The notes beneath the pieces are model-generated. The model was not told where the DNA came from. It searched no databases and saw only the letters and a program-made list of their open reading frames with translations. This document shows positions 1-64,000 of a stretch of DNA of 64,000 nucleotides, in pieces (position 1 is the first letter of the stretch; every line of letters begins with the position of its first letter). The position numbers were made by a program, and so were the translations under genes. Location of the stretch: positions 124,001-188,000 of the forward strand of contig NZ_JACHLP010000004.1 of assembly GCF_014204525.1 (NCBI RefSeq), given 5' to 3'. This DNA comes from Roseateles oligotrophus (GTDB taxonomy: Bacteria; Pseudomonadota; Gammaproteobacteria; Burkholderiales; Burkholderiaceae_C).

Positions 1-117
1 CATCATGCGCTGGAAGCGGACCCAGACGTCTGCCTGGGTGTATTCCATGATGTGACCAATATGGAAGTTGGCGTTGGCGTAGGGCAGGGCGGTGGTGACG
101 AAAAGCTTGCGGGTCAT
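1..117 (-). CDS. metG: Methionyl-tRNA synthetase, N-terminal fragment (runs off left edge)
   Basis: Only the first 39 codons are inside the window; the gene continues to the left. The visible N-terminus reads [20 protein letters not shown] followed by GH, which is the class I methionyl-tRNA synthetase start: the LPYANA stretch and the HIGH-type ATP-binding signature near residue 19. The enzyme charges tRNA-Met in the cytoplasm and is essential. Identification rests on this short, very conserved segment; zinc-binding, KMSKS and anticodon domains cannot be seen. Confidence 0.9.
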
Positions 118-211
118 GGTGTCTGGGGCGACGGTGAGGTGGGCTCAGCGGCTGCGCCGGGAGGGAGAGCAAGAGCGGCATTTTAGGCCTTCGCAAGCCC
201 TCGAATTTGCT

Positions 212-251
212 CCGGCCCCGGTGAGGGCCGCTAGGCCTCTGCCGGGGCCGG
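212..251. terminator. GC-rich inverted repeat between metG and the small upstream gene
   Basis: A perfect 10-base inverted repeat, CCGGCCCCGG at 212-221 and CCGGGGCCGG at 242-251, surrounds a 20-base loop that can itself pair partly. It lies just downstream of the minus-strand gene at 335-532. There is no T tract on either side, so it could be an imperfect terminator or simply a structured leader of metG. Confidence 0.35.
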
Positions 252-334
252 CTGGACAGCGACCGGGCTTGCGCCTGCGGGGTGTTTGCCGCCTTGTTCC
301 AGGCGCTGCGCCGTCTTGTGGCGGGGAGTAGAAC

Positions 335-532
335 TCAGGCCGCCGCGCTGGGGGGCGTGGTGTCGGCAGCGCCGGGCTCGGCGCCAGCGTCGGCCGGGTC
401 TTGGTTTTCGTCCTGGCCCGACGCGTCGCCGCCCTCGGACTTGTTGGCCTTGCGCAGGCGTTTTTCTTCGGTCTTGCGCTTCTTGGCCAGCTCACGTTGG
501 CGTTTTTCGTATGAGTAGTTGGGTGTGGCCAA
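335..532 (-). CDS. Small charged conserved protein of unknown function (65 aa)
   Basis: The protein begins ATPNYSYEKRQRELAKKRKT after the initiator, is strongly basic for its first half, and ends in an acidic, Ala/Pro-rich tail. I recall similar short NYxYEKRQRELAKK proteins as conserved uncharacterised ORFs in betaproteobacteria, but no function is known to me. The start is probably TTG at 532-530, because AGGAG lies 7 bases upstream and the family normally begins right before ATPNY; an upstream ATG at 559 would add nine unconserved residues and has no ribosome site. The basic helix suggests nucleic-acid or ribosome association, which is only inference. Confidence 0.65.
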   Translation of the reverse strand: MATPNYSYEKRQRELAKKRKTEEKRLRKANKSEGGDASGQDENQDPADAGAEPGAADTTPPSAAA

Positions 533-1279
533 AGCCGTGCTCCTGCTTGAGGCCCGCAATGTGCGGGTTTGCCTTCAATGTAACCGCTAGCCGGGACTTG
601 CGGCTCGCCCTCGTCTCGCCAGGCTTGGGCCTGGCGGGTTTGAATTTGAACTTCAGTTAGCGTTGGAACTTCAAAACCGGATCAAACAACGCGGCTAAGT
701 CGCTGATTCTTATGGCCTGAAAAGGCTATCCACCGCATCTGTGGATAACTTTGTGGACAAGGGCCTTGCATAGCCTCCAAACCCTTGTCCCAGCGCGCCT
801 GGGCTTAGCTTGCCTCATTTCGTGGCACTTGTGGGTCATCTATATGAATCAACAACTTAGCGCTGGCTTGCTCAGGATATCGGGGCTTGCCCGAATGTGG
901 GTTACAGACTCTTGACGGCGCTTCGAAATGGGGATAAGTCGCCGGGGCTAGCATAGTTTTCTGGACTTTTCTGGCATCTGGCGGCCGTTTTGCCGGCCGC
1001 CTATCCCCAGCGCTTGTGGATATCTTTGTGGGTGAGCTGACCATAGCTTCGCTAAGTGCTTGTGGGGCCTGTGACTTTGCTAGCCTGCTCAAATTGGGGG
1101 CAGGGCTCTCTCAAATCCACAGCGCTTGTGCGAATAGCTGAAGTTTCTGTTTTCCACGGCCATGCCTGCGGAACGGGTTGGATGTTCCGGGCCCTGGCCC
1201 CGGCTTGCGGGCAATGCCTGAGCCCGCCTCATTTTTGAGCCACTAGAATCTTCCGATTCGCATAACCGCAAAGCATTCG
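533..1279. other. Gene-free, lower-GC stretch with hairpins and DnaA-box-like sites
   Basis: No convincing gene lies in these 747 bases, which are visibly less GC-rich than their surroundings. Near the small gene are two hairpins: CCCGC/GCGGG at 553-567 and a perfect 8-base stem CGCCAGGC/GCCTGGCG at 617-636. A further hairpin GCGGCCG/CGGCCGC occupies 981-1000. Between 726 and 1121 there are several TTATCCACA-like nonamers, listed separately. Genes point away from the stretch on both sides (metG and the small gene to the left, minCDE to the right), so promoters for both directions must lie here. Confidence 0.6.
726..1121. promoter_or_regulatory. Cluster of DnaA-box-like nonamers
   Basis: Relative to the consensus TTATCCACA there is one perfect box on the minus strand (TGTGGATAA, 740-748) and three single-mismatch boxes: TGTGGACAA at 752-760, TGGGGATAA at 929-937 and TGTGGATAT at 1015-1023. 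Weaker two-mismatch copies are CTATCCACC (726-734), CTATCCCCA (1001-1009) and AAATCCACA (1113-1121). Such density in 400 bases is unusual in GC-rich DNA. The sites could bind DnaA as an origin, a titration or reactivation locus, or as a regulator of minC. dnaA, dnaN and gyrB are not in the window, so a classical oriC is not supported. Confidence 0.45.
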
Positions 1280-2116
1280 ATGGCTCAGGCACAGATGGGA
1301 AGGGCGGCGGCTCGGACTGGCTCCAGAGCGGCTGACGTTTTCGAGTTGAAGAGCGCCAGCCTCAGCCTGCTGGCGCTGGTCCTGAAGTCCTCCTCGCTGG
1401 CCGAGTTGGCGGCGGAACTGGCGGCCAAGCTGGGCGATACCCCCGATGTGTTCAGCCAGGAAGCGCTGTTGCTGGACCTTGGCCTGCTCAAGCGTGAGGG
1501 CGGCGATGCCGTGCTCGATGTGGCCGCCCTGGTCGGCCTGTTGCGCCAATATCGCTTGCAGCCCGTGGCCTTGCGCGGCGCGTTGCCAGAAGAGCTGGAC
1601 CAGGCCCTGGCCCTGGGCCTGGCCGAGGCGCCCGCCGACGAGGCGCCGCCGCGCAAAGAGCCCCGGGCCGAGGCCGAGGCCGCGGCCTTGCCGCCGGCTG
1701 TTGTGCAAGAGGTGATTCGCGAAGTGGTCCGCGAGGTGATTGTGGAGGTGCCGACACCTCTGGCCCTTGATGCCGGCGTGGCCAAGACCCTGGTGATAGA
1801 CAAACCCCTGCGCTCGGGCCAGCAGGTCTATGCCAAGGGCGGCGACCTGGTGGTGCTGGCGCTCGTCAATCCTGGTGCCGAGGTGATTGCGGACGGCAGC
1901 ATCCATGTCTACGCCCCCTTGCGCGGCAAGGCGATCGCGGGTGCGAAGGGCGATACCGGCGCGCGCATTTTTGCGCTGAGCCTGGAGGCCGAGCTGATTG
2001 CCATCGCCGGCACCTACCGAACCACCGAGAATCCCCTGCCCGAAGCGGTGCTGGGCCGTGCCGCGCAGATTCGCCTGGAGGGCGAAAAGCTGCTGATGGA
2101 GCCGCTCAAGCTGTGA
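1280..2116 (+). CDS. minC: Septum site-determining protein MinC
   Basis: MinC inhibits FtsZ polymerisation away from mid-cell and is carried on the membrane by MinD. The 278-residue protein has an N-terminal FtsZ-inhibiting domain (about residues 18-115), an Ala/Glu/Arg-rich linker with a repeated VxREV pattern, and a C-terminal right-handed beta-helix (about 165-278) with typical turns such as GADVIADGSIHVYAPLRGKA-like spacing (here VNPGAEVIADGSIHVYAPLR) and GEKLL near the end. It is somewhat longer than E. coli MinC because of the linker. It is followed after 89 bases by minD and minE on the same strand, the normal min operon order, which makes the assignment firm. Confidence 0.95.
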   Translation: MAQAQMGRAAARTGSRAADVFELKSASLSLLALVLKSSSLAELAAELAAKLGDTPDVFSQEALLLDLGLLKREGGDAVLDVAALVGLLRQYRLQPVALRGALPEELDQALALGLAEAPADEAPPRKEPRAEAEAAALPPAVVQEVIREVVREVIVEVPTPLALDAGVAKTLVIDKPLRSGQQVYAKGGDLVVLALVNPGAEVIADGSIHVYAPLRGKAIAGAKGDTGARIFALSLEAELIAIAGTYRTTENPLPEAVLGRAAQIRLEGEKLLMEPLKL

Positions 2117-2205
2117 GTGCGGGCCAGCAAAACGAATGCACAGAACAGGCGCCGGCCGGGAGCGGCCGGCGCTTTTGAACCGAATTTTTGAAAGGATTGA
2201 TTTCG

Positions 2206-3021
2206 ATGACCAAGATAGTCGTGGTGACCTCCGGCAAGGGTGGGGTGGGCAAGACCACCACCAGCGCCAGTTTTGCAAGCGGCCTGGCCCTGCACGGCCA
2301 CAAGACCTGCGTGATCGACTTCGACGTGGGCCTGCGCAATCTGGACCTGATCATGGGCTGCGAACGCCGTGTGGTCTATGACCTGATCAATGTCATCAAC
2401 GACGAGATCAAGCTCAGCCAGGCCCTGATCAAGGACAAGCAGCTGGACAAGCTCTACATCCTGGCCGCCTCGCAGACCCGCGACAAGGACGCGCTGTCGG
2501 TCGAGGGCGTGGAGCGGGTGCTGGAAGAGCTCAAGAGCATGGACTTCGAGTACATCGTCTGCGACTCGCCGGCCGGCATCGAGACCGGCGCGCTGATGGC
2601 CATGCATTTCGCCGACGAGGCCCTGGTGGTGACCAATCCCGAGGTCTCTTCGGTGCGCGATTCGGACCGCATCCTGGGCATGCTGAACAGCAAGACCCGC
2701 CGCGCCATCGAGGGCAAGGAGCCGATCAAGGAGCATCTGCTGATCACCCGCTACAACCCCAACCGGGTCGAGGGCGGCCATATGCTCTCGCTGGAAGACA
2801 TCCACGAGATTCTGCGCACGCCCCTGATCGGCGTGATCCCCGAGTCCGAGGTGGTGCTGCAAGCTTCCAACCAGGGCTCGCCCGCCATCCATATGCAGGG
2901 CACGGATGTGTCCGAGGCTTATAAGGACGTGGTGGCGCGCTTTCTGGGCGAGGACAAGCCCATGCGCTTCATCGAGGCCGTCAAGCCCAGCCTCTTCAAG
3001 CGCCTGTTCGGCGGCAAATAA
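2206..3021 (+). CDS. minD: Septum site-determining ATPase MinD
   Basis: MinD is the membrane-binding ParA-type ATPase that recruits MinC and oscillates with MinE. The protein is 271 residues, the family length. The deviant Walker A box GKGGVGKTT is at residues 10-18, FDVGLRNLDLIMG gives the second ATPase motif, and the C-terminus ends in an amphipathic basic helix (FIEAVKPSLFKRLFGGK) that acts as the membrane-targeting sequence. The ATG at 2206 is chosen because AAAGGA lies 9 bases upstream; an in-frame ATG at 2188 would add six residues not found in the family. It sits between minC and minE. Confidence 0.97.
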   Translation: MTKIVVVTSGKGGVGKTTTSASFASGLALHGHKTCVIDFDVGLRNLDLIMGCERRVVYDLINVINDEIKLSQALIKDKQLDKLYILAASQTRDKDALSVEGVERVLEELKSMDFEYIVCDSPAGIETGALMAMHFADEALVVTNPEVSSVRDSDRILGMLNSKTRRAIEGKEPIKEHLLITRYNPNRVEGGHMLSLEDIHEILRTPLIGVIPESEVVLQASNQGSPAIHMQGTDVSEAYKDVVARFLGEDKPMRFIEAVKPSLFKRLFGGK

Positions 3022-3033
3022 GGAGGCCGGGTC

Positions 3034-3294
3034 ATGGGATTTCTGAGTTTCTTTCTGGGCGAGAAAAAGAGCACGGCCAGCGTGGCCAAGGAGCGTTTGC
3101 AGCTGATCCTGGCGCATGAGCGCAATGGCCGCTCGGCCAAGCCGGACTATCTGCCGCAGTTGCAGCAGGAGCTGATCGCCGTCATCTCCAAATACGTCAA
3201 TATCAAGGCCGAGGACCTCAAGATCAATGTCGAGCACTCCGGCGATCTGGAGGTGCTGGAGGTCAAGATCGAGCTGCCGGATTCCTCGCGTTAA
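3034..3294 (+). CDS. minE: Cell division topological specificity factor MinE
   Basis: MinE stimulates MinD ATPase and produces the pole-to-pole Min oscillation. The 86-residue protein starts [20 protein letters not shown], with an N-terminal membrane-targeting segment, followed by the anti-MinCD helix ([12 protein letters not shown]) and a C-terminal topological-specificity domain ending IELPDSSR. It starts 12 bases after minD with a good AAGGAGG-like site, so it is translated from the same transcript. Confidence 0.96.
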
Positions 3295-3300
3295 GCGAGG
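3284..3300. terminator. Short hairpin at the convergent minE / BCCT junction
   Basis: CCTCGC (3284-3289) and GCGAGG (3295-3300) form a 6-base stem over the minE stop codon, nine bases before the end of the convergent transporter gene. No T run follows, so it may be only part of a termination structure. Confidence 0.3.
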
Positions 3301-3309
3301 GGCGGGCGA

Positions 3310-4827
3310 TCACTCGTCGATCAGGCGCCGCATGCGCTGGCGCAGCCGGCGCTCCTGCTTCTGCACTTCCTGATGGTCCTCCCGCACGCCGCGCCATAGC
3401 GAGACGGCGATCAGGATCAGCACGATGGAGAAGGGCAGGGCAAAGACGATGGTGGCCGTCTGCACCGCGTTCACCCCGCCCACCGACAGCAGGCTGGCCG
3501 CGATGGCCGCCACCAGCAGGCCCCACATGATCTTGAGCCGATTGCTGGGTTCGGCCCGGCCTTCGCTGCTCATCATGCTCAGCACCAGGGTGGCGGAGTC
3601 GCCCGAGGTGATGAAGAAGACCGCCACCAGCACGGTGGCCGCCACGCTCATCAAGCCACCCAGGGGCAGGGCGTCGAACATGGCGAATATGGCGGTGGCC
3701 ACATCGAGCTTGACGGCATCGGCGATCGGGATCTGCTTGAAGATCTCCAGATTCAGCGCCGTGCCGCCAAAGATGGAGAACCACAGGGCCGCCGCCAGCG
3801 TGGGCGCCAGCACCGTGCCCAGGATGAATTCCCGAATCGTGCGCCCGCGTGAGACGCGGGCGATGAAGACGCCCACAAAGGGCGACCAGGAGATCCACCA
3901 GGCCCAGTAAAACACCGTCCAGCTGCCCACCCATTCGCTGTCGCGGAAGGGCGTCATGCGCAAGCTCATGCGCACAAAGTCGCCCAGATAGGCGCCCAGG
4001 GTATTGGTCAGGGTGTCGATGATGGCAACCGTCGGGCCCAGCAGCAGAATCGTCAGGGCCAGCAGGGCGCCCAGGATCAGATTGGCGCTGGACAACCACT
4101 TCACGCCCCGGCCCACGCCGCTGACGGCGGAGAGCAGGAAGAGCGAGGTGGTCGCGACGATGATGATCAGCTGCGAGCCGAAATCCAGCGGCATGCCGAA
4201 CAGGCGGTTCAGGCCCGCATTGATCTGCAAGGCGCCGACGCCCAGCGAGGCCGCCACGCCAAAAGCCGTGGCCACGATGGCCAGCACATTGGCCAGCGGG
4301 CCGATGCGGCGGGCGAAGCGCCAGGGCAGGGCGTCGGTGGCCGAGCTGATCAGGGCCGGCTTGCTGCGGCGGAACTGGAAGAAGGCAATCGCCAGGCCCA
4401 CGACGCTGTACACCGCCCAGGGGTGCATGCCCCAGTGGAAGAAGCTGTAGCGCATGGCCGTGTTGGCCGCATCGACCGAGCGCGGCAGCACGCCGGGCGG
4501 CGGGTTGACGTAGTGGGAGATGGGCTCGGCCACGCCCCAGAACACCAGGCCTATGCCCATGCCGGCCGAGAAGAGCATGGCAAACCAGGCGCTGCCGGAG
4601 AACTCGGGCTCCTCGTCCTCACTGCCCAGCTTGAGCTGGCCGTAGGGGCTGAAGGCCAGCACCACGCACAGCAGCACCAGGCCCAGCACGATCCACAGAT
4701 ACAGCCAGCCGAAGTTGCGGGTGACCTGCGCCAGCGCGCCATTGAAAAAAAGCGACATGGATTGCGGAGCGATCAAGCCCCACAGCACGACGGCGGCGAT
4801 GATGCCGGCCGAGATCCATTTCTGCAT
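3310..4827 (-). CDS. BCCT-family betaine/carnitine/choline transporter
   Basis: A 505-residue inner-membrane protein with about twelve hydrophobic segments. It carries the family hallmarks: the glycine-rich helix MLFSAGMGIGLVFWGVAEP near residues 85-105 that lines the substrate and sodium path, and the Trp-rich signature GSWTVFYWAWWISWSPFVG near residue 300. Members import quaternary ammonium compounds such as glycine betaine, choline or carnitine with sodium or protons, often for osmoprotection. The C-terminal tail is basic and Gln/Arg-rich (EVQKQERRLRQRMRRL), which in osmosensing members such as BetP senses hyperosmotic stress. The substrate cannot be read from sequence. It is convergent with minE and appears to be a single-gene unit. 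Confidence 0.9.
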   Translation of the reverse strand: MQKWISAGIIAAVVLWGLIAPQSMSLFFNGALAQVTRNFGWLYLWIVLGLVLLCVVLAFSPYGQLKLGSEDEEPEFSGSAWFAMLFSAGMGIGLVFWGVAEPISHYVNPPPGVLPRSVDAANTAMRYSFFHWGMHPWAVYSVVGLAIAFFQFRRSKPALISSATDALPWRFARRIGPLANVLAIVATAFGVAASLGVGALQINAGLNRLFGMPLDFGSQLIIIVATTSLFLLSAVSGVGRGVKWLSSANLILGALLALTILLLGPTVAIIDTLTNTLGAYLGDFVRMSLRMTPFRDSEWVGSWTVFYWAWWISWSPFVGVFIARVSRGRTIREFILGTVLAPTLAAALWFSIFGGTALNLEIFKQIPIADAVKLDVATAIFAMFDALPLGGLMSVAATVLVAVFFITSGDSATLVLSMMSSEGRAEPSNRLKIMWGLLVAAIAASLLSVGGVNAVQTATIVFALPFSIVLILIAVSLWRGVREDHQEVQKQERRLRQRMRRLIDE

Positions 4828-4858
4828 TTCAAGCCCTTTCTTTCTTCTGGTGTTGCGA

Positions 4859-4879
4859 GGTCAGGGCAAGACCTGACCC
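4859..4879. repeat. Small palindromic repeat, REP-like
   Basis: GGTCAG (4859-4864) pairs with CTGACC (4873-4878) around a GGCAAGAC centre, 30 bases upstream of the BCCT gene start. The 15-mer GGCAAGACCTGACCC at 4865-4879 recurs exactly at 58583-58597. This resembles the extragenic palindromes associated with RAYT transposases, though none is present in the window. Confidence 0.45.
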
Positions 4880-4965
4880 CCGTCGACAAGCCCAGCATAA
4901 GCGCCACCCTGGTGTGCAACAAATGCCCGGCCCTTGTTGCCGTCCAAATCCAGGTCAGACAGGCA

Positions 4966-5205
4966 TTAGCGGCCCTTGTTCTGCCGCGCCTGTTCGCGCA
5001 GCATGAAGAGATAGAGACTCTCCACCTTGGCGCGGGCCCAAGGCGTCTTGCGCAGGAATTTGAGGCTGGAGGCGACGCTGGGCTCGCTCTGGAAGCAGCG
5101 GATGGCGATGCGCTCACCCAGCTCCTGCCAGCCGAAATAGTCCGCCAGGGCGGTGACGATGGCCTCCAGGGTGAGGCCGTGCAAAGGATCTTTGGACGTG
5201 TTCAT
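4966..5205 (-). CDS. VF530 / DUF2132 family small protein
   Basis: The 79-residue protein matches the VF530 family in length and pattern: [16 protein letters not shown] at the start, [16 protein letters not shown] in the middle, and [18 protein letters not shown] near the end. Family members are small alpha-helical proteins proposed to bind DNA; the biological role is not established. Its ATG overlaps the stop codon of the upstream acyltransferase by four bases (ATGA), so the two are co-translated, but the link between them is not obvious. Confidence 0.85.
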
Positions 5206-5792
5206 GCGTGGTCGAATTGCTGCCAGTTCTTACCCTTGAATTGAGCGTAGTAAGCCTTGATGGCCTGCATATCGGCCTCGATATCGCCAGTGGGCTGGAA
5301 CACCGGGCCCAAGCCGCTGAGGCGGCGTTCATAGTCCATATAGGCCATCACGATGGGCACCTGGGCGGTGTGGGCGATCCAGTAGAAGCCGGTCTTCCAG
5401 TAGCGCGTCTTGCTGCGCGTGCCCTCGGGCGGCACGATCAATTGCACCGGGCCATCGGCGGCGCGCAAGGCCGCGGCCGAGGCCGCCACCAGATTGTTGG
5501 ACTGCTCGCGGTTCACCTCGATGCCGCCCAGCCAGCGCATCAGGCCGCCGAAGGGGAAGCGGAAGATCTGCCGCTTGCCCATCCAGTAAATATTCAGGCG
5601 CAACGCAAAAGCCACCATCAAGGTATAGGGCAGGTCCCAGTTGCTGGTGTGGGGGGCGGCGATCAGCACGCATTTGCCGTGTTCGGCCGGCAGGCTGCCA
5701 TCCAGCTTCCAGCCCTTGAGCTTGAGGAAGGCGATTGAGAAGGCCCGCAGCACCGTGTTGACGACGGGCGTGGTGAAAATGGTTCTGTGCAT
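5202..5792 (-). CDS. Lysophospholipid acyltransferase-family protein
   Basis: A 196-residue PlsC-like acyltransferase. The HxxxxD active-site box is [11 protein letters not shown] near residues 47-57, and the second box for glycerol-phosphate or acceptor binding is [20 protein letters not shown] near residues 120-139. It lacks long transmembrane segments apart from an N-terminal hydrophobic helix. The subgroup with the HTSNWD box acts on unknown acceptors and is annotated as 1-acyl-sn-glycerol-3-phosphate acyltransferase by homology. A second protein of the same subgroup is encoded at 47264-47908 in this window. The downstream VF530 gene overlaps its stop codon. Confidence 0.85.
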
Positions 5793-5961
5793 AAAGGATC
5801 TGGAGGCAGCCCCGGTACCGGCATGCGGGCCGGATGCGGGGCAAGGAGGGGGCTAACGGGGGCTAGTGGCCAAAGCAAACGGCGTGCTCTTGGGCCTTTG
5901 TCGGGGCTTGATTATCCCGTGCTTGCCTCGTGGCGGCCGCCAGGCCCGGTTTTGCCGAGCC

Positions 5962-6300
5962 TCAGTCGGGCCAAACCAGGCTCAGATCGCTGCGCGCCTC
6001 GGCCACGCAGGGCAGGATCCAGCCCTCGGCTTTTTCCTCCCGCGACAGGCCCGGCCATTCAATGCGGTAGGCGATCCGGCCGGCCGTCAGCCGGCAGATG
6101 CAGGCTCGGCATGTGCCGTTGCGGCAGGAGCTGGGCAGGGCCACACCCTGGGCCAGTGCCGCTTGCAACAGGCTTTGCGAACCCTGGGCTTCAAAGACGG
6201 CGCTGAGCCGACCTTGCGCCCTGATTTGGTGTGGGCCGGGCAGGTCGGGGTCTGCTGCACCGGTGCTGCCCTGGCTTAGGGGTTTGTCCTGATTTGCCAT
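5962..6300 (-). CDS. Plant-type 2Fe-2S ferredoxin domain protein
   Basis: A 112-residue protein with the [2Fe-2S] cluster motif CRNGTCRACICRL around residues 60-70 (the C-x4-C-x2-C pattern is modified to C-x4-C-x2-C using SCRNGTCRAC) and a fourth cysteine in GWILPCVAEA. This is the fold of ferredoxins and of reductase electron-transfer domains. It would carry single electrons to an oxygenase or reductase that is not encoded nearby. The start is taken at ATG 6300; an upstream ATG at 6342 would add 14 non-family residues. No clear ribosome site is seen for either start. It stands alone on the minus strand. Confidence 0.8.
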   Translation of the reverse strand: MANQDKPLSQGSTGAADPDLPGPHQIRAQGRLSAVFEAQGSQSLLQAALAQGVALPSSCRNGTCRACICRLTAGRIAYRIEWPGLSREEKAEGWILPCVAEARSDLSLVWPD

Positions 6301-6465
6301 GCATTTTTCATGTAAATGAAGCGATCGGCTAACGGCGAACACAGGCAGACTTTGGCAGCATAAAACCTCAGGGAATGAGGTGCTTTGTCATGTCTCGAAC
6401 GGCCCGCTGGGGTAGCGGGCCGGCGTCTAGCAAGGTTTATACCGAAGTAGCAGGGGGTTTTTGTC

Positions 6466-8034
6466 ATGAATTGGCTCAACAGTATCAAGGTCGGCAGCAA
6501 GCTGATCGGCGGTTTTCTGATCGTCGCGGCCATTGCCGCCCTGATCGGCACCCACGGTGTCTTGAAGAGCAGCGAGCTGAACGATCTCGCCACGCAGATG
6601 TATGAACGCGAGACCGTGGGCCTGCGCCACACGGCCGAGGCGAATATGCATCTGCTGGCGGTTGGCCGCCATGTGCGCAGCGCCATTCTCGCCACCACGC
6701 TGGAGGAGCGCAGCAGCCAGCTGGTGGTGGTGGAAGAGCATCTGAAGGATATGCACCAGGAGCTGGAAATCGCCCGCAAGACCTTTGCCACCGAAGTCGG
6801 CCAGGCCATGATGAAGGACGCGGTGGCGGCCTCGCGGGATTACGAGCAAGGCATACGCAAGGTGATCGTGCAATTGCAGCATGAGCCCCAGGGTCAGGCC
6901 CTGGCCTCGGTGAGCGCGCTGAGTGCCGTGCGGGGTGTGGGGGACCGCGCCGACGCCTTGATGGACAAGCTGGTCGAGCGCAAATACGCCACCGCCAGCG
7001 CGCTGAATGACGAAACCGACAAGATCTACGCCAATATCCGCAGCGTGATGATTTTGCTGACCTTGGGTGGCCTGGCGGTGGGCGTGACGATTGGCGTGGT
7101 CCTGACCCGCAATCTGACCCGGCAGCTGGGCGGTGAACCCGCCGATGTGGCCAAGGTGGCGGTGGCCGTGGCGGCCGGCGATCTGAGCACCCAGATCGAC
7201 ACCTCCCGGGCTCGGCCCGGCAGCGTGATCGAGGCCATGCACGAGATGCAGGCCTCGCTGCGCCGGGTGGTCAGCACGGTGCGCAGCAGCAGCGACAGCA
7301 TCGCCATGGGTGCGGGCCAGATCGCCACCGGCAACTCCGACCTCTCGCAGCGCACCGAGGAGCAGGCCAGCAATCTGCAGCAGACGGCGGCGTCGATGGA
7401 GCAGATCTCGGGCACCGTGCGCAGCAATGCCGATGTGGCCCGCCAGGCCAGCGGCCTGGCCAGCGCGGCCAGCGAGGTGGCCAGCCGCGGTGGCCAGGTG
7501 GTGGGCGATGTGGTCGCCACCATGGAAGAGATCAACAATGCCTCGCGCAAGATTTCGGACATCATCGGCGTCATCGATGGCATCGCCTTCCAGACCAATA
7601 TCCTGGCCTTGAACGCGGCCGTCGAAGCCGCCCGCGCCGGTGAGCAGGGGCGTGGCTTCGCGGTCGTGGCCAGCGAGGTGCGCGGCCTGGCCCAGCGCAG
7701 CGCCGAGGCGGCCAAGGAGATCAAGGTCTTGATCGTCAATAGCGTGGACAAGGTCGATGCCGGCAGCCGCCTGGTGGGCGAGGCCGGCGCCACCATGGGC
7801 GATATCGTGGCCCAGGTGCAGCAGGTAACCCAGCTCATCAACGCCATCAGCACGGCGACGCTGGAGCAGACCACGGGCATAGGCCAGGTCAGCGAGGCGG
7901 TGAGCCAGCTCGATCAGGTCACCCAGCAAAACGCCGCCCTGGTGGAGGAGTCCGCCGCCGCGGCCGAAAGCCTGAGTCAGCAGGCGCAGACGCTGGTGCG
8001 GGCGGTGGGGGTGTTCAAGCTGCAGCTGGGTTGA
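6466..8034 (+). CDS. Methyl-accepting chemotaxis protein 1 (4HB sensor)
   Basis: A 522-residue transmembrane chemoreceptor. It has a short cytoplasmic N-terminus and TM1 (about residues 10-28), a periplasmic four-helix-bundle sensor (about 30-185), TM2 (about 190-210, [20 protein letters not shown]), a HAMP linker beginning at [16 protein letters not shown] and a cytoplasmic signalling domain. The hairpin tip that binds CheA and CheW contains [20 protein letters not shown], the hallmark of the class. There is no NWETF-type pentapeptide at the C-terminus (ends VFKLQLG), so CheR docking must occur otherwise. The ligand is unknown. A close paralogue follows on the same strand. Confidence 0.95.
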
Positions 8035-8363
8035 GTCTCAGTATTGGCGCATATGACAATGGAATAACGAGTCACTCGGCCGTGACGAATTTCTCGGCGA
8101 TGCCGAGCGCGTGCTTCGGTTGCTTTGCAGCCGAAACCGATTTGCATAGACTGACGGCACGCTGAACATCGTGAGATGCGCGGGTGCCCGGTGAACAGGA
8201 GATTACGGGGCTTTGCTGAGGCCGTTCATGCGCGATGAAAAGGTCGCAGCCCCGGCAGGCGTGCGTGACTGCATTGCGGCAACGCCAGTCGCCGCTCGGA
8301 TTCTGGCCCGTGATGGGCTTGCATCCCTTGTTGCCGCCAACTGATTCCTCGAAACAAGATCCA
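8035..8363. other. Intergenic stretch between the two chemoreceptor genes
   Basis: These 329 bases contain no gene I can support. An open frame extends the second receptor upstream to 8235, but its residues (Arg/Pro-rich) do not resemble a receptor N-terminus. No clear terminator or sigma-28 type promoter could be recognised. The length suggests that the second receptor has its own promoter. Confidence 0.4.
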
Positions 8364-9935
8364 ATGGAATTTTTTAAAAAACTCAGTGTCGCCACACAGT
8401 TGACTGGCGGCTTCTTGATCGTGGCCGCCCTCGGCGGCCTGATCGGTACTCATGGTGTGATGAAGAGCCGCCAGCTCAATGATTTGGCCTCGCAGATGTA
8501 TGACCGCGAGACCGTGGGCCTGCGCCATACGGCCGAGGCCAATATGCATCTGCTGGCCGCAGGCCGGCATCTGCGGGGTGCCATCGTGGCAACGACCGAG
8601 CAGGACAGGGACTTGCAACTCGCCGCCGTGGAAAAAAACGTTCGTGCCATGCACAAAGAGCTGGACACGGCCGCGACGACCTTCAGTACACCGGCCGGTC
8701 AGGCCCTGATGCAGGAGGCCATGCGTGCTGCCCATGCCTACGAGGAGGACGCGCTGCAAGTCGTTCAGTTGCTGCGCAAGGAGTCGCTGGGCGAGCCCAG
8801 TGCCGCGGTCGCCGCCCTGCATGGGATCAGCATGACCGGCGATGTGGCGGACAACTTGATGGCCCAGCTGGTCGAGCGAAAGAACAGCGCGGCCGCGCAT
8901 CTCAATGCGGAGACCGAGCGCATCTATGCCAGCATTCGTGAAGTCATGATCGGACTGACCTTGGGGGGGCTGGCCCTGGGAGCCTTGGTCGGTGTGCTGC
9001 TGACACGGCGCCTGACGCGCCAACTGGGCGGTGAGCCGGCCGAGGTGGCGAGGGTCGCGGGCGCCGTGGCGGCGGGCGATCTGAGCACCGTCATCGATGT
9101 GTCGCGGGCCAGACCGGGCAGCGTGATGGCGGCCATGCACAGCATGCAGGAGTCCCTGGCCGGCCTGGTCAACTCGGTGCGTGGCAATAGCGACAGCATC
9201 GCCAACAGCGCCGAGCAGATCGCGCGCGGCAATCTCGACCTGTCGCAACGCACAGAAGAGCAGGCCAGCAATCTGCAGCAGACGGCGGCTTCGATGGAGC
9301 AGCTTTCCAGCACGGTGAGCGGCAATGCCGATGCGGCCGGACGGGCCCACGTCATGGTGGGGACGGCTTGCGAGGTGGCTGACCAGGGCGGACAGGCGGT
9401 CGCACAGGTGGTGGCGACCATGGCTGAGATCAATCAGGCCTCGCAGCAGATTGCGGAGATCACCTGCCTGATCGACGACATCGCCTTCCAGACCAATATC
9501 CTGGCCCTGAATGCGGCGATCGAGGCGGCCCGTGCGGGTGAGCATGGACGCGGTTTCTCGGTGGTGGCCACCGAGGTGCGCAATCTGGCACAGCGCAGTG
9601 CGGCTGCGGCCAAGGAGATCAAGACGCTGATAGGCAGCAATGTGGACAAGGTGGAGTTGGGTCATCGCCTGGTGGGTGAAGCGGGCAAGACCATGGGCGA
9701 AATCGTCGGCCAGGTGAAGCAGGTTGCCGGCTTGATGGGCAGCATCCGCCAGGCCAGCCGGCAGCAGACCGAGGGTTTGGGGGAGATCAGCCTTGCCGTC
9801 GGCCAGTTGGACCAGGTGACCCAGCAAAATGCCGCCCTGGTGGAGGAGTCGGCCGCTGCAGCGGATAGCCTCAGCCAGCAGGCACAGAACCTGGTGCGGG
9901 CGGTGGGGGTGTTCAAGCTGCGGGCCCCGGCCTGA
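8364..9935 (+). CDS. Methyl-accepting chemotaxis protein 2 (4HB sensor)
   Basis: A 523-residue chemoreceptor with the same architecture as its upstream neighbour: TM1 near residues 10-30, a four-helix-bundle periplasmic domain containing the near-identical segment [22 protein letters not shown]2 near 190-210, HAMP and the signalling tip [20 protein letters not shown]. The two proteins are alike along their whole length, with most divergence in the periplasmic ligand region and in the distal signalling helices, so they look like a tandem duplication that has diverged in sensing. The ATG at 8364 matches the start of paralogue 1 (MEFFKKLS against MNWLNSIK). It also ends without a CheR-binding pentapeptide. 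Confidence 0.95.
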
Positions 9936-10001
9936 GAAAAAACCTCTGCAGACCGGCGCTATGCTTGTGGCCCTCTTTGACGCCGCCACCACAGCCCCGC
10001 C

Positions 10002-11897
10002 ATGCAAGCCGCCCGCGCCTATTTCGACCAGCTCAACCACGCTTACAACGCCGTCCACCGGGCCAAGGAAGAGCTGTTCTGGTCCACCTATATGGCCACC
10101 AGCGAGGACGCCGAGGGCTTTGCCCGGGCCGAGACGGCTTATAAGAATTTCATCTCCGACCCGCAGGCCTTGCAGCAAACGCGGGCGCATCTCGCCCGCC
10201 TGAGCGGCCATAGTCCGACGAGCGCCGAGGCCGGCGAACACGCGGCCCTGCTGCACGGTCTGCGCGGTTGGCTGGCGCTGTTCGAGGCCAATATCATCGA
10301 CAACGATGAAGGCCGCGCCCTGATGCAGGACTTGATCGCGGCCGAGGCGGCGCTGTTCGCCAAGAAGCGTGGGCTGGAGATCCGCCACATCAATGAGCGC
10401 GGCGAATCGGAAGTGGCCTCGCTGTCCATGCTGGCCACCAATGCGGCCAGCAATCCGGTGGAGGCGCAGCGGCGCAGCTCCTTCGAGGGCATGCAGGCGA
10501 TCGAGCACTGGGTGCTGGCCAACGGCTTCCTGGACCTGGTCAAGCTGCGCAACCGTCTGGCCCGTGCCCTGGGTTTTGGCAATTACTTCGAGCTCAAGCT
10601 GCGCAAGAACGAGCGCATGGCGCCGCAGCAGCTGATGGCCATCCTGGACGATTTTGTGGCCCGCACCCAGGCCGCGCAGCAGCGCGCCCATGCGGACCTG
10701 GCCTCCAAACATGGGCTGCAGGCCTTGCAGCCCTGGAATCTGCGTTTCTACAGCGCCGGCGATGTGGTGCGGCGCATGGACGAGTACATGCCTTTCTCCG
10801 CGGCCCTGCGCCGCTGGGTGGAAAGCTTCAAGCGCCTGGGCATCCAGTACCGCGGCGCCAGCCTGCAACTGGACCTGCTGGAGCGGCCGGGCAAGTATCA
10901 GAACGGCTTTTGCCACAGCCCCGTGCCCTGCTATGTGAACGAGCGCGGCGAGTGGGTGGCGGCGGCGGTCAACTTCACCGCCACCGCCAAGCCCGATCAG
11001 CTGGGCAGCGGCCTGCGCGGCATCAACACCTTGTTCCACGAGGGCGGGCATGCCGCCCATATGTCCAATGTGGCGCAGAACGCGCCCTGCTTTGCCCAAG
11101 AGTTCGCGCCGACCTCCATGGCCTATGCCGAGACGCAGTCCATGTTCTGCGACAGTCTCTTGAACGATGCCGACTGGCTCAAGCGTTATGCCCGCAATGC
11201 CGCCGGTGAGGCCATGCCCGAGGACTTGATCCAGGCCCGCATCGCCAGCAGCCAGCCGCTGCGGGCGTTTGAGGAGCGCTCCATCGCCGTCGTCCCCTAT
11301 TTCGAAGCGGCTCTGTACGCCCTGAGCGATGCGGAGCTGACGGCCGAGGCCGTGCTCAATCTGGCCCGCGCCACCGAGCTGCGGGTGCTGGGCGTGCTCA
11401 GCCCGCGCCCCATGCTGGCCATCCCGCACCTGCTGAACCAGGAGTCGGCCGCCTCCTACCAGGGCTATCTGCTGGCCCATATGGCGGTCTACCAGACCCG
11501 CGCCTTCTTCCTGCGCGAGCAGGGTTATCTGTGTGACAACCCTTTGATCGGCCCGGCCCTGCGCCAGCACTACTGGCTGCCGGGAAACAGCATCGACCAC
11601 GACGCCACGCTGCGCAGCCTGACGGGCGAGGGCTTCTCGGCCCGCTATCTGGCCGAGGCCTGCAATGCCTCGGTGGACGAGGCCTGGGCCCAGGCGCAGG
11701 CCTGCATGGCGGCGGCGGCGCAGCGCGGCCAAACAGCGCTGACGCCGGCCGATGATCTGGCCGCCCATATCCGCCTGGTCCATGGGGCGGAGCTGATCGC
11801 GGACAATTCGGGCGGTGACGAGGCCATGTGCCAGGCTTTTGAGGCCTGGGTGGCCCGGCGCTTCCCCAGCCTGCCCGAGACTGTTCCTGCCCCGTGA
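10002..11897 (+). CDS. M3-family zinc metallopeptidase (oligopeptidase F-like)
   Basis: A 631-residue cytoplasmic oligopeptidase. The zinc site is FHEGGHAAHMS near residue 346, which is the HExxH motif of clan MA; the third zinc ligand should be the glutamate in MAYAETQSMF about 25 residues later, as in M3 enzymes. There is no signal peptide. The helical bundle around the active site restricts substrates to short peptides in this family, so the likely role is peptide turnover. The stop codon overlaps the GTG start of the next gene, suggesting an operon with the YgjP-like protein and dusC. Confidence 0.9.
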   Translation: MQAARAYFDQLNHAYNAVHRAKEELFWSTYMATSEDAEGFARAETAYKNFISDPQALQQTRAHLARLSGHSPTSAEAGEHAALLHGLRGWLALFEANIIDNDEGRALMQDLIAAEAALFAKKRGLEIRHINERGESEVASLSMLATNAASNPVEAQRRSSFEGMQAIEHWVLANGFLDLVKLRNRLARALGFGNYFELKLRKNERMAPQQLMAILDDFVARTQAAQQRAHADLASKHGLQALQPWNLRFYSAGDVVRRMDEYMPFSAALRRWVESFKRLGIQYRGASLQLDLLERPGKYQNGFCHSPVPCYVNERGEWVAAAVNFTATAKPDQLGSGLRGINTLFHEGGHAAHMSNVAQNAPCFAQEFAPTSMAYAETQSMFCDSLLNDADWLKRYARNAAGEAMPEDLIQARIASSQPLRAFEERSIAVVPYFEAALYALSDAELTAEAVLNLARATELRVLGVLSPRPMLAIPHLLNQESAASYQGYLLAHMAVYQTRAFFLREQGYLCDNPLIGPALRQHYWLPGNSIDHDATLRSLTGEGFSARYLAEACNASVDEAWAQAQACMAAAAQRGQTALTPADDLAAHIRLVHGAELIADNSGGDEAMCQAFEAWVARRFPSLPETVPAP

Positions 11898-12403
11898 GTC
11901 CCCTGAAGTACCTGAATGGCTACCCGCCCGAGCTGCAAGCCCAAGTCCAGCAAATCATCGATGCTGGCCGCCTGGGCGAGACGCTGGCGCGCCGCTACCC
12001 CGAGGCCAACCAGGTGCGCAGCGACGCCGCCTTGTTCGACTACACGCAGGCGCTGAAAACGCGTTATCTGCGCAGCTCCGAGCCTTTGAGCAAGGTCTGT
12101 TTCGATGCCAAGCTCAAGGTCATCCAGCATGCCCTGGGTACGCATACCCGGGCCTCGCGGGTGCAGGGCTCAAAGCTCAAGGCCAAGCGCGAGATCCGCG
12201 TCGCCAGCCTGTTCCGCGAGGCACCGGCCGAGTTCCTGAAGATGATCGTCGTGCACGAGCTGGCCCATCTGAAGGAGCAGGAGCACAACAAGGCCTTCTA
12301 CCAGCTCTGCCACCACATGGCGCCCAATTACGCCCAGCTGGAGTTCGATCTGCGCCTGTACATGACGCATCTGGATTTGCAGGCAGCCGGGAGTTCCTTG
12401 TGA
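11894..12403 (+). CDS. YgjP/SprT-like metallohydrolase (DUF45/M48-type)
   Basis: A 169-residue protein with a gluzincin-type motif, VVHELAHLKEQEHNKAFY near residues 117-134, in which HELAH gives two zinc ligands and the downstream His in EHNKAFY the third. This is the YgjP-type signature; E. coli YgjP has been reported as a UTP pyrophosphatase, so a nucleotide role is possible but unproven here. The start is GTG at 11894, overlapping the TGA of the peptidase gene (GTGA); its own TGA overlaps the GTG start of dusC in the same way. Three genes are therefore translationally coupled. Confidence 0.85.
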   Translation: MSPLKYLNGYPPELQAQVQQIIDAGRLGETLARRYPEANQVRSDAALFDYTQALKTRYLRSSEPLSKVCFDAKLKVIQHALGTHTRASRVQGSKLKAKREIRVASLFREAPAEFLKMIVVHELAHLKEQEHNKAFYQLCHHMAPNYAQLEFDLRLYMTHLDLQAAGSSL

Positions 12404-13374
12404 TTCTCCTGGCACCGATGGAGGGGCTGCTCGACCACATGCTGCGCGACGCACTGACTCGTGTCGGCGGCGTTGACCGCTGCGTGTCCGAGTTCATACG
12501 CATCACCGATATGTTGATGCCTAACCGTGTCTTCACCCGCATCGTGCCCGAGCTTTTGAACGGCGGGCGCACCGCCGCGGGCGTGCCGGTGCGGGCGCAG
12601 CTGCTGGGCTCCGACCCCGTCTGCATGGCCGAGAACGCGGCCAAGCTGGCGGCCCTGGGCCCGGCCGGCATCGACCTCAATTTCGGCTGCCCGGCCAAAT
12701 GCGTCAATCGCCATCGCGGCGGCGCGGTGCTGCTGGACGAGCCCGAGCTGATTTACGAGATCGTCGCCGCCGTGCGCCGCGCCATGCCGCCGGGCATGCC
12801 CTTGTCCGCCAAGATGCGCCTGGGCTATATGGACAGCCACCGCACCCTGGACTGCGCCCAGGCCATGGTGGCGGGCGGGGCGGAGGAACTGGTCATCCAT
12901 GCCCGCACCAAGGCCGATGGCTACAAGCCTCCGGCCTACTGGGACCGCATTGCCGAGGTGCGTGCGAATGTGCGGGTAGGCGTGGTGGCCAATGGCGAGA
13001 TCTGGACGCCGGCGGACGCCCAGGCCGCCCGTGCCCAGAGTGGCTGCGAGGACTTGATGCTGGGTCGTGGCATGGTGGCCCATCCGGGCCTGGCCCTGGC
13101 CATTCGCTCACCGGCTGCGCCTGCGCTGACTTGGGGCGAATTGCTGCCCTTGATGGAAGTCTTTTTCCTGCAGGTCCGCCAGAACGTGGCGGCCCGCCAC
13201 CAGGCCGGCCGGCTCAAGCAGTGGCTGCACTATCTGCGCCGCCACTACCCGGAGGCCGAGGAGGCCTATCTGCGCCTGCGCACCGTCAACGAGGCGGCGG
13301 ATCTGCACGCGCAGATGTTCGGCCGCCGCGGCTCGCCGCAGCTCGAGGCCGAGCTTTGTGCCCTGGCCGCTTGA
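12400..13374 (+). CDS. dusC: tRNA-dihydrouridine(16) synthase
   Basis: An FMN-dependent enzyme that reduces uridine to dihydrouridine in the tRNA D-loop. The 324-residue protein begins ILLAPMEGLLDHMLRD, contains the catalytic segment NFGCPAKCVNRHRGGA with the active cysteine near residue 98, the FMN-contact HARTKADGYKPPAYW and VVANGEIWTPADA, and the C-terminal recognition domain with RLKQWLHYLRRHYPEA typical of DusC. The start is GTG at 12400, overlapping the previous stop codon; the open frame continues further upstream but that part is antisense-like noise within the YgjP gene. Confidence 0.92.
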   Translation: MILLAPMEGLLDHMLRDALTRVGGVDRCVSEFIRITDMLMPNRVFTRIVPELLNGGRTAAGVPVRAQLLGSDPVCMAENAAKLAALGPAGIDLNFGCPAKCVNRHRGGAVLLDEPELIYEIVAAVRRAMPPGMPLSAKMRLGYMDSHRTLDCAQAMVAGGAEELVIHARTKADGYKPPAYWDRIAEVRANVRVGVVANGEIWTPADAQAARAQSGCEDLMLGRGMVAHPGLALAIRSPAAPALTWGELLPLMEVFFLQVRQNVAARHQAGRLKQWLHYLRRHYPEAEEAYLRLRTVNEAADLHAQMFGRRGSPQLEAELCALAA

Positions 13375-13404
13375 ATCCACCGTTTTGCAAGTGATTGAGT
13401 CCTC

Positions 13405-13785
13405 ATGAAATCCAAACAAACTCTGTCCGGCCTGGGTCAGCTCAGCGGCCTAGTCTATTCCACCGACAGCGGCCGCACCTGCCCGGACTGCCGCCAGGCC
13501 AAGGCCGATTGCCGCTGCGGCCGGCCGGTGCTGCCCAAGGGCGATGGCATCGTGCGCGTCTCGCGCGAAACCAAGGGCCGGGCCGGCAAGGGCGTGACCC
13601 TGGTCAAGGGCGTGCCGCTGGCCGAGCCCGAGCTGATCGCCCTGGGCAAGGAATTGAAGGCCGCCTGCGGCTCGGGCGGCACGGTGAAAGACGGGGTGAT
13701 CGAGGTGCAGGGCGACCACCGCGAGCGCGTCATCGAGCTGCTGAAGAAGAAAGGTACTTGGACGGTGAAGCAGGCGGGTGGCTAG
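13405..13785 (+). CDS. yciH: SUI1/eIF1-family translation factor (YciH-like)
   Basis: A 126-residue homologue of eukaryotic eIF1. The N-terminal part carries a possible zinc knuckle CPDCRQAKADCRCG (residues about 25-38), and the C-terminal part is the SUI1 fold with KGRAGKGVTLVKGVPL and GSGGTVKDGVIEVQGDH. YciH has been proposed to influence fidelity of start-codon choice and to act as a translation inhibitor under stress. It sits between dusC and dbpA, in keeping with an RNA-related cluster. Confidence 0.92.
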   Translation: MKSKQTLSGLGQLSGLVYSTDSGRTCPDCRQAKADCRCGRPVLPKGDGIVRVSRETKGRAGKGVTLVKGVPLAEPELIALGKELKAACGSGGTVKDGVIEVQGDHRERVIELLKKKGTWTVKQAGG

Positions 13786-13804
13786 GCCCTGGGATAATCC
13801 CGCG

Positions 13805-15217
13805 ATGAATGACAAACTCTCCTTCGCTCATTTGCCCTTGAGCCCCGCCATGCAGGCCAATCTGGCCCAGCTGGGTTATGCGCAGATGACGCCCATCCAG
13901 GCCGCCAGCCTGCCCCTGGCCCTGCAAGGCCATGATCTGATCGCCCAGGCCCAGACCGGCAGCGGCAAGACGGCCGCCTTTGCCCTGTCCTTGCTGCATC
14001 GCCTGGATGCCGATTGTTTCAATGTGCAGGCCCTGGTGCTGTGCCCCACCCGCGAGCTGGCCGATCAGGTCACGCAGGAGCTGCGCCGCCTGGCTCGCGC
14101 GGCCGACAATATCAAGATCCTGACCCTGTGCGGTGGCACGCCCATGAAGCCCCAGATGGACAGCCTGGGCTTTGGCTGCCATATCGCCGTCGGCACGCCC
14201 GGCCGGGTGATGGACCATCTGGAACGTGGCAGCCTGACGCTGAAGGCCCTCAACACCCTGGTGCTGGACGAGGCCGACCGCATGCTGGACATGGGCTTCT
14301 TCGACGACATCGTCACCGTCGCCAAACAAGCCCCGAAGAAGCGCCAGACCCTGCTGTTCTCGGCCACCTACCCGGAAGGCATTGCCCGCTTGAGCGCCCA
14401 GTTCATGCGCGAGCCCAAGGAGGTCAAGCTCTCGGCGGCCGCCACAACGCAGGCGCCGACGCAGATCCGCCAACTGGCTTTCGAGGTGCGCGAGGACGAG
14501 CGCTTGCATGCCGTCTCCCAGCTGCTGGCGCATTTCCGTCCGGCCAGCACGATCGCCTTTTGTAATACCAAGCAGCAATGCCGTGATCTGGTCGATGTGC
14601 TGCAGGCCCAGGGCTTGATCGCTTTTGCCCTGCATGGCGACCTGGAGCAGCGCGAGCGCGACCAGGTGCTGATCCAGTTCGCCAACCGCAGCTGTTCGGT
14701 GCTGGTGGCCACCGATGTGGCGGCCCGTGGCCTGGACATCGCCCAGCTGGAATGCGTCATCAATGTGGAGATGACGCCCGATATGGAGGTGCATGTGCAC
14801 CGCATCGGCCGCACCGGCCGTGCCGGCGCCGAGGGCCTGGCTCTGAGCCTGGCCAGCCTCGATGAGATGGGCCGGGTCGGCCGCATCGAGCAGATGCTGG
14901 GCCGCGAGTTCACTTGGCAGAAGCTGGCGGACTTGCAGCCGGCTGCGGGCGGCGCGCTGCTGCCCCCCATGGACACCTTGCAGATCCTCGGTGGGCGCAA
15001 GGAGAAGATCCGCCCCGGCGACATCCTGGGTGCCCTGACGGGCGAGGCCGGCTTCAAGGCCGAGCAGATCGGCAAGATCAATATCACCGAGTTCCACAGC
15101 TATGTGGCGGTGTCGCGCGAGATCGCGCGCGAAGCGGTGAAGCGCTTGTCTAACGGCAAGCTCAAGGGGCGCAAGGTCAAGGTGCGCCGCATGGCCGATC
15201 TGGCCGAGCTCGGCTGA
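13805..15217 (+). CDS. dbpA: ATP-dependent RNA helicase DbpA
   Basis: A DEAD-box helicase that remodels 23S rRNA during large-subunit assembly. The 470-residue protein has the full set of motifs: Q motif near MTPIQAASLP, Walker A AQTGSGKTAAF, PTRELADQV, VLDEADRMLD (DEAD), SATYPE (SAT), STIAFCNT, VATDVAARGLDI and HRIGRTGRAG. The C-terminal 75 residues (GDILGALTGEAGFKAEQIGK onward) are the DbpA RNA-binding domain that recognises 23S rRNA hairpin 92, which separates it from generic DEAD-box proteins. The ATG at 13805 matches family starts. Confidence 0.95.
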   Translation: MNDKLSFAHLPLSPAMQANLAQLGYAQMTPIQAASLPLALQGHDLIAQAQTGSGKTAAFALSLLHRLDADCFNVQALVLCPTRELADQVTQELRRLARAADNIKILTLCGGTPMKPQMDSLGFGCHIAVGTPGRVMDHLERGSLTLKALNTLVLDEADRMLDMGFFDDIVTVAKQAPKKRQTLLFSATYPEGIARLSAQFMREPKEVKLSAAATTQAPTQIRQLAFEVREDERLHAVSQLLAHFRPASTIAFCNTKQQCRDLVDVLQAQGLIAFALHGDLEQRERDQVLIQFANRSCSVLVATDVAARGLDIAQLECVINVEMTPDMEVHVHRIGRTGRAGAEGLALSLASLDEMGRVGRIEQMLGREFTWQKLADLQPAAGGALLPPMDTLQILGGRKEKIRPGDILGALTGEAGFKAEQIGKINITEFHSYVAVSREIAREAVKRLSNGKLKGRKVKVRRMADLAELG

Positions 15218-15227
15218 GCCGCCGGCC

Positions 15228-15265
15228 AAGAGGCCCTGGACTCGGGATTTAGAGTCGGGCCTCTT
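15228..15265 (+). terminator. Long hairpin after dbpA
   Basis: AAGAGGCCC (15228-15236) pairs perfectly with GGGCCTCTT (15257-15265), and an inner GACTC/GAGTC stem (15239-15243 with 15252-15256) extends it. A partial third copy, CGGCCTCTTGCGG, follows. The stem ends in TT rather than a long T run, so termination may be moderate. Confidence 0.6.
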
Positions 15266-15489
15266 CCCGAACGGCCTCTTGCGGCGCCGGGTTCAACCGA
15301 AGATGCAGCGCTCGCGTTGTAGCCGTGCAGCGCGTCATTCGTGATTTATTGATGTCAGTGCAAGTCTTAGTGCATGTGGGGCTTTTGTCTGACCTCATTT
15401 CGAGACCTTTGCACATGGTTTCCCCCTCATACGGGGCCTAGTCTTGAAGCATGGAGCCGCCGAATATGGCGGCATCGTTGGAGAACAGC

Positions 15490-15732
15490 ATGGACCTGCA
15501 ATTGAACAACCCCAAGCCGCGTGAGGCGCGTGACCCGCGTGAAACGAGCCAGTTTGAGTTGCGCTTCCAATCCTTGTTTCACACCGGCAAGGCCCTGGCC
15601 TTCCCCTGCAACGCCCGTGGCGATGTGCAGCTGGACGCGCTGAGTGCCAAGGCCCTGGAGAACTATCTCTTCGCCCGTGCCGTCGTGGGCCGCGAGTACG
15701 CGGCCCCCCTGGTGCAGGTTTGCGAGGCTTGA
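15490..15732 (+). CDS. Small conserved protein of unknown function (80 aa)
   Basis: An 80-residue soluble protein beginning MDLQLNNPKPREARD and containing FELRFQSLFHTGKALAFPCN and LENYLFARAVVGREYAAPLV. I recall similar short proteins with an LFxxGrxxaFPCd ... LxxrAlxNYLyARAvVGReyaxP pattern as uncharacterised ORFs in Burkholderiales. There is no signal peptide or membrane segment. ATG 15490 is preferred over ATG 15451 because similarity begins at the former. It lies alone between dbpA and glnS, so genomic context gives no clue to function. Confidence 0.7.
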   Translation: MDLQLNNPKPREARDPRETSQFELRFQSLFHTGKALAFPCNARGDVQLDALSAKALENYLFARAVVGREYAAPLVQVCEA

Positions 15733-15759
15733 TCGGCTATTTGCGGACAAGTTCTAAGA

Positions 15760-15778
15760 CGGGCCGGCGTCCGGCCCG
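15760..15778. terminator. Bidirectional hairpin between the 80-aa gene and glnS
   Basis: CGGGCCGG (15760-15767), a three-base loop, and CCGGCCCG (15771-15778) form a perfect 8-base stem located between two convergent genes. A short TCGTTT follows on the plus side. Confidence 0.55.
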
Positions 15779-15793
15779 AATCGTTTCCCGGGC

Positions 15794-17590
15794 TTATTTG
15801 CCCCAGCCGTCGCGCAGGCCGGTAATCTTGTTGAAGACCGGCTTGTCGGCCTGGTGATCCACCCGGTCGCTGACGAAATAACCGTGGCGCTCGAACTGCA
15901 CTTGCAGCGCCGCCGGCCACTGGGCCAGCGAGGGCTCTAGATAGCCCGTCACGATTTTGCAGCTGGCCGGGTTCAGCTCCGTCAAGAAGTCGGCCTCGCC
16001 CGTGCCCGGCTGGGCTACGGTGAACAGGCGGTCGTAAAGCCGCAGCTCGGCCGCCACCGCCTCGTGCGCACCCACCCAGGTGATCACACCCTTGACCTTG
16101 ACGCTGTCCGCGCCCGGCGTGCCGCTCTTGGTATCGGGCACGACGCGGGCCAGCACGGCCGTGACCTTGCCCTCCGCGTCCTTCTCGCAGCCGCTGCACT
16201 CGATCACATAGCCGTACTTCAGGCGTGCCTTATTGCCCGGATACAGGCGGTGATAGCCCTTGACCGGCACTTCCATAAAGTCTTCCTGCTCCACCCAGAC
16301 CTCGGGGCCCAGCGTGAACTGGCGCAAGCCCATCTCGGGGTGGTGGGGGTGGGCCGGGGCGCTGCAGGCCTCGCGGTGGGCCTCGCTGCCGAATAGCTCG
16401 GCCCAGTTCGTCAGCTTGAGCTTGAGCGGGTCCAGCACGGCGCAGGCGCGGGCCGCCTTGCCTTCCAGGTCCGTACGCAGGCAGCCGTCCAGCACGGCGT
16501 AGTCCAGCCAGGCATTGCTCTTGGTCACGCCGGTGGCCTCCACCATGGCGCGCACACTCTCGGGCGTGTAGCCGCGTCGGCGCATGCCCGCCAGCGTGGG
16601 CATGCGGGGGTCGTCCCAGCCGCTTACATGGCCTTCGTCCACCAGTTGGCGCAGCTTGCGCTTGGAGGTGACGACATAGCTCAGGTTGAGGCGGCCGAAT
16701 TCGTATTGATGCGGCAGGGGATGGGCCAGCAGGCCGCCCTCGGCCAGCTTGCCCAGCAGCCAGTCGTAGAAGGGGCGCTGGTCCTCGAACTCCAGCGTGC
16801 AGATGCTGTGGGTGATGCGCTCCAGTGCGTCCTCGATGGGGTGGGCAAAGGTGTACATCGGGTAGATGCACCAGGCGTCACCGGTGTTGTGGTGGGTGGC
16901 GCGGCGGATGCGGTAGAGCGCCGGGTCGCGCAGATTGATATTGGGCGAGGCCATATCGATCTTGGCGCGCAGCACCATGGCGCCGTCCGGGTGGACGCCG
17001 TTCTTCATCTCGCGCAGGCGGGCCAGGTTTTCTTCGGGCGAGCGGCTGCGGAAGGGGCTGTCGGTGCCGGGGGTGGAGAAATCGCCGCGGTTGGCCCGCA
17101 TGGCTTCGGGCGTCTGCTCGTCCACATAGGCCAGGCCGGCCGTCACCAGATACTCGGCCGCGCGGTACATGAAGTCGAAGTAATTGCTGGCGTAGAACAG
17201 GTGCGAAGTGTTGTGGCCGCTCGCGTCGGCGCGCTCCCACTTCCAGCCCAGCCAACTCACCATCTCCTTGATGGCGTCGACGTACTCCTGCTCTTCCTTC
17301 TCGGGATTGGTATCGTCGAAGCGCAGATGGCAGATGCCGCCGTAGTCGCGCGCCAGGCCGAAGTTCAGGCAGATGCTCTTGGCGTGGCCGATGTGCAGAT
17401 AGCCATTGGGCTCGGGCGGGAAGCGGGTGCGGATCTTGGCCGGGTCCAGCGGGCCGGCCTCGTGGTGGGCGGCATCGCCCGGCGTGCCGGCGAAATGACG
17501 TCCCTGCAGACTGCCTTGCTCCAGGTCGCGTTCGATGATGGCGCGCAGGAAATTGCTGGGCTTGAGAGCGTCTTCGGTGGGATGGGACAT
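15794..17590 (-). CDS. glnS: Glutaminyl-tRNA synthetase
   Basis: Class I synthetase that charges tRNA-Gln. The 598-residue protein begins MSHPTEDALKPSNFLRAIIE and carries the HIGH region as FPPEPNGYLHIGHAKSICLN (about residues 56-75), the KMSKS equivalent VVTSKRKLRQLV, and the two beta-barrel anticodon-binding domains ending at the C-terminus with SDRVDHQADKPVFNKITGLR. The ATG at 17590 is chosen over upstream starts because the family begins there. It is transcribed alone, divergent from nothing nearby on the plus strand, and convergent with the small gene at 15490. Confidence 0.96.
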   Translation of the reverse strand: MSHPTEDALKPSNFLRAIIERDLEQGSLQGRHFAGTPGDAAHHEAGPLDPAKIRTRFPPEPNGYLHIGHAKSICLNFGLARDYGGICHLRFDDTNPEKEEQEYVDAIKEMVSWLGWKWERADASGHNTSHLFYASNYFDFMYRAAEYLVTAGLAYVDEQTPEAMRANRGDFSTPGTDSPFRSRSPEENLARLREMKNGVHPDGAMVLRAKIDMASPNINLRDPALYRIRRATHHNTGDAWCIYPMYTFAHPIEDALERITHSICTLEFEDQRPFYDWLLGKLAEGGLLAHPLPHQYEFGRLNLSYVVTSKRKLRQLVDEGHVSGWDDPRMPTLAGMRRRGYTPESVRAMVEATGVTKSNAWLDYAVLDGCLRTDLEGKAARACAVLDPLKLKLTNWAELFGSEAHREACSAPAHPHHPEMGLRQFTLGPEVWVEQEDFMEVPVKGYHRLYPGNKARLKYGYVIECSGCEKDAEGKVTAVLARVVPDTKSGTPGADSVKVKGVITWVGAHEAVAAELRLYDRLFTVAQPGTGEADFLTELNPASCKIVTGYLEPSLAQWPAALQVQFERHGYFVSDRVDHQADKPVFNKITGLRDGWGK

Positions 17591-17690
17591 CGGCTTGTCG
17601 GAGCGGCCGGGGTGGGCCGCTGGTTTGGAATGAATTGAAGCCGCCGATTTTATCGGTGCGCCGGGGTGCCAAGCCAGCGCAGACTCGAAA

Positions 17691-18488
17691 TTAGAAGGTG
17701 TAGCTGAAACCGGCCAGGCCGCTGACGCTTGTGCTCTTCTCGGTGACGGGGCTGTTCTTGGCATCGCCTTGCAACTGGCTGGCCGAAATGCCGAACGAGA
17801 CACCCATGCGCTGGCTCAGGTAATAGCTCAGCAGCAGATTGGCTCGCACATCGCGCAGACCGGCCTTGGCCTGGGTTGCGGCCAAGCCGCTGCTGGCGGC
17901 CTGGGTGCCGGAGACGCCGAAATACTCCTGCATATAGCTGCCATTGACCAGACTCAGGCCGCCGCCCAGGCCCAGATAGAGCTGCTGGGTGAGCGGGCGC
18001 ACATAGCTGAGGCCCAGATCGGCCACCAGGCCTTTGCGATCGTTGCCGGAGCCGTAGCGCAGGGAACTGGTGAACTGCAGGCCCTGGCCCAGGCTGTAGT
18101 TGAAGAAGCCGCCGATCTCGGGGCGGATCTGGATGTCGCCCAGGCCCGTCAGGCGGGGGTTGTCGGTCTCGTCGCGGCCCAGGTCGGCGGTGATGCGCAG
18201 GCCGTATTGCTCGCCCTCGCTGCGCGAGAAGTCATAGCCCAGGCCGTTGCGGGTGCCGGCGAAAAATCCATTACTCCAGCGGTAGTCCAGCAGGGGCAGC
18301 ACGCGCCATTCCTGGGCTTTGGAACCACGGTACTTGCTGCTGTAGAGCGCGCCCACACCTACGGTGCCGCCGTCCTCGCTGATTTTGGCGCCGTAGTTGC
18401 GGAAGGTGTCGAAGGCTTGGGCCTGGGCGGCCGTGCTGATGCCGAGCAGGAGACCGACAAAGGCCAGGGCCTTGAATTTGGCAAGCAT
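17691..18488 (-). CDS. MipA/OmpV-family outer membrane protein
   Basis: A 265-residue beta-barrel protein with a clear signal peptide (MLAKFKALAFVGLLLGISTA followed by AQA cleavage). The body shows alternating amphipathic strands and ends in the aromatic GFSYTF, the C-terminal outer membrane insertion signal. Family features include GVGALYSSKYRGS near the N-terminus, LPLLDYRWSNGFFAGTRNGLG-type strands and GDIQIRPEIGGF. MipA was described as a scaffold for murein hydrolases and OmpV as an outer membrane protein with variable roles; the function here is not known. The start at 18488 gives a proper signal peptide; upstream codons do not. Confidence 0.88.
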   Translation of the reverse strand: MLAKFKALAFVGLLLGISTAAQAQAFDTFRNYGAKISEDGGTVGVGALYSSKYRGSKAQEWRVLPLLDYRWSNGFFAGTRNGLGYDFSRSEGEQYGLRITADLGRDETDNPRLTGLGDIQIRPEIGGFFNYSLGQGLQFTSSLRYGSGNDRKGLVADLGLSYVRPLTQQLYLGLGGGLSLVNGSYMQEYFGVSGTQAASSGLAATQAKAGLRDVRANLLLSYYLSQRMGVSFGISASQLQGDAKNSPVTEKSTSVSGLAGFSYTF

Positions 18489-18579
18489 ATTTGGGCGATA
18501 TCGCAAAAGTGGAAGGTGGTCCGCATTGTGGCTCGCGTGAGAAACAAAACTTCGAAATACGAGCGCCGCGTTGCAGCCC

Positions 18580-19248
18580 TCACTGCAATACCCCCTCTGC
18601 ATGGCCCGGGCTGCAATCAAGGCCACGACGGATCTCGGTCCAGGCCGTCACCCAGCCCGCAGCGCGGGAGGCCAACTGCGCCACCGGCAGCTCGGGGTTG
18701 TACAAGGCCGAGCCGATGCCCACCCCGCTGGCGCCGGCCGCGTGGTAGGCGGCCAGATTGTCCAGCGTCACGCCGCCCACGGGGTAGATAGGTGCCTGCG
18801 GCAGCACCGTGCGCCAGGCCTTCAGTGCCGCCGGCGTGACCTGCTCGCCGGGGAAGGCCTTCAGCACCGTGGCCCCGGCCGCCAGCGCCGTGAAGGCCTC
18901 ACTGGGCGTGGCCACGCCTGGCATGGCGAGCAGGCCGGCCGCGCGCGCGGCGGCCACGACCGCCAGGTTCAGATTGGGGGCGATCACCAACTGCCCGCCC
19001 GCCTCGGCGACGCGGGCCACATCGGCGGGCTCCAGCACCGTGCCCGCGCCCAGCAGCGCATCGGCGGGCAGGCTGTCGCGCAGCCGGCGCAGGCTTTGCA
19101 GGGCGCCGGGGCGGTTCAGTGGTACCTCCAGGCAGCGAAAACCGGCCGCGTATAACAGGCTGCCGACCGCCGCCGCTTGCTCGGGCGGCAGGCCGCGCAG
19201 AATGGCCACCAGGGGTGGCAGGGGCGGCGGTGGAAAAGGGGAGCTCAT
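18580..19248 (-). CDS. dgoA: 2-dehydro-3-deoxy-6-phosphogalactonate aldolase
   Basis: Class I aldolase splitting KDPGal into pyruvate and glyceraldehyde 3-phosphate, the last step of the De Ley-Doudoroff galactonate route. The 222-residue protein has LVAILRGLPPEQA at the start, CLEVPLNRPGAL (the galactonate-type version of the catalytic Glu loop, unlike the VTLRT of Eda), LGAGTVLEPADV, PNLN, PGVATPSEA, and the Schiff-base lysine in ATVLKAFPGEQV. It overlaps the dgoK stop codon by four bases. It is the only 2-keto-3-deoxy-phosphoaldonate aldolase visible in the locus and may have to serve the KdgK product as well. Confidence 0.92.
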   Translation of the reverse strand: MSSPFPPPPLPPLVAILRGLPPEQAAAVGSLLYAAGFRCLEVPLNRPGALQSLRRLRDSLPADALLGAGTVLEPADVARVAEAGGQLVIAPNLNLAVVAAARAAGLLAMPGVATPSEAFTALAAGATVLKAFPGEQVTPAALKAWRTVLPQAPIYPVGGVTLDNLAAYHAAGASGVGIGSALYNPELPVAQLASRAAGWVTAWTEIRRGLDCSPGHAEGVLQ

Positions 19249-20156
19249 GGGCTTGTCTCCGTCGGGGTTTGCAGCGCTTGCAGCGCCGCCACCAGGCATT
19301 GATCGGGGTCCAGTGCGTGCAGGGTCAGGCCCTGGCGGGCGGCGGCGCGGGTGTACCAATGCGCCAGCCCTGGCGCGGCCACCAGGCTCGCACTGTGTAT
19401 CTGCCTGGCCTGCAACTCCAGCCCGATCAGCAGGCCGGACAAGCGGGCTGCAACCTCGGCCGGTGGCTGCGGCTCGTCGGTCAGCAAGGCCTGGGCGCGC
19501 AGGCGAAACAGCTGCGCCAGCCCGCCGCCTTCGCGCGCCCATTGCAAGCCCTCGTCGAAGGCGGACTCGTGGGCCGGGATGGGGGCGGGGGGCTCGTCGC
19601 CCCCGGCCACGGCCGACAGGCAGCTGTGGCGGCGCAGCAGGGCAAACAGCTCGCCCGTCATGGCACTGTGCATGGTCAACACCCGGCCGTTCTCCACCTG
19701 CGCCCATTTGCTGTGCGTGCCGGGCAGCAGCACCCAGCCGTTTTGTGGCCGCAGCCGCCAGGCGCCCAGCAACTGGGTTTCCTCGCCGCGCATCACGTCA
19801 TGCGGGCCCAGCGGCGGGCGCTGGCACAGGCCGGGCAGCAGGCGTATCTGCGGATCGGCGGCCAGGGGCGTGGCGGCCTCGCCCAGCCCGTGTAGATGGC
19901 AGGGCAGGGGCAGGTAGGGCGCCTCCTGCCAGCCGCTGCGGCTGCCGACCATGCCGCTGAGCCAGACCTGCGCCGGCGCCTGCGCGCGCCAGTCGCCGAT
20001 CAGCGACTGCAGCTCGGCGGCAAAGTCGCGCTGGCCGCCCGGCGGCGTGGCCAGCACGCCGGCCGCGTCCTGGCGCTGCGCCAGCAAACAGCCTTGCGCG
20101 TCCAGCCAGTAGGCGCGGCGGTTGCTGCTGCCCCAATCCACTCCAATGGTATTCAT
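19245..20156 (-). CDS. dgoK: 2-dehydro-3-deoxygalactonokinase
   Basis: A 303-residue kinase that phosphorylates 2-keto-3-deoxygalactonate at O-6. The N-terminal phosphate loop is IGVDWGSSNRRAYWLD (family IGVDWGTSxxRaw), and further family blocks are WLSGMVGSRSGWQEAPYLPL, VMRGEETQLLGAW, LLPGTHSKWA and MTGELFALLR. It begins at ATG 20156; an upstream ATG at 20225 lies inside the operator. The gene is transcribed divergently from the dehydratase, with the regulator palindrome between them, and is followed by dgoA with a four-base overlap. Confidence 0.93.
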   Translation of the reverse strand: MNTIGVDWGSSNRRAYWLDAQGCLLAQRQDAAGVLATPPGGQRDFAAELQSLIGDWRAQAPAQVWLSGMVGSRSGWQEAPYLPLPCHLHGLGEAATPLAADPQIRLLPGLCQRPPLGPHDVMRGEETQLLGAWRLRPQNGWVLLPGTHSKWAQVENGRVLTMHSAMTGELFALLRRHSCLSAVAGGDEPPAPIPAHESAFDEGLQWAREGGGLAQLFRLRAQALLTDEPQPPAEVAARLSGLLIGLELQARQIHSASLVAAPGLAHWYTRAAARQGLTLHALDPDQCLVAALQALQTPTETSP

Positions 20157-20179
20157 CGTTTTCCCTAGGAAGCGCCGGC

Positions 20180-20227
20180 TTGTCACGAACCGGCTTTGTG
20201 ATACACAATGAGTTAACGTTAACACAT
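20180..20227 (+). promoter_or_regulatory. Divergent promoter with perfect LacI-type operator
   Basis: The palindrome GTTAACGTTAAC is at 20212-20223, extended by ATGA on the left and ACAT on the right to an almost complete 20-base palindrome (20208-20227). On the plus strand it sits just after a possible promoter, TTGTCA at 20180-20185 and CACAAT at 20204-20209 (18-base spacer), so the bound protein would cover the transcription start. The same 12-mer recurs at 33110. A LacI-family regulator is encoded 3.5 kb downstream, making it the probable ligand-responsive repressor of both dgoKA and the dehydratase operon. Confidence 0.8.
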
Positions 20228-20251
20228 GACATGGCGATTGTCACCGACTCC

Positions 20252-21990
<1,739 letters not shown>

Positions 21991-21991
<1 letters not shown>

Positions 21992-22761
21992 TGGCTAACT
22001 CTAAATTCGCACGCTACCCGAGCCTGGCCGGGCGCGCCGTGCTGGTCACCGGCGGCAGCTCGGGCATAGGTGCCGACCTGGTGCAGGCTTTTGCCGAGCA
22101 GGGTTGCCGCGTGGCTTTCACCGGGCGCAGCGCGGCCTCGGCCGCCCAGGTGCTGCGAGCCTGCGCGGGCGCGGCCCATGAGCCGGTCTTCCTGCCCTGC
22201 GATATGCGCGATGTGGCCGCCGTGCAGGCCGCCGTGGCGGCGGTGGAGGCCAGGCTGCAGGGCCTGCATGTGCTGCTCAATAACGCGGCCGATGACACCC
22301 GGCACGAGTTTCTCGGCCTGTCGAGCGAGGGCTTTGACGACGCCATGGCCATCAATCTGCGCGCGCACTTCTTCGCCGCCCAGGCGGCCATGCCGGCCCT
22401 GGTGCGCGGCGGTGGCGGCAGCCTGATCAATGTCGGCTCGACCAGCTGGAAGAACAAGGTGGCCGGCTATGCCGCCTATGCCACTTGCAAATCGGCGATG
22501 ACGGGGCTGACGCGCAGCCTGGCGCGCGAGTTCGGCGCCCAGCGCGTGCGCGTCAACACGCTGACGCCGGGCTGGGTGATGACGGCCAAACAGCTGGAGA
22601 AGTGGGTGGACGAGGCCGGCGAGCGCGAGATGGACGCCTGCCAATGCCTGCCCGGCCGCATCCAGGGTGTTGATGTGGCCCAGCTGGCGCTGTTCCTGGC
22701 GGCCGACGACAGCGCCATGATCACCGCCCAGGAATTCGTCATTGATGCGGGATGGACCTGA
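21991..22761 (+). CDS. SDR-family sugar 1-dehydrogenase (galactose/fucose type)
   Basis: A 256-residue short-chain dehydrogenase. It has the NAD(P) glycine motif VTGGSSGIGADLV (near residue 20), NNAADDT, the catalytic serine in NVGSTSWKNKV and the catalytic pair YATCK (Tyr/Lys). The C-terminus ends AQEFVIDAGWT, as in sugar dehydrogenases that oxidise D-galactose or related aldoses to the lactone. Immediately downstream is a lactonase and upstream a sugar-acid dehydratase, the order expected for aldose, lactone, aldonate, 2-keto-3-deoxyaldonate. D-galactose is the best fit with dgoK/dgoA; L-fucose or L-arabinose are alternatives since the family is promiscuous. Confidence 0.8.
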
Positions 22762-22762
22762 T

Positions 22763-23692
22763 ATGCAGGCCCGCTGCATCTGGGATGCTCGCTGCCAGCT
22801 CGGCGAAGGCCCGGTCTGGCACCAGGGCCGGCTGTACTTCGTCGATATCCATGGCGCCGCCGTCCATGCCCATGAGCCGGCCAGCGGGCGGCAGCAGCGC
22901 TGGTCGCTGCCAAGGCGCATCGCCTGGTTGATGCCGGATCAACAGGGCGATGGCTTCATCGCCGGGCTGGATGACGAGGTGGTGAGGCTGCAGCTGGAGC
23001 CAACCCTGCTCATCAGGCCCTGGGTGAAGCCACCGCTGCCGGCCGGCGTGCGCCTGAACGATGCCAAGCGTGACCGCTGGGGTCGCATCTGGGCCGGCTC
23101 CATGCACGAGCGCGAGCCTGCCAGCGCCCAGGGGGTGCTGGCCTGCCTGGAGCCCGACGGCCGCTGGCGCGTGGCCCAGCCAGCCTACGGCATCGCCAAC
23201 GGCCCCACCTTCAGTCCGGACGGCACGACCCTGTACCACGCCGACAGCGCGCGTGCCGAGGTCCATGCCTACGCGATGGACGCGGCGGGACGGCTCGGCC
23301 CGCCGCGCCTGTGGCGCAGCTTTGGCGCGGGCGAGGGCGTGCCCGACGGCATGTGTACCGATAGCGAAGGCGCGCTGTGGATCGCCCAGTGGGGCGGCCA
23401 CGGCCTGGGCCGCTACGCACCGGACGGGCGTTTGCTGGCGCGCATCGACCTGCCGGTGTCCCAGGTCAGCAGCTGCTGTTTCGGCGGGGAGGGCGGGCGC
23501 CAGCTCTACATCACCACGGCCCGCACCGGCCTTTCCGAGGCCGCCCTGGCGCATGAGCCGCTGGCCGGCGCGCTATTCGTGGCCGAACCGCCGGTGCCCG
23601 GGCTGGGGCCGGATGCCACCCTGGGATCTTCCACTACATCCGTGTGGGCGCAGAGCGGCCACGCGACAATGGGGGCTGCATGTGAACGCTAA
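22763..23692 (+). CDS. SMP-30/gluconolactonase-family lactonase
   Basis: A 309-residue six-bladed beta-propeller lactone hydrolase. Metal-binding residues are visible: Glu in CQLGEGPVWHQG near residue 14, Asn in GVRLNDAKRDRWGRIWAGSM, and Asp in VPDGMCTDSEGALWIAQWGG. The enzyme should open the sugar lactone made by the preceding dehydrogenase. It starts one base after that gene's stop codon. The open frame allows a start at 22742 inside the upstream gene, but ATG 22763 agrees with family starts. The stop codon lies inside a possible operator preceding the regulator gene. Confidence 0.88.
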   Translation: MQARCIWDARCQLGEGPVWHQGRLYFVDIHGAAVHAHEPASGRQQRWSLPRRIAWLMPDQQGDGFIAGLDDEVVRLQLEPTLLIRPWVKPPLPAGVRLNDAKRDRWGRIWAGSMHEREPASAQGVLACLEPDGRWRVAQPAYGIANGPTFSPDGTTLYHADSARAEVHAYAMDAAGRLGPPRLWRSFGAGEGVPDGMCTDSEGALWIAQWGGHGLGRYAPDGRLLARIDLPVSQVSSCCFGGEGGRQLYITTARTGLSEAALAHEPLAGALFVAEPPVPGLGPDATLGSSTTSVWAQSGHATMGAACER

Positions 23693-23693
23693 C
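23682..23693 (+). promoter_or_regulatory. Possible autoregulatory operator upstream of the LacI gene
   Basis: GTGAACGCTAAC matches the operator GTTAACGTTAAC at 10 of 12 positions, with one mismatch in each half. It ends 21 bases before the regulator's start codon. A 10/12 match can occur by chance a few times in a window this size, so position is the main support. Confidence 0.4.
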
Positions 23694-23714
23694 AGCCAGG
23701 GAAGATCCAAATCC

Positions 23715-24809
23715 ATGAACCGTCTCGCCAAACCCAAGACCATGCCCGCCACCGAAGCCGCACCACAGGCGCTTGGTCGTGTGACCGTCAGCGATGTCGC
23801 CGAGCGAGCGGGCGTGTCGGTGATGACGGTGTCGCGCGCGCTCAGTGGCAAGGGCTATGTGGCCGAGGCGACGCGGCAGAAGGTGCTGGAGGTGGCGCAG
23901 GCCATGGGTTATGTGGCCAATCTGGGCGCCAAGGCGCTCAAGGGCGGCCGCACCCGGGTGCTGGGCCTCTTGGTCAGCGATTTCCAGTCGCCGGTGATTG
24001 CCGCCATCATCAACGCGATCAGCCGCGTGGTGAAGCAAGTGGGCATGGACCTGATCCTCTACGACCTGGCCGCCGCCGATGCCGCCCGGCCCGAAGTTGT
24101 GCCCCTGCTGTCCAGCCTGTGCGACGGCCTGTTGCTGATCCTGCCGGGCGCCTATGCCGAGCAGCTGGAGCAGTTCCAGGGCATGACCCAGCCGGTGGTG
24201 CTGGTGAACTACTGGCGCGCGCCGACCACGCTGCCCGTGGTGCGCGCCGACAACTACGAAGGTGCCCATGCGCTGTGCCGCCATCTTGCCGAGTTAGGCC
24301 ACCGGCGCATCGCCTTTGTGCGCGGCACCTCGCATTCGGGCCAGAGTCAGGAGCGTGAGCGCGGCTATCTGGCCGCGCTGGCCCAGTCCGGCATCACGCC
24401 CGACCCGCAACTCTTGAGACAGGGTGATTTCGGCCAACGCTCCGGCTTCGAGCAGGGTCAGGCCTTGCTCCAGCTGGCCGACCCGCCGACCGCCATCTTC
24501 TGTGCCAACGACTTGATGGCGCTGGGCGCGCTGGACGCCGTCCGCGCCGCCGGCCTGCAAGTGCCACAGCAGCTCTCGGTTGCCGGTTTCGACGATATAC
24601 CGGCCGCGGCCCAGAGCTACCCGGCGCTGACCACGGTGCGGCAGGACTACGAGCAGCTGGGCGATAGCGCCGTGCGCCTGCTCTTGCAGCACATCGAGGA
24701 GGGCGCGCGCCGCGGCATCCGGGTCGAGCTGCAAAGCCGTCTGGTGGTGCGCGACTCCACCGCTGCACCGCCGTCGCCGCGCGCCAAGAAATCCAGCCGC
24801 AAGCGCTGA
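23715..24809 (+). CDS. LacI/GalR-family transcriptional regulator
   Basis: A 364-residue repressor. An N-terminal extension of about 24 residues precedes the helix-turn-helix VTVSDVAERAGVSVMTVSRA and the hinge helix ending AKALKGGRTRVLGLL; the rest is a periplasmic-binding-protein-like sugar sensor (LVSDFQSPVIAAIINAI ... ADNYEGAHALCRHLAELGHR ... PTAIFCANDLMALGALDA ... VAGFDDIPAAAQSYPALTTV). It ends in a basic Ser/Lys tail. Lying in the middle of the sugar locus and surrounded by copies of a 12-base palindrome of LacI-family character, it is the likely controller of the whole region. The ATG at 23715 is the first in-frame start next to the HTH; the frame upstream overlaps the lactonase gene. 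Confidence 0.92.
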   Translation: MNRLAKPKTMPATEAAPQALGRVTVSDVAERAGVSVMTVSRALSGKGYVAEATRQKVLEVAQAMGYVANLGAKALKGGRTRVLGLLVSDFQSPVIAAIINAISRVVKQVGMDLILYDLAAADAARPEVVPLLSSLCDGLLLILPGAYAEQLEQFQGMTQPVVLVNYWRAPTTLPVVRADNYEGAHALCRHLAELGHRRIAFVRGTSHSGQSQERERGYLAALAQSGITPDPQLLRQGDFGQRSGFEQGQALLQLADPPTAIFCANDLMALGALDAVRAAGLQVPQQLSVAGFDDIPAAAQSYPALTTVRQDYEQLGDSAVRLLLQHIEEGARRGIRVELQSRLVVRDSTAAPPSPRAKKSSRKR

Positions 24810-24827
24810 CATAACTAACAATTCAAA

Positions 24828-26231
24828 ATGACCGCTATCGCCGAACCCGCCTTGCCCAGCCAGACCGCCGCCGATGATCAGGAACGCGACGGCCGGGGGC
24901 GTCCGCTGTGGCGGCAAGGCAGCCTGGTCTATGGCTTGGGCGGCCTGGTGGTTTTGTTCGCCTTCTTGCTGATCGGCGACTTTGCCTGGAGCCTGAAAGA
25001 GCGCGCCGTCACGCCCATGGCCCAGGTGTTGCTGCGCCAGTTGCAGGCCAGCGACTTCTTCATCGCCCTGGTGGTGGGCTCCTTCCCCGCCGCCCTGGGC
25101 CTGCTGCTGGGCCCCGTCGTCGCCGTGCGTTCGGACCGCCATCGCGGCCGCATGGGCCGGCGCATCCCCTATTTGCTGCTGCCCATGCCCCTGGTCGTCG
25201 GCGGCCTGCTGGGCATGGCCGTCACCCCGCAGGCCGGGGCCTTGCTGCACGATTTGCTCGGTGGGCTGTCGCCCGGCCTGCGCTTGTGCAATCTGGCCTG
25301 GTTCGCGCTGATGTGGACCCTGTTCGAGGTGGCCTCGGTGACCGCCAACGCGGTGTTCGGCGGCCTGATTGCCGACGTCGTGCCGGCCCGGCTGACCGGC
25401 CGTTTCTACGGCCTGTTCCGCGCCACCGGCCTGCTTGCCGGCATTGGCTTCACCTACCATGTGCTGGGCCATGCGCAGCAGTATTTCGCCTGGATCTTCA
25501 GCGGCATCGCCCTGATCTACGGCCTGGGCTTTGCGCTGATGTGCTGGCGCGTGCGCGAGGGCAGCTACCCCCCGCCCGAGCCGGCGGCGCCTGGGGCGCA
25601 GGGGGCAGGGGAGGTGCGGCGTTATCTGCGCGAATGCTTCAGCCAGCGCTTCTATCTGCTGCTGTTCTTCGCCATGATGCTGGGCCTGGTGGCCGGCAAT
25701 CCGATCAACGGTTTCGGCGTGTTCTATGCCCAGCAAGTGGGCCTGGGGCTGGACGGCTACGGCAAGGCCCTGGCCCTGACCTATACCTGCTCGCTGCTGC
25801 TGGCCCTGCCGGTGGGCTGGTTGGCCGACCGCTGGCACCCGCTGCGCGTGGGCCTGGTTTCCATCGCCCTGTATGCGCTGGCCATGTTGGCGGCCGGCTG
25901 CTGGGTGCGTGACGCGCAGCAGTTTTCACAAGCCTTCATCGTGCATGGGGTGCTCTCGGGCATCTACCTGACCGGCACGGCGGCGCTGGGCCAGTATCTG
26001 TTTCCGCGCGAACGCTTTGCCCAGTTCCACTCGGCCATGAATCTGCTGGCGGCACTGGGCTATATGCTGGTGCCACCGGCCATGGGCGCCTGGCTGGATG
26101 CCACCGGTCACCACTACCACCACACCTTCATCGTCAGCGGCGTGCTGGCCGCCGTGTCGGGCCTGCTCTATCTGTGGTTGCTGCGGCCCTTCCAGGCGCT
26201 GGGTGGCCCCGGCGGCTATCGCGCGCCCTGA
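24828..26231 (+). CDS. MFS transporter, probable oligosaccharide/uronide importer
   Basis: A 467-residue inner-membrane protein with about twelve hydrophobic helices. The cytoplasmic loop between helices 2 and 3 is SDRHRGRMGRRIPYLL, a motif A-like sequence seen in MFS and sugar-cation symporters; the C-terminal half has the repeat GWLADRWHPLRVG. The central loop is Pro/Ala-rich (YPPPEPAAPGAQGAG). Between the regulator and the uronate genes, it most likely brings the unsaturated oligosaccharides or monosaccharides released in the periplasm into the cytoplasm, where GH88 and GH35 (which lack signal peptides) would act. The substrate is inferred from context. Confidence 0.85.
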   Translation: MTAIAEPALPSQTAADDQERDGRGRPLWRQGSLVYGLGGLVVLFAFLLIGDFAWSLKERAVTPMAQVLLRQLQASDFFIALVVGSFPAALGLLLGPVVAVRSDRHRGRMGRRIPYLLLPMPLVVGGLLGMAVTPQAGALLHDLLGGLSPGLRLCNLAWFALMWTLFEVASVTANAVFGGLIADVVPARLTGRFYGLFRATGLLAGIGFTYHVLGHAQQYFAWIFSGIALIYGLGFALMCWRVREGSYPPPEPAAPGAQGAGEVRRYLRECFSQRFYLLLFFAMMLGLVAGNPINGFGVFYAQQVGLGLDGYGKALALTYTCSLLLALPVGWLADRWHPLRVGLVSIALYALAMLAAGCWVRDAQQFSQAFIVHGVLSGIYLTGTAALGQYLFPRERFAQFHSAMNLLAALGYMLVPPAMGAWLDATGHHYHHTFIVSGVLAAVSGLLYLWLLRPFQALGGPGGYRAP

Positions 26232-26300
26232 AAGGCGCGCCCAATCCCCTGATCCTGAGCACCAAGGGGTTTCCCCTGTGAATGCTTGGCGCATTGATCT

Positions 26301-26312
26301 GGTATCGTTAAC
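26301..26312 (+). promoter_or_regulatory. Operator-like site before the isomerase gene
   Basis: GGTATCGTTAAC matches GTTAACGTTAAC at 10 of 12 positions, with a perfect right half CGTTAAC, followed by ATATAC as at the other sites. It lies 30 bases before the start codon, in the promoter region of the uronate operon that begins here. TTGATC at 26294-26299 and TATACA at 26314-26319 may be promoter elements, although the spacer is short. Confidence 0.55.
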
Positions 26313-26342
26313 ATATACAAAACACAAACACGCATCATCACC

Positions 26343-27146
26343 ATGTCCGAACATTTCCACACCATCCCGAGCACCCCCGGTCATCACCCGCTGCAGGGCC
26401 TCAGCTGCCAGTTGCTGGGTTTCGAGAAGTTGGTATTGCTGCCCGGCCATGTCCATGAGGGCCGCTGCGTGGCCGAGCGTGAAACCCTGCTGGTGGTGCT
26501 CTCGGGCACGGCCACCGTGCAGGTGGGCGAGCAGCGCTTCGAGCGCGTCGGCGGCCGCGCCAATGTCTTTGCCGGCAAGCCGCACAGCGTCTACCTGCCG
26601 CGCGGTGCCCGCTACCAGCTTGAAGCCGGCACGCGCTTCGAGGCCGCCCTGGTCAGCACCCCGTCGAACCTGGACGTTCCGGCCTACGAGATCCGTCCCG
26701 ACGCGGTGCGCACCGGCAGCTGGGGCGCGCTGAACTACACCCGCCATTTCCGCGAGATCCTGACCCTGCCCGACGGCCAGCCGGCCGCCAGCCTGATCGT
26801 CGGCGAGACCCTCACGCCCTCGGGCAACTGGAGCACCTACCCGCCGCACAAGCACGAGCGTGAGGAAGGCGGCGAAGTGTTCCACGAAGAAATCTATTAC
26901 TTCCGCGTCGCCTCGCCCGAGGGCTTCGGCCTGGCCCGGCATTTCAGCCCCGAGCGCGGCTTTGACACCACCCACACGGTGCGCGACGACTCGCTGCTGT
27001 CCATCCCCTACGGCTACCACACCTATGCCGCCGCACCTGGCGCGCAGAGCTACTACCTGTGGGCCCTGGCCGGCAATGGCCGGCGCCAGGGCGTGGCCTT
27101 GCTGCCCGAGCTGGCCTGGACGCAGAAGCTGGTGGGCATGGCCTGA
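26343..27146 (+). CDS. KduI/IolB-family isomerase (IolB-like) in a uronate operon
   Basis: A 267-residue double cupin of the KduI/IolB family. The sequence is closer to IolB (5-deoxyglucuronate isomerase): SGNWSTYPPHKHE, EEIYYFRVASPEGFGLARHF, DTTHTVRDDSLLSIPYGYHT and a C-terminal YYLWALAGNGR, whereas classical KduI carries MPCHTHERRMEVYFYF-type blocks. Metal ligands would be the histidines of PPHKHE plus Glu and the late His in GYHT. No inositol genes are nearby; the neighbours are KduD, KdgK and an unsaturated glucuronyl hydrolase, so the inferred role is isomerisation of 4-deoxy-5-ketouronate to 3-deoxy-2,5-diketogluconate, the KduI step. This substrate switch is inference. Confidence 0.8.
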   Translation: MSEHFHTIPSTPGHHPLQGLSCQLLGFEKLVLLPGHVHEGRCVAERETLLVVLSGTATVQVGEQRFERVGGRANVFAGKPHSVYLPRGARYQLEAGTRFEAALVSTPSNLDVPAYEIRPDAVRTGSWGALNYTRHFREILTLPDGQPAASLIVGETLTPSGNWSTYPPHKHEREEGGEVFHEEIYYFRVASPEGFGLARHFSPERGFDTTHTVRDDSLLSIPYGYHTYAAAPGAQSYYLWALAGNGRRQGVALLPELAWTQKLVGMA

Positions 27147-27161
27147 GCGAGGGTGAGTCAG

Positions 27162-27929
27162 ATGCAAACGAGCGCAGACCTCTTTCGTCTGGACGGGCGG
27201 CTGGCCCTGGTGACGGCCGGCGCCAGCGGCATCGGCCAGGCCCTGGCCATCGGCCTGGCCCAGGCCGGCGCGGACCTGATCGTCACCCGCCACCATCAGG
27301 GCTGCGAGGCGACGGTGGCCGCCATCGAGGCGCTAGGCCGGCGCTGCCAGGTGATGGACGCCGACCTGTCCGATGCGGCCGTGCCGGAACGCCTGATCGA
27401 GGCCGTGGTGGCCAGGCATGGGCGCCTGGATGTGCTGGTCAACAATGCCGGCGCCATCCGCCGCGCCGCCGCCGAGGATGTCAGCAGTGAGGACTGGCAT
27501 GCGGTGTTGCAGCTCAATCTGCATGCCGCCTGGCAGCTGGCGCAAAGCGCCGGGCGCCAGATGCTGGACCAGGGCCAGGGCCGCATCATCAATATCGCCT
27601 CCCTGCTTTCGATGCAGGGCGGTATCCGCGTGCCCGCTTATGCGGCCAGCAAGCATGGGCTGCTGGGCCTGACGCGGGCGCTGGCGAATGAGTGGGCCGG
27701 CCGTGGCGTGGGCGTCAATGCCATCGCGCCGGGTTATATAACGACCGCCAACACCGCGCCCTTGCGGGCCGACCCGCAGCGCGAGCGCCAGGTGCTGGAG
27801 CGCATCCCGGCCGGGCGCTGGGGCCAGCCGGCCGACCTGGTGGGTGCGGCCGTGTTTCTGGCCTCGCCGGCCGCCGCCTATGTACACGGGCAATTGCTGG
27901 CCGTGGACGGCGGATGGATGGCACGATGA
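27162..27929 (+). CDS. kduD: SDR dehydrogenase, 2-dehydro-3-deoxygluconate 5-dehydrogenase type
   Basis: A 255-residue short-chain dehydrogenase with TAGASGIGQALA, NNAGAIRRAAAEDVS, INIASLLSMQGG, catalytic YAASK and NAIAPGYITTANTAPLR. The pattern agrees with KduD, which reduces 2,5-diketo-3-deoxygluconate to 2-keto-3-deoxygluconate. It follows the isomerase by 15 bases and overlaps kdgK by four, as expected for consecutive steps. The start is ATG 27162, eight bases after GAGGG; a GTG at 27153 is in frame but too close to the ribosome site. An alternative reading is a 2-keto-3-deoxy-L-fuconate dehydrogenase, which belongs to the same broad family and would fit the fucosidases. Confidence 0.8.
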   Translation: MQTSADLFRLDGRLALVTAGASGIGQALAIGLAQAGADLIVTRHHQGCEATVAAIEALGRRCQVMDADLSDAAVPERLIEAVVARHGRLDVLVNNAGAIRRAAAEDVSSEDWHAVLQLNLHAAWQLAQSAGRQMLDQGQGRIINIASLLSMQGGIRVPAYAASKHGLLGLTRALANEWAGRGVGVNAIAPGYITTANTAPLRADPQRERQVLERIPAGRWGQPADLVGAAVFLASPAAAYVHGQLLAVDGGWMAR

Positions 27930-28837
27930 GCCCCCGGCCCGAATTGCTGGCCCTGGGCGAGTGCATGGTGGAGCTCTGCGGCGAGACGGCGCTGGGTGCG
28001 CAGGGCAGTCCGCTGCGCCTGGGCTATGGCGGCGATGTGCTGAATGCCCTGGTTAGCGCCGCGCGGCTGGGCACGCGCACCGGCTTCATCACCCGGGTCG
28101 GCGCCGACCCCTTCGCGCCGGGCCTGCTCCAGGCCTGGCGCCAGGAGGGCGTGGACCTGCGTCACGCGCAACTGCTCCCCGGCGTCAACGGCGTCTATTT
28201 CATCAGCCAGCTGCCCGGCGGCGAGCGCGATTTCAGCTACCGCCGCCAGGGCAGCGCGGCGGCTGGTCTGCAACCCGACGATGTGCCGGACGAGGCCTTG
28301 GCCGGTGCACGGGCGCTGCTGCTGTCGGGCATCACCCAGGCGTTGTCAGCCAGCGCCCGCGCGGCCACGCTCAAGGCCGCGCAGCGTGCCCGGGCTCTGG
28401 GCCTGTGGGTGGCTTACGACCCCAATTACCGCCCTGCGCTCTGGGCCGGCCAAGGCGGCGAGGCGGCCGCGCGCGAGGCCTTGCACGAAGTGCTGCCCCA
28501 TGTGAACTGGCTGCTGCCCAGCGCTCCGGCCGATCTGCCGCTGCTGCAAGGCCTGTCCCTGCCTGGTCCGGCGCTGGCGCTGAAATGTGGCGCGGAGGGC
28601 GTCCGCCTGCAGCTGCCGGGCGGGGGCATGCAGGTCCTGCCCGCCGTGCCGGTCACGCACATCGTTGACAGCACCGGTGCGGGCGACGCCTGGAACGGCG
28701 CTTTTTTACATGGCTTGCTGCGCCAGGCCGGGCCCGAGGAGGCGGCCCTGCTGGCCAATCAGGTGGCGGCTCGCAGCCTGGGCTTTCGCGGTGCCATTCC
28801 CGGGCCGGCGCCGCACCCAAGCCTCACCAGTCACTGA
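27926..28837 (+). CDS. kdgK: 2-dehydro-3-deoxygluconokinase (PfkB family)
   Basis: A 303-residue ribokinase-type sugar kinase with LALGECMVELCG at the N-terminus, LGYGGDVLNALVSAARLG as the substrate-binding region, AYDPNYRPALWAG, and the PfkB signature DSTGAGDAWNGAFLHGLL containing the catalytic Asp near residue 254. It phosphorylates 2-keto-3-deoxygluconate to KDPG. Its ATG overlaps the kduD stop codon. No separate KDPG aldolase (eda) is seen in the window; dgoA is the only candidate nearby. Confidence 0.9.
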   Translation: MSPRPELLALGECMVELCGETALGAQGSPLRLGYGGDVLNALVSAARLGTRTGFITRVGADPFAPGLLQAWRQEGVDLRHAQLLPGVNGVYFISQLPGGERDFSYRRQGSAAAGLQPDDVPDEALAGARALLLSGITQALSASARAATLKAAQRARALGLWVAYDPNYRPALWAGQGGEAAAREALHEVLPHVNWLLPSAPADLPLLQGLSLPGPALALKCGAEGVRLQLPGGGMQVLPAVPVTHIVDSTGAGDAWNGAFLHGLLRQAGPEEAALLANQVAARSLGFRGAIPGPAPHPSLTSH

Positions 28838-28841
28838 ACCC

Positions 28842-30020
28842 ATGCCAACCTTTATGACCCTCAATACCGACGCAGCGCTGCAAGCTGCCACGGCCCAGCT
28901 CGGTCTGGCCCTGCGAGACCTCGGGCCCTGCTTTCCCGGCGACACCAGCCGCCAGAACCATTTTGAGCCGGCGCGCTGGGAGGGTGAGCCCGAGGGCGTG
29001 AACAGCAGCTGGACCGCCGGCTTCTGGACCGGCCTGCTGTGGCTGGCCCATGAGCTGAGCGGCGAGGCGAAATTCGCCCAGGCGGCAAACGAGCAGATCA
29101 AAACTTATGCCAAGCGGCTCGAACGCCGCTTCGTGCTGGACCACCATGATCTTGGCTTTCTCTTCATGCCCTCCTGCGTCGCGGCCCTGCGTCAGGGCCC
29201 GGACCGAGTCGCGCAGGCCTGCGCCCTGCAGGCAGCTGAGCTGTTGATGACGCGTTACCTGCCCGGTGCCGGCGTGATCCAGGCCTGGGGCCGGCTGGAC
29301 GATGCCTCGCAGCGCGGCCGCATCATCATCGACTGCCTGCTCAATCTGCCCCTGCTGTACTGGGCTTCGGCGCAGACCGGTGAGGCCCGCTACGCCGACG
29401 CCGCGCGCTCGCATGCGCTGCGCTCCAAGCAAGTGCTGGTGCGGCCGGATGCGACCACCTTTCACACCTTCCACTTCGACCCCCACAGCGGCGCGCCCCT
29501 GCATGGCACGACCCAGCAAGGGGCGGCCGACGACTCCTGCTGGGCGCGCGGCCAGGCCTGGGGGCTGTACGGATTCGCGCTCAATCACCGCTGGGCGCCC
29601 GAGCTGGAACTGCTGGACACCGCCTGCCTGCTGGCGGATCGCTTCCTGGCTGGCCTGCCCGAGCATGGCATTGCCTGCTGGGATCTGAGTCTGGCCGACC
29701 AGGCCGGCGAGCCCTGGGACAGCTCGGCCAGCGCCATCGCCGCCTGCGGTCTGCTGGAGCTGTCCGATTTGTTGACCGCCAGGCCCGAGCAGGCCGCGCA
29801 TTACCGCAAGGCGGCCGAGCGCATCCTGGCCGGCTTGCTGCGCGAATGCGCCGGCTGGCTGGCACCCGGCAATGTCTTGCTCAGGCATGGCGTCTACAGC
29901 CGCCCGGAAGGGCTGGGCGTGGACGAAGCCAATCTGTGGGGCGACTTCTTCTTCCTCGAAGCCTTGGCCAGGCATGCGCGCGCCTGGTCACCCTACTGGC
30001 ATCCCGCAAGAGCGCGCTGA
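28842..30020 (+). CDS. GH88 unsaturated glucuronyl hydrolase
   Basis: A 392-residue (alpha/alpha)6-barrel enzyme that removes the 4,5-unsaturated uronic acid left at the non-reducing end by a polysaccharide lyase. Family features: NSSWTAGFWTGLLWLAHEL, the HHDLGFLFMPS segment carrying the first catalytic Asp, RGRIIIDCLLNLPLLYWAS carrying the second Asp, and ADDSCWARGQAWGLYGFAL plus WDSSASAIAACGLLEL. No signal peptide is present, so it acts in the cytoplasm on imported unsaturated oligosaccharides. It follows kdgK by four bases and precedes the PL8 lyase, giving a logical lyase-hydrolase-catabolism operon. Confidence 0.9.
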   Translation: MPTFMTLNTDAALQAATAQLGLALRDLGPCFPGDTSRQNHFEPARWEGEPEGVNSSWTAGFWTGLLWLAHELSGEAKFAQAANEQIKTYAKRLERRFVLDHHDLGFLFMPSCVAALRQGPDRVAQACALQAAELLMTRYLPGAGVIQAWGRLDDASQRGRIIIDCLLNLPLLYWASAQTGEARYADAARSHALRSKQVLVRPDATTFHTFHFDPHSGAPLHGTTQQGAADDSCWARGQAWGLYGFALNHRWAPELELLDTACLLADRFLAGLPEHGIACWDLSLADQAGEPWDSSASAIAACGLLELSDLLTARPEQAAHYRKAAERILAGLLRECAGWLAPGNVLLRHGVYSRPEGLGVDEANLWGDFFFLEALARHARAWSPYWHPARAR

Positions 30021-30078
30021 ACCCGCACGCCACCAGGCCTTTGCAGCGCTGGGGGCCGCGGTAATTCTTGGAGACATG

Positions 30079-33024
30079 ATGAGTGCAAGAACTTCTGTCG
30101 AGAAAGCCCGCACCCGCCGCCGCTTGCCAAAGCTGGGCAAGCTGAGCGTCGTGCTGGCGCTGCTGGGCGCCTCTCTGGTCAGCGCACAGTCGGACCCCTA
30201 TCAGCTGCTGCGCAGCCGCGCGACGGCCATGCTGGTGCTCAGTGCCGGCGCCGCCGCCGACGCGGACGTGCAGGCCGCCATCAACGCCGCCAACACCAGC
30301 GCCCTGGCCTGGTGGCAGGGCATGAACACCGGCCCGGCGCGCACCGAGCTGTGGAACGATATGGGGGCGCTGAGCCGCGGCTCCCGCGTGGCCGCCAGCA
30401 TGAGCCGGCTGCGCGCCATGGCCGTGGCCTACGCGCAATCGGGCGCCTCCCTGCCCAATGGTGCGCAGTTGCTGGCCGACACCATCGCCGGGCTGGACTG
30501 GCTGGTCGCCAAGCACTACAACCCGAGCACCACCTACACCACCAATTGGTGGGAGTACGAGATCGGCGCGCCGCAGGCACTCAACGACTGCATGCTGGCG
30601 CTCTACAACGAACTGGGCGCGACGCGCCGGGCCAGCTATCTGGCGGCCATCGACCGCTTCGTGCCGGACCCGACGCGGAGCCTGCTGCGCCCCACTGCGA
30701 TAGAGACCGGCGCGAACCGCCTGGACAAGGCCTTGGTCGTGGTCTACCGCGGGGTCATCGGCCAGGATGCGGCCAAGGTGGCGGCCGGCCGCGACGCGAT
30801 CAGCCAGGCCTTGCCCTACGTCACCGCCGGCGACGGCGTCTATGCCGATGGCTCCTTCGTCCAGCACGGCAATATCGCCTACACCGGCAGCTATGGCGCG
30901 GTCGCCATCGGCTCGCTGAGCAAGCTGCTGAGCGTGCTGGAGGGCAGTGCCTGGGCGGTGACCGATCCCGCCATCGCCAATGTCGATCAGTGGGTGCGCC
31001 AGGCCTTTTTGCCCGTGCTGCACCAGGGCGCGGTGCTGGACAATCTGCGCGGCCGCGCCATCTCGCGCAAGGCGGAGGAACTCGGCAACGGCCGCGGCAT
31101 CGTGCGCGACCTGCTGGCGCTGACCCGGCGCTCCACGGCGGCCGATGCGCCCGCCGTGCTGGGCCTGCTCAAGCACCATGTGCAGAGCGATCAGCGGCGC
31201 GCCAACTACTTCACCGGCCTGACGCCGGCCGCCATCACCGAAATCAAGGCCCTGCTGGCGGACCCGACCGTGCTCGCCACGCCGCCAGTATTGCAAAGCC
31301 GTTCCTACGCCTCCATGGCCCGCGGCGTGCACAGGCGTGACCAGTTCCTTTGGTCGGTCGCCATGTTCTCGCCCCGCATCGGCAGCTTCGAGGCCGGCAA
31401 TGGCGAGAACCCGCGTGGCTGGTACACCGGCACCGGCGCCACCACGCTGCTGACGGCGGACGCCAGCCAGTACATCGACGGCTACTGGGCGACGGTCGAT
31501 ATGAGGCGCCTGCCCGGTGTCACCAGCGATGGTTGGCTGGGCACGGCGGGCAATTTCGCCAGCTATCCGAATGCCAGGAACTGGGTCGGCGGCGCGGCGC
31601 TGCCGGTCTGGGGCCAGGTCCAGGGCATGCAGTTCGACTACAGCCGGCTGGTGGGGACGGAGAAGACCTTCAGCCCGGTCTCGGGCAGCAAGAGCTGGTT
31701 CGCCTTCGGCGATACCTTGATCGCCCTGGGCTCGGCCATCAGCTCCACCGGCAGCGCCGCCGTGGAAACCATCCTCGACAACCGCAAGCTGATCAACCCG
31801 GACGGCAGCGATGCGCTGACGCTCGATGGCGTGGCGCAGCCTGTCGGTCTGGGCAGCGACGCGGTCGTTGGCGCCCGTGCCGCCTACCTGAGTCAGCCCG
31901 GTTTGAACACCGGCATCGGCTACTACCTGCCAGAGCTGCCGGGCGGCCCGGCCCCCTCGCTGCGCGTCAGGCGCGAGTCGCGCAGCGGCAGCTGGCAGGA
32001 TATCAATGCCAGCAATCCGGCCGAGCCGCTCAGCCGCAACTACCTGAGCCTGGCCCTGCAGCACGGCGTGCAGCCCAACGGCGCCCGCTATGCCTATGTG
32101 GTGCAGCCGGGCCTTGATGCGAATCAATTTGCAAGTTATGTGGCCGCGCCGGGGCTTGAGTTGCTGACGCTGGATGCCAATGCCCACGCGGCCTGGGATG
32201 GCCGCAGCAGCATGGGCGCGGCCACCGTCTGGAACGACGGCGTCACCACGGTCAACCGCATGGGCCAACCCTGGCTGTGCGCCGACCGGAAGTCGGCCGT
32301 GCTGCTGCGCGAGGCCGACGGCCAGTTGCAGCTGGCCTTGTCCGAGCCCACGCAGGTGGCCACCGGCAGCCTGATGCTGGAGCGCTTCCGACCGGTCCAG
32401 TCCGTCATCAGCAAGGACGCGGCGATCACGGTGCTCAGCACCGCGCCCACGCTGCGCCTGTCGGTCGATTTGAACGGCTTGCAGGGCCGCACGCTGCAGC
32501 TGCAGGCCCAAATCCCGGCCAGCGCCAGCCAGCCGGCGAACGCGGACGCGACGCTGCGCGACGGCAGTTATGCCGCCAGCAACTTCGGCGCCGCCAACAC
32601 GCTGGAAACCAAGAACGATGCCACCGGCTATGCGCGCCGCAGCCTGCTCAACCTGCCGATGGCCGGCCTGCCCGCCGCGCTGCGGGCCCAGCTGCGGCTC
32701 AGCGTGTCGGCACGCGGCGCGGCCAGCAGCGGCGAGATCGTCAACGCCGTGTCCAGCTGTTCGGCCTCGTCATGGAGTGAAAGCACGGTCAACTGGAACA
32801 AGCAACCGGCCGCGACCCAGGAACTGGCGCGCTGGAATGTCGGCCCCGCGGGCAGCAGCCAGGTCGTGGACATCACTGCGGCGGTGCAGGCGGCCCAGGC
32901 CGCCGGGCAGGCCAGCCTGTGCCTGCTGCTGAGCGCACCCAGCTACCAGGGCTCCAACGCCTGGGTGCAATACCGCGCCCGCGAGGGTGGCAGCAGCACT
33001 GCGCCCCAGCTGAACATCAACTAA
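30079..33024 (+). CDS. Secreted PL8-family polysaccharide lyase with C-terminal DNRLRE/CBM96-like module
   Basis: A 981-residue exported lyase of the hyaluronate/chondroitin/xanthan lyase family. A long basic N-region and hydrophobic stretch end at VSA-QS (about residue 36). The alpha-toroid has NWWEYEIGAPQALN and the catalytic set Asn213, His263 and Tyr272, with the 50- and 9-residue spacings known from Arthrobacter chondroitin AC lyase, plus RGRAISR near residue 324. The beta-sandwich part begins around NGENPRGWYTGTGATTLL. The last 160 residues (from about 820, ADATLRDGSYAASNFG) form a DNRLRE-type module, probably carbohydrate-binding. The second of two adjacent ATGs (30076, 30079) has better spacing to GGAG. 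Substrate is not predictable within PL8. Confidence 0.9.
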   Translation: MSARTSVEKARTRRRLPKLGKLSVVLALLGASLVSAQSDPYQLLRSRATAMLVLSAGAAADADVQAAINAANTSALAWWQGMNTGPARTELWNDMGALSRGSRVAASMSRLRAMAVAYAQSGASLPNGAQLLADTIAGLDWLVAKHYNPSTTYTTNWWEYEIGAPQALNDCMLALYNELGATRRASYLAAIDRFVPDPTRSLLRPTAIETGANRLDKALVVVYRGVIGQDAAKVAAGRDAISQALPYVTAGDGVYADGSFVQHGNIAYTGSYGAVAIGSLSKLLSVLEGSAWAVTDPAIANVDQWVRQAFLPVLHQGAVLDNLRGRAISRKAEELGNGRGIVRDLLALTRRSTAADAPAVLGLLKHHVQSDQRRANYFTGLTPAAITEIKALLADPTVLATPPVLQSRSYASMARGVHRRDQFLWSVAMFSPRIGSFEAGNGENPRGWYTGTGATTLLTADASQYIDGYWATVDMRRLPGVTSDGWLGTAGNFASYPNARNWVGGAALPVWGQVQGMQFDYSRLVGTEKTFSPVSGSKSWFAFGDTLIALGSAISSTGSAAVETILDNRKLINPDGSDALTLDGVAQPVGLGSDAVVGARAAYLSQPGLNTGIGYYLPELPGGPAPSLRVRRESRSGSWQDINASNPAEPLSRNYLSLALQHGVQPNGARYAYVVQPGLDANQFASYVAAPGLELLTLDANAHAAWDGRSSMGAATVWNDGVTTVNRMGQPWLCADRKSAVLLREADGQLQLALSEPTQVATGSLMLERFRPVQSVISKDAAITVLSTAPTLRLSVDLNGLQGRTLQLQAQIPASASQPANADATLRDGSYAASNFGAANTLETKNDATGYARRSLLNLPMAGLPAALRAQLRLSVSARGAASSGEIVNAVSSCSASSWSESTVNWNKQPAATQELARWNVGPAGSSQVVDITAAVQAAQAAGQASLCLLLSAPSYQGSNAWVQYRAREGGSSTAPQLNIN

Positions 33025-33040
33025 GGCATTTGTGATCGTC

Positions 33041-33054
33041 CGCTCCGAGGAGCG
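33041..33054. terminator. Short hairpin after the PL8 gene
   Basis: CGCTCC (33041-33046) and GGAGCG (33049-33054) face each other with a two-base loop, 17 bases after the lyase stop codon. No T run follows; it may only slow transcription before the operator-controlled TonB receptor promoter. Confidence 0.3.
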
Positions 33055-33096
33055 AACGCATTAGGCGGGCTTCTCCGGGTTTGCATGGAGGGGCTT

Positions 33097-33125
33097 TTGA
33101 GATCAATATGTTAACGTTAACTTAT
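33097..33125 (+). promoter_or_regulatory. Promoter with perfect LacI-type operator before the TonB receptor
   Basis: GTTAACGTTAAC occupies 33110-33121, identical to the site at 20212. A possible -35 TTGAGA (33097-33102) and -10 ACTTAT (33120-33125) with a 17-base spacer bracket it, so repressor binding would block RNA polymerase. It starts the outer-membrane/glycosidase operon, 130 bases before the receptor start codon. Confidence 0.75.
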
Positions 33126-33252
33126 CAAAACATAGCCATGATAAATCAGCGCTTCAAACTCTTTGCGACGAGGCTCGCGCTTCGCCCCGCCGAGCGTCGT
33201 TCGGTACAGCCGCGACACCACTGATCCAGCCAATAAACAGACGGAGACAAGC

Positions 33253-36126
33253 ATGCAAGCAAACCCTTACAGCCACCCCGCGCTGCGGCCGACCGCCCTG
33301 GCCCTGGCCGTTTTCACCCTTTGCCTGGCCCAGCCGGCCGCGCGAGCGCAGACCGCTGCGGCGCCGGCTTCGGCCAGCACCAAGCTGGAGGCGGTGGTGG
33401 TGACCGGCATCCGCGCGTCCAAGGAAAAGTCCTTGACGACCAAGCGCTATGCCGATGGCGTGACCGATGTGGTCAGCGCCGAGGACATCGGCAAGATGCC
33501 CGACAAGAACGTGGCCGATGCGCTGCAGAAGCTGCCCGGCGTGACGACCACGGCCGGCACCGGCGGGCAGGGGGGTTATGACGAGAACGACCGGGTGAGC
33601 CTGCGCGGCACCGGCCCCAGCCTGGCGCTGACGACCATCAACGGCCATTCGGTCGCCACGGCCGACTGGGATGCCTCGGACCAACTGGCCGGCGGCGCCG
33701 GCAGCGCCGGCTCCGGCGCGGCGCGCAGCGTCAGCTACCTGCTCTTTCCGTCGGAGATCGTCAGCCAGGTGATGGTTCACAAGAGTTCGCAGGCCGATCA
33801 GGTCGAGGGCGGTGTGTCCGGCGCCGTCAACATCGTCACGCGCCGTCCGCTGGAGTTCAAGAAGCCGCTGACCGTGGAAGCCTCGGTGCAGGCCGTGTAT
33901 TCCGACCTGGCCGGCAAGACCGATCCGCAATTGAGCGCCCTGCTCAACTGGAAGAGCCCGACCGGCAGCGTGGGCGTGATGCTGCAGGCCTTCGATCAGA
34001 AGCGCCATGTGCGCCGCGACAGCCAGAACATCAGCTGGGGTCTGGTGTCGCCGACCTCGGCGGCGGGCCAGGCCAATGGCGGGCAATTGAGCGGCAAGGT
34101 CTATGCCAACGCCATCACCCAGACGGTGTTCCAGCAGGAGCGCCAGCGCAGGGGCGGGCTGCTGGGCATCGAGCTGGCGCCGCTGGAGGGGCTCAAGCTG
34201 GGTGTCGAGGCCTTCCAGTCCAAGCTGGATGCACGTTATGTCCAGAATCAGTTCGTCGTCAGGCCGGGCAATTCGGTCGGTGGCGGCATCGTGCCGACCC
34301 ACGCCCAGCTGAGTGGCGATCTGCTGAGCGCCGCCCAGTTCAACAACACCGGCAACGCCACCGGCGCGCAGCTGGAGACCTTCTCCAACCCCAATGCATC
34401 GTCCTCCACCAACTACCTGAACGCCGACTTCAAATACCAGGTCAGCGACGCGCTGAAGTTGTCGGGCCAACTGGGCACGACCAAGGCTGAGGGCAATACC
34501 TATCTCTACTGGAACTACATCTTTCTGCCCAATACGGCCACCTCCTATGCCTACAACGGGGCCGACAAGGCCTTGACGGTGGGGCTGCCCGGGGGCTTGA
34601 GCGCTGCCAACCTCACCTATCTGCCCGGCAATAGCGGGGCCGACAACAGCTATAGCCTGCAGCGCAGCGTCGACAAGGAAGACTACCGGCGGCTGGACGC
34701 CGAGTACGGCTTCAACGAGGGTTGGTTGCACAGCCTCAAGTTCGGCTGGCGCGACACCTCGCATCGGCGCGAGGGCTCGCGCCCGCTCAAGGGCGGCCCG
34801 CCGGTCAACGCGACGAACAACGGCGCCAGCCTCGTCACCTCCATTCCCACCTGGAGCGGCAACAGCTTCTACCCGTCCGACTTCGGCAGCGCACTGGGCG
34901 CCGGCTTCCCCACGGCCAGCATGCCGCTGATCTCCACGGACGAGATCGTCAGCTGGTCCAAGGCCAATCTGCCGGTCGGCAGCGGCAACTACAACCTGCC
35001 GGTATCGGGCGTGTTCACCGTCAAGGAGGACACCCGGGCGTTCTACGGCATGGTCAAGTTCGGCGGCGACAGCTGGCGTGGTGACCTGGGGCTGCGCCAT
35101 GTGAAGACCAAGGTACAGGTGACGACCAATCAGGGCGTGCCCTGCGGCGTGCCGCGCCCCACCAACACCATCACCTTCGGCAGCCAGGCCCAGACCGATG
35201 CCTGCGTCGGCGGCGGCTTCGTGCCCGAGGGGGCGACGCTGGTGACCGGTTCGCGCTTCGGCAACTTCATCGTGCAGACCACGGACAGCGACTACAGCAA
35301 TGTGCTGCCCAGCGCCAACCTCAGCTTCGACGCCACCAAGGATCTGGTGCTGCGTGCCAGCGCTGCCAAGGTGATGGCGCGGCCCGACTACAGCGCCCTG
35401 GGCGCCACGCTCAGCGGCTTTGGCTACAACCTCGCCAACATCCCGCCCTCCACGGCCTCGGGTGGCAGTGCCACGCTCAAGCCGGTCGTGGCCAAGAGCT
35501 ATAACCTGGGCATCGAGTGGTACTTCCAGCCGCGCGCCCTGCTGTCGGTGCAGCTGTTCAGGCTTGAGTTCGACTCGCTGATCGGTGCCGGCACGTCCAT
35601 GCAGAACCTGCTCAACACCGCCATCCCCACCGGCCTGGGCGGCCCCCAGATCGTGCCCACCTTGGTGAGTTCGCCCAAGAACACCACCGGCCGTTCGCAG
35701 GGCATCGAGCTGGGCTATGAGCAGCCGCTGTTCCGTGGCTTTGGGGTGCAGGCGAACTACACCTATGTGGATGCCAAGGAGGAGAACGGCATGCCGCTGC
35801 TGGGTGCTTCGAAGAACTCCTACACCCTGGGCGGCTACTACGAGGAGGGGGCCTTCAGCACACGCCTGACTTATTCGCAGCGCGGCAAGGCGCGCGTCGG
35901 CCTGTACGGCCTGTCGCAGAACTATGCGGCGCCGACGGGAACCCTGGCGGCCTCGCTGAACTACAGCGTGAACGACAGGCTGACGCTGACCTTCGAGGGC
36001 CTGAATCTGAACAACCCCAAGCTGCGCTACTACAACGCGCCGAGTGCTACTGTTCCGATGGAAACCACGACCGCCTTGCACAGCAGTGGCCGCCAGTTCT
36101 ATATGGGCGCGCGGATGAAGTTCTGA
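33253..36126 (+). CDS. TonB-dependent receptor, Xanthomonas/Caulobacter carbohydrate type
   Basis: A 957-residue outer membrane transporter. After a signal peptide (ALAVFTLCLAQPAARAQ) comes the TonB-box region LEAVVVTGIRAS and the plug domain (VTDVVSAEDIGKMPDKNVAD, ALQKLPGVTTTAG, RVSLRGTGPSLALTTINGHS, PSEIVSQVMVHKSSQADQVE with GGVSGAVNIVTRRPL). The beta-barrel fills the rest and ends GRQFYMGARMKF. The IGKMPDKNVAD plug belongs to the receptor group typical of complex carbohydrate uptake in Xanthomonas and Caulobacter. It lies downstream of the locus operator and before the glycosidases, so it probably imports oligosaccharides cut by the PL8 lyase. GGAG six bases before ATG 33253 supports the start. 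Confidence 0.93.
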   Translation: MQANPYSHPALRPTALALAVFTLCLAQPAARAQTAAAPASASTKLEAVVVTGIRASKEKSLTTKRYADGVTDVVSAEDIGKMPDKNVADALQKLPGVTTTAGTGGQGGYDENDRVSLRGTGPSLALTTINGHSVATADWDASDQLAGGAGSAGSGAARSVSYLLFPSEIVSQVMVHKSSQADQVEGGVSGAVNIVTRRPLEFKKPLTVEASVQAVYSDLAGKTDPQLSALLNWKSPTGSVGVMLQAFDQKRHVRRDSQNISWGLVSPTSAAGQANGGQLSGKVYANAITQTVFQQERQRRGGLLGIELAPLEGLKLGVEAFQSKLDARYVQNQFVVRPGNSVGGGIVPTHAQLSGDLLSAAQFNNTGNATGAQLETFSNPNASSSTNYLNADFKYQVSDALKLSGQLGTTKAEGNTYLYWNYIFLPNTATSYAYNGADKALTVGLPGGLSAANLTYLPGNSGADNSYSLQRSVDKEDYRRLDAEYGFNEGWLHSLKFGWRDTSHRREGSRPLKGGPPVNATNNGASLVTSIPTWSGNSFYPSDFGSALGAGFPTASMPLISTDEIVSWSKANLPVGSGNYNLPVSGVFTVKEDTRAFYGMVKFGGDSWRGDLGLRHVKTKVQVTTNQGVPCGVPRPTNTITFGSQAQTDACVGGGFVPEGATLVTGSRFGNFIVQTTDSDYSNVLPSANLSFDATKDLVLRASAAKVMARPDYSALGATLSGFGYNLANIPPSTASGGSATLKPVVAKSYNLGIEWYFQPRALLSVQLFRLEFDSLIGAGTSMQNLLNTAIPTGLGGPQIVPTLVSSPKNTTGRSQGIELGYEQPLFRGFGVQANYTYVDAKEENGMPLLGASKNSYTLGGYYEEGAFSTRLTYSQRGKARVGLYGLSQNYAAPTGTLAASLNYSVNDRLTLTFEGLNLNNPKLRYYNAPSATVPMETTTALHSSGRQFYMGARMKF

Positions 36127-36153
36127 TCTGTCGACTTTCGGGCAGGCCTGCAT

Positions 36154-36177
36154 GGCGGGCCGGCCCGCCTGATTTTT
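36154..36177 (+). terminator. Rho-independent terminator-like hairpin after the TonB receptor
   Basis: GGCGGGCC (36154-36161) and GGCCCGCC (36162-36169) form a compact hairpin followed by TGATTTTTC. It would reduce transcription from the receptor into the glycosidase genes, giving more receptor than enzyme. Confidence 0.65.
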
Positions 36178-36204
36178 CAATACATTCCGTCAACACCTGA
36201 TCTG

Positions 36205-38289
36205 ATGACTACGCTTTCCCGCCGGCACTGGCTCGGTCTGAATCTCGCCGCCTTGGGCTCAGCGAGTTTCGGTGCAGCCCAGGCGCAGCCGCCGCAACCC
36301 CGACCGCACGGCCCCCTGCCCAGCGCTCGCCACCTGGCCTGGCATGCCATCGAGCGCTATGCCTTTGTGCACTTCAGCCTCAATACCTTCACCGACCGTG
36401 AATGGGGTTATGGCGACGAGTCGCCGGCCCTGTTCCAGCCCAGCGACTTCAGCGCCGACCAGATTGTGCAGACGGTCAAGGAGGCCGGTCTGCGCGGCCT
36501 GATCCTGACGGCCAAGCACCATGACGGTTTCTGCCTCTGGCCCAGCCGCTACACCGAGCACAGCGTGCGCCACAGCCCCTGGCGCGAGGGGCGGGGCGAT
36601 CTGGTGCGCGAGGTGTCCGAGGCCTGCCGGCGCCAGGGCCTGGCCTTCGGCATCTATCTCTCACCCTGGGACCGCCACCATGCCGAGTATGGCCGGCCGG
36701 CCTATATCGAGTATTTCCGCAATCAGCTGCGCGAGCTGCTGACGCAGTACGGGCCCATCTTCCAGGTCTGGTTCGATGGCGCCAACGGTGGCGACGGTTA
36801 CTACGGTGGCGCGCGCGAGGCCCGCAAGATCGACCCGCCGAGCTATTACGACTGGCCCAGGACCTGGGCCCTGGTGCGCGAGCTGCAGCCCGACACCGTC
36901 ATCTGGGGCCAGCGCGGCTCCGACGTGCGCTGGGTCGGCAACGAGGAGGGCTATGCCGGCGACCCCTGCTGGGCCACCATGGACGAGCAGGGGCCGTTCA
37001 GCCCCAGCAAGAACGAGCATGGCGTGCGCGATGGCACGGTCTGGCGCCCGGCCGAGGTCGATGTGTCGATTCGCCCCGGCTGGTTCTGGCATGCGCACGA
37101 GGACGAGCAGGTCAAGACGCTCAGCCATCTGCTGCGCATCTATTTCGAGTCGGTGGGGCGGGGAGCCAATCTCTTGCTGAGCTTCGCGCCGGATCGGCGC
37201 GGCCGCATCCCCGACGCCGACCGCCGGGTGGCGCGGGACTGGGGCGTGGCGCTGGCCGCCACCTTCGGCAAGCCGCTGACCCAGGGGGCGCGGGCCTTGG
37301 CCAGCGCCAGCCATGCCGACCCGGCCCATGGGCCCGACAAGCTGCTGGACGGCCGCAGTGACAGCTTCTGGACCTGCGACGAGACCGAGCTGCGGCCCGA
37401 GCTGACGCTGCAGCTGGCCCGGCCGACGCGCTTTGATGTGGTGCGCCTGCGCGAACATCTGCCGCTGGGACAGCGCGTCCACGCGTTTGCGCTCGATGCT
37501 TGGATAGACGGGCGCTGGCAGCAATTTGCTCACCACGAATCCATAGGCCCCCAGCGCCTGGTCCGCCTGGCCAGCCCGCTGACGACCACGCGTGTGCGCC
37601 TGCGCATACTCGCTGCCGCCGCCAGCCCGGCCCTGAGCGAGTTCGAGCTGTTCCGCCTGGCCGAGGTGTTCGAGGCGCCCCAGATCGGCCGCGACCGCGA
37701 GGGCAGGGTCACGCTGTCCGCTGTGGCTGGCGATGCGATTCATTTCAGCGTGGATGGCACGACCCCCACGCGCCGGTCGCCGCGCTACCGCAAGGCCTTT
37801 GCGCTGGCCGAGGGCGGCGTCGTCAAGGCGGTCTGTTTCCGACCCGGACAGTCCCGCCCCAGCCCCGTCACCACCCGCAGTTATGACATCGCCAAGGTCG
37901 GTTGGCGCATCGTGCAGGCCAGCGCCCCAGGGGCCGAGGCCTTGTTCGACGAAGCCCCGGCCACGCTCTGGGAGAGCCCCTTGGCGGCCGAGCTGACGCT
38001 GTCGCTGGGCCGCACCCATGAGCTGCGCGGCTTTAGCCTGATGCCGGCAGCCCAGCTGCCGGCCGGTGCCGGTGCGCCGGTCCGTTATGTCTGCCAGCTC
38101 AGCCTGGACGGCGAGACCTGGTCGCTGGCGGGGCAGGGCGAGTTCTCCAATATCGCCGCCAATTCCGGCCTGCAGACCCTGCGCTTTGCCAAGCCCTGGC
38201 GGGCGGGCTTTGTGCGCCTGCAGTTTCCGCAGGCCACGGCGGAGCAGGGCCGCATCGCCTTTGCCGAGCTGGGCGTGCTGACGCGATGA
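36205..38289 (+). CDS. GH29 alpha-L-fucosidase with C-terminal beta-sandwich modules, Tat-exported
   Basis: A 694-residue retaining fucosidase. The N-terminus TTLSRRHWLGLNLAALGSAS is a twin-arginine-type signal. The catalytic barrel (about residues 40-350) contains YAFVHFSLNTFTDREWG, LTAKHHDGFCLWPS, and the nucleophile Asp191 in QVWFDGANGG. Following are an F5/8 type C-like region (PDKLLDGRSDSFWTC), a chitobiase/FN3-like segment (IHFSVDGTTPTRRSPRY) and a second discoidin-like domain near the C-terminus. These extra modules probably bind glycan. It differs strongly from the second GH29 in this locus, suggesting different linkages (for example 1,3/1,4 versus 1,2). Confidence 0.9.
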   Translation: MTTLSRRHWLGLNLAALGSASFGAAQAQPPQPRPHGPLPSARHLAWHAIERYAFVHFSLNTFTDREWGYGDESPALFQPSDFSADQIVQTVKEAGLRGLILTAKHHDGFCLWPSRYTEHSVRHSPWREGRGDLVREVSEACRRQGLAFGIYLSPWDRHHAEYGRPAYIEYFRNQLRELLTQYGPIFQVWFDGANGGDGYYGGAREARKIDPPSYYDWPRTWALVRELQPDTVIWGQRGSDVRWVGNEEGYAGDPCWATMDEQGPFSPSKNEHGVRDGTVWRPAEVDVSIRPGWFWHAHEDEQVKTLSHLLRIYFESVGRGANLLLSFAPDRRGRIPDADRRVARDWGVALAATFGKPLTQGARALASASHADPAHGPDKLLDGRSDSFWTCDETELRPELTLQLARPTRFDVVRLREHLPLGQRVHAFALDAWIDGRWQQFAHHESIGPQRLVRLASPLTTTRVRLRILAAAASPALSEFELFRLAEVFEAPQIGRDREGRVTLSAVAGDAIHFSVDGTTPTRRSPRYRKAFALAEGGVVKAVCFRPGQSRPSPVTTRSYDIAKVGWRIVQASAPGAEALFDEAPATLWESPLAAELTLSLGRTHELRGFSLMPAAQLPAGAGAPVRYVCQLSLDGETWSLAGQGEFSNIAANSGLQTLRFAKPWRAGFVRLQFPQATAEQGRIAFAELGVLTR

Positions 38290-38317
38290 GCCCCCATTTC
38301 CTAAGCAGGATGTGACT

Positions 38318-40126
38318 GTGAGCTGTTTGACTATCTCCGGATCTGAGCTTGCGCTCAACGGCCAGCCCTGGCGCCTGCTGGCCGGCGCCATCCACTACTT
38401 CCGCGTCTTGCCCGAGCAATGGGAGGACCGCCTGCTCAAGCTGCGCGCCATGGGGCTGAACACGGTCGAGACCTATGTGGCCTGGAATCTGCACGAGCCC
38501 GAGCCCGGCCGCTTCGACTTCGACGGCGCGCTCGACCTGGTGGCCTTTGTGCGCCTGGCCGAGCGCCTGGGCCTGAAGGTGATCGTCCGGCCCGGGCCCT
38601 ATATCTGCGCCGAATGGGAGTTTGGTGGCCTGCCGGCCTGGCTGCTGGCCGACCCCGACATGGTGCTGCGCAGCAGCTATGGGCCCTATCTGGCGGCGGT
38701 GGAGCGCTTCTTCGCCGAGCTGCTGCCGCGCCTGCTGCCGCTGCAGGCCGAAGCCGGCGGGCCCATCCTGGCCATGCAGGTCGAGAACGAGTACGGCAGC
38801 TACGGCAGCGACCAGGACTATCTGCGCTGGCTGGAGGGCAGTCTGCGCCGTCACGGCGTTACGGGCCTGCTGTTCACCTCCGACGGCCCGACCGATCACA
38901 TGCTGACCCACGGCACGCTGGCCGGCGTGCTCAAGACCGGCAACTTCGGTTCGCGCGTGCCCTCCGAGCTGGCCAAGCTGCGCGAATACCAGCCCGAGGG
39001 CCCGCTGATCTGCATGGAGTTCTGGAACGGCTGGTTCGACCACTGGGGCGAGCCCCACCACACGCGCGACGCGGCCGACGCGGCCGACTGCCTGGGCCAG
39101 ATCCTGGCCCACGGCGCCTCGGTGAATATCTTTATGTTCCATGGCGGCACCAGCTTTGGCTGGATGAACGGCGCCAACACGGACCGTGACAGCGGCGTCT
39201 ACCAGCCCACCGTCAACAGCTACGACTACGACGCGCCGCTGGCCGAGGACGGCAGCATCACGCCCAAATACCTGGCCATGCGCGAGGCCGTGGGCCGCCA
39301 TATGGGGCTGTCGGCGCTGCCGCCGCTCGATCTGCCGCCCGAAGTGCCGCGTTTCAGCCATGCACCGCTGCCGCTACAGGCCGGGCCGCTGCTGTGGCAG
39401 AGCCTGGATCTCGACCACCCCGTGCTGACGGCAGCGACGCCGCGCAGCATGGAGCGCCTGGGCCAGGCCTATGGCCATGTGCTTTACCGCAGCCGCATGC
39501 GCCATCCGGCCGGGCCGGTCCAGCTCTCGGTGCAGGCGCTGGCGGACCGCGCCCTGGTCTTTTTGAACGGCCGGCCGCAAGGCGTGCTGGCGCGCGATGG
39601 CGCCCTCAGCCTGCAGCTCGACTGGCCCGGCGGCGAGGCCTGCCTGGACCTGCTGGTGGAAAACCAGGGCCGGGTGAACTACGGCCCCTTTCTGCACGAC
39701 CGCAAGGGCTTGCTCGGCTGGGTACGCCTGGGGATCAACCTGATCCAGCATTGGGAGCACCACAGCCTGCCGCTGGCCACGCCGCCGGCGCTGGCCGGCC
39801 TGCCGGTGGACAGGGGCGTCGCCGGGCCGCGCTTCTTCAGCGCCGATTTCGAGGTGGGCGTTCCTGGTGACGGCTTCCTCGCCATCGCGGGCGGCCACAA
39901 GGGCCAGGTCTGGATCAATGGCTTCAACCTCGGCCGCTACTGGGAGCGCGGGCCGCAGACCGAGCTTTATCTGCCCTGGCCGCTGCTGCGGCCGGGCAGC
40001 AACCAGCTGGTCTTGCTGGAGCTGGAGGCCGAGGCCGGCACGGCCCTGACGGCAAGCATCCATGCCCAGCGGCCGCAGGCGACGCAGGTGGTGGACATGG
40101 CGCCAACGCTGGCCGAGCTGTGGTGA
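38318..40126 (+). CDS. GH35 beta-galactosidase
   Basis: A 602-residue retaining beta-galactosidase. The barrel starts ELALNGQPWRLLAGAIHYFR and carries NTVETYVAWNLHEP, RPGPYICAEWEFGGLPAWL, acid/base Glu158 in VENEYGSYG and nucleophile Glu234 in CMEFWNGWFDHWG, followed by FMFHGGTSFGWMNGAN. The C-terminal third is beta-sandwich jelly rolls ending WINGFNLGRYWERGPQTELY. There is no signal peptide, so it acts in the cytoplasm. Two GTG starts are possible; GTG 38318 has AGGA seven bases upstream, while GTG 38312 is too close. The gene provides galactose for the dehydrogenase-lactonase-dehydratase route of the same locus. Confidence 0.92.
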   Translation: MSCLTISGSELALNGQPWRLLAGAIHYFRVLPEQWEDRLLKLRAMGLNTVETYVAWNLHEPEPGRFDFDGALDLVAFVRLAERLGLKVIVRPGPYICAEWEFGGLPAWLLADPDMVLRSSYGPYLAAVERFFAELLPRLLPLQAEAGGPILAMQVENEYGSYGSDQDYLRWLEGSLRRHGVTGLLFTSDGPTDHMLTHGTLAGVLKTGNFGSRVPSELAKLREYQPEGPLICMEFWNGWFDHWGEPHHTRDAADAADCLGQILAHGASVNIFMFHGGTSFGWMNGANTDRDSGVYQPTVNSYDYDAPLAEDGSITPKYLAMREAVGRHMGLSALPPLDLPPEVPRFSHAPLPLQAGPLLWQSLDLDHPVLTAATPRSMERLGQAYGHVLYRSRMRHPAGPVQLSVQALADRALVFLNGRPQGVLARDGALSLQLDWPGGEACLDLLVENQGRVNYGPFLHDRKGLLGWVRLGINLIQHWEHHSLPLATPPALAGLPVDRGVAGPRFFSADFEVGVPGDGFLAIAGGHKGQVWINGFNLGRYWERGPQTELYLPWPLLRPGSNQLVLLELEAEAGTALTASIHAQRPQATQVVDMAPTLAELW

Positions 40127-40167
40127 AACAAGCGGCAGATTCATTCAGAACAACACAGGAGGCTTGC

Positions 40168-41562
40168 ATGAACAATAACTCTGAATTAAGACGACATCTG
40201 GCGCTGGCCTGCCTGGCCCTGGCGCTGGGCGGCGCAGCGCCAGGGCTGGCGGCGCAGGCCGCGCCGGCCGCCCCGCAACTGGCCGATCCGCTCAACCGCA
40301 AGGCCGACTACGGCTGGTTCGTCAACGAGCGCTTCGGCATGTTCATCCACTTCGGCCTCTATGCCAATGCGGCGCGCCATGAATGGATCATGAACAAAGA
40401 GAAGCTGTCGGTAGAGGCCTACCGCAAATACTTCGACAGCTTCAACCCCGACCTCTTCGATGCCCGCGCCTGGGCCAGATCGGCCAAGGCCGCCGGCATG
40501 AAGTACATGGTGCTGACGGCCAAGCACCACGAGGGCTTTGCGCTGTGGGACACCCAGCTGAGTGACTACAAGATCAGCAATACCGCCTTCAAGCGCGACC
40601 TGGTGCGCGAGTTTGTGGACGCGGCCCGGGCCGAGGGCCTGAAGGTGGGCTTCTACTACTCGCTGATCGACTGGCACCACCCCGAGTTTCCTATCGACGG
40701 CTACCACCCGCTGCGCGAGGACGAGACGGCGAAGAAAGTCCCGCGCGATATGGCCAAGTACCGCAGCTTCATGCACGGCCAGGTGCGCGAGCTGCTGAGC
40801 AATTACGGCAAGATCGACTACCTCTGGTTCGACTTCTCCTACCCGAACCGGCCCAAGGACTGGAGCTGGGGCCAGGGCAAGGGCCGCGAGGACTGGCACA
40901 GCGAGGAACTGGTCAAGCTGGTGCATCAGTTGCAGCCGCGCATCCTGCTGAACAACCGGCTGGACCTGCCCGGCGGCGTGCAGACGCCCGAGGATCACCA
41001 GCCCAGGTTCGATGGCCTGGCGAGCGAGTTCAAGCTGACCGAGGAATGCCACACGCTCTACGACTCCTGGGGCTATAGGCGCGACACGGTGGCCTGGAAG
41101 TCCAGCGAAGCGGCGGTGCGCCTGCTGGTCGATGCGGTCTCCAAGGGCAACAACCTCTTGCTCAATGTCGGCCCCAACGGCCGGGGTGAATTCGAGCCCG
41201 GTGTGCAGAGCCGCCTGGCCGCCCTGGGCGAGTGGACCCGACTGCACGGCCGCGCCATCCAGGGCGCGGGCGCCAGCGCCTTCACCGCCCCCGATGGCAC
41301 GCGCTACACCCAGCGCGGCAAGCGGCTCTATCTGCATCTGCAGAACTACCCCATGGGTGGCGTGGAACTGCCTGGCCTGGCCGGCAAGGTCAGCTACGCG
41401 CAGTTCCTGCACGACGGTTCCGAGATCCAGTTCAAGGAGCCGCAGCCCAGGAATCTGCAGAACAACGCGCATGTGAGCGTCAGTGAAAACGCCATCCGCC
41501 TGAGCCTGCCCATGAACCGGCCCGAGCTGCTGCTGCCGGTGGTGGAGCTCTTTTTGAAGTGA
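40168..41562 (+). CDS. GH29 alpha-L-fucosidase, second type, exported
   Basis: A 464-residue fucosidase with a Sec signal peptide (LALACLALALGGAAPGLAA). The barrel begins WFVNERFGMFIHFGLYANAA and continues with LTAKHHEGFALWDTQ, FYYSLIDWHHPEFP and the nucleophile Asp222 in YLWFDFSYPNRP. A short beta-sandwich forms the C-terminus. No discoidin domains are present, in contrast to the first GH29 gene. GGAGG five bases before ATG 40168 is a strong ribosome site. It is the last gene of the receptor-glycosidase operon. Confidence 0.92.
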   Translation: MNNNSELRRHLALACLALALGGAAPGLAAQAAPAAPQLADPLNRKADYGWFVNERFGMFIHFGLYANAARHEWIMNKEKLSVEAYRKYFDSFNPDLFDARAWARSAKAAGMKYMVLTAKHHEGFALWDTQLSDYKISNTAFKRDLVREFVDAARAEGLKVGFYYSLIDWHHPEFPIDGYHPLREDETAKKVPRDMAKYRSFMHGQVRELLSNYGKIDYLWFDFSYPNRPKDWSWGQGKGREDWHSEELVKLVHQLQPRILLNNRLDLPGGVQTPEDHQPRFDGLASEFKLTEECHTLYDSWGYRRDTVAWKSSEAAVRLLVDAVSKGNNLLLNVGPNGRGEFEPGVQSRLAALGEWTRLHGRAIQGAGASAFTAPDGTRYTQRGKRLYLHLQNYPMGGVELPGLAGKVSYAQFLHDGSEIQFKEPQPRNLQNNAHVSVSENAIRLSLPMNRPELLLPVVELFLK

Positions 41563-41580
41563 AACGCCAAATTCCAGTGC

Positions 41581-41641
41581 AACCACAGAGACACGGAGAA
41601 ATCAAAGCTTGCTTTCTCTGCGTCTCTGTGACTCTGTGGTT
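41581..41641. repeat. Imperfect palindromic repeat of the CCACAGAGACACGGAG kind
   Basis: AACCACAGAG (41581-41590) is exactly complementary to CTCTGTGGTT (41632-41641). Inside, ACACGGAGAAA is matched by TTTCTCTGCGT and a further copy of CTCTGTGA, so the element is built from short CACAGAG units. It lies 18 bases after the last fucosidase gene and could act as transcript end. Very similar CACAGAGACACAGAG repeats are scattered in many environmental bacterial genomes, so this looks like a mobile or REP-type element rather than a site peculiar to this locus. Confidence 0.6.
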
Positions 41642-41757
41642 GACGTTTTGTACTTGGTTTCATGCGGCCAAATCTACCCACTCGAAATTCAAGAGAGGCT
41701 GATTTAGAAACTTCTTCGCGAACGCCCCCTAGCAACCGAGAGGACTGGAATGCTCCC

Positions 41758-42567
41758 TCACATGCCTTTGAACAAATGCGCATGCATGCGGCTGACGGCC
41801 AGGCGTTCGGGCCGGCCGTGCAGATGCAGGCTGAGCTTGCCGGCCTCGTCGCGCAGGGCGCGCTGGATGGCGTCGCTGCGCACCACCAGGCTGCGGTGGA
41901 TTTGCCAGAAGCGTTGGCCGTCCAGCTGGGGCAGCAGTTCGCGCAGGGAGATGCGGATCAGATGCTCTTTGGCCGCGGTCAGCACCCGCACATATTTGTC
42001 CGCGGCCTCGAAGTAGATGACCTCCTCCACCGGCACCATCAGGATCTGGTTGCCCACGCCGACCTGCAGCAGCCGCAGCGGCGGCGTGGCCGAAGCCTGC
42101 GGATTGCCGAGCAACTGGCGCAATTGCTCCACCGTGGCCTCTAGCGTGGCCGGCGGGCTTTGCCGCTGGCTCAGGGCCTGGCGCAGGCGCTGGCAGGTCT
42201 GGGCCAGGCGCTCGGGCTGCACCGGCTTGAGCACATAGTCCAGCGCCGCCAATTGGAAGGCTTGCAAAGCGTATTGCTCGTAGGCGGTGACGAAGACCAG
42301 CAGGGGGAAGGGCCGTCCGGGGCCCTCCGGCCAATCCTCGGCCAGGGCGGCGGCGGCTTCCAGGCCGCTGAGGCCGGGCATGCGTATGTCCAGAAAGCAG
42401 AGGTCGGGCCGGTGCTGCAGGGCCAGGTCCACGGCGGCCTGGCCGTGCGGGGCCATGGCCACAAGCTCCAGCTCGGGCCAGAGCCGGGCCAGTTCCTGGC
42501 GCAGGTTCTCGGCCAGCAGGCCCTCGTCTTCGGCGATCAGGGCGGTGGGGCGTGAGGGCAGATTCAT
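41758..42567 (-). CDS. LytTR-type response regulator
   Basis: A 269-residue two-domain regulator. The receiver (residues about 8-130) has the acidic pair in ALIAEDEGLLAE, the phosphoacceptor Asp in LCFLDIRMPGLSG, Thr in FVTAYEQYALQAF and Lys in YVLKPVQPE. The C-terminal DNA-binding domain is LytTR, with VPVEEVIYFEAADKYVRVLT and FWQIHRSLVVRSDAIQ. It is the AlgR/LytR type and probably controls a small number of promoters. Its start codon overlaps the stop of the sensor kinase gene by four bases. Confidence 0.92.
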   Translation of the reverse strand: MNLPSRPTALIAEDEGLLAENLRQELARLWPELELVAMAPHGQAAVDLALQHRPDLCFLDIRMPGLSGLEAAAALAEDWPEGPGRPFPLLVFVTAYEQYALQAFQLAALDYVLKPVQPERLAQTCQRLRQALSQRQSPPATLEATVEQLRQLLGNPQASATPPLRLLQVGVGNQILMVPVEEVIYFEAADKYVRVLTAAKEHLIRISLRELLPQLDGQRFWQIHRSLVVRSDAIQRALRDEAGKLSLHLHGRPERLAVSRMHAHLFKGM

Positions 42568-43661
42568 GCGGGCGGATGGGGAGTTTGGACGGGCAGCAGG
42601 ATGCGGGCCAGCGCGCCGCTGTGGCCGTCGCCGCGCGGGCCGAGTTGAAAGCTGGCGGCACCGCCGAACTGGGTGTGCAGGCGCTCGCGCACCTGGTGCA
42701 GGCCGAAGCGCGTGCCCTCGGTGGCCAGGGTGGGCGAGGCCAGGCCCACGCCACCGTCGCGCACTTCCAGCAGCAACTGCTTGCCCTGCAGACGGGCGCC
42801 GATATACAGCTCGCCGCCCTCGACGCTGGGTTCCAGGCCGTGCTGGATGGCGTTTTCGACCAGGGCCTGCAGCAGCAGGGGCGGGATCTGCAGCTCGGCC
42901 AGCTCGGCGGGCAGATCGAGCGAGGGCCGCAGGCGCGCGCCCATGCGGATCTGCATCAGGGCCAAATAGTCCTGCAGGCGGGCGAATTCCTGGCCCAGGC
43001 TGTGGCTGCTGGTGCGCGAGGCCCGCAGCGTGGCGCGCAGAAAGGCGATCAGCTGGTCCAGCATGGCCTGGGCGCGCTGCGGGTCCAGCGCGATCAGCAC
43101 GCGCAGATTGGCCAGGGTGTTGAACAGCATATGCGGCTCCAGCTGCGACTCCAGCAGGCGCAGCTGATGCTCGGCCGCCTGGCGCTGGGCCGTCTGGGCC
43201 TGCAGCTGGGCGGCTTGCAAGCGGCTGCGGCTGACGAAGAAATAGCTGGCGCCCAGGCCGGGCAGCAGGGATAGCAGCAGCACGCTGATGAGCTGGCGCG
43301 GGCTGGCTTGCAAAATGCTGCCGGACGGGATGCCGCTGAGCCAGCGCCCGACCTCATTGCCCAGGCCATAGCCCAGCGGCGTGCCCAGCAGCAGGGCCAG
43401 CAGCATCAGCGGCCAGCCCGGCCATTGCAGCGGGGCCGTGCCCGGTGCCCGGCGCTGGTTGAGCAGGGCGGTGAAGCCGGCGGCAAAGCCCTGGATCAGG
43501 GCCGAGCAGCACACCGAGATGCACAGGCAGAACAGCAAGGAGGGCCAGAAGCGCTGGCCGCCCAGCACGCTCATCAGGCCGGCGATGAGCAGGGCGCAGA
43601 CCCCTACCACGCGCAACTGGCGCCAGGCCCGCAGGCCCAAGTCCTTGGGGATGGCTCTCAC
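42564..43661 (-). CDS. LytS/YpdA-type sensor histidine kinase
   Basis: A 365-residue membrane kinase. Four to five hydrophobic segments occupy the first 170 residues (for example [17 protein letters not shown] and [16 protein letters not shown]), with no obvious periplasmic sensory domain. A coiled coil of Gln/Ala-rich sequence leads to the His_kinase motif [20 protein letters not shown], where the His of PHMLFN is phosphorylated, and the ATPase lobe has [12 protein letters not shown] and EVRDGGVGL. The start is GTG 43661, overlapping the preceding HerA-like gene, and the cognate regulator follows. The signal is unknown. Confidence 0.9.
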
Positions 43662-45175
43662 CGGCGCTTGCCGCCGCCGCCCAGAATGCTGCCCAGCACG
43701 CCGCGGATGATCTCGCGGCCGGCCGTGGAGCTCATGCTGCGGATGGCCGACTTGGCGGCCGCCTCGGCCAGGCCCTCGTGGCGGCCGCCGCGCGGGCCGG
43801 TCGTGCCGAAGAGCACGTCTTTCAGCCCACCCAGCCAGTCGCTGCCGCCCTCGGCGGGGGCCGGGGCCGATCCCTCGGCAGCGGGCGCGCCGGCCTTGCC
43901 CTCGGTTCGTCCCTTGAGTTTCTCGTAAGCCGATTCGCGGTCCACCGCCTGCTCGTAGACGCCCGCCACCAGCGAGTTCTTGATCAAGGCCTGGCGCTGC
44001 TCGGCCGTGATGGGGCCGATCTGGCTGCCCGGGGGCAGCACGTAGACGCGCTCGGTGACGCTGGGCCGGCCTTTCTCGTCCAGCAGGCTGACCAGAGCCT
44101 CGCCCACGCCCAGCTCGGTGATGGCCGTGGCGATGTCCAGTCCTGGCTTGGCCCGCATGGTGTCGGCCGCCGCCTTGACGGCCTTCTGGTCGCGCGGGGT
44201 GAAGGCGCGCAGGGCGTGCTGCACGCGGTTGCCAAGCTGGCCCAGCACGGTGTCGGGGATGTCCAGCGGGTTTTGCGTCACGAAATAGACGCCCACGCCC
44301 TTGGAGCGCACCAGGCGCACGACCAGCTCGATGCGCTCGACCAGGGCGGCGGGCGCGTCCTTGAACAGCAGATGGGCCTCGTCGAAGAAGAACACCAGCT
44401 TGGGTTTTTCCAGATCACCCACCTCGGGCAGTTGCTCGAACAGCTCGCTCAGCATCCACAGCAAAAAGGTGGCGTAGAGCCGCGGCGCGTTCATCAGCTT
44501 GTCGGCGGCCAGGATGTTGATGACGCCTTTTTCGCCCTCGGTCTGCATGAAGTCGGCGATGTTCAGCATGGGCTCGCCGAAGAATTGCTCGCCGCCCTGG
44601 GCCTCGATCTGCAAGAGGCCGCGCTGGATGGCGCCTATGCTGGCGGCCGAGACATTGCCGTACTCGGTGGTGAACTGGCTGGCGTTGTCGCCCACATACT
44701 GCAGCATGGTGCGCAGGTCCTTCAGGTCCAGCAGCAGCAGGCCTTTGTCGTCGGCGATCTTGAACACCAGTTGCAGCACGCCTTGCTGGGTCTCGTTCAG
44801 GGCCAGCATGCGGGCCAGCAGCAGGGGGCCCATATCGGAGACGGTGGCGCGCACCGGGTGGCCTTGCTCGCCGAACACATCCCACAAGGTCGTGGGGCAG
44901 GCTTGGGGCGTGGGGGCTTCGATGCCACGCTCTTTCAGCGTGGCCAGCAGCTTGTCCGAGGGCTTGCCGATCTGGGAGATGCCCGTCAGGTCGCCCTTCA
45001 CATCGGCCATGAAGACCGGTACGCCGATGCGGCTGAAGCTCTCGGCCAGGGTCTGCAGGCTGATGGTCTTGCCGGTGCCGGTGGCGCCCGTGATCAGGCC
45101 GTGGCGATTGGCCAGGGCGGGCAGCAAAAAGCACTCGATGTTGTCGTGTCTAGCCAGCAGAATCGGGTCGGACAT
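43658..45175 (-). CDS. HerA-like P-loop ATPase (DUF853, YjgR-type)
   Basis: A 505-residue ATPase with Walker A in [17 protein letters not shown] (near residue 30) and Walker B in [14 protein letters not shown] (near 265), followed by [20 protein letters not shown], the sensor region common to HerA/FtsK-like DNA translocases. The C-terminal 80 residues are low-complexity Ala/Gly/Pro followed by a basic GGGGKRR end. The YjgR/DUF853 subgroup is widespread and poorly characterised; DNA pumping is inferred from homology. It heads an operon with the LytS/LytTR pair, with four-base overlap. Confidence 0.88.
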
Positions 45176-45264
45176 GGTGGGGGCGTTGGCGCAAAGCTAA
45201 AATCGCAGTCTAACCAAACAAGTGCGGGCCCCGGGTGGCCGGCAATAGCAGGAGCAGCAGCCAT

Positions 45265-45990
45265 ATGGCGGGTCATTCCAAATGGGCCAATATTCAGCAT
45301 CGCAAGGGCCGGCAGGACGAGAAGCGCGGCAAGATCTGGACCCGCATCATCCGTGAAATCACGGTCGCAGCCCGCCAGGGCGGCCCCGACGTCAAGGACA
45401 ACCCCCGCCTGCGCCTGGCGGTCGAAAAAGCCAAGGCCGCCAATATGCCGGCCGACCGCATCAAGTACAACATCGACAAGGCCAGCGGCAATCTGGACGG
45501 CATCAGCTACGAAGAGATTCGCTACGAGGGCTATGGCATTGGTGGCGCGGCCATCATGATCGACACCATGACGGACAACAAGGTCCGCACGGTGGCCGAG
45601 GTGCGCCACGCCTTCAGCAAGTACGGCGGCAATATGGGCACCGATGGTTCGGTGTCCTTCCAGTTCAAGCATTGCGGCCAGCTGGTGTTTGCCCCCGGCA
45701 GCGATGAAGACAAGATCATGGAAATAGCCCTGGAAGCAGGCGCCGACGATGTGATCAGCGATGACGATGGCGCCATCGAGGTGCTGACGCCGCCGACCGG
45801 GTTCGAGGCGGTCAAGGAAGCGCTGGAGGCCGCCGGTTTCAAGGCAGATGTGGCCGAGGTGACCATGCGGGCCGAGAACACCATCGAGCTGACGGGTGAG
45901 GACGCGGCGCGCATGCAAAAGCTGCTCGACGTGCTGGAAGATCTGGACGACGTGCAAGACGTTTTCCACAATGCGAGCATTAACGAATGA
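45265..45990 (+). CDS. yebC: YebC/PmpR-family regulatory protein
   Basis: A 241-residue member of the TACO1/YebC family, with the signature [20 protein letters not shown] at the start, [15 protein letters not shown] and [18 protein letters not shown]. Family members have been described as transcriptional regulators and, more recently, as ribosome-associated factors that ease translation of proline-rich stretches. It overlaps purD by four bases. GGAG upstream of ATG 45265 supports the start. Confidence 0.95.
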
Positions 45991-47267
45991 AGGTTCTGGT
46001 TCTGGGCAATGGCGGGCGCGAACACGCGCTGGCATGGAAGCTGGCGCAAGCCGCGCGGGTGAGTCAGGTGCTGGTGGCGCCGGGCAATGGCGGCACGGCG
46101 CGTGATCCGCGTCTGAAGAACGTCCCCATCACCGACGTCAAAGAGCTGGCCGACTACGCGGTCGAGAACAAGATCGCCCTGACCGTCGTTGGCCCCGAGG
46201 CCTATCTGGCGGCCGGCGTGGTGGACGAGTTCCGCGCCCGCGGCCTGCGCATCTTCGGGCCGAGCAAGGCCGCCGCGCAGCTGGAGTCCAGCAAGGCCTT
46301 CGCCAAGGACTTCATGAAGCGCCACGGCATTCCGACGGCGGACTACGAGACTTTTGATGACGCCGCCGCGGCCCATGCCTATGTGGACAAGCAGGGCGCG
46401 CCCATCGTCATCAAGGCCGACGGCCTGGCGGCAGGCAAGGGCGTGGTCGTGGCCATGACGTTGGCCGAGGCGCATGAGGCCATCGACTGGATCCTGGCGG
46501 ATAACAAATTAGGTGTGGTGCACAACGCCGGTGGCGCGCGCGTCGTCATCGAGCAATTCCTGCAGGGCGAGGAAGCCAGCTTCATCGTGCTGTGCGACGG
46601 CAAGAATGTCGTCTCGCTGGCCACCAGCCAGGATCACAAGCGCCTGAAGGATGGCGACGAAGGCCCGAACACCGGCGGCATGGGGGCTTATTCGCCCGCC
46701 CCGGTGGTGACGCCCAATGTGCATGCCAAAGCAATGCACGAGATCATCATGCCCACCATCCAGGGCATGGCGCGCGACGGCATCCCCTTCACCGGCTTTC
46801 TGTACGCCGGCCTGATGATCGATGCCCAGGGCCAGCCGCGCACGGTGGAGTTCAACACCCGCATGGGCGACCCCGAGACCCAGCCCATCATGATGCGCCT
46901 GAAGAGCGATCTGCTGGATGTCTTGCTGCATGCCACCGATGGCACGCTGGACCAGGTCGAACTGCAATGGGACCGCCGCGTCGCCCTGGGCGTGGTGCTG
47001 GCGGCCGAAGGCTACCCGCTTCAGCCCCGCAAGGGTGATGCCATCAGCGGTCTGCCGGTCGACGCGGAAGACGTGATGGTCTTCCACGCCGGCACGAGCA
47101 AGACCGAGGCCGCTCTGCAGACCTCGGGCGGCCGCGTGCTCTGCGTCACCGCCCTGGGTGAGTCGGTGCGCACGGCCCAGCAACTGGCCTACGACACCGT
47201 GGTCAAGATCCAGTTCGATGGCAAGCAGTACCGCCAGGACATCGGCCACCGCGCGGTGAAGCGTTGA
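45987..47267 (+). CDS. purD: Phosphoribosylamine-glycine ligase
   Basis: The second enzyme of purine synthesis, joining phosphoribosylamine and glycine with ATP. The 426-residue ATP-grasp protein starts [20 protein letters not shown] and has the phosphate-binding loop [19 protein letters not shown], the family signature [12 protein letters not shown] near residue 290, and [14 protein letters not shown]. It overlaps yebC (ATGA) and its stop codon overlaps the TTG start of the acyltransferase. Confidence 0.97.
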
Positions 47268-47908
47268 GCCTAAGCCCTTGCCCGCCGATGCCGCGCTTGT
47301 TCGCGGCCCGCGAAAGCCAGCAATGCCTGCATCCGCAGGGCAGTGTCTGGGCGCAGCGCCTGCTGCGCTGGGCCGGATGGCGGCTGGACTTTGACGGTCT
47401 GCCGGGCAGGCAAGGGGTGATCCTGGTCTACCCTCATACCTCGAACTGGGATTTTGTCGTCGGCATCCTGGCCAAATGGGCGCTGGGGTTGCAGCTGCGC
47501 TTCTGGGCCAAGGACAGCTTGTTTCGCCTGCCCTTGTTTGGCGCCTGGGTGCGCTGGCTTGGCGGTGTCGCGGTCAAGCGCGACAGCCCGCAAGGCCTGG
47601 TGCGCGATACCGTGCGCGATATGCAGGCCGCGCAAGCGCGCGGCGAGATGTTCTGGCTGGCCATGGCGCCGGAAGGGACGCGCGCCCTGGCTTCGGGCTG
47701 GCGCTCCGGCGCCTACCAGGTGGCCTTGCAGGCGCGGGTGCCGGCCGGCCTTGCCTATCTGGATTACCGCAGCAAGACGGTGTGTCTGCGCCAGTTCCTG
47801 CTGTTGGGCGGCGACCCGCAGGCCGATCTGGCCGTGATGGCCGAAACCTTCAGCGCTGCGCATGGCTACAAGCCGGCACTGGCCAGTCCGATAAGGATGA
47901 AATCATGA
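47264..47908 (+). CDS. Lysophospholipid acyltransferase-family protein, second copy
   Basis: A 214-residue PlsC-like acyltransferase of the same subgroup as the gene at 5202-5792: the active-site box is [17 protein letters not shown] and the acceptor box is [20 protein letters not shown]. It has no clear signal peptide. The chosen TTG start at 47264 overlaps the purD stop codon; ATG 47288 is the alternative but lacks a ribosome site. The downstream hemF overlaps it by four bases, so purD, this gene, hemF and nadD form one translationally coupled run. Its acceptor lipid is unknown. Confidence 0.82.
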
Positions 47909-48858
47909 CGATCAACACCTTGCGGGTGCGCGAGTACCTGCTGGATCTGCAGTCCCGCATCGTGGCCGCCTTGCAGCAGGCCGACGGCAATGAATTCCTC
48001 AGCGACGGCTGGACGCGTGAACCCGGCGGCCGCCTGGAGGGCGATGGCCTGAGCCGCTTGATCGAAGGCGGCTCGGTGTTCGAGCGCGGCGGGGTCAATT
48101 TCTCGCATGTGCGGGGTCGGGTCTTGCCCCCCTCGGCCACCCAGCACCGGCCCGAGCTGGCGGGGGCGCCCTTCGAGGCCATGGGCGTGTCCCTGGTGAT
48201 CCATCCGCACAATCCCTTTGTGCCCACCGTGCATATGAATGTGCGCATGTTTGCGGCCCTGCCGGCCGGTGCCGAGCCGGTGGTCTGGTTTGGCGGCGGC
48301 ATGGATTTGACGCCTTTTTACGGATTTGAGCGGGATGCCCAGCATTTCCACCGCGTCTGCGAGTCCGCCTTGAAGCCGCATGGCGAGGCGCTCTACCCCC
48401 GCTTCAAGACCTGGTGCGACGAGTACTTCTTCCTCAAGCATCGCAACGAGCCGCGCGGCATCGGCGGCATCTTTTTCGACGACTTCTCGCTGCCCGAGGA
48501 GGCCGGCGGCTTCGACGCCGCCTTTGCCATGCTGCGCGATGTGGGCGACGCCTTCGTGCCGGCCTATCTGCCCATCGTGGAGCGCCGCCAGGGCCTGGCC
48601 TATACCGAGCGCGAGCGTGACTTCCAGGCCTATCGCCGCGGCCGTTACGTCGAGTTCAATCTGGTCTTCGACCGTGGCACCTTGTTCGGCCTGCAGTCGG
48701 GTGGGCGCACCGAGTCCATCCTGATGTCCATGCCGCCCATCGTCAAATGGCGCTATCAATGGGAGCCCGAGGCCGGCACGCAGGAAGCCAAGCTGTACAG
48801 CGACTTTCTGCGCCCGCGCGACTGGGCCCACGAGCCGGCCACCCATCTATGGCTGTGA
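47905..48858 (+). CDS. hemF: Oxygen-dependent coproporphyrinogen III oxidase
   Basis: A 317-residue heme-biosynthesis enzyme that oxidatively decarboxylates coproporphyrinogen III to protoporphyrinogen IX using oxygen. Conserved blocks: [62 protein letters not shown] with FFDDF, and [20 protein letters not shown] with [13 protein letters not shown]. Its presence shows aerobic heme synthesis. The ATG at 47905 overlaps the preceding stop codon. Confidence 0.96.
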
Positions 48859-49481
48859 GCCCCAAGCCGACAAGAACAGGCTTGTTCGGCGGCAGTTTTG
48901 ATCCGGTTCATCTGGCCCATCTGAGCCTGGCGCAATGCGCTTTGCAGCAGCTGCAGCTGGACCGTTTGCTGTGGCTGCCCGCCGGGCGGCCCTGGCAGAA
49001 GCTGGCTCAGAAAGGCGGCCGAGGCTTGGCCTCGCCCGAGCATCGACGTGCCATGGTGGAGTTGATGGTGCAGGGCGAGCCGCGTTTCGCGGTGGACGAT
49101 AGCGAGCTGGAGCGTGACGGCGCCAGCTACACCATAGACACCGTGCGGGCCCGCCTGGCCGCCCATCCGGGTGAGCAGTTATTCCTGCTCATAGGCCAGG
49201 ACCAGTACGAGCGCCTGCACACCTGGCGCGACTGGCGCGAGCTGCTGCGCCTGGTGACGGTGGCGGTGGCGGCGCGGGCCGATCAAGAGATCCAGGCCTC
49301 GGCCGAAGTACAGGATTTTTTGCAGCAACAAGCTCTTGGCACGCAGCGTCTGGCCATGCCTGCGCTGCACATTTCATCAACCCAGGTGCGCGAGATGGTA
49401 GCTCGCGCCCAAGATATCCGCCCCTTGGTGGGCGATGCGGTCGCGGGGTATATTGCCCAGCACCGTCTTTACAGTGAGTAG
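48849..49481 (+). CDS. nadD: Nicotinate-nucleotide adenylyltransferase
   Basis: A 210-residue enzyme of NAD synthesis that adenylates nicotinate mononucleotide. The N-terminal [15 protein letters not shown] is the nucleotidyltransferase signature with the HxxH motif, and the C-terminal [10 protein letters not shown] is the second conserved motif (ISSTxxR). It overlaps hemF by ten bases at ATG 48849; GTG 48855 is an alternative giving the usual GTGA overlap. It is followed by rsfS, the common nadD-rsfS-rlmH order. Confidence 0.95.
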
Positions 49482-49488
49482 AACCTGA

Positions 49489-50268
49489 ATGGACATTCGT
49501 AAGTTGCAACGCGCCATCGTCGATGGTCTGGAAGATGTGAAGGCCCAGAACATCGTGGTCTTCAATACCGAGCATCTCTCGCCTCTGTTTGAGCGCGTGA
49601 TCATCGCCTCGGGCACCAGCAACCGTCAGACCAAGGCGCTGGCTTCCAGCGTCCGCGTGACGGTCAAGGAGCGCGATATGGAGGTGCTGCGCTGCGAGGG
49701 TGAAGAGAATGGTGAATGGATCATCGTGGACTGCGGCGCCGCCGTCGTGCATGTGATGCAGCCGGCCATCCGCGACTATTACCACCTGGAAGAAATCTGG
49801 GGCGGCAAGCCGGTCAATATGAAGATGGCCGACGCCGAGGCCAAGCTGGTCAAGGCCTCGGACGAGGAAGCGCCGGCCAAGAAGAAGGCCGCGGCCAAGA
49901 AGACCGCCGCCAAGACCAGCGCCAAGGAAGAAGCGCTGCTGGGCCCCGTCACCCTGGCCAAGAAGCCCGCGGCCAAGAAGGCGGCTGCCAAGACCGAAGC
50001 CAAGCCGGCCGCTAAAACCGCCGCCAAGAAGGTCGTGGCCAAGAAGGGCGTCACCCGCACCGTCGGCGTGAAGACCCCGGCCAGCAAGACCATCAAGGTC
50101 GGCGCGCCCAAGCCGGCCGCCAAAAAGGTCGCGGCCAAGAAGGTGGCGGCCAAGCCCGCGGTGAAGGCCGCTGCCAAGCCGGCCGCAAAGCCAGCCGCCA
50201 AGAAGGTCGCCAGCAAGACCGTGGCGGCCAAGAAGCCGGCCGCCAAGAAGAGCAGCACGCGCGCTTGA
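49489..50268 (+). CDS. rsfS: Ribosomal silencing factor RsfS with long Lys/Ala-rich tail
   Basis: RsfS binds ribosomal protein uL14 and blocks subunit joining when nutrients are scarce. Residues 1-112 are the complete RsfS domain (DIRKLQRAIVDGLEDVKAQN, VIIASGTSNRQTKALASSVR, WIIVDCGAAVVHVMQP, RDYYHLEEIWG). After that come about 145 extra residues almost entirely of Ala, Lys, Pro and Val in repeats such as AAKKVAAKKVAAKPA, like histone H1 or AlgP tails. Standard RsfS proteins are 105-130 residues. The tail is in the same frame without any stop codon and uses mixed codons, so it is coding. It may bind RNA or DNA. Confidence 0.93.
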   Translation: MDIRKLQRAIVDGLEDVKAQNIVVFNTEHLSPLFERVIIASGTSNRQTKALASSVRVTVKERDMEVLRCEGEENGEWIIVDCGAAVVHVMQPAIRDYYHLEEIWGGKPVNMKMADAEAKLVKASDEEAPAKKKAAAKKTAAKTSAKEEALLGPVTLAKKPAAKKAAAKTEAKPAAKTAAKKVVAKKGVTRTVGVKTPASKTIKVGAPKPAAKKVAAKKVAAKPAVKAAAKPAAKPAAKKVASKTVAAKKPAAKKSSTRA

Positions 50269-50299
50269 AGCCCGCGGCTGAAGACCGGAAGCGCTTCGC

Positions 50300-50767
50300 A
50301 TGCGTTTGTTTTTAGTCGCCGTGGGCCAGCGGCAGCCGGCTTGGGCAGACAGTGCTTACGAGGATTTCGCCAAGCGCTTTCCGCCCGAGATGCGGCTGGA
50401 GCTGAAGGCCGTCAAGGCCGAGACCCGCGGCAGCAAGACGGCCGAGCAATTGATGGCGGCCGAAGCCCAGCGCATCGAGGCGGCATGCCCTAAGGGCGTG
50501 CGCCGCGTCATCCTGGACGAGCGCGGCGAGCGCCGTACCAGCATGCAGTTAGCCGAGCGCATGAAGCTGTGGATGGGCGATGGCCGCGATGTGGCCCTGA
50601 TCATCGGCGGCCCCGATGGTTTGAGCCCCGCGCTCAAGGCCACGGCCGATGAGACCTTGCGGCTCTCCGACCTGACCCTGCCCCATGCTTTTGCCCGGGT
50701 GCTGCTGGCCGAAGGCCTTTACCGGGCCTGGACGGTGATGACGGGCCACCCTTATCACCGCGAGTGA
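50300..50767 (+). CDS. rlmH: 23S rRNA (pseudouridine1915-N3)-methyltransferase
   Basis: A 155-residue SPOUT methyltransferase that methylates pseudouridine 1915 in helix 69 of the assembled ribosome. The knot and SAM site are in [17 protein letters not shown] and [20 protein letters not shown], and the conserved end is TGHPYHRE. It lies in the standard nadD-rsfS-rlmH cluster and is followed by a terminator. Confidence 0.96.
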
Positions 50768-50779
50768 TCTCGAAAAACC

Positions 50780-50809
50780 AGGCCGCGGCTGCACCAGCCC
50801 GGCCTTTTT
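50780..50809 (+). terminator. Rho-independent terminator after rlmH
   Basis: AGGCCG (50780-50785) pairs with CGGCCT (50800-50805), with an inner GGCTG/CAGCC stem, followed by five T residues. AAAAA precedes the stem, so it may work in both directions. Confidence 0.8.
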
Positions 50810-50843
50810 CATTCGCCTCCTCAGCTGATTTCTCAGGGCCATC

Positions 50844-51452
50844 ATGAGCTTTGACTTTCTCTATCTCGCTTCGCAAAGCCCGCGCCGCCGCCAACTGCTG
50901 GAGCAACTGGGCGTGCGCCATGAGCTGCTGCTGCCCGGCCCCGAAGAAGACGCGGAAGGCCTGGAAGCCGTGTGGGCCGATGAGCTGCCCGAGCACTATG
51001 TGGCCCGCGTCACCCAGGCCAAGCTGGGCGCGGCGCTGAGCCGCTTGAAGGCGCGCGGCCTGAGTCCGGCGCCGGTGCTGTGTTCGGACACCACGGTGGC
51101 CTTGGGGCGACTGATCCTGGGCAAACCGCTGGATGCCGAGGACGCCTTCCAGACCCTCAGCCGCCTGGCCGGCCGAAGCCACCGCGTCATCACCGCCGTG
51201 GTCGTCGCCACGCCGGACGGGCAAAGCGAAGCGGCGCTGAATGTCTCGAGTGTGGACTTCGCGGCCGTGGATGCCGAGCAGTTGCGCCGCTATGTGGCCA
51301 GCGGCGAGCCCTTCGGCAAGGCGGGCTCTTATGCGATACAAAGTCAGGCCGCGGCCTGGATTTCTCGCATCGAGGGCAGCTATTCAGGCATCATGGGCCT
51401 GCCCTTGTTCGAGACCGCCCAATTGCTGCGCAAGATCGGTCTGCGTTTCTGA
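50844..51452 (+). CDS. maf: Maf-family nucleotide pyrophosphatase
   Basis: A 202-residue Maf/Ham1-fold protein with the diagnostic N-terminus [18 protein letters not shown] and the motifs [16 protein letters not shown] and [20 protein letters not shown] with [14 protein letters not shown]. Maf proteins hydrolyse non-canonical or modified nucleoside triphosphates; the YceF branch (7-methyl-GTP) is the more likely here than the YhdE branch (dTTP/UTP), judged from general resemblance only. It precedes rng, as in many betaproteobacteria. Confidence 0.93.
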
Positions 51453-51467
51453 GGCAAGGGCGAGTCT

Positions 51468-51499
51468 TGTCGCCTGTCCGGCTGGCCGGCCAGGCGACA
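51468..51499 (+). promoter_or_regulatory. Long hairpin in the maf-rng intergenic leader
   Basis: TGTCGCCTG (51468-51476) pairs perfectly with CAGGCGACA (51491-51499), with an additional CCGG/CCGG inner pairing. It is 23 bases upstream of the rng start and has no T run, so it looks like a leader structure. RNase E/G messages are known to be self-regulated through 5' structures in other bacteria; here that is inference. Confidence 0.4.
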
Positions 51500-51521
51500 G
51501 CATTCGAGGTTTGAGATCCCC

Positions 51522-53009
<1,488 letters not shown>

Positions 53010-53010
53010 C

Positions 53011-54327
53011 TTAGCGCTTGCGGGCGCTTTTCTGCTCGTACATGGCCCGGTCGGCGTGCGCCAGCAGCTCTTCCAGCGTCCGGCCATGTGCGGGGAACAG
53101 GGCCCGGCCCAGGGAGCAGCCCACATGCACCCGCACATTGGCCTCCGCCGTTGGCAGACTGATGGGCATGTGGATGGCCTTGGACAGCTTGTCCAGCAAC
53201 TGGGTGAGGCCCTGCTCCTCCGGTGCTTCCAGCAAGAGCAGGGCGAATTCGTCGCCGCCCAGGCGGGCCACCATATCTTCGCCGCGTAAATGCTTGCGCA
53301 AGCGGCTGGCGACGGTCTGCAGGATCACGTCTCCGGCGGCATGGCCGTGCTGGTCGTTGATCAGCTTGAAGCCGTCCAGATCGAGGTAAACCACGGCCAG
53401 ATGCGCGTCCAGGCGCCGGGCGCCGGCCAGGGCTGCATACAGGCGCTGCTCAAAGCGGGCGCGGTTGGGCAGGCCGGTCAGCGGATCGTGATTGGCGCGG
53501 TATTCATGGTGCTGGGCGCGTTGCTGCAGATCGGTCACATCCATCAGCGTACAGATAAAACCGACGGCCGTCTGGGACGAGTCGCGGATGGGGCCGGCCT
53601 CCAGTCGCAACCAGCGTTCCGCCTGGCCTGAATGAGCGATAGGGAACTCCTCCGCCAGGCGGGTGACGGCTTTGGTGGCTGCAATCCAGCGCTGCTGCAA
53701 GGTCTCGGCCGCGGCGGCCGAGAGTGCACGGGTCCAGCAGTGGCCCAGGTCCTGCGGGCCGTTCAGGCCTAACATCTCAAGTCCACGGTCATTGCAATAG
53801 GTCAGCCGGCCTTGCATATCGGTTTCAAACAGGCCTACCGGGGCCAGGCGGGCCATCTCCTTGAAGCGCAGGCTTTGGCGGGCCAATTCGTCCTGGGTCT
53901 GGCGCAGGCGGGCCAGCTCCTCGGCCAGTTGCAGCGACTGCTGTTTGAGCATGCTTTCGCGCCGCAGCGTCTCCGACATATCGCGGATCTGCAGCAGGCA
54001 TTGCCGGTTCTCGCCACGGCTGATGGCCAGCACGTCCACCGCCTGGTGAATCCGCTCCGAGTCCGGGCCGCGCAGCGGGAACAAGGGCAGGGGCATGGGG
54101 TGGAAGGCGTGCGAGAGCCGGCTGGAGCGGCCCCGCGCCAGCGCTTCGACGCTGGCCTGCAGCAGGCGCGGATCGATGGCCGTGCCAAAAGCCTCGGCCA
54201 GATCCAGGCCGACGACGGCCGCGCTCAGCCGTGCTCTCTCGCAGACCCAGCGATTGCAGAGTTCGATGCGCCCCGTGGCATCGAGCACGATGATGCCGAG
54301 TTCAAGGGCTTCTAAAGCATGGTGCAT
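53011..54327 (-). CDS. PAS-GGDEF diguanylate cyclase
   Basis: A 438-residue cytoplasmic signalling protein. An N-terminal PAS-like domain (HALEALELGIIVLDATGRIE) and a second PAS with PAC segment (FKEMARLAPVGLFETDMQGR ... RWLRLEAGPIRDSSQTAVG) are joined by a coiled coil (residues about 125-160). The C-terminal GGDEF domain has HDPLTGLPNRARFEQRL, YLDLDGFKLINDQHGHAAGD and the active loop ARLGGDEFALLLLE. The intact GGDEF predicts c-di-GMP synthesis; a typical RxxD inhibitory site is not apparent. It is the third gene of the operon with the CheY-like and CheC proteins, and ends two bases from the convergent rng stop. Confidence 0.9.
   Translation of the reverse strand: MHHALEALELGIIVLDATGRIELCNRWVCERARLSAAVVGLDLAEAFGTAIDPRLLQASVEALARGRSSRLSHAFHPMPLPLFPLRGPDSERIHQAVDVLAISRGENRQCLLQIRDMSETLRRESMLKQQSLQLAEELARLRQTQDELARQSLRFKEMARLAPVGLFETDMQGRLTYCNDRGLEMLGLNGPQDLGHCWTRALSAAAAETLQQRWIAATKAVTRLAEEFPIAHSGQAERWLRLEAGPIRDSSQTAVGFICTLMDVTDLQQRAQHHEYRANHDPLTGLPNRARFEQRLYAALAGARRLDAHLAVVYLDLDGFKLINDQHGHAAGDVILQTVASRLRKHLRGEDMVARLGGDEFALLLLEAPEEQGLTQLLDKLSKAIHMPISLPTAEANVRVHVGCSLGRALFPAHGRTLEELLAHADRAMYEQKSARKR
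53013..53031 (+). terminator. Terminator for rng inside the end of the GGDEF gene
   Basis: AGCGC (53013-53017) pairs with GCGCT (53024-53028) and is followed by TTTT on the plus strand, directly after the rng stop codon. The stem overlaps the last codons of the convergent GGDEF gene. Confidence 0.55.
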
Positions 54328-54366
54328 CGTTGTCCTTGCCGCTGACTCAGGGCGCGGGCCCTGGGT

Positions 54367-55014
54367 TCAGGGGCTTTCCTCGTCTTCAGGGAGGTCAAAG
54401 AAGCGTTGGATCAGCTTGATCACATGGGCCAGCGAGGGCAGGTCCATCAGGAAGAGCACATAGCCCGCCACGTTCTGGCTGCTCAGCGACATGCCGATGC
54501 GCGCGACCAGCACCACATCGCTTTGCCCGTGGTGGCGGAACAGGTCTTGCGGCGTCACCCGTTCGACGCCGGGCAAGGTGCCCACCATCTCGGTGCTGAA
54601 GATATGGGCCAGGCTGCTCATGCAGCTGTTCATGATGATGTTGCCGATCTCGCCCAGCGCGTCCTGCTCCAGCTCGCTGACATGCTCCAGCGGCGTGTCG
54701 GTGTCGCCCAGCATGCGGCGCACGATGTCCAGGCCGCCACGCTCGGGGAAGAGCAGCAGGGTCTCGGTGGCCAGATGGGCGTCGGCGCTGTGAAAGGTCT
54801 GCGAGATGCTGCACAGCGTCGGGTTGTCCTGCGCCGAGGGCAGGTCGACCAGGCGTTGCACCAGCTCCTTGCGGGTCAGGATCTCGACCTCGGGCACCGT
54901 GACATGAATCTCTTCATTGACGATGTCGGCAAAGGAGGCCGCCGCTTCACCGAGGGCGAGGTTGAAAGCCTCGGCCAGCGCGTCGCGCTCCAGCTCGCTG
55001 AGCTGCGTCCTCAC
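54367..55014 (-). CDS. CheC-type chemotaxis phosphatase
   Basis: A 215-residue CheC-family protein that should dephosphorylate a CheY-type receiver. Both family active-site motifs D-x3-E-x2-N-x22-P are intact: Asp11, Glu15, Asn18 and Pro41 in the first half (DALAEAFNLALGEAAASFAD) and DALGEIGNIIMNSCMSSLAH with Pro 23 residues after the Asn in the second. The start is GTG 55014, overlapping the stop codon of the receiver gene (GTGA), so the two are made together. CheC is best known in Bacillus and Thermotoga; here it is paired with a stand-alone receiver and a diguanylate cyclase rather than with flagellar chemotaxis genes. Confidence 0.88.
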   Translation of the reverse strand: MRTQLSELERDALAEAFNLALGEAAASFADIVNEEIHVTVPEVEILTRKELVQRLVDLPSAQDNPTLCSISQTFHSADAHLATETLLLFPERGGLDIVRRMLGDTDTPLEHVSELEQDALGEIGNIIMNSCMSSLAHIFSTEMVGTLPGVERVTPQDLFRHHGQSDVVLVARIGMSLSSQNVAGYVLFLMDLPSLAHVIKLIQRFFDLPEDEESP

Positions 55015-55382
55015 GGCGCCTCCAGCAGAGCCAGGATTTGATCGATCACTTCGCCCTTGGCCGGCTTTTTGAACAAGGGCACGTTCAAGGCCTGGGCCTT
55101 CTGGCGCATCGCGTCCTGGGCGTTGGCGGTGAGCAGGGCCAGGCGGGTCTGCGGGGCGAGCCGGCGGATCTGCTCGGCCGCTTCCAGCCCGCTCATCACC
55201 GGCATATTGATGTCCAGAATGGCGAGGTCGGGCGGCTCCTGCCTGGCGGTTTCGACGGCGGCCTGGCCGTCGCCGGCTTCGATCACGACGGCATGGGGCT
55301 GGCGCGTCATGATCAGGGCGATGATGAGCGCACGCGACACTTTGCTGTCGTCGACCACCAGAATCTTCAAGGGATTGGACAT
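55011..55382 (-). CDS. CheY-like single-domain response regulator
   Basis: A 123-residue stand-alone receiver. The acidic pair is ILVVDDSKVSRA, the phosphoacceptor Asp is in LAILDINMPVMSGLEA, followed by Thr in LALLTANAQDAM and Lys in PLFKKPAKGEV; all residues needed for phosphorylation are present. It has no output domain, so it must act by binding another protein. The start is ATG 55382 (MSNPLKILVVDD); ATG 55397 would add five residues. It is the first gene of the operon with the CheC phosphatase and the PAS-GGDEF protein. Confidence 0.92.
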   Translation of the reverse strand: MSNPLKILVVDDSKVSRALIIALIMTRQPHAVVIEAGDGQAAVETARQEPPDLAILDINMPVMSGLEAAEQIRRLAPQTRLALLTANAQDAMRQKAQALNVPLFKKPAKGEVIDQILALLEAP

Positions 55383-55840
55383 TTCATTCCGCCTCAAAAA
55401 ATAGCCCCGGACGACACCGTCAAAAAGGGCAGGTAGCTTTTTGGACTCTGATCAATTCTGCGGTAAGACTTGGGCCTTGTCTGCACAATAATGAGCAGGA
55501 AAAAGGAGTTGTAGGCCTTGCCGACTCGCGGCCTTGGTTTACGCCTGGTCACAAAGCGGCGACAAATCTCCAACGCCTGTGCTCCCTGTCGGGGCGGCCT
55601 GTTGGGTGTTCAGGGTCGATAATGCGCAGCAATGTGCGCTGTCCGAGCGCGGGCTTTGATTGCCTAGCCCCTGCCAGACCAGCCTGATGCCGGCCTGGGG
55701 CAAAATACCGGCCAGTCGGAAGCCGCTGCGCTGCAAGCCCGCGTAGCAAATCTGTGCGAACCCAGTGCAAACCGAATGCAATGATTGCGAGCCGCATGCC
55801 TGAGCAGAACCCCGTCGCCCGCCAAGGGTCCGTAAGTACC
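55383..55840. other. Intergenic region between the receiver operon and tolB
   Basis: These 458 bases separate divergently transcribed units and must hold promoters for both. I see no convincing gene, repeat or tRNA. Open frames on both strands are short and unlike known proteins. In particular there is no trace of tolA, tolR or tolQ, which usually precede tolB. Confidence 0.5.
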
Positions 55841-57139
55841 ATGAATGTTTCCCTCTCGCGTCGAGCCGCCTTGGGCGGCCTGGCGCAGTCGACGGCCCTG
55901 GCGCTGGGCGCGCTGGCCATGCCCAGCTGGGCCCAGTTCCGGGTTGAGATTTCGGGCGTGGGTGGCAGCCAGATCCCGATTGCCCTGCCCGACTTCCGCG
56001 ACGAGGCGCGCAGCGGCCAGGCCGTGGCGGCCATCATCCGCGCCGACCTGGAGCGCAGCGGCCAGTTCCGCATCGTCGACGCACCCGTCCCCATGTTCGA
56101 GGGCAGCTCACCGGCCTGGAACGACTGGCGTGCCCGCAATGCCGACGCCTTGGCGGCCGGCTCGGCCACCCGTCTGGCCGATGGCCGCATCGACCTGCGC
56201 TACAAGCTCTGGGACGTGGTCAAGGGCCAGGACCTGGGCGGCGAGGCCCATGCCGTGGCCAGCGACGATGTGCGCCTGGCGGCCCACCGCATTGCCGATG
56301 CCATCTACCAAAAGCTGACCGGCGAGCGCGGCGTGTTCGCCACTCGCATGGCTTATGTGACCAAGGCCGGCGGCCGCTACACCTTGCGCATTGCCGATGC
56401 GGATGGCGAGGGCGGCCAGGTCGCCCTGGCAAGTCCTGACCCCATCATCTCGCCCGCCTGGTCGCCCAATGGCCGCGAGCTGGCCTATGTGTCCTTCGAA
56501 ACGCGCAAGGCCGTGGTCTGGATTCAAGACCTGTCCACCGGCCGCCGCCGCGTGCTGGCCGACTTCCGCGGCACGAATAGCGCGCCCAGCTTCTCGCCCG
56601 ATGGGCAGCAGGTGGCCTTGACGCTGTCGCGCGAGGGCGGCTCGCAACTCTTCATCATGAACCGCGATGGCGGGGGGCTGCGCCGCCTGACGCAGAGCTC
56701 GGCCATCGATACCGAATCGGTGTTCTCGCCGGACGGCCGCTCCATCTATTTCGTCAGCGACCGTGGCGGCGGCCCGCAGATCTACCGCATGTCCCTGGCC
56801 GGCGGCGCGGCCGAGCGGGTCACGTTCAACGGTGGCTACAACATCAGCCCGGCCATCAGCCCCGATGGCCGAACCATGGCCTTCATCACGCGTTTGAATG
56901 GCGGCACCTTCCGCCTCTGCGTGATGGACCTGGCCAGCGGCGCGGTCCAGCAGATCAGCGATACCAGCGACGACGAGAGCCCCAGCTTCTCGCCCAATGG
57001 CCGCCTGCTGGTCTACGCCACCCGCGTCGGCGGTCGTGATGTGCTGATGACCAGTACCCTGGACGGCAAGATCAAGGCCAAGCTGATCTCCAGTCTGGCC
57101 GATGTCAGAGAGCCCACCTGGGGGCCTTTCAACCGTTGA
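55841..57139 (+). CDS. tolB: Tol-Pal system beta-propeller protein TolB
   Basis: A 432-residue periplasmic protein of the Tol-Pal system, which keeps the outer membrane attached during cell division. The signal sequence NVSLSRRAALGGLAQSTALA contains a twin arginine, so export may be by Tat. The N-terminal domain (about residues 30-160) is followed by a six-bladed propeller with repeats such as SPAWSPNGRELAYVSFE, APSFSPDGQQVALTLS, SVFSPDGRSIYFVSDRGG and SPAISPDGRTMAFIT. ATG 55841 is preferred because it starts the signal sequence; ATG 55784 is an alternative. pal and cpoB follow, but tolQRA do not precede it. Confidence 0.95.
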   Translation: MNVSLSRRAALGGLAQSTALALGALAMPSWAQFRVEISGVGGSQIPIALPDFRDEARSGQAVAAIIRADLERSGQFRIVDAPVPMFEGSSPAWNDWRARNADALAAGSATRLADGRIDLRYKLWDVVKGQDLGGEAHAVASDDVRLAAHRIADAIYQKLTGERGVFATRMAYVTKAGGRYTLRIADADGEGGQVALASPDPIISPAWSPNGRELAYVSFETRKAVVWIQDLSTGRRRVLADFRGTNSAPSFSPDGQQVALTLSREGGSQLFIMNRDGGGLRRLTQSSAIDTESVFSPDGRSIYFVSDRGGGPQIYRMSLAGGAAERVTFNGGYNISPAISPDGRTMAFITRLNGGTFRLCVMDLASGAVQQISDTSDDESPSFSPNGRLLVYATRVGGRDVLMTSTLDGKIKAKLISSLADVREPTWGPFNR

Positions 57140-57228
57140 TCCGAGTTTTATCTTTTGCCGTTGCTCCGACAATGCGGGCGGCGGATTTCCGCGCAATCCA
57201 TTGCGAAACCTAGAGGAGTGAACCGAGA

Positions 57229-57762
57229 ATGAAAATCACACGCTATGCACTGACCCTGTTGGCTGCGGCTGCCCTGGCGGGCTGCGGCTCCGCCGTCAAG
57301 CTGGACGAGCCCGCACCGGTCGAAACCCGCCCGGTCGCACCGGCCACGACCAATAACAACGCCAATGTCCAGCCGGTGGCCGAGTCCAAGGTCGCGACCG
57401 TGGACCTGGGCGCCCAGCTGACCGCCGCCGTGGCCAATCAGCGCGTGGTGCTGTTCGACTTCGACAGCTACACCGTCAAGGACGACTACCGTGGCCTGAT
57501 CGACGCCCATGCCAAGCGCCTGAACAACGACCGCAAGCTGGCGCTGAGCCTGGAAGGCCATACCGACGAGCGCGGTGGCCGCGAGTACAACCTGGCCCTG
57601 GGCCAGAAGCGCGCCGAGGCCGTGGCCAAGTCGCTGACCCTGCTGGGTGTGAACGCGGCGCAGGTCGAGGCCGTGAGCTTCGGCAAAGAGCGTCCCGCCG
57701 CCGCCGGCAGCGACGAAGCTGCGTGGGCCAAGAACCGCCGCGTCGAGCTGAAGGACAAGTGA
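57229..57762 (+). CDS. pal: Peptidoglycan-associated lipoprotein Pal
   Basis: A 177-residue outer-membrane lipoprotein. The signal peptide ends in a lipobox, AALAGC, with the lipid-modified Cys at residue 19. A Pro/Ala/Asn-rich linker leads to an OmpA-type peptidoglycan-binding domain with VLFDFDSYTVKDD, LEGHTDERGGREYNLALGQ and the C-terminal WAKNRRVELKDK. The protein anchors the outer membrane to peptidoglycan and binds TolB. It lies between tolB and cpoB. Confidence 0.96.
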   Translation: MKITRYALTLLAAAALAGCGSAVKLDEPAPVETRPVAPATTNNNANVQPVAESKVATVDLGAQLTAAVANQRVVLFDFDSYTVKDDYRGLIDAHAKRLNNDRKLALSLEGHTDERGGREYNLALGQKRAEAVAKSLTLLGVNAAQVEAVSFGKERPAAAGSDEAAWAKNRRVELKDK

Positions 57763-57763
57763 G

Positions 57764-58561
57764 ATGAGCGGCTTGCGTTCTGGACTTGGCCGGGTCTCCT
57801 TGCTGACTCTGCTGGCCAGCGCCTCGCTGCTGAGCCTGCCGGCCCGTGCCGGCCTGTTCGAGGATGAGGAGGCGCGCAAAGCCATTCTCGACCTGCGTGG
57901 CCGCATCCAGCAAAGCGAAGAGGCGCAGCGCCAACGCGCCGAGCAGCTGAACACACAGGTGCAGGAGCAGCTGGGCCCTTTGCGGCGCAGCCTGCTGGAC
58001 CTGAACTCGCAGCTGGATGTCTTGCGCAGCGAGATCGCCAAGCTGCGTGGTCAGAACGAGCAGCTCGCCCGCGAGCTGTCGGAGACGCAGCGCAAGGTGG
58101 GTGACCAGACGCAGGCCCTGGATTCGCGCCTGAAGCCACTGGAGCCGCAAAAGATCAGCCTGGATGGCCGTGAGTTCCAGGTCGATCCGGAAGAGCGCCG
58201 TCAGTACGATGCGGCCATGGGCTTGGTGCGCCGCGGCGATTTCGCCGAGGCCGCCGCCGCCTTTGCCAGCTTCAACAAGCGCTTCCCGGCCAGCGGCTAC
58301 GGGGATTCGGTGCGCTTCTGGCTGGGCAATGCCCAGTACGGCAAGCGCGACTACAAGGATGCGATCGCTACCTTCAAGTCCTTTATCTCGGCCAACCCCT
58401 CGCACCCGCGGGCGGGCGAGGCCTTGCTGGCGCTGGCGAACTGCCAGCTCGAGCTGAAGGACAACAAGGCCGCGCGCCGCAGCCTGGAAGACCTGATCAA
58501 GGCCTACCCCGGCAGCGATGCCGCGCAAGCCGGCAAGGAGCGTCTGGCTTCGCTGCGCTGA
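57764..58561 (+). CDS. cpoB: Cell division coordinator CpoB (YbgF)
   Basis: A 265-residue periplasmic protein that links peptidoglycan synthesis to Tol-driven outer membrane constriction. It has a signal peptide (SLLTLLASASLLSLPARA), a long coiled coil with repeated Gln/Arg/Leu (about residues 35-125, AEQLNTQVQEQLGPLRRSL) that trimerises in homologues, and a C-terminal TPR region (AAFASFNKRFPASGYGDSV, AIATFKSFISANPSHPRAGE). It begins one base after the pal stop codon. Confidence 0.92.
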   Translation: MSGLRSGLGRVSLLTLLASASLLSLPARAGLFEDEEARKAILDLRGRIQQSEEAQRQRAEQLNTQVQEQLGPLRRSLLDLNSQLDVLRSEIAKLRGQNEQLARELSETQRKVGDQTQALDSRLKPLEPQKISLDGREFQVDPEERRQYDAAMGLVRRGDFAEAAAAFASFNKRFPASGYGDSVRFWLGNAQYGKRDYKDAIATFKSFISANPSHPRAGEALLALANCQLELKDNKAARRSLEDLIKAYPGSDAAQAGKERLASLR

Positions 58562-58582
58562 GCCGCGCTGCAGCAGGGGGGA

Positions 58583-58597
58583 GGCAAGACCTGACCC
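58583..58597. repeat. Second copy of the 15-mer REP-like repeat
   Basis: GGCAAGACCTGACCC here is identical to 4865-4879. It lies between the cpoB stop codon and its terminator. Confidence 0.4.
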
Positions 58598-58618
58598 TCT
58601 GCTTTTTGAGTTGCACCG

Positions 58619-58641
58619 GGCCCTGCTTGCAGGGCCTTTTT
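58619..58641 (+). terminator. Rho-independent terminator after cpoB
   Basis: GGCCCTGC (58619-58626) is complementary to GCAGGGCC (58629-58636) and is followed by five T residues. It ends the tolB-pal-cpoB transcript. Confidence 0.85.
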
Positions 58642-58673
58642 CATTGGCATGCCCCTCACCCTAAAATCCAGCC

Positions 58674-59501
58674 ATGCAAGAACAACAGGAATCCCCGCGC
58701 GTTGCCGAGCTGAAGGCCGATGACGAGGCCGATGCCGAGCGCCGATTCGGCGGCCTGCGCCGCCTCTACGGCCAGTCCAGCTATGCCCGCTTGCGCGGCG
58801 CGCATGTGGCGGTGGTGGGCTTGGGCGGCGTGGGCTCCTGGGCCGTCGAGGCCCTGGCCCGCTCCGGCGTGGCAGCCTTGACCCTGATCGATCTGGATCA
58901 GGTGGCCGAGTCGAATATCAACCGCCAGGTGCAGGCCCTGGGCTCGACCGTGGGCCTGGCCAAGGTCGAGGCCTTGCGCGCCCGCATCCGCGACATCCAC
59001 CCGGATTGCCGGGTGCGTGTGATCGAGGAGTTTGTGACCGAGGACAACTGGCCCGGCTTGCTGGGCGAATCGGGTCTGGCGCTGGATGGGCTGATCGACG
59101 CCTGCGATCAAGTGCGTGCCAAGGCCGTGCTGGCCGCCTGGGCGCGTGCGCAGCAACTGCCTTTTGTCACCGTCGGTGCCGCCGGTGGCAAGCGTGAGCC
59201 GCATCTGCTGAGCGTGGCCGATCTGGCCGATGTGACGCATGACCCCTTGTCGGCCTCGCTGCGCCAGCGCCTGCGCAAGCAGTATGGGGCACCGCGTTCG
59301 GGCAAGCTGGGTTTGTCCTGCGTCTTCTCGCGCGAGGCGGTGCATCTGCCGGCCGCCGCCGGCGAGGGGGGCGAGGCCTGCGATGTGGACGGCACGCTGA
59401 ACTGCCACGGCTATGGCTCCAGCGTGATGGTCACCGCCAGCTTTGGCATGGCGGCCGCGGCGGAGTTGGTGAAAAAGATTCTTCTAGGAAATTTGCGTTG
59501 A
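58674..59501 (+). CDS. tcdA: tRNA threonylcarbamoyladenosine dehydratase
   Basis: A 275-residue ThiF/E1-like enzyme that dehydrates t6A37 to the cyclic form ct6A in ANN-decoding tRNAs. The ATP site is VAVVGLGGVGSWAVEALARS, followed by LTLIDLDQVAESNINRQVQA, and ACDQVRAKAVLAAWARAQQL. A hydrophobic C-terminal stretch (GSSVMVTASFGMAAAAELV) is usual for the family. Directly downstream are three tRNA-Lys genes, which carry t6A/ct6A at position 37; the neighbourhood is suggestive but may be accidental. Confidence 0.92.
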   Translation: MQEQQESPRVAELKADDEADAERRFGGLRRLYGQSSYARLRGAHVAVVGLGGVGSWAVEALARSGVAALTLIDLDQVAESNINRQVQALGSTVGLAKVEALRARIRDIHPDCRVRVIEEFVTEDNWPGLLGESGLALDGLIDACDQVRAKAVLAAWARAQQLPFVTVGAAGGKREPHLLSVADLADVTHDPLSASLRQRLRKQYGAPRSGKLGLSCVFSREAVHLPAAAGEGGEACDVDGTLNCHGYGSSVMVTASFGMAAAAELVKKILLGNLR

Positions 59502-59505
59502 TATC

Positions 59506-59535
59506 TTGCTGAGTCAGTAAAAGCTGTATTACAAT
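59506..59535 (+). promoter_or_regulatory. Promoter before the first tRNA-Lys gene
   Basis: TTGCTG (59506-59511) and TACAAT (59530-59535), 18 bases apart, resemble sigma-70 elements and lie about 20 bases before the tRNA. The -10 element falls just after the tcdA stop codon. Confidence 0.55.
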
Positions 59536-59554
59536 CATAGGCTTCGCACGGTTC

Positions 59555-59630
59555 GGGTCGTTAGCTCAGTTGGTAGAGCAGCGGACTTTTAATCCGTAGG
59601 TCGCAGGTTCGAGTCCCGCACGACCCACCA
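59555..59630 (+). tRNA. tRNA-Lys (UUU)
   Basis: A 76-base tRNA with acceptor stem GGGTCGT/ACGACCC, D-arm AGCTCAGTTGGTAGAGC, anticodon loop CTTTTAA with anticodon TTT, T-loop GTTCGAGTC and an encoded CCA end. Confidence 0.97.
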
Positions 59631-59647
59631 GAATTAGCGTGAAAATC

Positions 59648-59656
59648 TGCTATAAT
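59648..59656 (+). promoter_or_regulatory. Extended -10 promoter before the second tRNA-Lys gene
   Basis: TGCTATAAT is a consensus extended -10 element (TGnTATAAT). No good -35 is seen at the correct distance, which fits extended -10 promoters. It suggests that the second tRNA is transcribed on its own. Confidence 0.6.
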
Positions 59657-59707
59657 GCGAGACTTCAAATTGCGTTGCAAATGATTGCAGCGCGGTTTTA
59701 AAGCGTA

Positions 59708-59783
59708 GGGCTCTTAGCTCAGTTGGTAGAGCAGCGGACTCTTAATCCGTAGGTCGAGTGTTCGAGTCACTCAGGGCCCACCA
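59708..59783 (+). tRNA. tRNA-Lys (CUU), copy 1
   Basis: A 76-base tRNA with acceptor stem GGGCTCT/AGGGCCC (a G-T pairing is included), anticodon loop CTCTTAA with anticodon CTT, T-loop GTTCGAGTC and an encoded CCA end. It is identical to the copy at 59834. Confidence 0.96.
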
Positions 59784-59796
59784 AAATTAAGAAAAC

Positions 59797-59826
59797 AAAT
59801 ACAGCTGCTGCGGTGGCTGTATTTTT
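59797..59826 (+). terminator. Terminator-like hairpin between the two tRNA-Lys(CUU) copies
   Basis: AAATACAGC (59797-59805) pairs with GCTGTATTT (59816-59824), followed by TT. It should end or attenuate transcription after the first CUU copy. Confidence 0.65.
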
Positions 59827-59833
59827 GAATGCA

Positions 59834-59909
59834 GGGCTCTTAGCTCAGTTGGTAGAGCAGCGGACTCTTAATCCGTAGGTCGAGTGTTCGAGTCACTCAG
59901 GGCCCACCA
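59834..59909 (+). tRNA. tRNA-Lys (CUU), copy 2
   Basis: Identical over 76 bases to the gene at 59708-59783, and the identity continues about a dozen bases beyond (CCAAAATTAAGAAA), which points to a recent local duplication. Confidence 0.96.
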
Positions 59910-59922
59910 AAATTAAGAAATG

Positions 59923-59960
59923 AAAAAAGCACCTTTCGCTAGCGCGTCAGGTGCTTTTTT
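59923..59960. terminator. Bidirectional terminator between tRNA-Lys and sulfatase genes
   Basis: AAAAAAGCACCT (59923-59934) is perfectly complementary to AGGTGCTTTTTT (59949-59960). With A and T runs on both flanks, it can end transcripts from the tRNA genes and from the minus-strand sulfatase operon. Confidence 0.85.
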
Positions 59961-60026
59961 CTTGCCCGTATCGGGCCAAGTGCGGATGGCAAGCCGGCCT
60001 GCAACGCCGGCTCACCGCAAACCAAG

Positions 60027-61637
60027 TCAGCGTGGCGGGTTGTTGAGCATGTTCTGCATCAGCAGATTCACGTCTAGCGAGCCGGCCTTCTGGCGGGGCG
60101 GGTAGGCGCGCAGTGTGCCGACCAACTCGCCCAGATTCTCCAGAATCATATTGAACAGATAGGTCTTGTGCTGGGTGGTCTCGGCGCGCGGGCCGGGGGC
60201 CTGGGTATAGCTCTCGAACGGGTCCTGGCGCACATTCATCACGAATGGTATCGGGTGCGTGCTGGTGTTGCCGTAGTAGCCATCGCGCGTACCGAAGGAG
60301 ACCTTCCACTGGTTCATGCGGATGCCGCGCAGCTGGGACTCCTCGTAGTAGAAGAAGCGCGTGCGTGCCGAGTCGGGTGTTTCGCCGGCCCAGTAACGCA
60401 GATTGTTGACGCCGTCGATATAGCTCTTCTTCTCGACCGCCGTACCCAGGCTGTCACCCTGGGCCAGGCGGGCCTTGATGTCGGGCACGCCAGCGGCTGC
60501 GGACAGGCTGGTGAACAGGTCTTCATGCGACTGGATGCCGTTCAGCTCGGTGCCGGGCTTGATGCGGCCGGGCCAGCGCGCCATCATGGGCACACGCACG
60601 CCGCCTTCCCAGGTGCTCATCTTCTCGCTGCGGTAGGGCGTGGTGGCGCCATGCGGGAAGGTGCTGTGCTCCGGCCCGTTGTCGGCGGTGTAGATGACGA
60701 TGGTGTTGTCGGCCAGCCCCATTTCCTTGAGCTTGGCGAGCAGATGGCCCACGTCTTCGTCGTGTTGCAGCATGCCGGCGCAATGCATGTCGGTGGCGCT
60801 GGTCAGGCTCTTGCAACGCTGAAGATAACCGTTAGGCACATGGGTGAATACATGCATGCGCGTGGTGTTGACCCAGGCGAAGAAGGGCTTGCCGGCGGCC
60901 TTGGCCTTGGCCATGAAGGTGGTGCTGGCGTCGATGAACTCGCGGTCCACGTTTTCCATGCGCTTGCGCGTCAGCGGGCCGGTGTCCACGCAGTCCTGCG
61001 CACCCCAGGGGCCGAAGCGCGGGTCGGCGGGCGTGGCCGGGTTGTCATCGGCGCGTGCCGTGCACTTGAGCACGCCGCGCGGCCCGTGGCGCTGCTTGAA
61101 GCCGGGGTCGCTGGGGTAGTCCTCGTCCTCGGGCTCTTCCTCGGTGTTGAGGTGGTAGAGGTTGCCCATGAATTGGTCGAAACCATGCAGGGTGGGCAGG
61201 AACTCGTTGCGGTCGCCCAGATGGTTTTTGCCGAACTGGCCGGTGGCGTAGCCGCGCGTCTTGAGCACCTCGGCCAGGGTGGCGTCCTGCTTCTGCAGGC
61301 CCTGGCGGGCACCGACCATGCCCACCGAGGTCAGGCCCGTACGTATGGGCATCTGGCCGGTGATGAAGGCGGCCCGCCCGGCCGTGCAGGAGGGCTGGGC
61401 ATAGTGGTCGGTGAAGATGGCGCCTTCGCGTGCGATGGAATCGATGCTGGGCGTGCGGTAGCCCATGGCGCCGCGGCTGTAGGCGGAGAGGTTCCAGATA
61501 CCGACATCGTCGCTCATGATGACGAGGATGTTGGGCGGCGTCTGTGCCCTTGAGCTGCCGCTGGCCAGCGTCAGCACAAAGGCGCAGAGCGCGAGGAACA
61601 GCCGCCACAGGCGGGGCTGGCGGTAAAGGTCGGGCAT
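60027..61637 (-). CDS. Exported arylsulfatase-type sulfatase
   Basis: A 536-residue type I sulfatase. An N-terminal signal peptide (LFLALCAFVLTLASGSSRAQ) leads to NILVIMSDDVGIWNLSAY with the first metal Asp pair and to the active-site motif CTAGR (Cys84-Arg88), the C-x-A-x-R form in which Cys is oxidised to formylglycine. Other family blocks are GQFGKNHLGDRNEFLP and TADNGPEHSTFPHGA, containing metal ligands. The substrate, an organic sulfate ester, is unknown. AAGGAG seven bases before ATG 61637 supports the start. It is 37 bases downstream of the hydroxyacid dehydrogenase gene and probably cotranscribed with it. No formylglycine-generating enzyme is in the window. Confidence 0.9.
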   Translation of the reverse strand: MPDLYRQPRLWRLFLALCAFVLTLASGSSRAQTPPNILVIMSDDVGIWNLSAYSRGAMGYRTPSIDSIAREGAIFTDHYAQPSCTAGRAAFITGQMPIRTGLTSVGMVGARQGLQKQDATLAEVLKTRGYATGQFGKNHLGDRNEFLPTLHGFDQFMGNLYHLNTEEEPEDEDYPSDPGFKQRHGPRGVLKCTARADDNPATPADPRFGPWGAQDCVDTGPLTRKRMENVDREFIDASTTFMAKAKAAGKPFFAWVNTTRMHVFTHVPNGYLQRCKSLTSATDMHCAGMLQHDEDVGHLLAKLKEMGLADNTIVIYTADNGPEHSTFPHGATTPYRSEKMSTWEGGVRVPMMARWPGRIKPGTELNGIQSHEDLFTSLSAAAGVPDIKARLAQGDSLGTAVEKKSYIDGVNNLRYWAGETPDSARTRFFYYEESQLRGIRMNQWKVSFGTRDGYYGNTSTHPIPFVMNVRQDPFESYTQAPGPRAETTQHKTYLFNMILENLGELVGTLRAYPPRQKAGSLDVNLLMQNMLNNPPR

Positions 61638-61674
61638 GGTCTGTCTCCTTGTTGTGGTGGGGGAGGGGGTCTCT

Positions 61675-62832
61675 TCAGGGCAGCAACTGGTCGGGGCCGA
61701 CATCGGCCAGCCGGGTCTGGCCCATCAGGCCCAGCGTGTTGCGCAATTCGGCTTCCATATGCGTGAGCCATTGGTGCACGCCGGCCTCGCCGCCTGCGGC
61801 CATGGCATAGGCCCAGGGTCGGCCCGCCAGCACGCCGTCGGCGCCCAGGGCGCGCGCCTTGATGAGGTCGTGGCCGCAGCGGATGCCGCCGTCCACCAGC
61901 ACGGTCAGGCCGCGCCCGGCCACCGCCCCGGCCAGGCGGGGCAGGGCCTCGGCGGTGGGGGCGGTGCCGTCCAACTGGCGCCCGCCGTGGTTGGAGACCA
62001 CAAAGCCCTGCACGCCGATGTCGGCGGCCAGCCGCGCGTCCTCGGCCTCCAGCAGGCCTTTGAGGATGATGGGGCCGTCCCACTGGGTGCGCAGCCACTC
62101 GATGTCCTGCCAGTTCACGCTGGGGTCGAACTGGGCGTCCACCCAGGCCTTGAAGTCCTCCAGCCGGGTGGCCTTGGGCACATATTCCTTGAGGTTGCCG
62201 AACACCAGCGGCCCGCCCTTGAGGGCCACGTTCCAGAGCCAGTTCGGCCGCGCCAGCACCGCTTTCACGCGCGCCAGGGCGGTGCGTGTGCTGGGGGCGC
62301 TGGTCATGCCGTGGCGGATATCGCTGCGGCGTATGCTCACCCGTGCCAGGTCCACGGTGAAGACCAGGGCCGAGCATTGCGCGGCCCGCGCCCGCTGCAG
62401 CAATTCCCGCACGATGCCGCGGTCGCGCAGCATGTAAAGCTGGAACCAGAAGGGCGTGCTGGTGGCCGCGCGCACCTCTTCGATCGAACAGATGGCCGGC
62501 GTGCACAGCGTGAAGGGCACACCGAAGGCGGCGGCGGCGCGGGCCGCCTGCACCTCGCCGCGCCGGCCCAGCGAGCCGCCCAGACCCACCGGCGCCAGTG
62601 CCAAGGGCATGGTGGCCGGCCGGCCGAAGAAGCGGGTGCCGATGTCGGTGGCCGACACGTCGCGCAAGACGTACTGGCGCAGGCGCACACGGCGCCAGGC
62701 TGCCACGTTTTCGCGCAAGGTGTCCTCGTCGAAGCTGCCGCCATCGACAAAGCCGAACAAAAAAGAGGGTACGCGAGCCTTGGCGATGGTGCGCCAGTCT
62801 TCAAAGGATGCTGGAACCAGGGGTTTGCTCAT
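61675..62832 (-). CDS. FMN-dependent alpha-hydroxy-acid dehydrogenase/oxidase
   Basis: A 385-residue TIM-barrel flavoenzyme of the L-lactate dehydrogenase / glycolate oxidase / mandelate dehydrogenase family. The catalytic His is in VVSNHGGRQLDGTAP, with the substrate-binding Arg of the same segment, and the FMN phosphate site is VDGGIRCGHDLIKARALGAD and GVLAGRPWAYAMAAGG. FWFQLYMLRDRG is the middle block. The substrate side chain cannot be decided. It starts at ATG 62832 after removal of an unlikely Pro/Gln-rich extension, 37 bases after the indolepyruvate oxidoreductase gene, which handles aryl-2-keto acids; an aryl-lactate substrate would connect the two. Confidence 0.88.
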   Translation of the reverse strand: MSKPLVPASFEDWRTIAKARVPSFLFGFVDGGSFDEDTLRENVAAWRRVRLRQYVLRDVSATDIGTRFFGRPATMPLALAPVGLGGSLGRRGEVQAARAAAAFGVPFTLCTPAICSIEEVRAATSTPFWFQLYMLRDRGIVRELLQRARAAQCSALVFTVDLARVSIRRSDIRHGMTSAPSTRTALARVKAVLARPNWLWNVALKGGPLVFGNLKEYVPKATRLEDFKAWVDAQFDPSVNWQDIEWLRTQWDGPIILKGLLEAEDARLAADIGVQGFVVSNHGGRQLDGTAPTAEALPRLAGAVAGRGLTVLVDGGIRCGHDLIKARALGADGVLAGRPWAYAMAAGGEAGVHQWLTHMEAELRNTLGLMGQTRLADVGPDQLLP

Positions 62833-62869
62833 GGCGGCTTGCTTGGGTTGGAGGGATGACGGTGCGGGT

Positions 62870-64000
62870 TCAGGCGGCTTGCGAAACTGCTGCGGGCGCG
62901 CTTGCCTGCTCGGACAGCAGGGCACGGCGGCGGGTGGCAGCGGCCTCGGCCTGGGCCGCCTTCACATGGCCGTAGCCGCGTATGCTTTCCGGCAGCGCCG
63001 CCAGCTTCACCGCCATGGCGCGGTTGGTCGCATCCAGCCTGGGCAGCAGGGCTTCAATATCGGCCTCGTACTGCGCCAACAGCTGCTGGTCCAGGCGCCG
63101 CTCCTCGTTGTTGCGGAAGGGGTCCAGCCAACTGCCGCGCAAGCCCTTGAACCTGGCCATCAGCCCCATGGCCTTGAGCATCCAGGGGCCTAACTCGGCC
63201 TTCTGGATCTTGCCGGTGGCCGGGTCCGTCTTGGCAAAGGGCCAGGCACCCAGGTGGAAGTGCAAGGTGTAGTCGCCCTCGAACTCGCGCTCCAGCGCGG
63301 CCTTGAAATCGGGGTGGCTGTACAGGCGCGCCACCTCCCACTCGTCCTTGACGGCCAGCAGCCGGTGGTAGTTGTGGGCGACGGTGCGGGACAGCAGATC
63401 GCCCGCCTTCAGCCGGCCCTCGGCGGCGCGCACCTTGCTGACAAAGGCCCGGTAGCGCTCGGCCAGGGCACTGCCGGTATGGGCGCTTAGATGCTCGGTG
63501 CGCTGGCGCATCAAATCCTCCAGGCTGTGCTGGATGCGCGGCACGATGGAGACCACCACGGCCGGCGTGCGCGCCTTGACCCATTGCTCCACGGCGGCCA
63601 GGTCATGGGCGGCGCGGCGCCCCCACAGGAAGGCGCTCTTGTTCATGGGGATGGCAACGCCATTGAGTTCGATGGCGCGGTCGATGGAAGCCAGCTTGAG
63701 CGGAATCTGGCCGCGCTGCCAGGCCGCGCCCAGCATGAACATATTGGCGGCGATGGGGTCGCCCAGCAGGGCCGTGGCCAGGCGCTGGCCCTCCAGCAGC
63801 AGGGCGCGCTCGCCGAGCAGGCCGTTGATGCGATCGGTTAGCTGGGTGGCGTCCACCTGCCAGTCGGGGTTGCGGGTGAAGTCGGCGGTGGGCACCATGT
63901 CCGTACATACCACGGCCTGGCCCTGGGTCGGATTCATCATGCGCAGCGGCTCGTCGCCGGCCGCCACGATCAGGTCGCAGCCAATCATGGTGTGGCCCTC
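62870..64000 (-). CDS. Indolepyruvate ferredoxin oxidoreductase, C-terminal part (runs off right edge)
   Basis: The visible 376 residues are the C-terminal third of a fused alpha-beta-gamma type oxidoreductase that converts aryl-2-keto acids (indolepyruvate, phenylpyruvate) to acyl-CoA. They include the end of the gamma-type domain (GCDLIVAAGDEPLRMMNP, LLGDPIAANMFMLGAAWQRG, IPMNKSAFLWGRRAAHD) and the DUF6537 region (LLAVKDEWEVARLYSHPDF, FHLGAWPFAKTDPATGKIQK, RLDQQLLAQYEADIEALLPR). The frame is open to the window edge, so the full gene of roughly 1,150 residues continues to the right. It appears to head an operon with the hydroxyacid dehydrogenase and sulfatase genes. Confidence 0.88.
   Translation of the reverse strand, partial: EGHTMIGCDLIVAAGDEPLRMMNPTQGQAVVCTDMVPTADFTRNPDWQVDATQLTDRINGLLGERALLLEGQRLATALLGDPIAANMFMLGAAWQRGQIPLKLASIDRAIELNGVAIPMNKSAFLWGRRAAHDLAAVEQWVKARTPAVVVSIVPRIQHSLEDLMRQRTEHLSAHTGSALAERYRAFVSKVRAAEGRLKAGDLLSRTVAHNYHRLLAVKDEWEVARLYSHPDFKAALEREFEGDYTLHFHLGAWPFAKTDPATGKIQKAELGPWMLKAMGLMARFKGLRGSWLDPFRNNEERRLDQQLLAQYEADIEALLPRLDATNRAMAVKLAALPESIRGYGHVKAAQAEAAATRRRALLSEQASAPAAVSQAA

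What the first reader, a model, noticed from the sequence alone, without database searches (positions are those of the whole stretch)
18580..41562. Sixteen-gene polysaccharide utilisation locus for a uronate, galactose and fucose glycan
Seen: PL8 lyase, GH88 hydrolase, GH35 galactosidase, two unlike GH29 fucosidases, a TonB receptor of the Xanthomonas/Caulobacter carbohydrate type, an MFS permease, a LacI regulator and two complete 2-keto-3-deoxy acid routes. Known: PL8 plus GH88 releases unsaturated uronate; GH35 and GH29 release galactose and fucose. Inference: the substrate is a polymer holding all three sugars. No hexosaminidase, GlcNAc/GalNAc catabolic gene or sulfatase is inside the locus, which argues against hyaluronan or chondroitin, the usual PL8 substrates. 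A fucose- and galactose-containing bacterial exopolysaccharide or plant/algal glycuronan is more likely. I know of no described locus with this gene set.
Basis: partly seen in the sequence, partly recalled or inferred. Interest (0 to 1): 0.78.

Follow-up and report, generated by a model that had tools for sequence, protein, structure and literature searches.

The report
Acquired glycan-eating gene island
A compact 16-gene island that one bacterium seems to have acquired as a block should let it cut up, import and burn a complex sugar polymer containing glucuronic acid, galactose and fucose; the exact polymer is not known, and plant root slime is one good candidate.

Summary
In detail: all 16 genes are at 18,580-41,562, with the families named. 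Corrections: the "KduI" gene is IolB-type, and the uronate route has no aldolase of its own in the locus.

The block is a discrete insertion: in 7 of 7 congeners fetched (of 17) its flanking genes adjoin. It looks like one regulon: the LacI-type palindrome GTTAACGTTAAC stands exactly at two promoters, with a weaker copy before the IolB-type gene, and similar sites precede PL8 in many relatives.

The PL8 lyase is nearest to xanthan lyases in sequence and predicted fold, but GL1 residues Y315/R612 (pyruvate contacts, recalled) and the other xanthan enzymes are missing. The two congeners with a PL8 locus, and Rugamonas, keep PL8, GH88, GH35 and the TonB receptor without GH29, so fucose looks like an add-on here.

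Best reading: exported lyase and fucosidases, TonB/MFS import, cytosolic GH88 and GH35, a complete galactose route and a glucuronate route. The substrate is unproven; fucosylated galactan with glucuronomannan branches, as in grass root mucilage, fits best. New variant of a known kind.

The parts
18580..19248 (-). dgoA, 2-dehydro-3-deoxy-6-phosphogalactonate aldolase (start at ATG 19248)
   Evidence: NF006600 241.5 bits over cut-off 207; PF01081; start read
19245..20156 (-). dgoK, 2-keto-3-deoxygalactonokinase
   Evidence: PF05035 260 bits; start read
20209..20226 (.). palindromic operator TGAGTTAACGTTAACACA in the divergent dgoK/ilvD promoter region
20231..21991 (+). IlvD/Edd-family sugar-acid dehydratase (galactonate dehydratase by context)
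   Evidence: PF00920/PF24877; NF004784 902 bits over cut-off 539, next L-arabinonate dehydratase 829 under cut-off 882
21991..22761 (+). SDR sugar 1-dehydrogenase (galactose dehydrogenase by context)
   Evidence: PF13561; best NCBIfam D-xylose 1-dehydrogenase, below cut-off
22763..23692 (+). SGL/SMP-30 lactonase (galactonolactonase by context)
   Evidence: PF08450 237.8 bits
23715..24809 (+). LacI-family regulator
   Evidence: PF00356 + PF13377; 76% identical over 352 residues in G671
24828..26231 (+). MFS permease, probable oligosaccharide/sugar importer of the inner membrane
   Evidence: PF07690; 68-71% identical in G668, G671, G034
26301..26312 (.). weaker operator copy GGTATCGTTAAC (2 mismatches) upstream of the IolB-type gene
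26343..27146 (+). IolB-type isomerase, inferred to do the KduI step (5-keto-4-deoxyuronate isomerase)
   Evidence: PF04962; TIGR04378 196.7 vs KduI 24.2 bits; only PF04962 protein of the genome; 79% identical beside kduD in G668/G671
27153..27929 (+). kduD, 2-dehydro-3-deoxy-D-gluconate 5-dehydrogenase
   Evidence: TIGR01832 339.8 bits over cut-off 338.85
27926..28837 (+). PfkB kinase, probable KDG kinase
   Evidence: PF00294; NF052444 115 bits, below cut-off 400
28854..30020 (+). GH88 unsaturated glucuronyl hydrolase, no signal peptide seen (cytosolic)
   Evidence: PF07470; unsaturated glucuronyl hydrolases 305-309 bits; N-terminus
30079..33024 (+). PL8 lyase with C-terminal CBM96, signal peptide
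33107..33124 (.). palindromic operator TATGTTAACGTTAACTTA upstream of the TonB receptor
33253..36126 (+). TonB-dependent receptor of the Xanthomonas/Caulobacter type; no SusD partner among the 16 genes
   Evidence: TIGR01782 558.5 bits
36205..38289 (+). GH29 alpha-L-fucosidase with F5/8-type C domain(s), twin-arginine-like signal
   Evidence: PF01120; best PDB 8ayr 628 bits; N-terminus
38312..40126 (+). GH35 beta-galactosidase, no signal peptide seen
   Evidence: PF01301 392.5 bits; best PDB 4mad 574 bits
40168..41562 (+). GH29 alpha-L-fucosidase, second type, signal peptide
   Evidence: PF01120 279.6 bits; best PDB 6gn6 378 bits
18533..41757 (.). whole inserted block (left edge somewhere in 18466-18532, right edge 41757-41760)

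Best explanation
A horizontally acquired, self-contained glycan-utilisation island under one LacI regulator. Proposed flow: the exported PL8 cuts a glucuronate bond of the xanthan side-chain type (hexose linked to O4 of GlcA) and leaves an unsaturated glucuronyl end. The two exported fucosidases strip fucose. The TonB receptor and the MFS permease bring the product in. Cytosolic GH88 removes the unsaturated glucuronate and cytosolic GH35 removes beta-galactose. Galactose goes through the De Ley-Doudoroff route (SDR, lactonase, IlvD/Edd, DgoK, DgoA). Unsaturated glucuronate goes through the IolB-type isomerase, KduD and a PfkB kinase, then an aldolase. Shown: genes, families, insertion, shared palindrome. 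Inferred: export sides (by eye), order of steps, sugar identity, regulation by this LacI protein. My substrate guess, about 0.3 by itself: a fucosylated galactan with glucuronomannan branches such as grass root mucilage. A glucuronomannan would offer the lyase the same Man-GlcA-Man motif as the xanthan side chain (linkages of glucuronomannan recalled).
For: Families of all 16 genes. Exact palindrome GTTAACGTTAAC at the divergent dgoK/ilvD promoter and before the TonB receptor; at up to 2 mismatches the window has 4 sites against 0.09 expected, 0 of 100 shuffles reaching 4, three of them upstream of operons of this locus; the two zero-mismatch places of the 18-base pattern in 5.34 Mb are these. 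Related sites lie within -300..+150 of the PL8 ORF start in 7 of 12 ORFs of the set I took as Pseudomonadota (letter shuffles mean 0.05) and in 0 of 78 other ORFs, and precede the IolB-type gene in G668 and G671. Clean insertion relative to 7 of 7 congeners fetched. PL8 best with xanthan lyases: 466 and 447-451 bits against 346 or less for chondroitin/hyaluronate lyases; predicted fold likewise (GL1 xanthan lyase target TM 0.93-0.94, 35% identity). Catalytic N, H, Y, R, R kept in the window protein. The only PF04962 protein of the genome is the IolB-type one. Maize nodal-root mucilage is galactose 39-42%, fucose 22-30%, mannose 11-14%, arabinose 8-11%, with GlcA (3-5%) as the only uronic acid; the paper repeats a proposed structure of a highly fucosylated galactose backbone with arabinan and mannose-glucuronate branches (PMC7752898, abstract and passages).
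Against: Fucosidases are absent from all 17 other congeners scanned and from the stretches of the nearest relatives, so the core substrate need not be fucosylated. In G034 (same family) the PL8 locus shows no GH35, related TonB receptor or IolB-type hit in the stretches fetched, so even the core is not constant, and no operator site near its PL8. No dedicated fucose, mannose or arabinose gene is among the 16, although root mucilage holds those sugars. The galactose assignment rests on DgoK and DgoA: the best NCBIfam model of the SDR is D-xylose 1-dehydrogenase (below cut-off), and L-arabinonate dehydratase is second for the IlvD protein. The PL8 sits on a long branch (1.3) with unsure placement, and chondroitin AC lyases are structurally almost as close (target TM 0.83-0.91). 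The model has moderate confidence (mean pLDDT 77). At up to two mismatches the genome-wide operator count (5) is no better than the reversed control pattern (4, mismatches not shown). Signal peptides were judged by eye and hydropathy.
Confidence: 0.6

Rival explanations
1. A bacterial exopolysaccharide locus: the substrate is a capsule or slime such as colanic acid or FucoPol, in which a terminal galactose sits on O4 of a side-chain glucuronate, where a xanthan-lyase-like enzyme would cut.
For: Xanthan-lyase-like PL8; GH88, GH35 and GH29 could follow in order; sugar list Fuc, Gal, GlcA fits (polymer structures recalled, no call).
Against: Colanic acid terminal galactose carries pyruvate (recalled), and the two GL1 residues Y315 and R612, which I recall as pyruvate contacts, are missing (but the Paenibacillus xanthan lyase 6f2p lacks them too). 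No beta-glucosidase, esterase or endo-acting glycosidase family among the 16 genes.
Confidence: 0.2
2. Cell-wall glycuronan of Mucoromycota fungi (fucose, mannose, galactose, glucuronic acid) is the food.
For: Mucorales glycuronan is reported as Fuc:Man:Gal:GlcA 5:1:1:6 and mucoran as GlcA:Fuc:Man 5:2:3 (PMC10481521, passages). Named relatives with PL8 include Massilia, Duganella and Rugamonas.
Against: Galactose is a minor sugar there, whereas galactose is the one sugar for which this island carries a full pathway by family.
Confidence: 0.12
3. An ordinary hyaluronan/chondroitin locus, with GH35 and GH29 acting on linker or attached glycans.
For: PL8 plus GH88 is the classical GAG pair; some Paenibacillus PL8 loci carry GH123 (4 of 80 loci hold both GH88 and GH123); nagA-type genes are in the genome; chondroitin AC lyases are the next-best fold matches.
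Against: PL8 of the window and of two relatives scores over 100 bits higher with xanthan lyases than with GAG lyases; no amino-sugar gene in the locus; no GH20 in the genome.
Confidence: 0.12
4. A xanthan-degrading locus.
For: PL8 nearest xanthan lyases; GH88 present.
Against: The published xanthan cluster of P. taichungensis carries GH9 xanthanase and GH38/GH92 mannosidases (PMC12827396, passages); none among the 16 genes. The two PDB xanthan lyases fall in another group of the PL8 tree.
Confidence: 0.06

Closest known systems
Xanthan utilisation cluster of Paenibacillus taichungensis I5 (PMC12827396, passages seen)
   Same: Secreted PL8 that removes a terminal hexose from side-chain GlcA, GH88, transporters and regulators in one cluster.
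   Different: Has GH9, GH38 and GH92 and ABC transport; GH35, GH29, a TonB receptor and a galactose route are not named in the passages seen.
Hyaluronan/chondroitin degradation with UGL and Kdu/Dhu genes (PMC12838403, passages seen)
   Same: Unsaturated glucuronyl hydrolase, then isomerase, reductase, KDG kinase and aldolase.
   Different: Amino-sugar genes are missing here; the isomerase is IolB-type; GH35, GH29 and the De Ley-Doudoroff genes are added.
PL8 loci of congeners G668 and G671 and of Rugamonas aquatica (L014)
   Same: PL8 (39-44%), GH88, GH35 and TonB receptor (61-72% identity), and an operator-like site before PL8.
   Different: No GH29, IlvD, lactonase, DgoK or DgoA hit in the stretches held; no PfkB hit in G668/G671; no IolB, KduD or MFS hit in the Rugamonas stretch.
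TonB-dependent carbohydrate utilisation loci of Xanthomonas/Caulobacter (recalled)
   Same: TonB-Xanth-Caul receptor, LacI, MFS, hydrolases in one locus.
   Different: This enzyme set was not found described in the searches made (listings).

Membership tests
Xanthan utilisation locus | PL8 closest to xanthan lyase | tested here: met
Xanthan utilisation locus | GH9 endoxanthanase and GH38/GH92 alpha-mannosidase in the cluster | tested here: not met
   Pfam of the 16 genes; feature from PMC12827396
Xanthan utilisation locus | GL1-type residues Y315 and R612 (pyruvate contacts, role recalled) | tested here: not met
   not strictly defining, since 6f2p lacks them too
Hyaluronan/chondroitin locus | PL8 plus GH88 | tested here: met
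Hyaluronan/chondroitin locus | PL8 closest to GAG lyases | tested here: not met
Hyaluronan/chondroitin locus | amino-sugar catabolism in the locus | tested here: not met
   nagA-type genes lie elsewhere in the genome
Hyaluronan/chondroitin locus | lyase activity on hyaluronan or chondroitin | not testable with these tools
   needs enzyme assay
Bacteroidota-type PUL | SusC/SusD pair | tested here: not met
   TonB receptor without SusD among the 16 genes
De Ley-Doudoroff galactose route | sugar dehydrogenase, lactonase, sugar-acid dehydratase, DgoK, DgoA together | tested here: met
   families and order; substrate specificity of the first three is inferred
KduI-KduD route | KduI-type isomerase | tested here: not met
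   IolB-type instead
Genomic island | block absent from the same site in relatives | tested here: met
   7 of 7 congeners fetched (of 17)
Genomic island | integrase, IS or flanking direct repeats | tested here: not met
   no such family among the 16 genes; no shared repeat of 9 or more bases between 18351-18620 and 41541-41800

The most novel reading that the evidence does not exclude
A previously undescribed root-mucilage (fucogalactan with glucuronomannan branches) utilisation system in what is probably a Burkholderiales bacterium, with a PL8 lyase of new substrate specificity and an IolB-type enzyme serving as the isomerase of unsaturated glucuronate, moving between strains as a regulated island.
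Probability: 0.22. Interest if true: 0.65.

Novelty: new variant of a known kind. Interest (0 to 1): 0.42.

Why it matters
If right, it gives a ready set of enzymes, an importer and an operator motif for a glucuronate-galactose-fucose glycan, and a testable link between these bacteria and plant or microbial slimes. The IolB-type isomerase would be a further solution to a step that a recent survey assigns to KduI and DhuI (PMC12838403, passages). The substrate range of the PL8 family beyond hyaluronan, chondroitin, xanthan and alginate (the kinds named) would widen.

Tried and rejected
Rejected: xanthan locus (GH9, GH38 and GH92 missing among the 16 genes). Rejected as sole argument: absence of hexosaminidase, since GH88 frees the amino sugar directly. 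Paper searches for the enzyme set: searches returned 0 papers; among the papers listed (1 of 1; 15 of 167; 12 of 44; 20 of 79) none is, by title and start of abstract, about this gene set; they were not opened except PMC12827396 and PMC6157868 (maize aerial-root mucilage, passages seen: galactosidase and fucosidase activities in the mucilage, but also xyloglucan, xylan and arabinogalactan epitopes). In some searches the DgoA and CBM96 queries were cut out of frame (stops set to X), so nothing is concluded from their lack of hits there; DgoA was queried in frame. In some searches the GH29A and GH29B queries hit the same 5 of 80 loci. Long-ORF picking is weak for high-GC loci, so GC3-based picks were used for those. 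The PL8 upstream counts used my own list of Pseudomonadota loci, into which I put the unnamed G668, G671 and G034; the 12 ORFs include G034's gene twice (L010, L011), one second-copy PL8 gene and a mis-picked ORF for L025; L009's and L073's PL8 ORFs were not in the set, although L009 has a site at 710 before its ORF start at 776; the shuffles kept letters, not dinucleotides. The tree used the quick method; the placement of the window PL8 among the Pseudomonadota rows is weak (88). Taxon: no call names the host; its glutamine--tRNA ligase is nearest, at 69.8%, to copies on Achromobacter and Comamonas plasmids, so Burkholderiales is likely, not shown. The GH35 has only relatives under 60% identity on plasmids (57 records).
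Full report
What is there. The window is a 64-kb piece of contig C4 of a 5.34-Mb genome. GC-by-codon-position gene picking and Pfam/NCBIfam confirm the sixteen genes: dgoA and dgoK on the minus strand; then, on the plus strand, an IlvD/Edd dehydratase, an SDR, an SGL lactonase, a LacI regulator, an MFS permease, an IolB-type isomerase, KduD, a PfkB kinase, GH88, PL8 with CBM96, a TonB receptor, GH29, GH35 and GH29. PL8 residues equivalent to N194, H246, Y255, R309 and R313 of GL1 xanthan lyase are kept in the window protein (N194 and R612 are named as mutated positions in PDB titles, the roles are recalled).

It is an inserted block. The two GH29 genes are the only ones in the genome and none occurs in the other 17 genomes of the genus scanned. 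The second GH29 protein has no match at E 1e-60 in 298 other genomes of a family sample. A PL8 match at E 1e-30 occurs in 1 of 298 other genomes of the family sample, in 2 of 17 other genomes of the genus and in 0 of 368 others of a class sample. The tRNA-ligase gene left of the block was found in 17 of 18 genus genomes. In the seven congeners whose region I fetched, that gene, followed in four of them by mipA, stands next to the LytTR/histidine-kinase pair that flanks the block on the right here, with gaps of about 0.1-0.2 kb. Homology with the nearest congener ends in 18466-18532 and resumes at about 41760. No flanking repeat of 9 bases or more was seen. GC is 68.5% inside, 64.8% and 66.1% outside. 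In G668 and G671 the related PL8 locus lies on another contig than this site.

It looks like one regulon. A search for near-palindromes with a central CG picked two A+T-rich sites in the window that share GTTAACGTTAAC: one between dgoK and ilvD, one upstream of the TonB receptor. The window has 4 sites at up to 2 mismatches against 0.09 expected, 0 of 100 shuffles reaching 4: the two exact ones, one upstream of the IolB-type gene, and one at 23682 at the end of the lactonase gene just before lacI. In the whole genome the 18-base pattern has zero mismatches only at these two places; at two mismatches one further place appears, and the reversed control pattern gives 4 matches (their mismatches are not shown), so only the exact sites carry weight there. 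In relatives the motif stands upstream of PL8 in G668, G671 and Rugamonas and upstream of the IolB-type gene in G668 and G671. For the PL8 ORFs picked, 7 of 12 in the set taken as Pseudomonadota and 0 of 78 others have a site; G034 has none.

Nearest relatives. G668 and G671 (same genus) keep GH35, TonB receptor, GH88, KduD, IolB-type gene and MFS at 62-79% identity with a PL8 at 39-40%; LacI is 76% identical (352 residues in G671, 55 at a stretch end in G668); no PfkB hit. Rugamonas aquatica (L014) keeps PL8 (44%), GH35 (63%), TonB receptor (63%), GH88 (61%) and, at the edge of the stretch, the PfkB kinase (55%). G034 keeps MFS, LacI, KduD, GH88 and PL8 but shows no GH35, IolB-type or related TonB-receptor hit in the stretches fetched. 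None of these stretches has a hit to IlvD, the lactonase, DgoK, DgoA or GH29. Of the 80 best loci of the second scan (up to 10 kb each side; at least 534 relatives in all), 17 have GH88, 11 GH35, 5 GH29, 5 GH95 and 5 GH123. Two Paenibacillus loci (L032, L076) combine PL8, GH35, GH29 and GH95, so the lyase-galactosidase-fucosidase association also exists outside Pseudomonadota, without a GH88 hit nearby.

The lyase. phmmer against the PDB: xanthan lyases 466 and 447-451 bits, Streptomyces and Arthrobacter chondroitin lyases 346 and 331, pneumococcal hyaluronate lyase 228 (the Streptomyces protein is named chondroitin AC lyase). The PL8 of G668 and G034 are also nearest to xanthan lyases. The AlphaFold model (12 sequences, mean pLDDT 77.1, pTM 0.72) matches xanthan lyases first (target TM 0.93-0.94, rmsd 2.8-2.9 A for GL1), then chondroitin AC lyases (target TM 0.83-0.91), so the margin in fold is small. 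In a 97-row tree the window protein has a long end branch beside other Pseudomonadota rows with weak support, while the two PDB xanthan lyases lie in a different 14-row group (100). Of the pair Y315/R612, both occur only in GL1 and L081 among the 97 rows. So it works like a xanthan lyase in fold and catalytic residues but is not shown to be one.

Sides and steps. PL8, the TonB receptor and both GH29 have signal-like N-termini; GH88, GH35 and the lactonase do not (by eye and hydropathy). Hence fucose and the lyase cut are outside or periplasmic, and unsaturated glucuronate and galactose are freed inside. Galactose then has a full route by family, although the first three enzymes could serve another sugar: the SDR's best model is D-xylose 1-dehydrogenase, below cut-off. 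Unsaturated glucuronate has isomerase, reductase and kinase but shares or borrows an aldolase. The isomerase is IolB-type and is the only member of its Pfam family in the genome, so it is the candidate for the KduI step. A recent survey of this step treats KduI and DhuI as the isomerases and mentions IolB once, as part of a family name (PMC12838403, passages); its KduI searches may have included such proteins.

Substrate. The island's sugars match maize nodal-root mucilage (PMC7752898, abstract and passages) and Mucorales glycuronan (PMC10481521, passages); bacterial slimes such as colanic acid fit by recall. I rank plant mucilage first because galactose is the sugar with its own pathway and because a glucuronomannan branch carries the xanthan-type Man-GlcA-Man motif (recalled), but this is a guess to be tested. 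Xanthan is unlikely (PMC12827396, passages). Hyaluronan and chondroitin are unlikely but not excluded: nagA-type genes exist elsewhere.

Novelty. No paper on this gene set was seen in the held library (listings). A locus of known kind with a new enzyme combination, well delimited, of moderate interest.

Noticed in passing
window 59555-59909: Three tRNA-Lys genes in a row, one with anticodon TTT and two with CTT.
   Followed up: no
window 41581-41642: Strong hairpin (AACCACAGAGACACGGAGAA...; -34 kcal/mol for the 90 bases folded) between the second GH29 and lytTR, just inside the right edge of the insertion; perhaps a two-way terminator or a mobile repeat.
   Followed up: partly
window 36154-36169: Terminator-like hairpin with T-run between the TonB receptor and the first GH29, as if to lower expression of the glycosidases; the scan as a whole is near chance level (10 found, 8.0 expected).
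   Followed up: no
L007:11625-17118: In G668 the stretch between the IolB-type gene and the MFS gene holds an apparent RES/HEPN toxin-like gene and a protein-kinase-like gene.
   Followed up: no
L014:12835-16017: In Rugamonas aquatica a phospholipase C-type phosphoesterase and an ABC ATPase lie between PL8 and GH35.
   Followed up: no
L017, L024, L025: Massilia/Duganella loci with two PL8 genes and, in L017 and L024, a GH88-family protein fused to DUF4861, with several copies of the operator motif.
   Followed up: partly
L030, L041, L046, L086: Paenibacillus loci pairing PL8 and GH88 with GH123, three of them also with GH35, which looks like a different, amino-sugar-containing substrate.
   Followed up: no
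window 60486-61535: Sulfatase-family protein on the minus strand, outside the locus.
   Followed up: no
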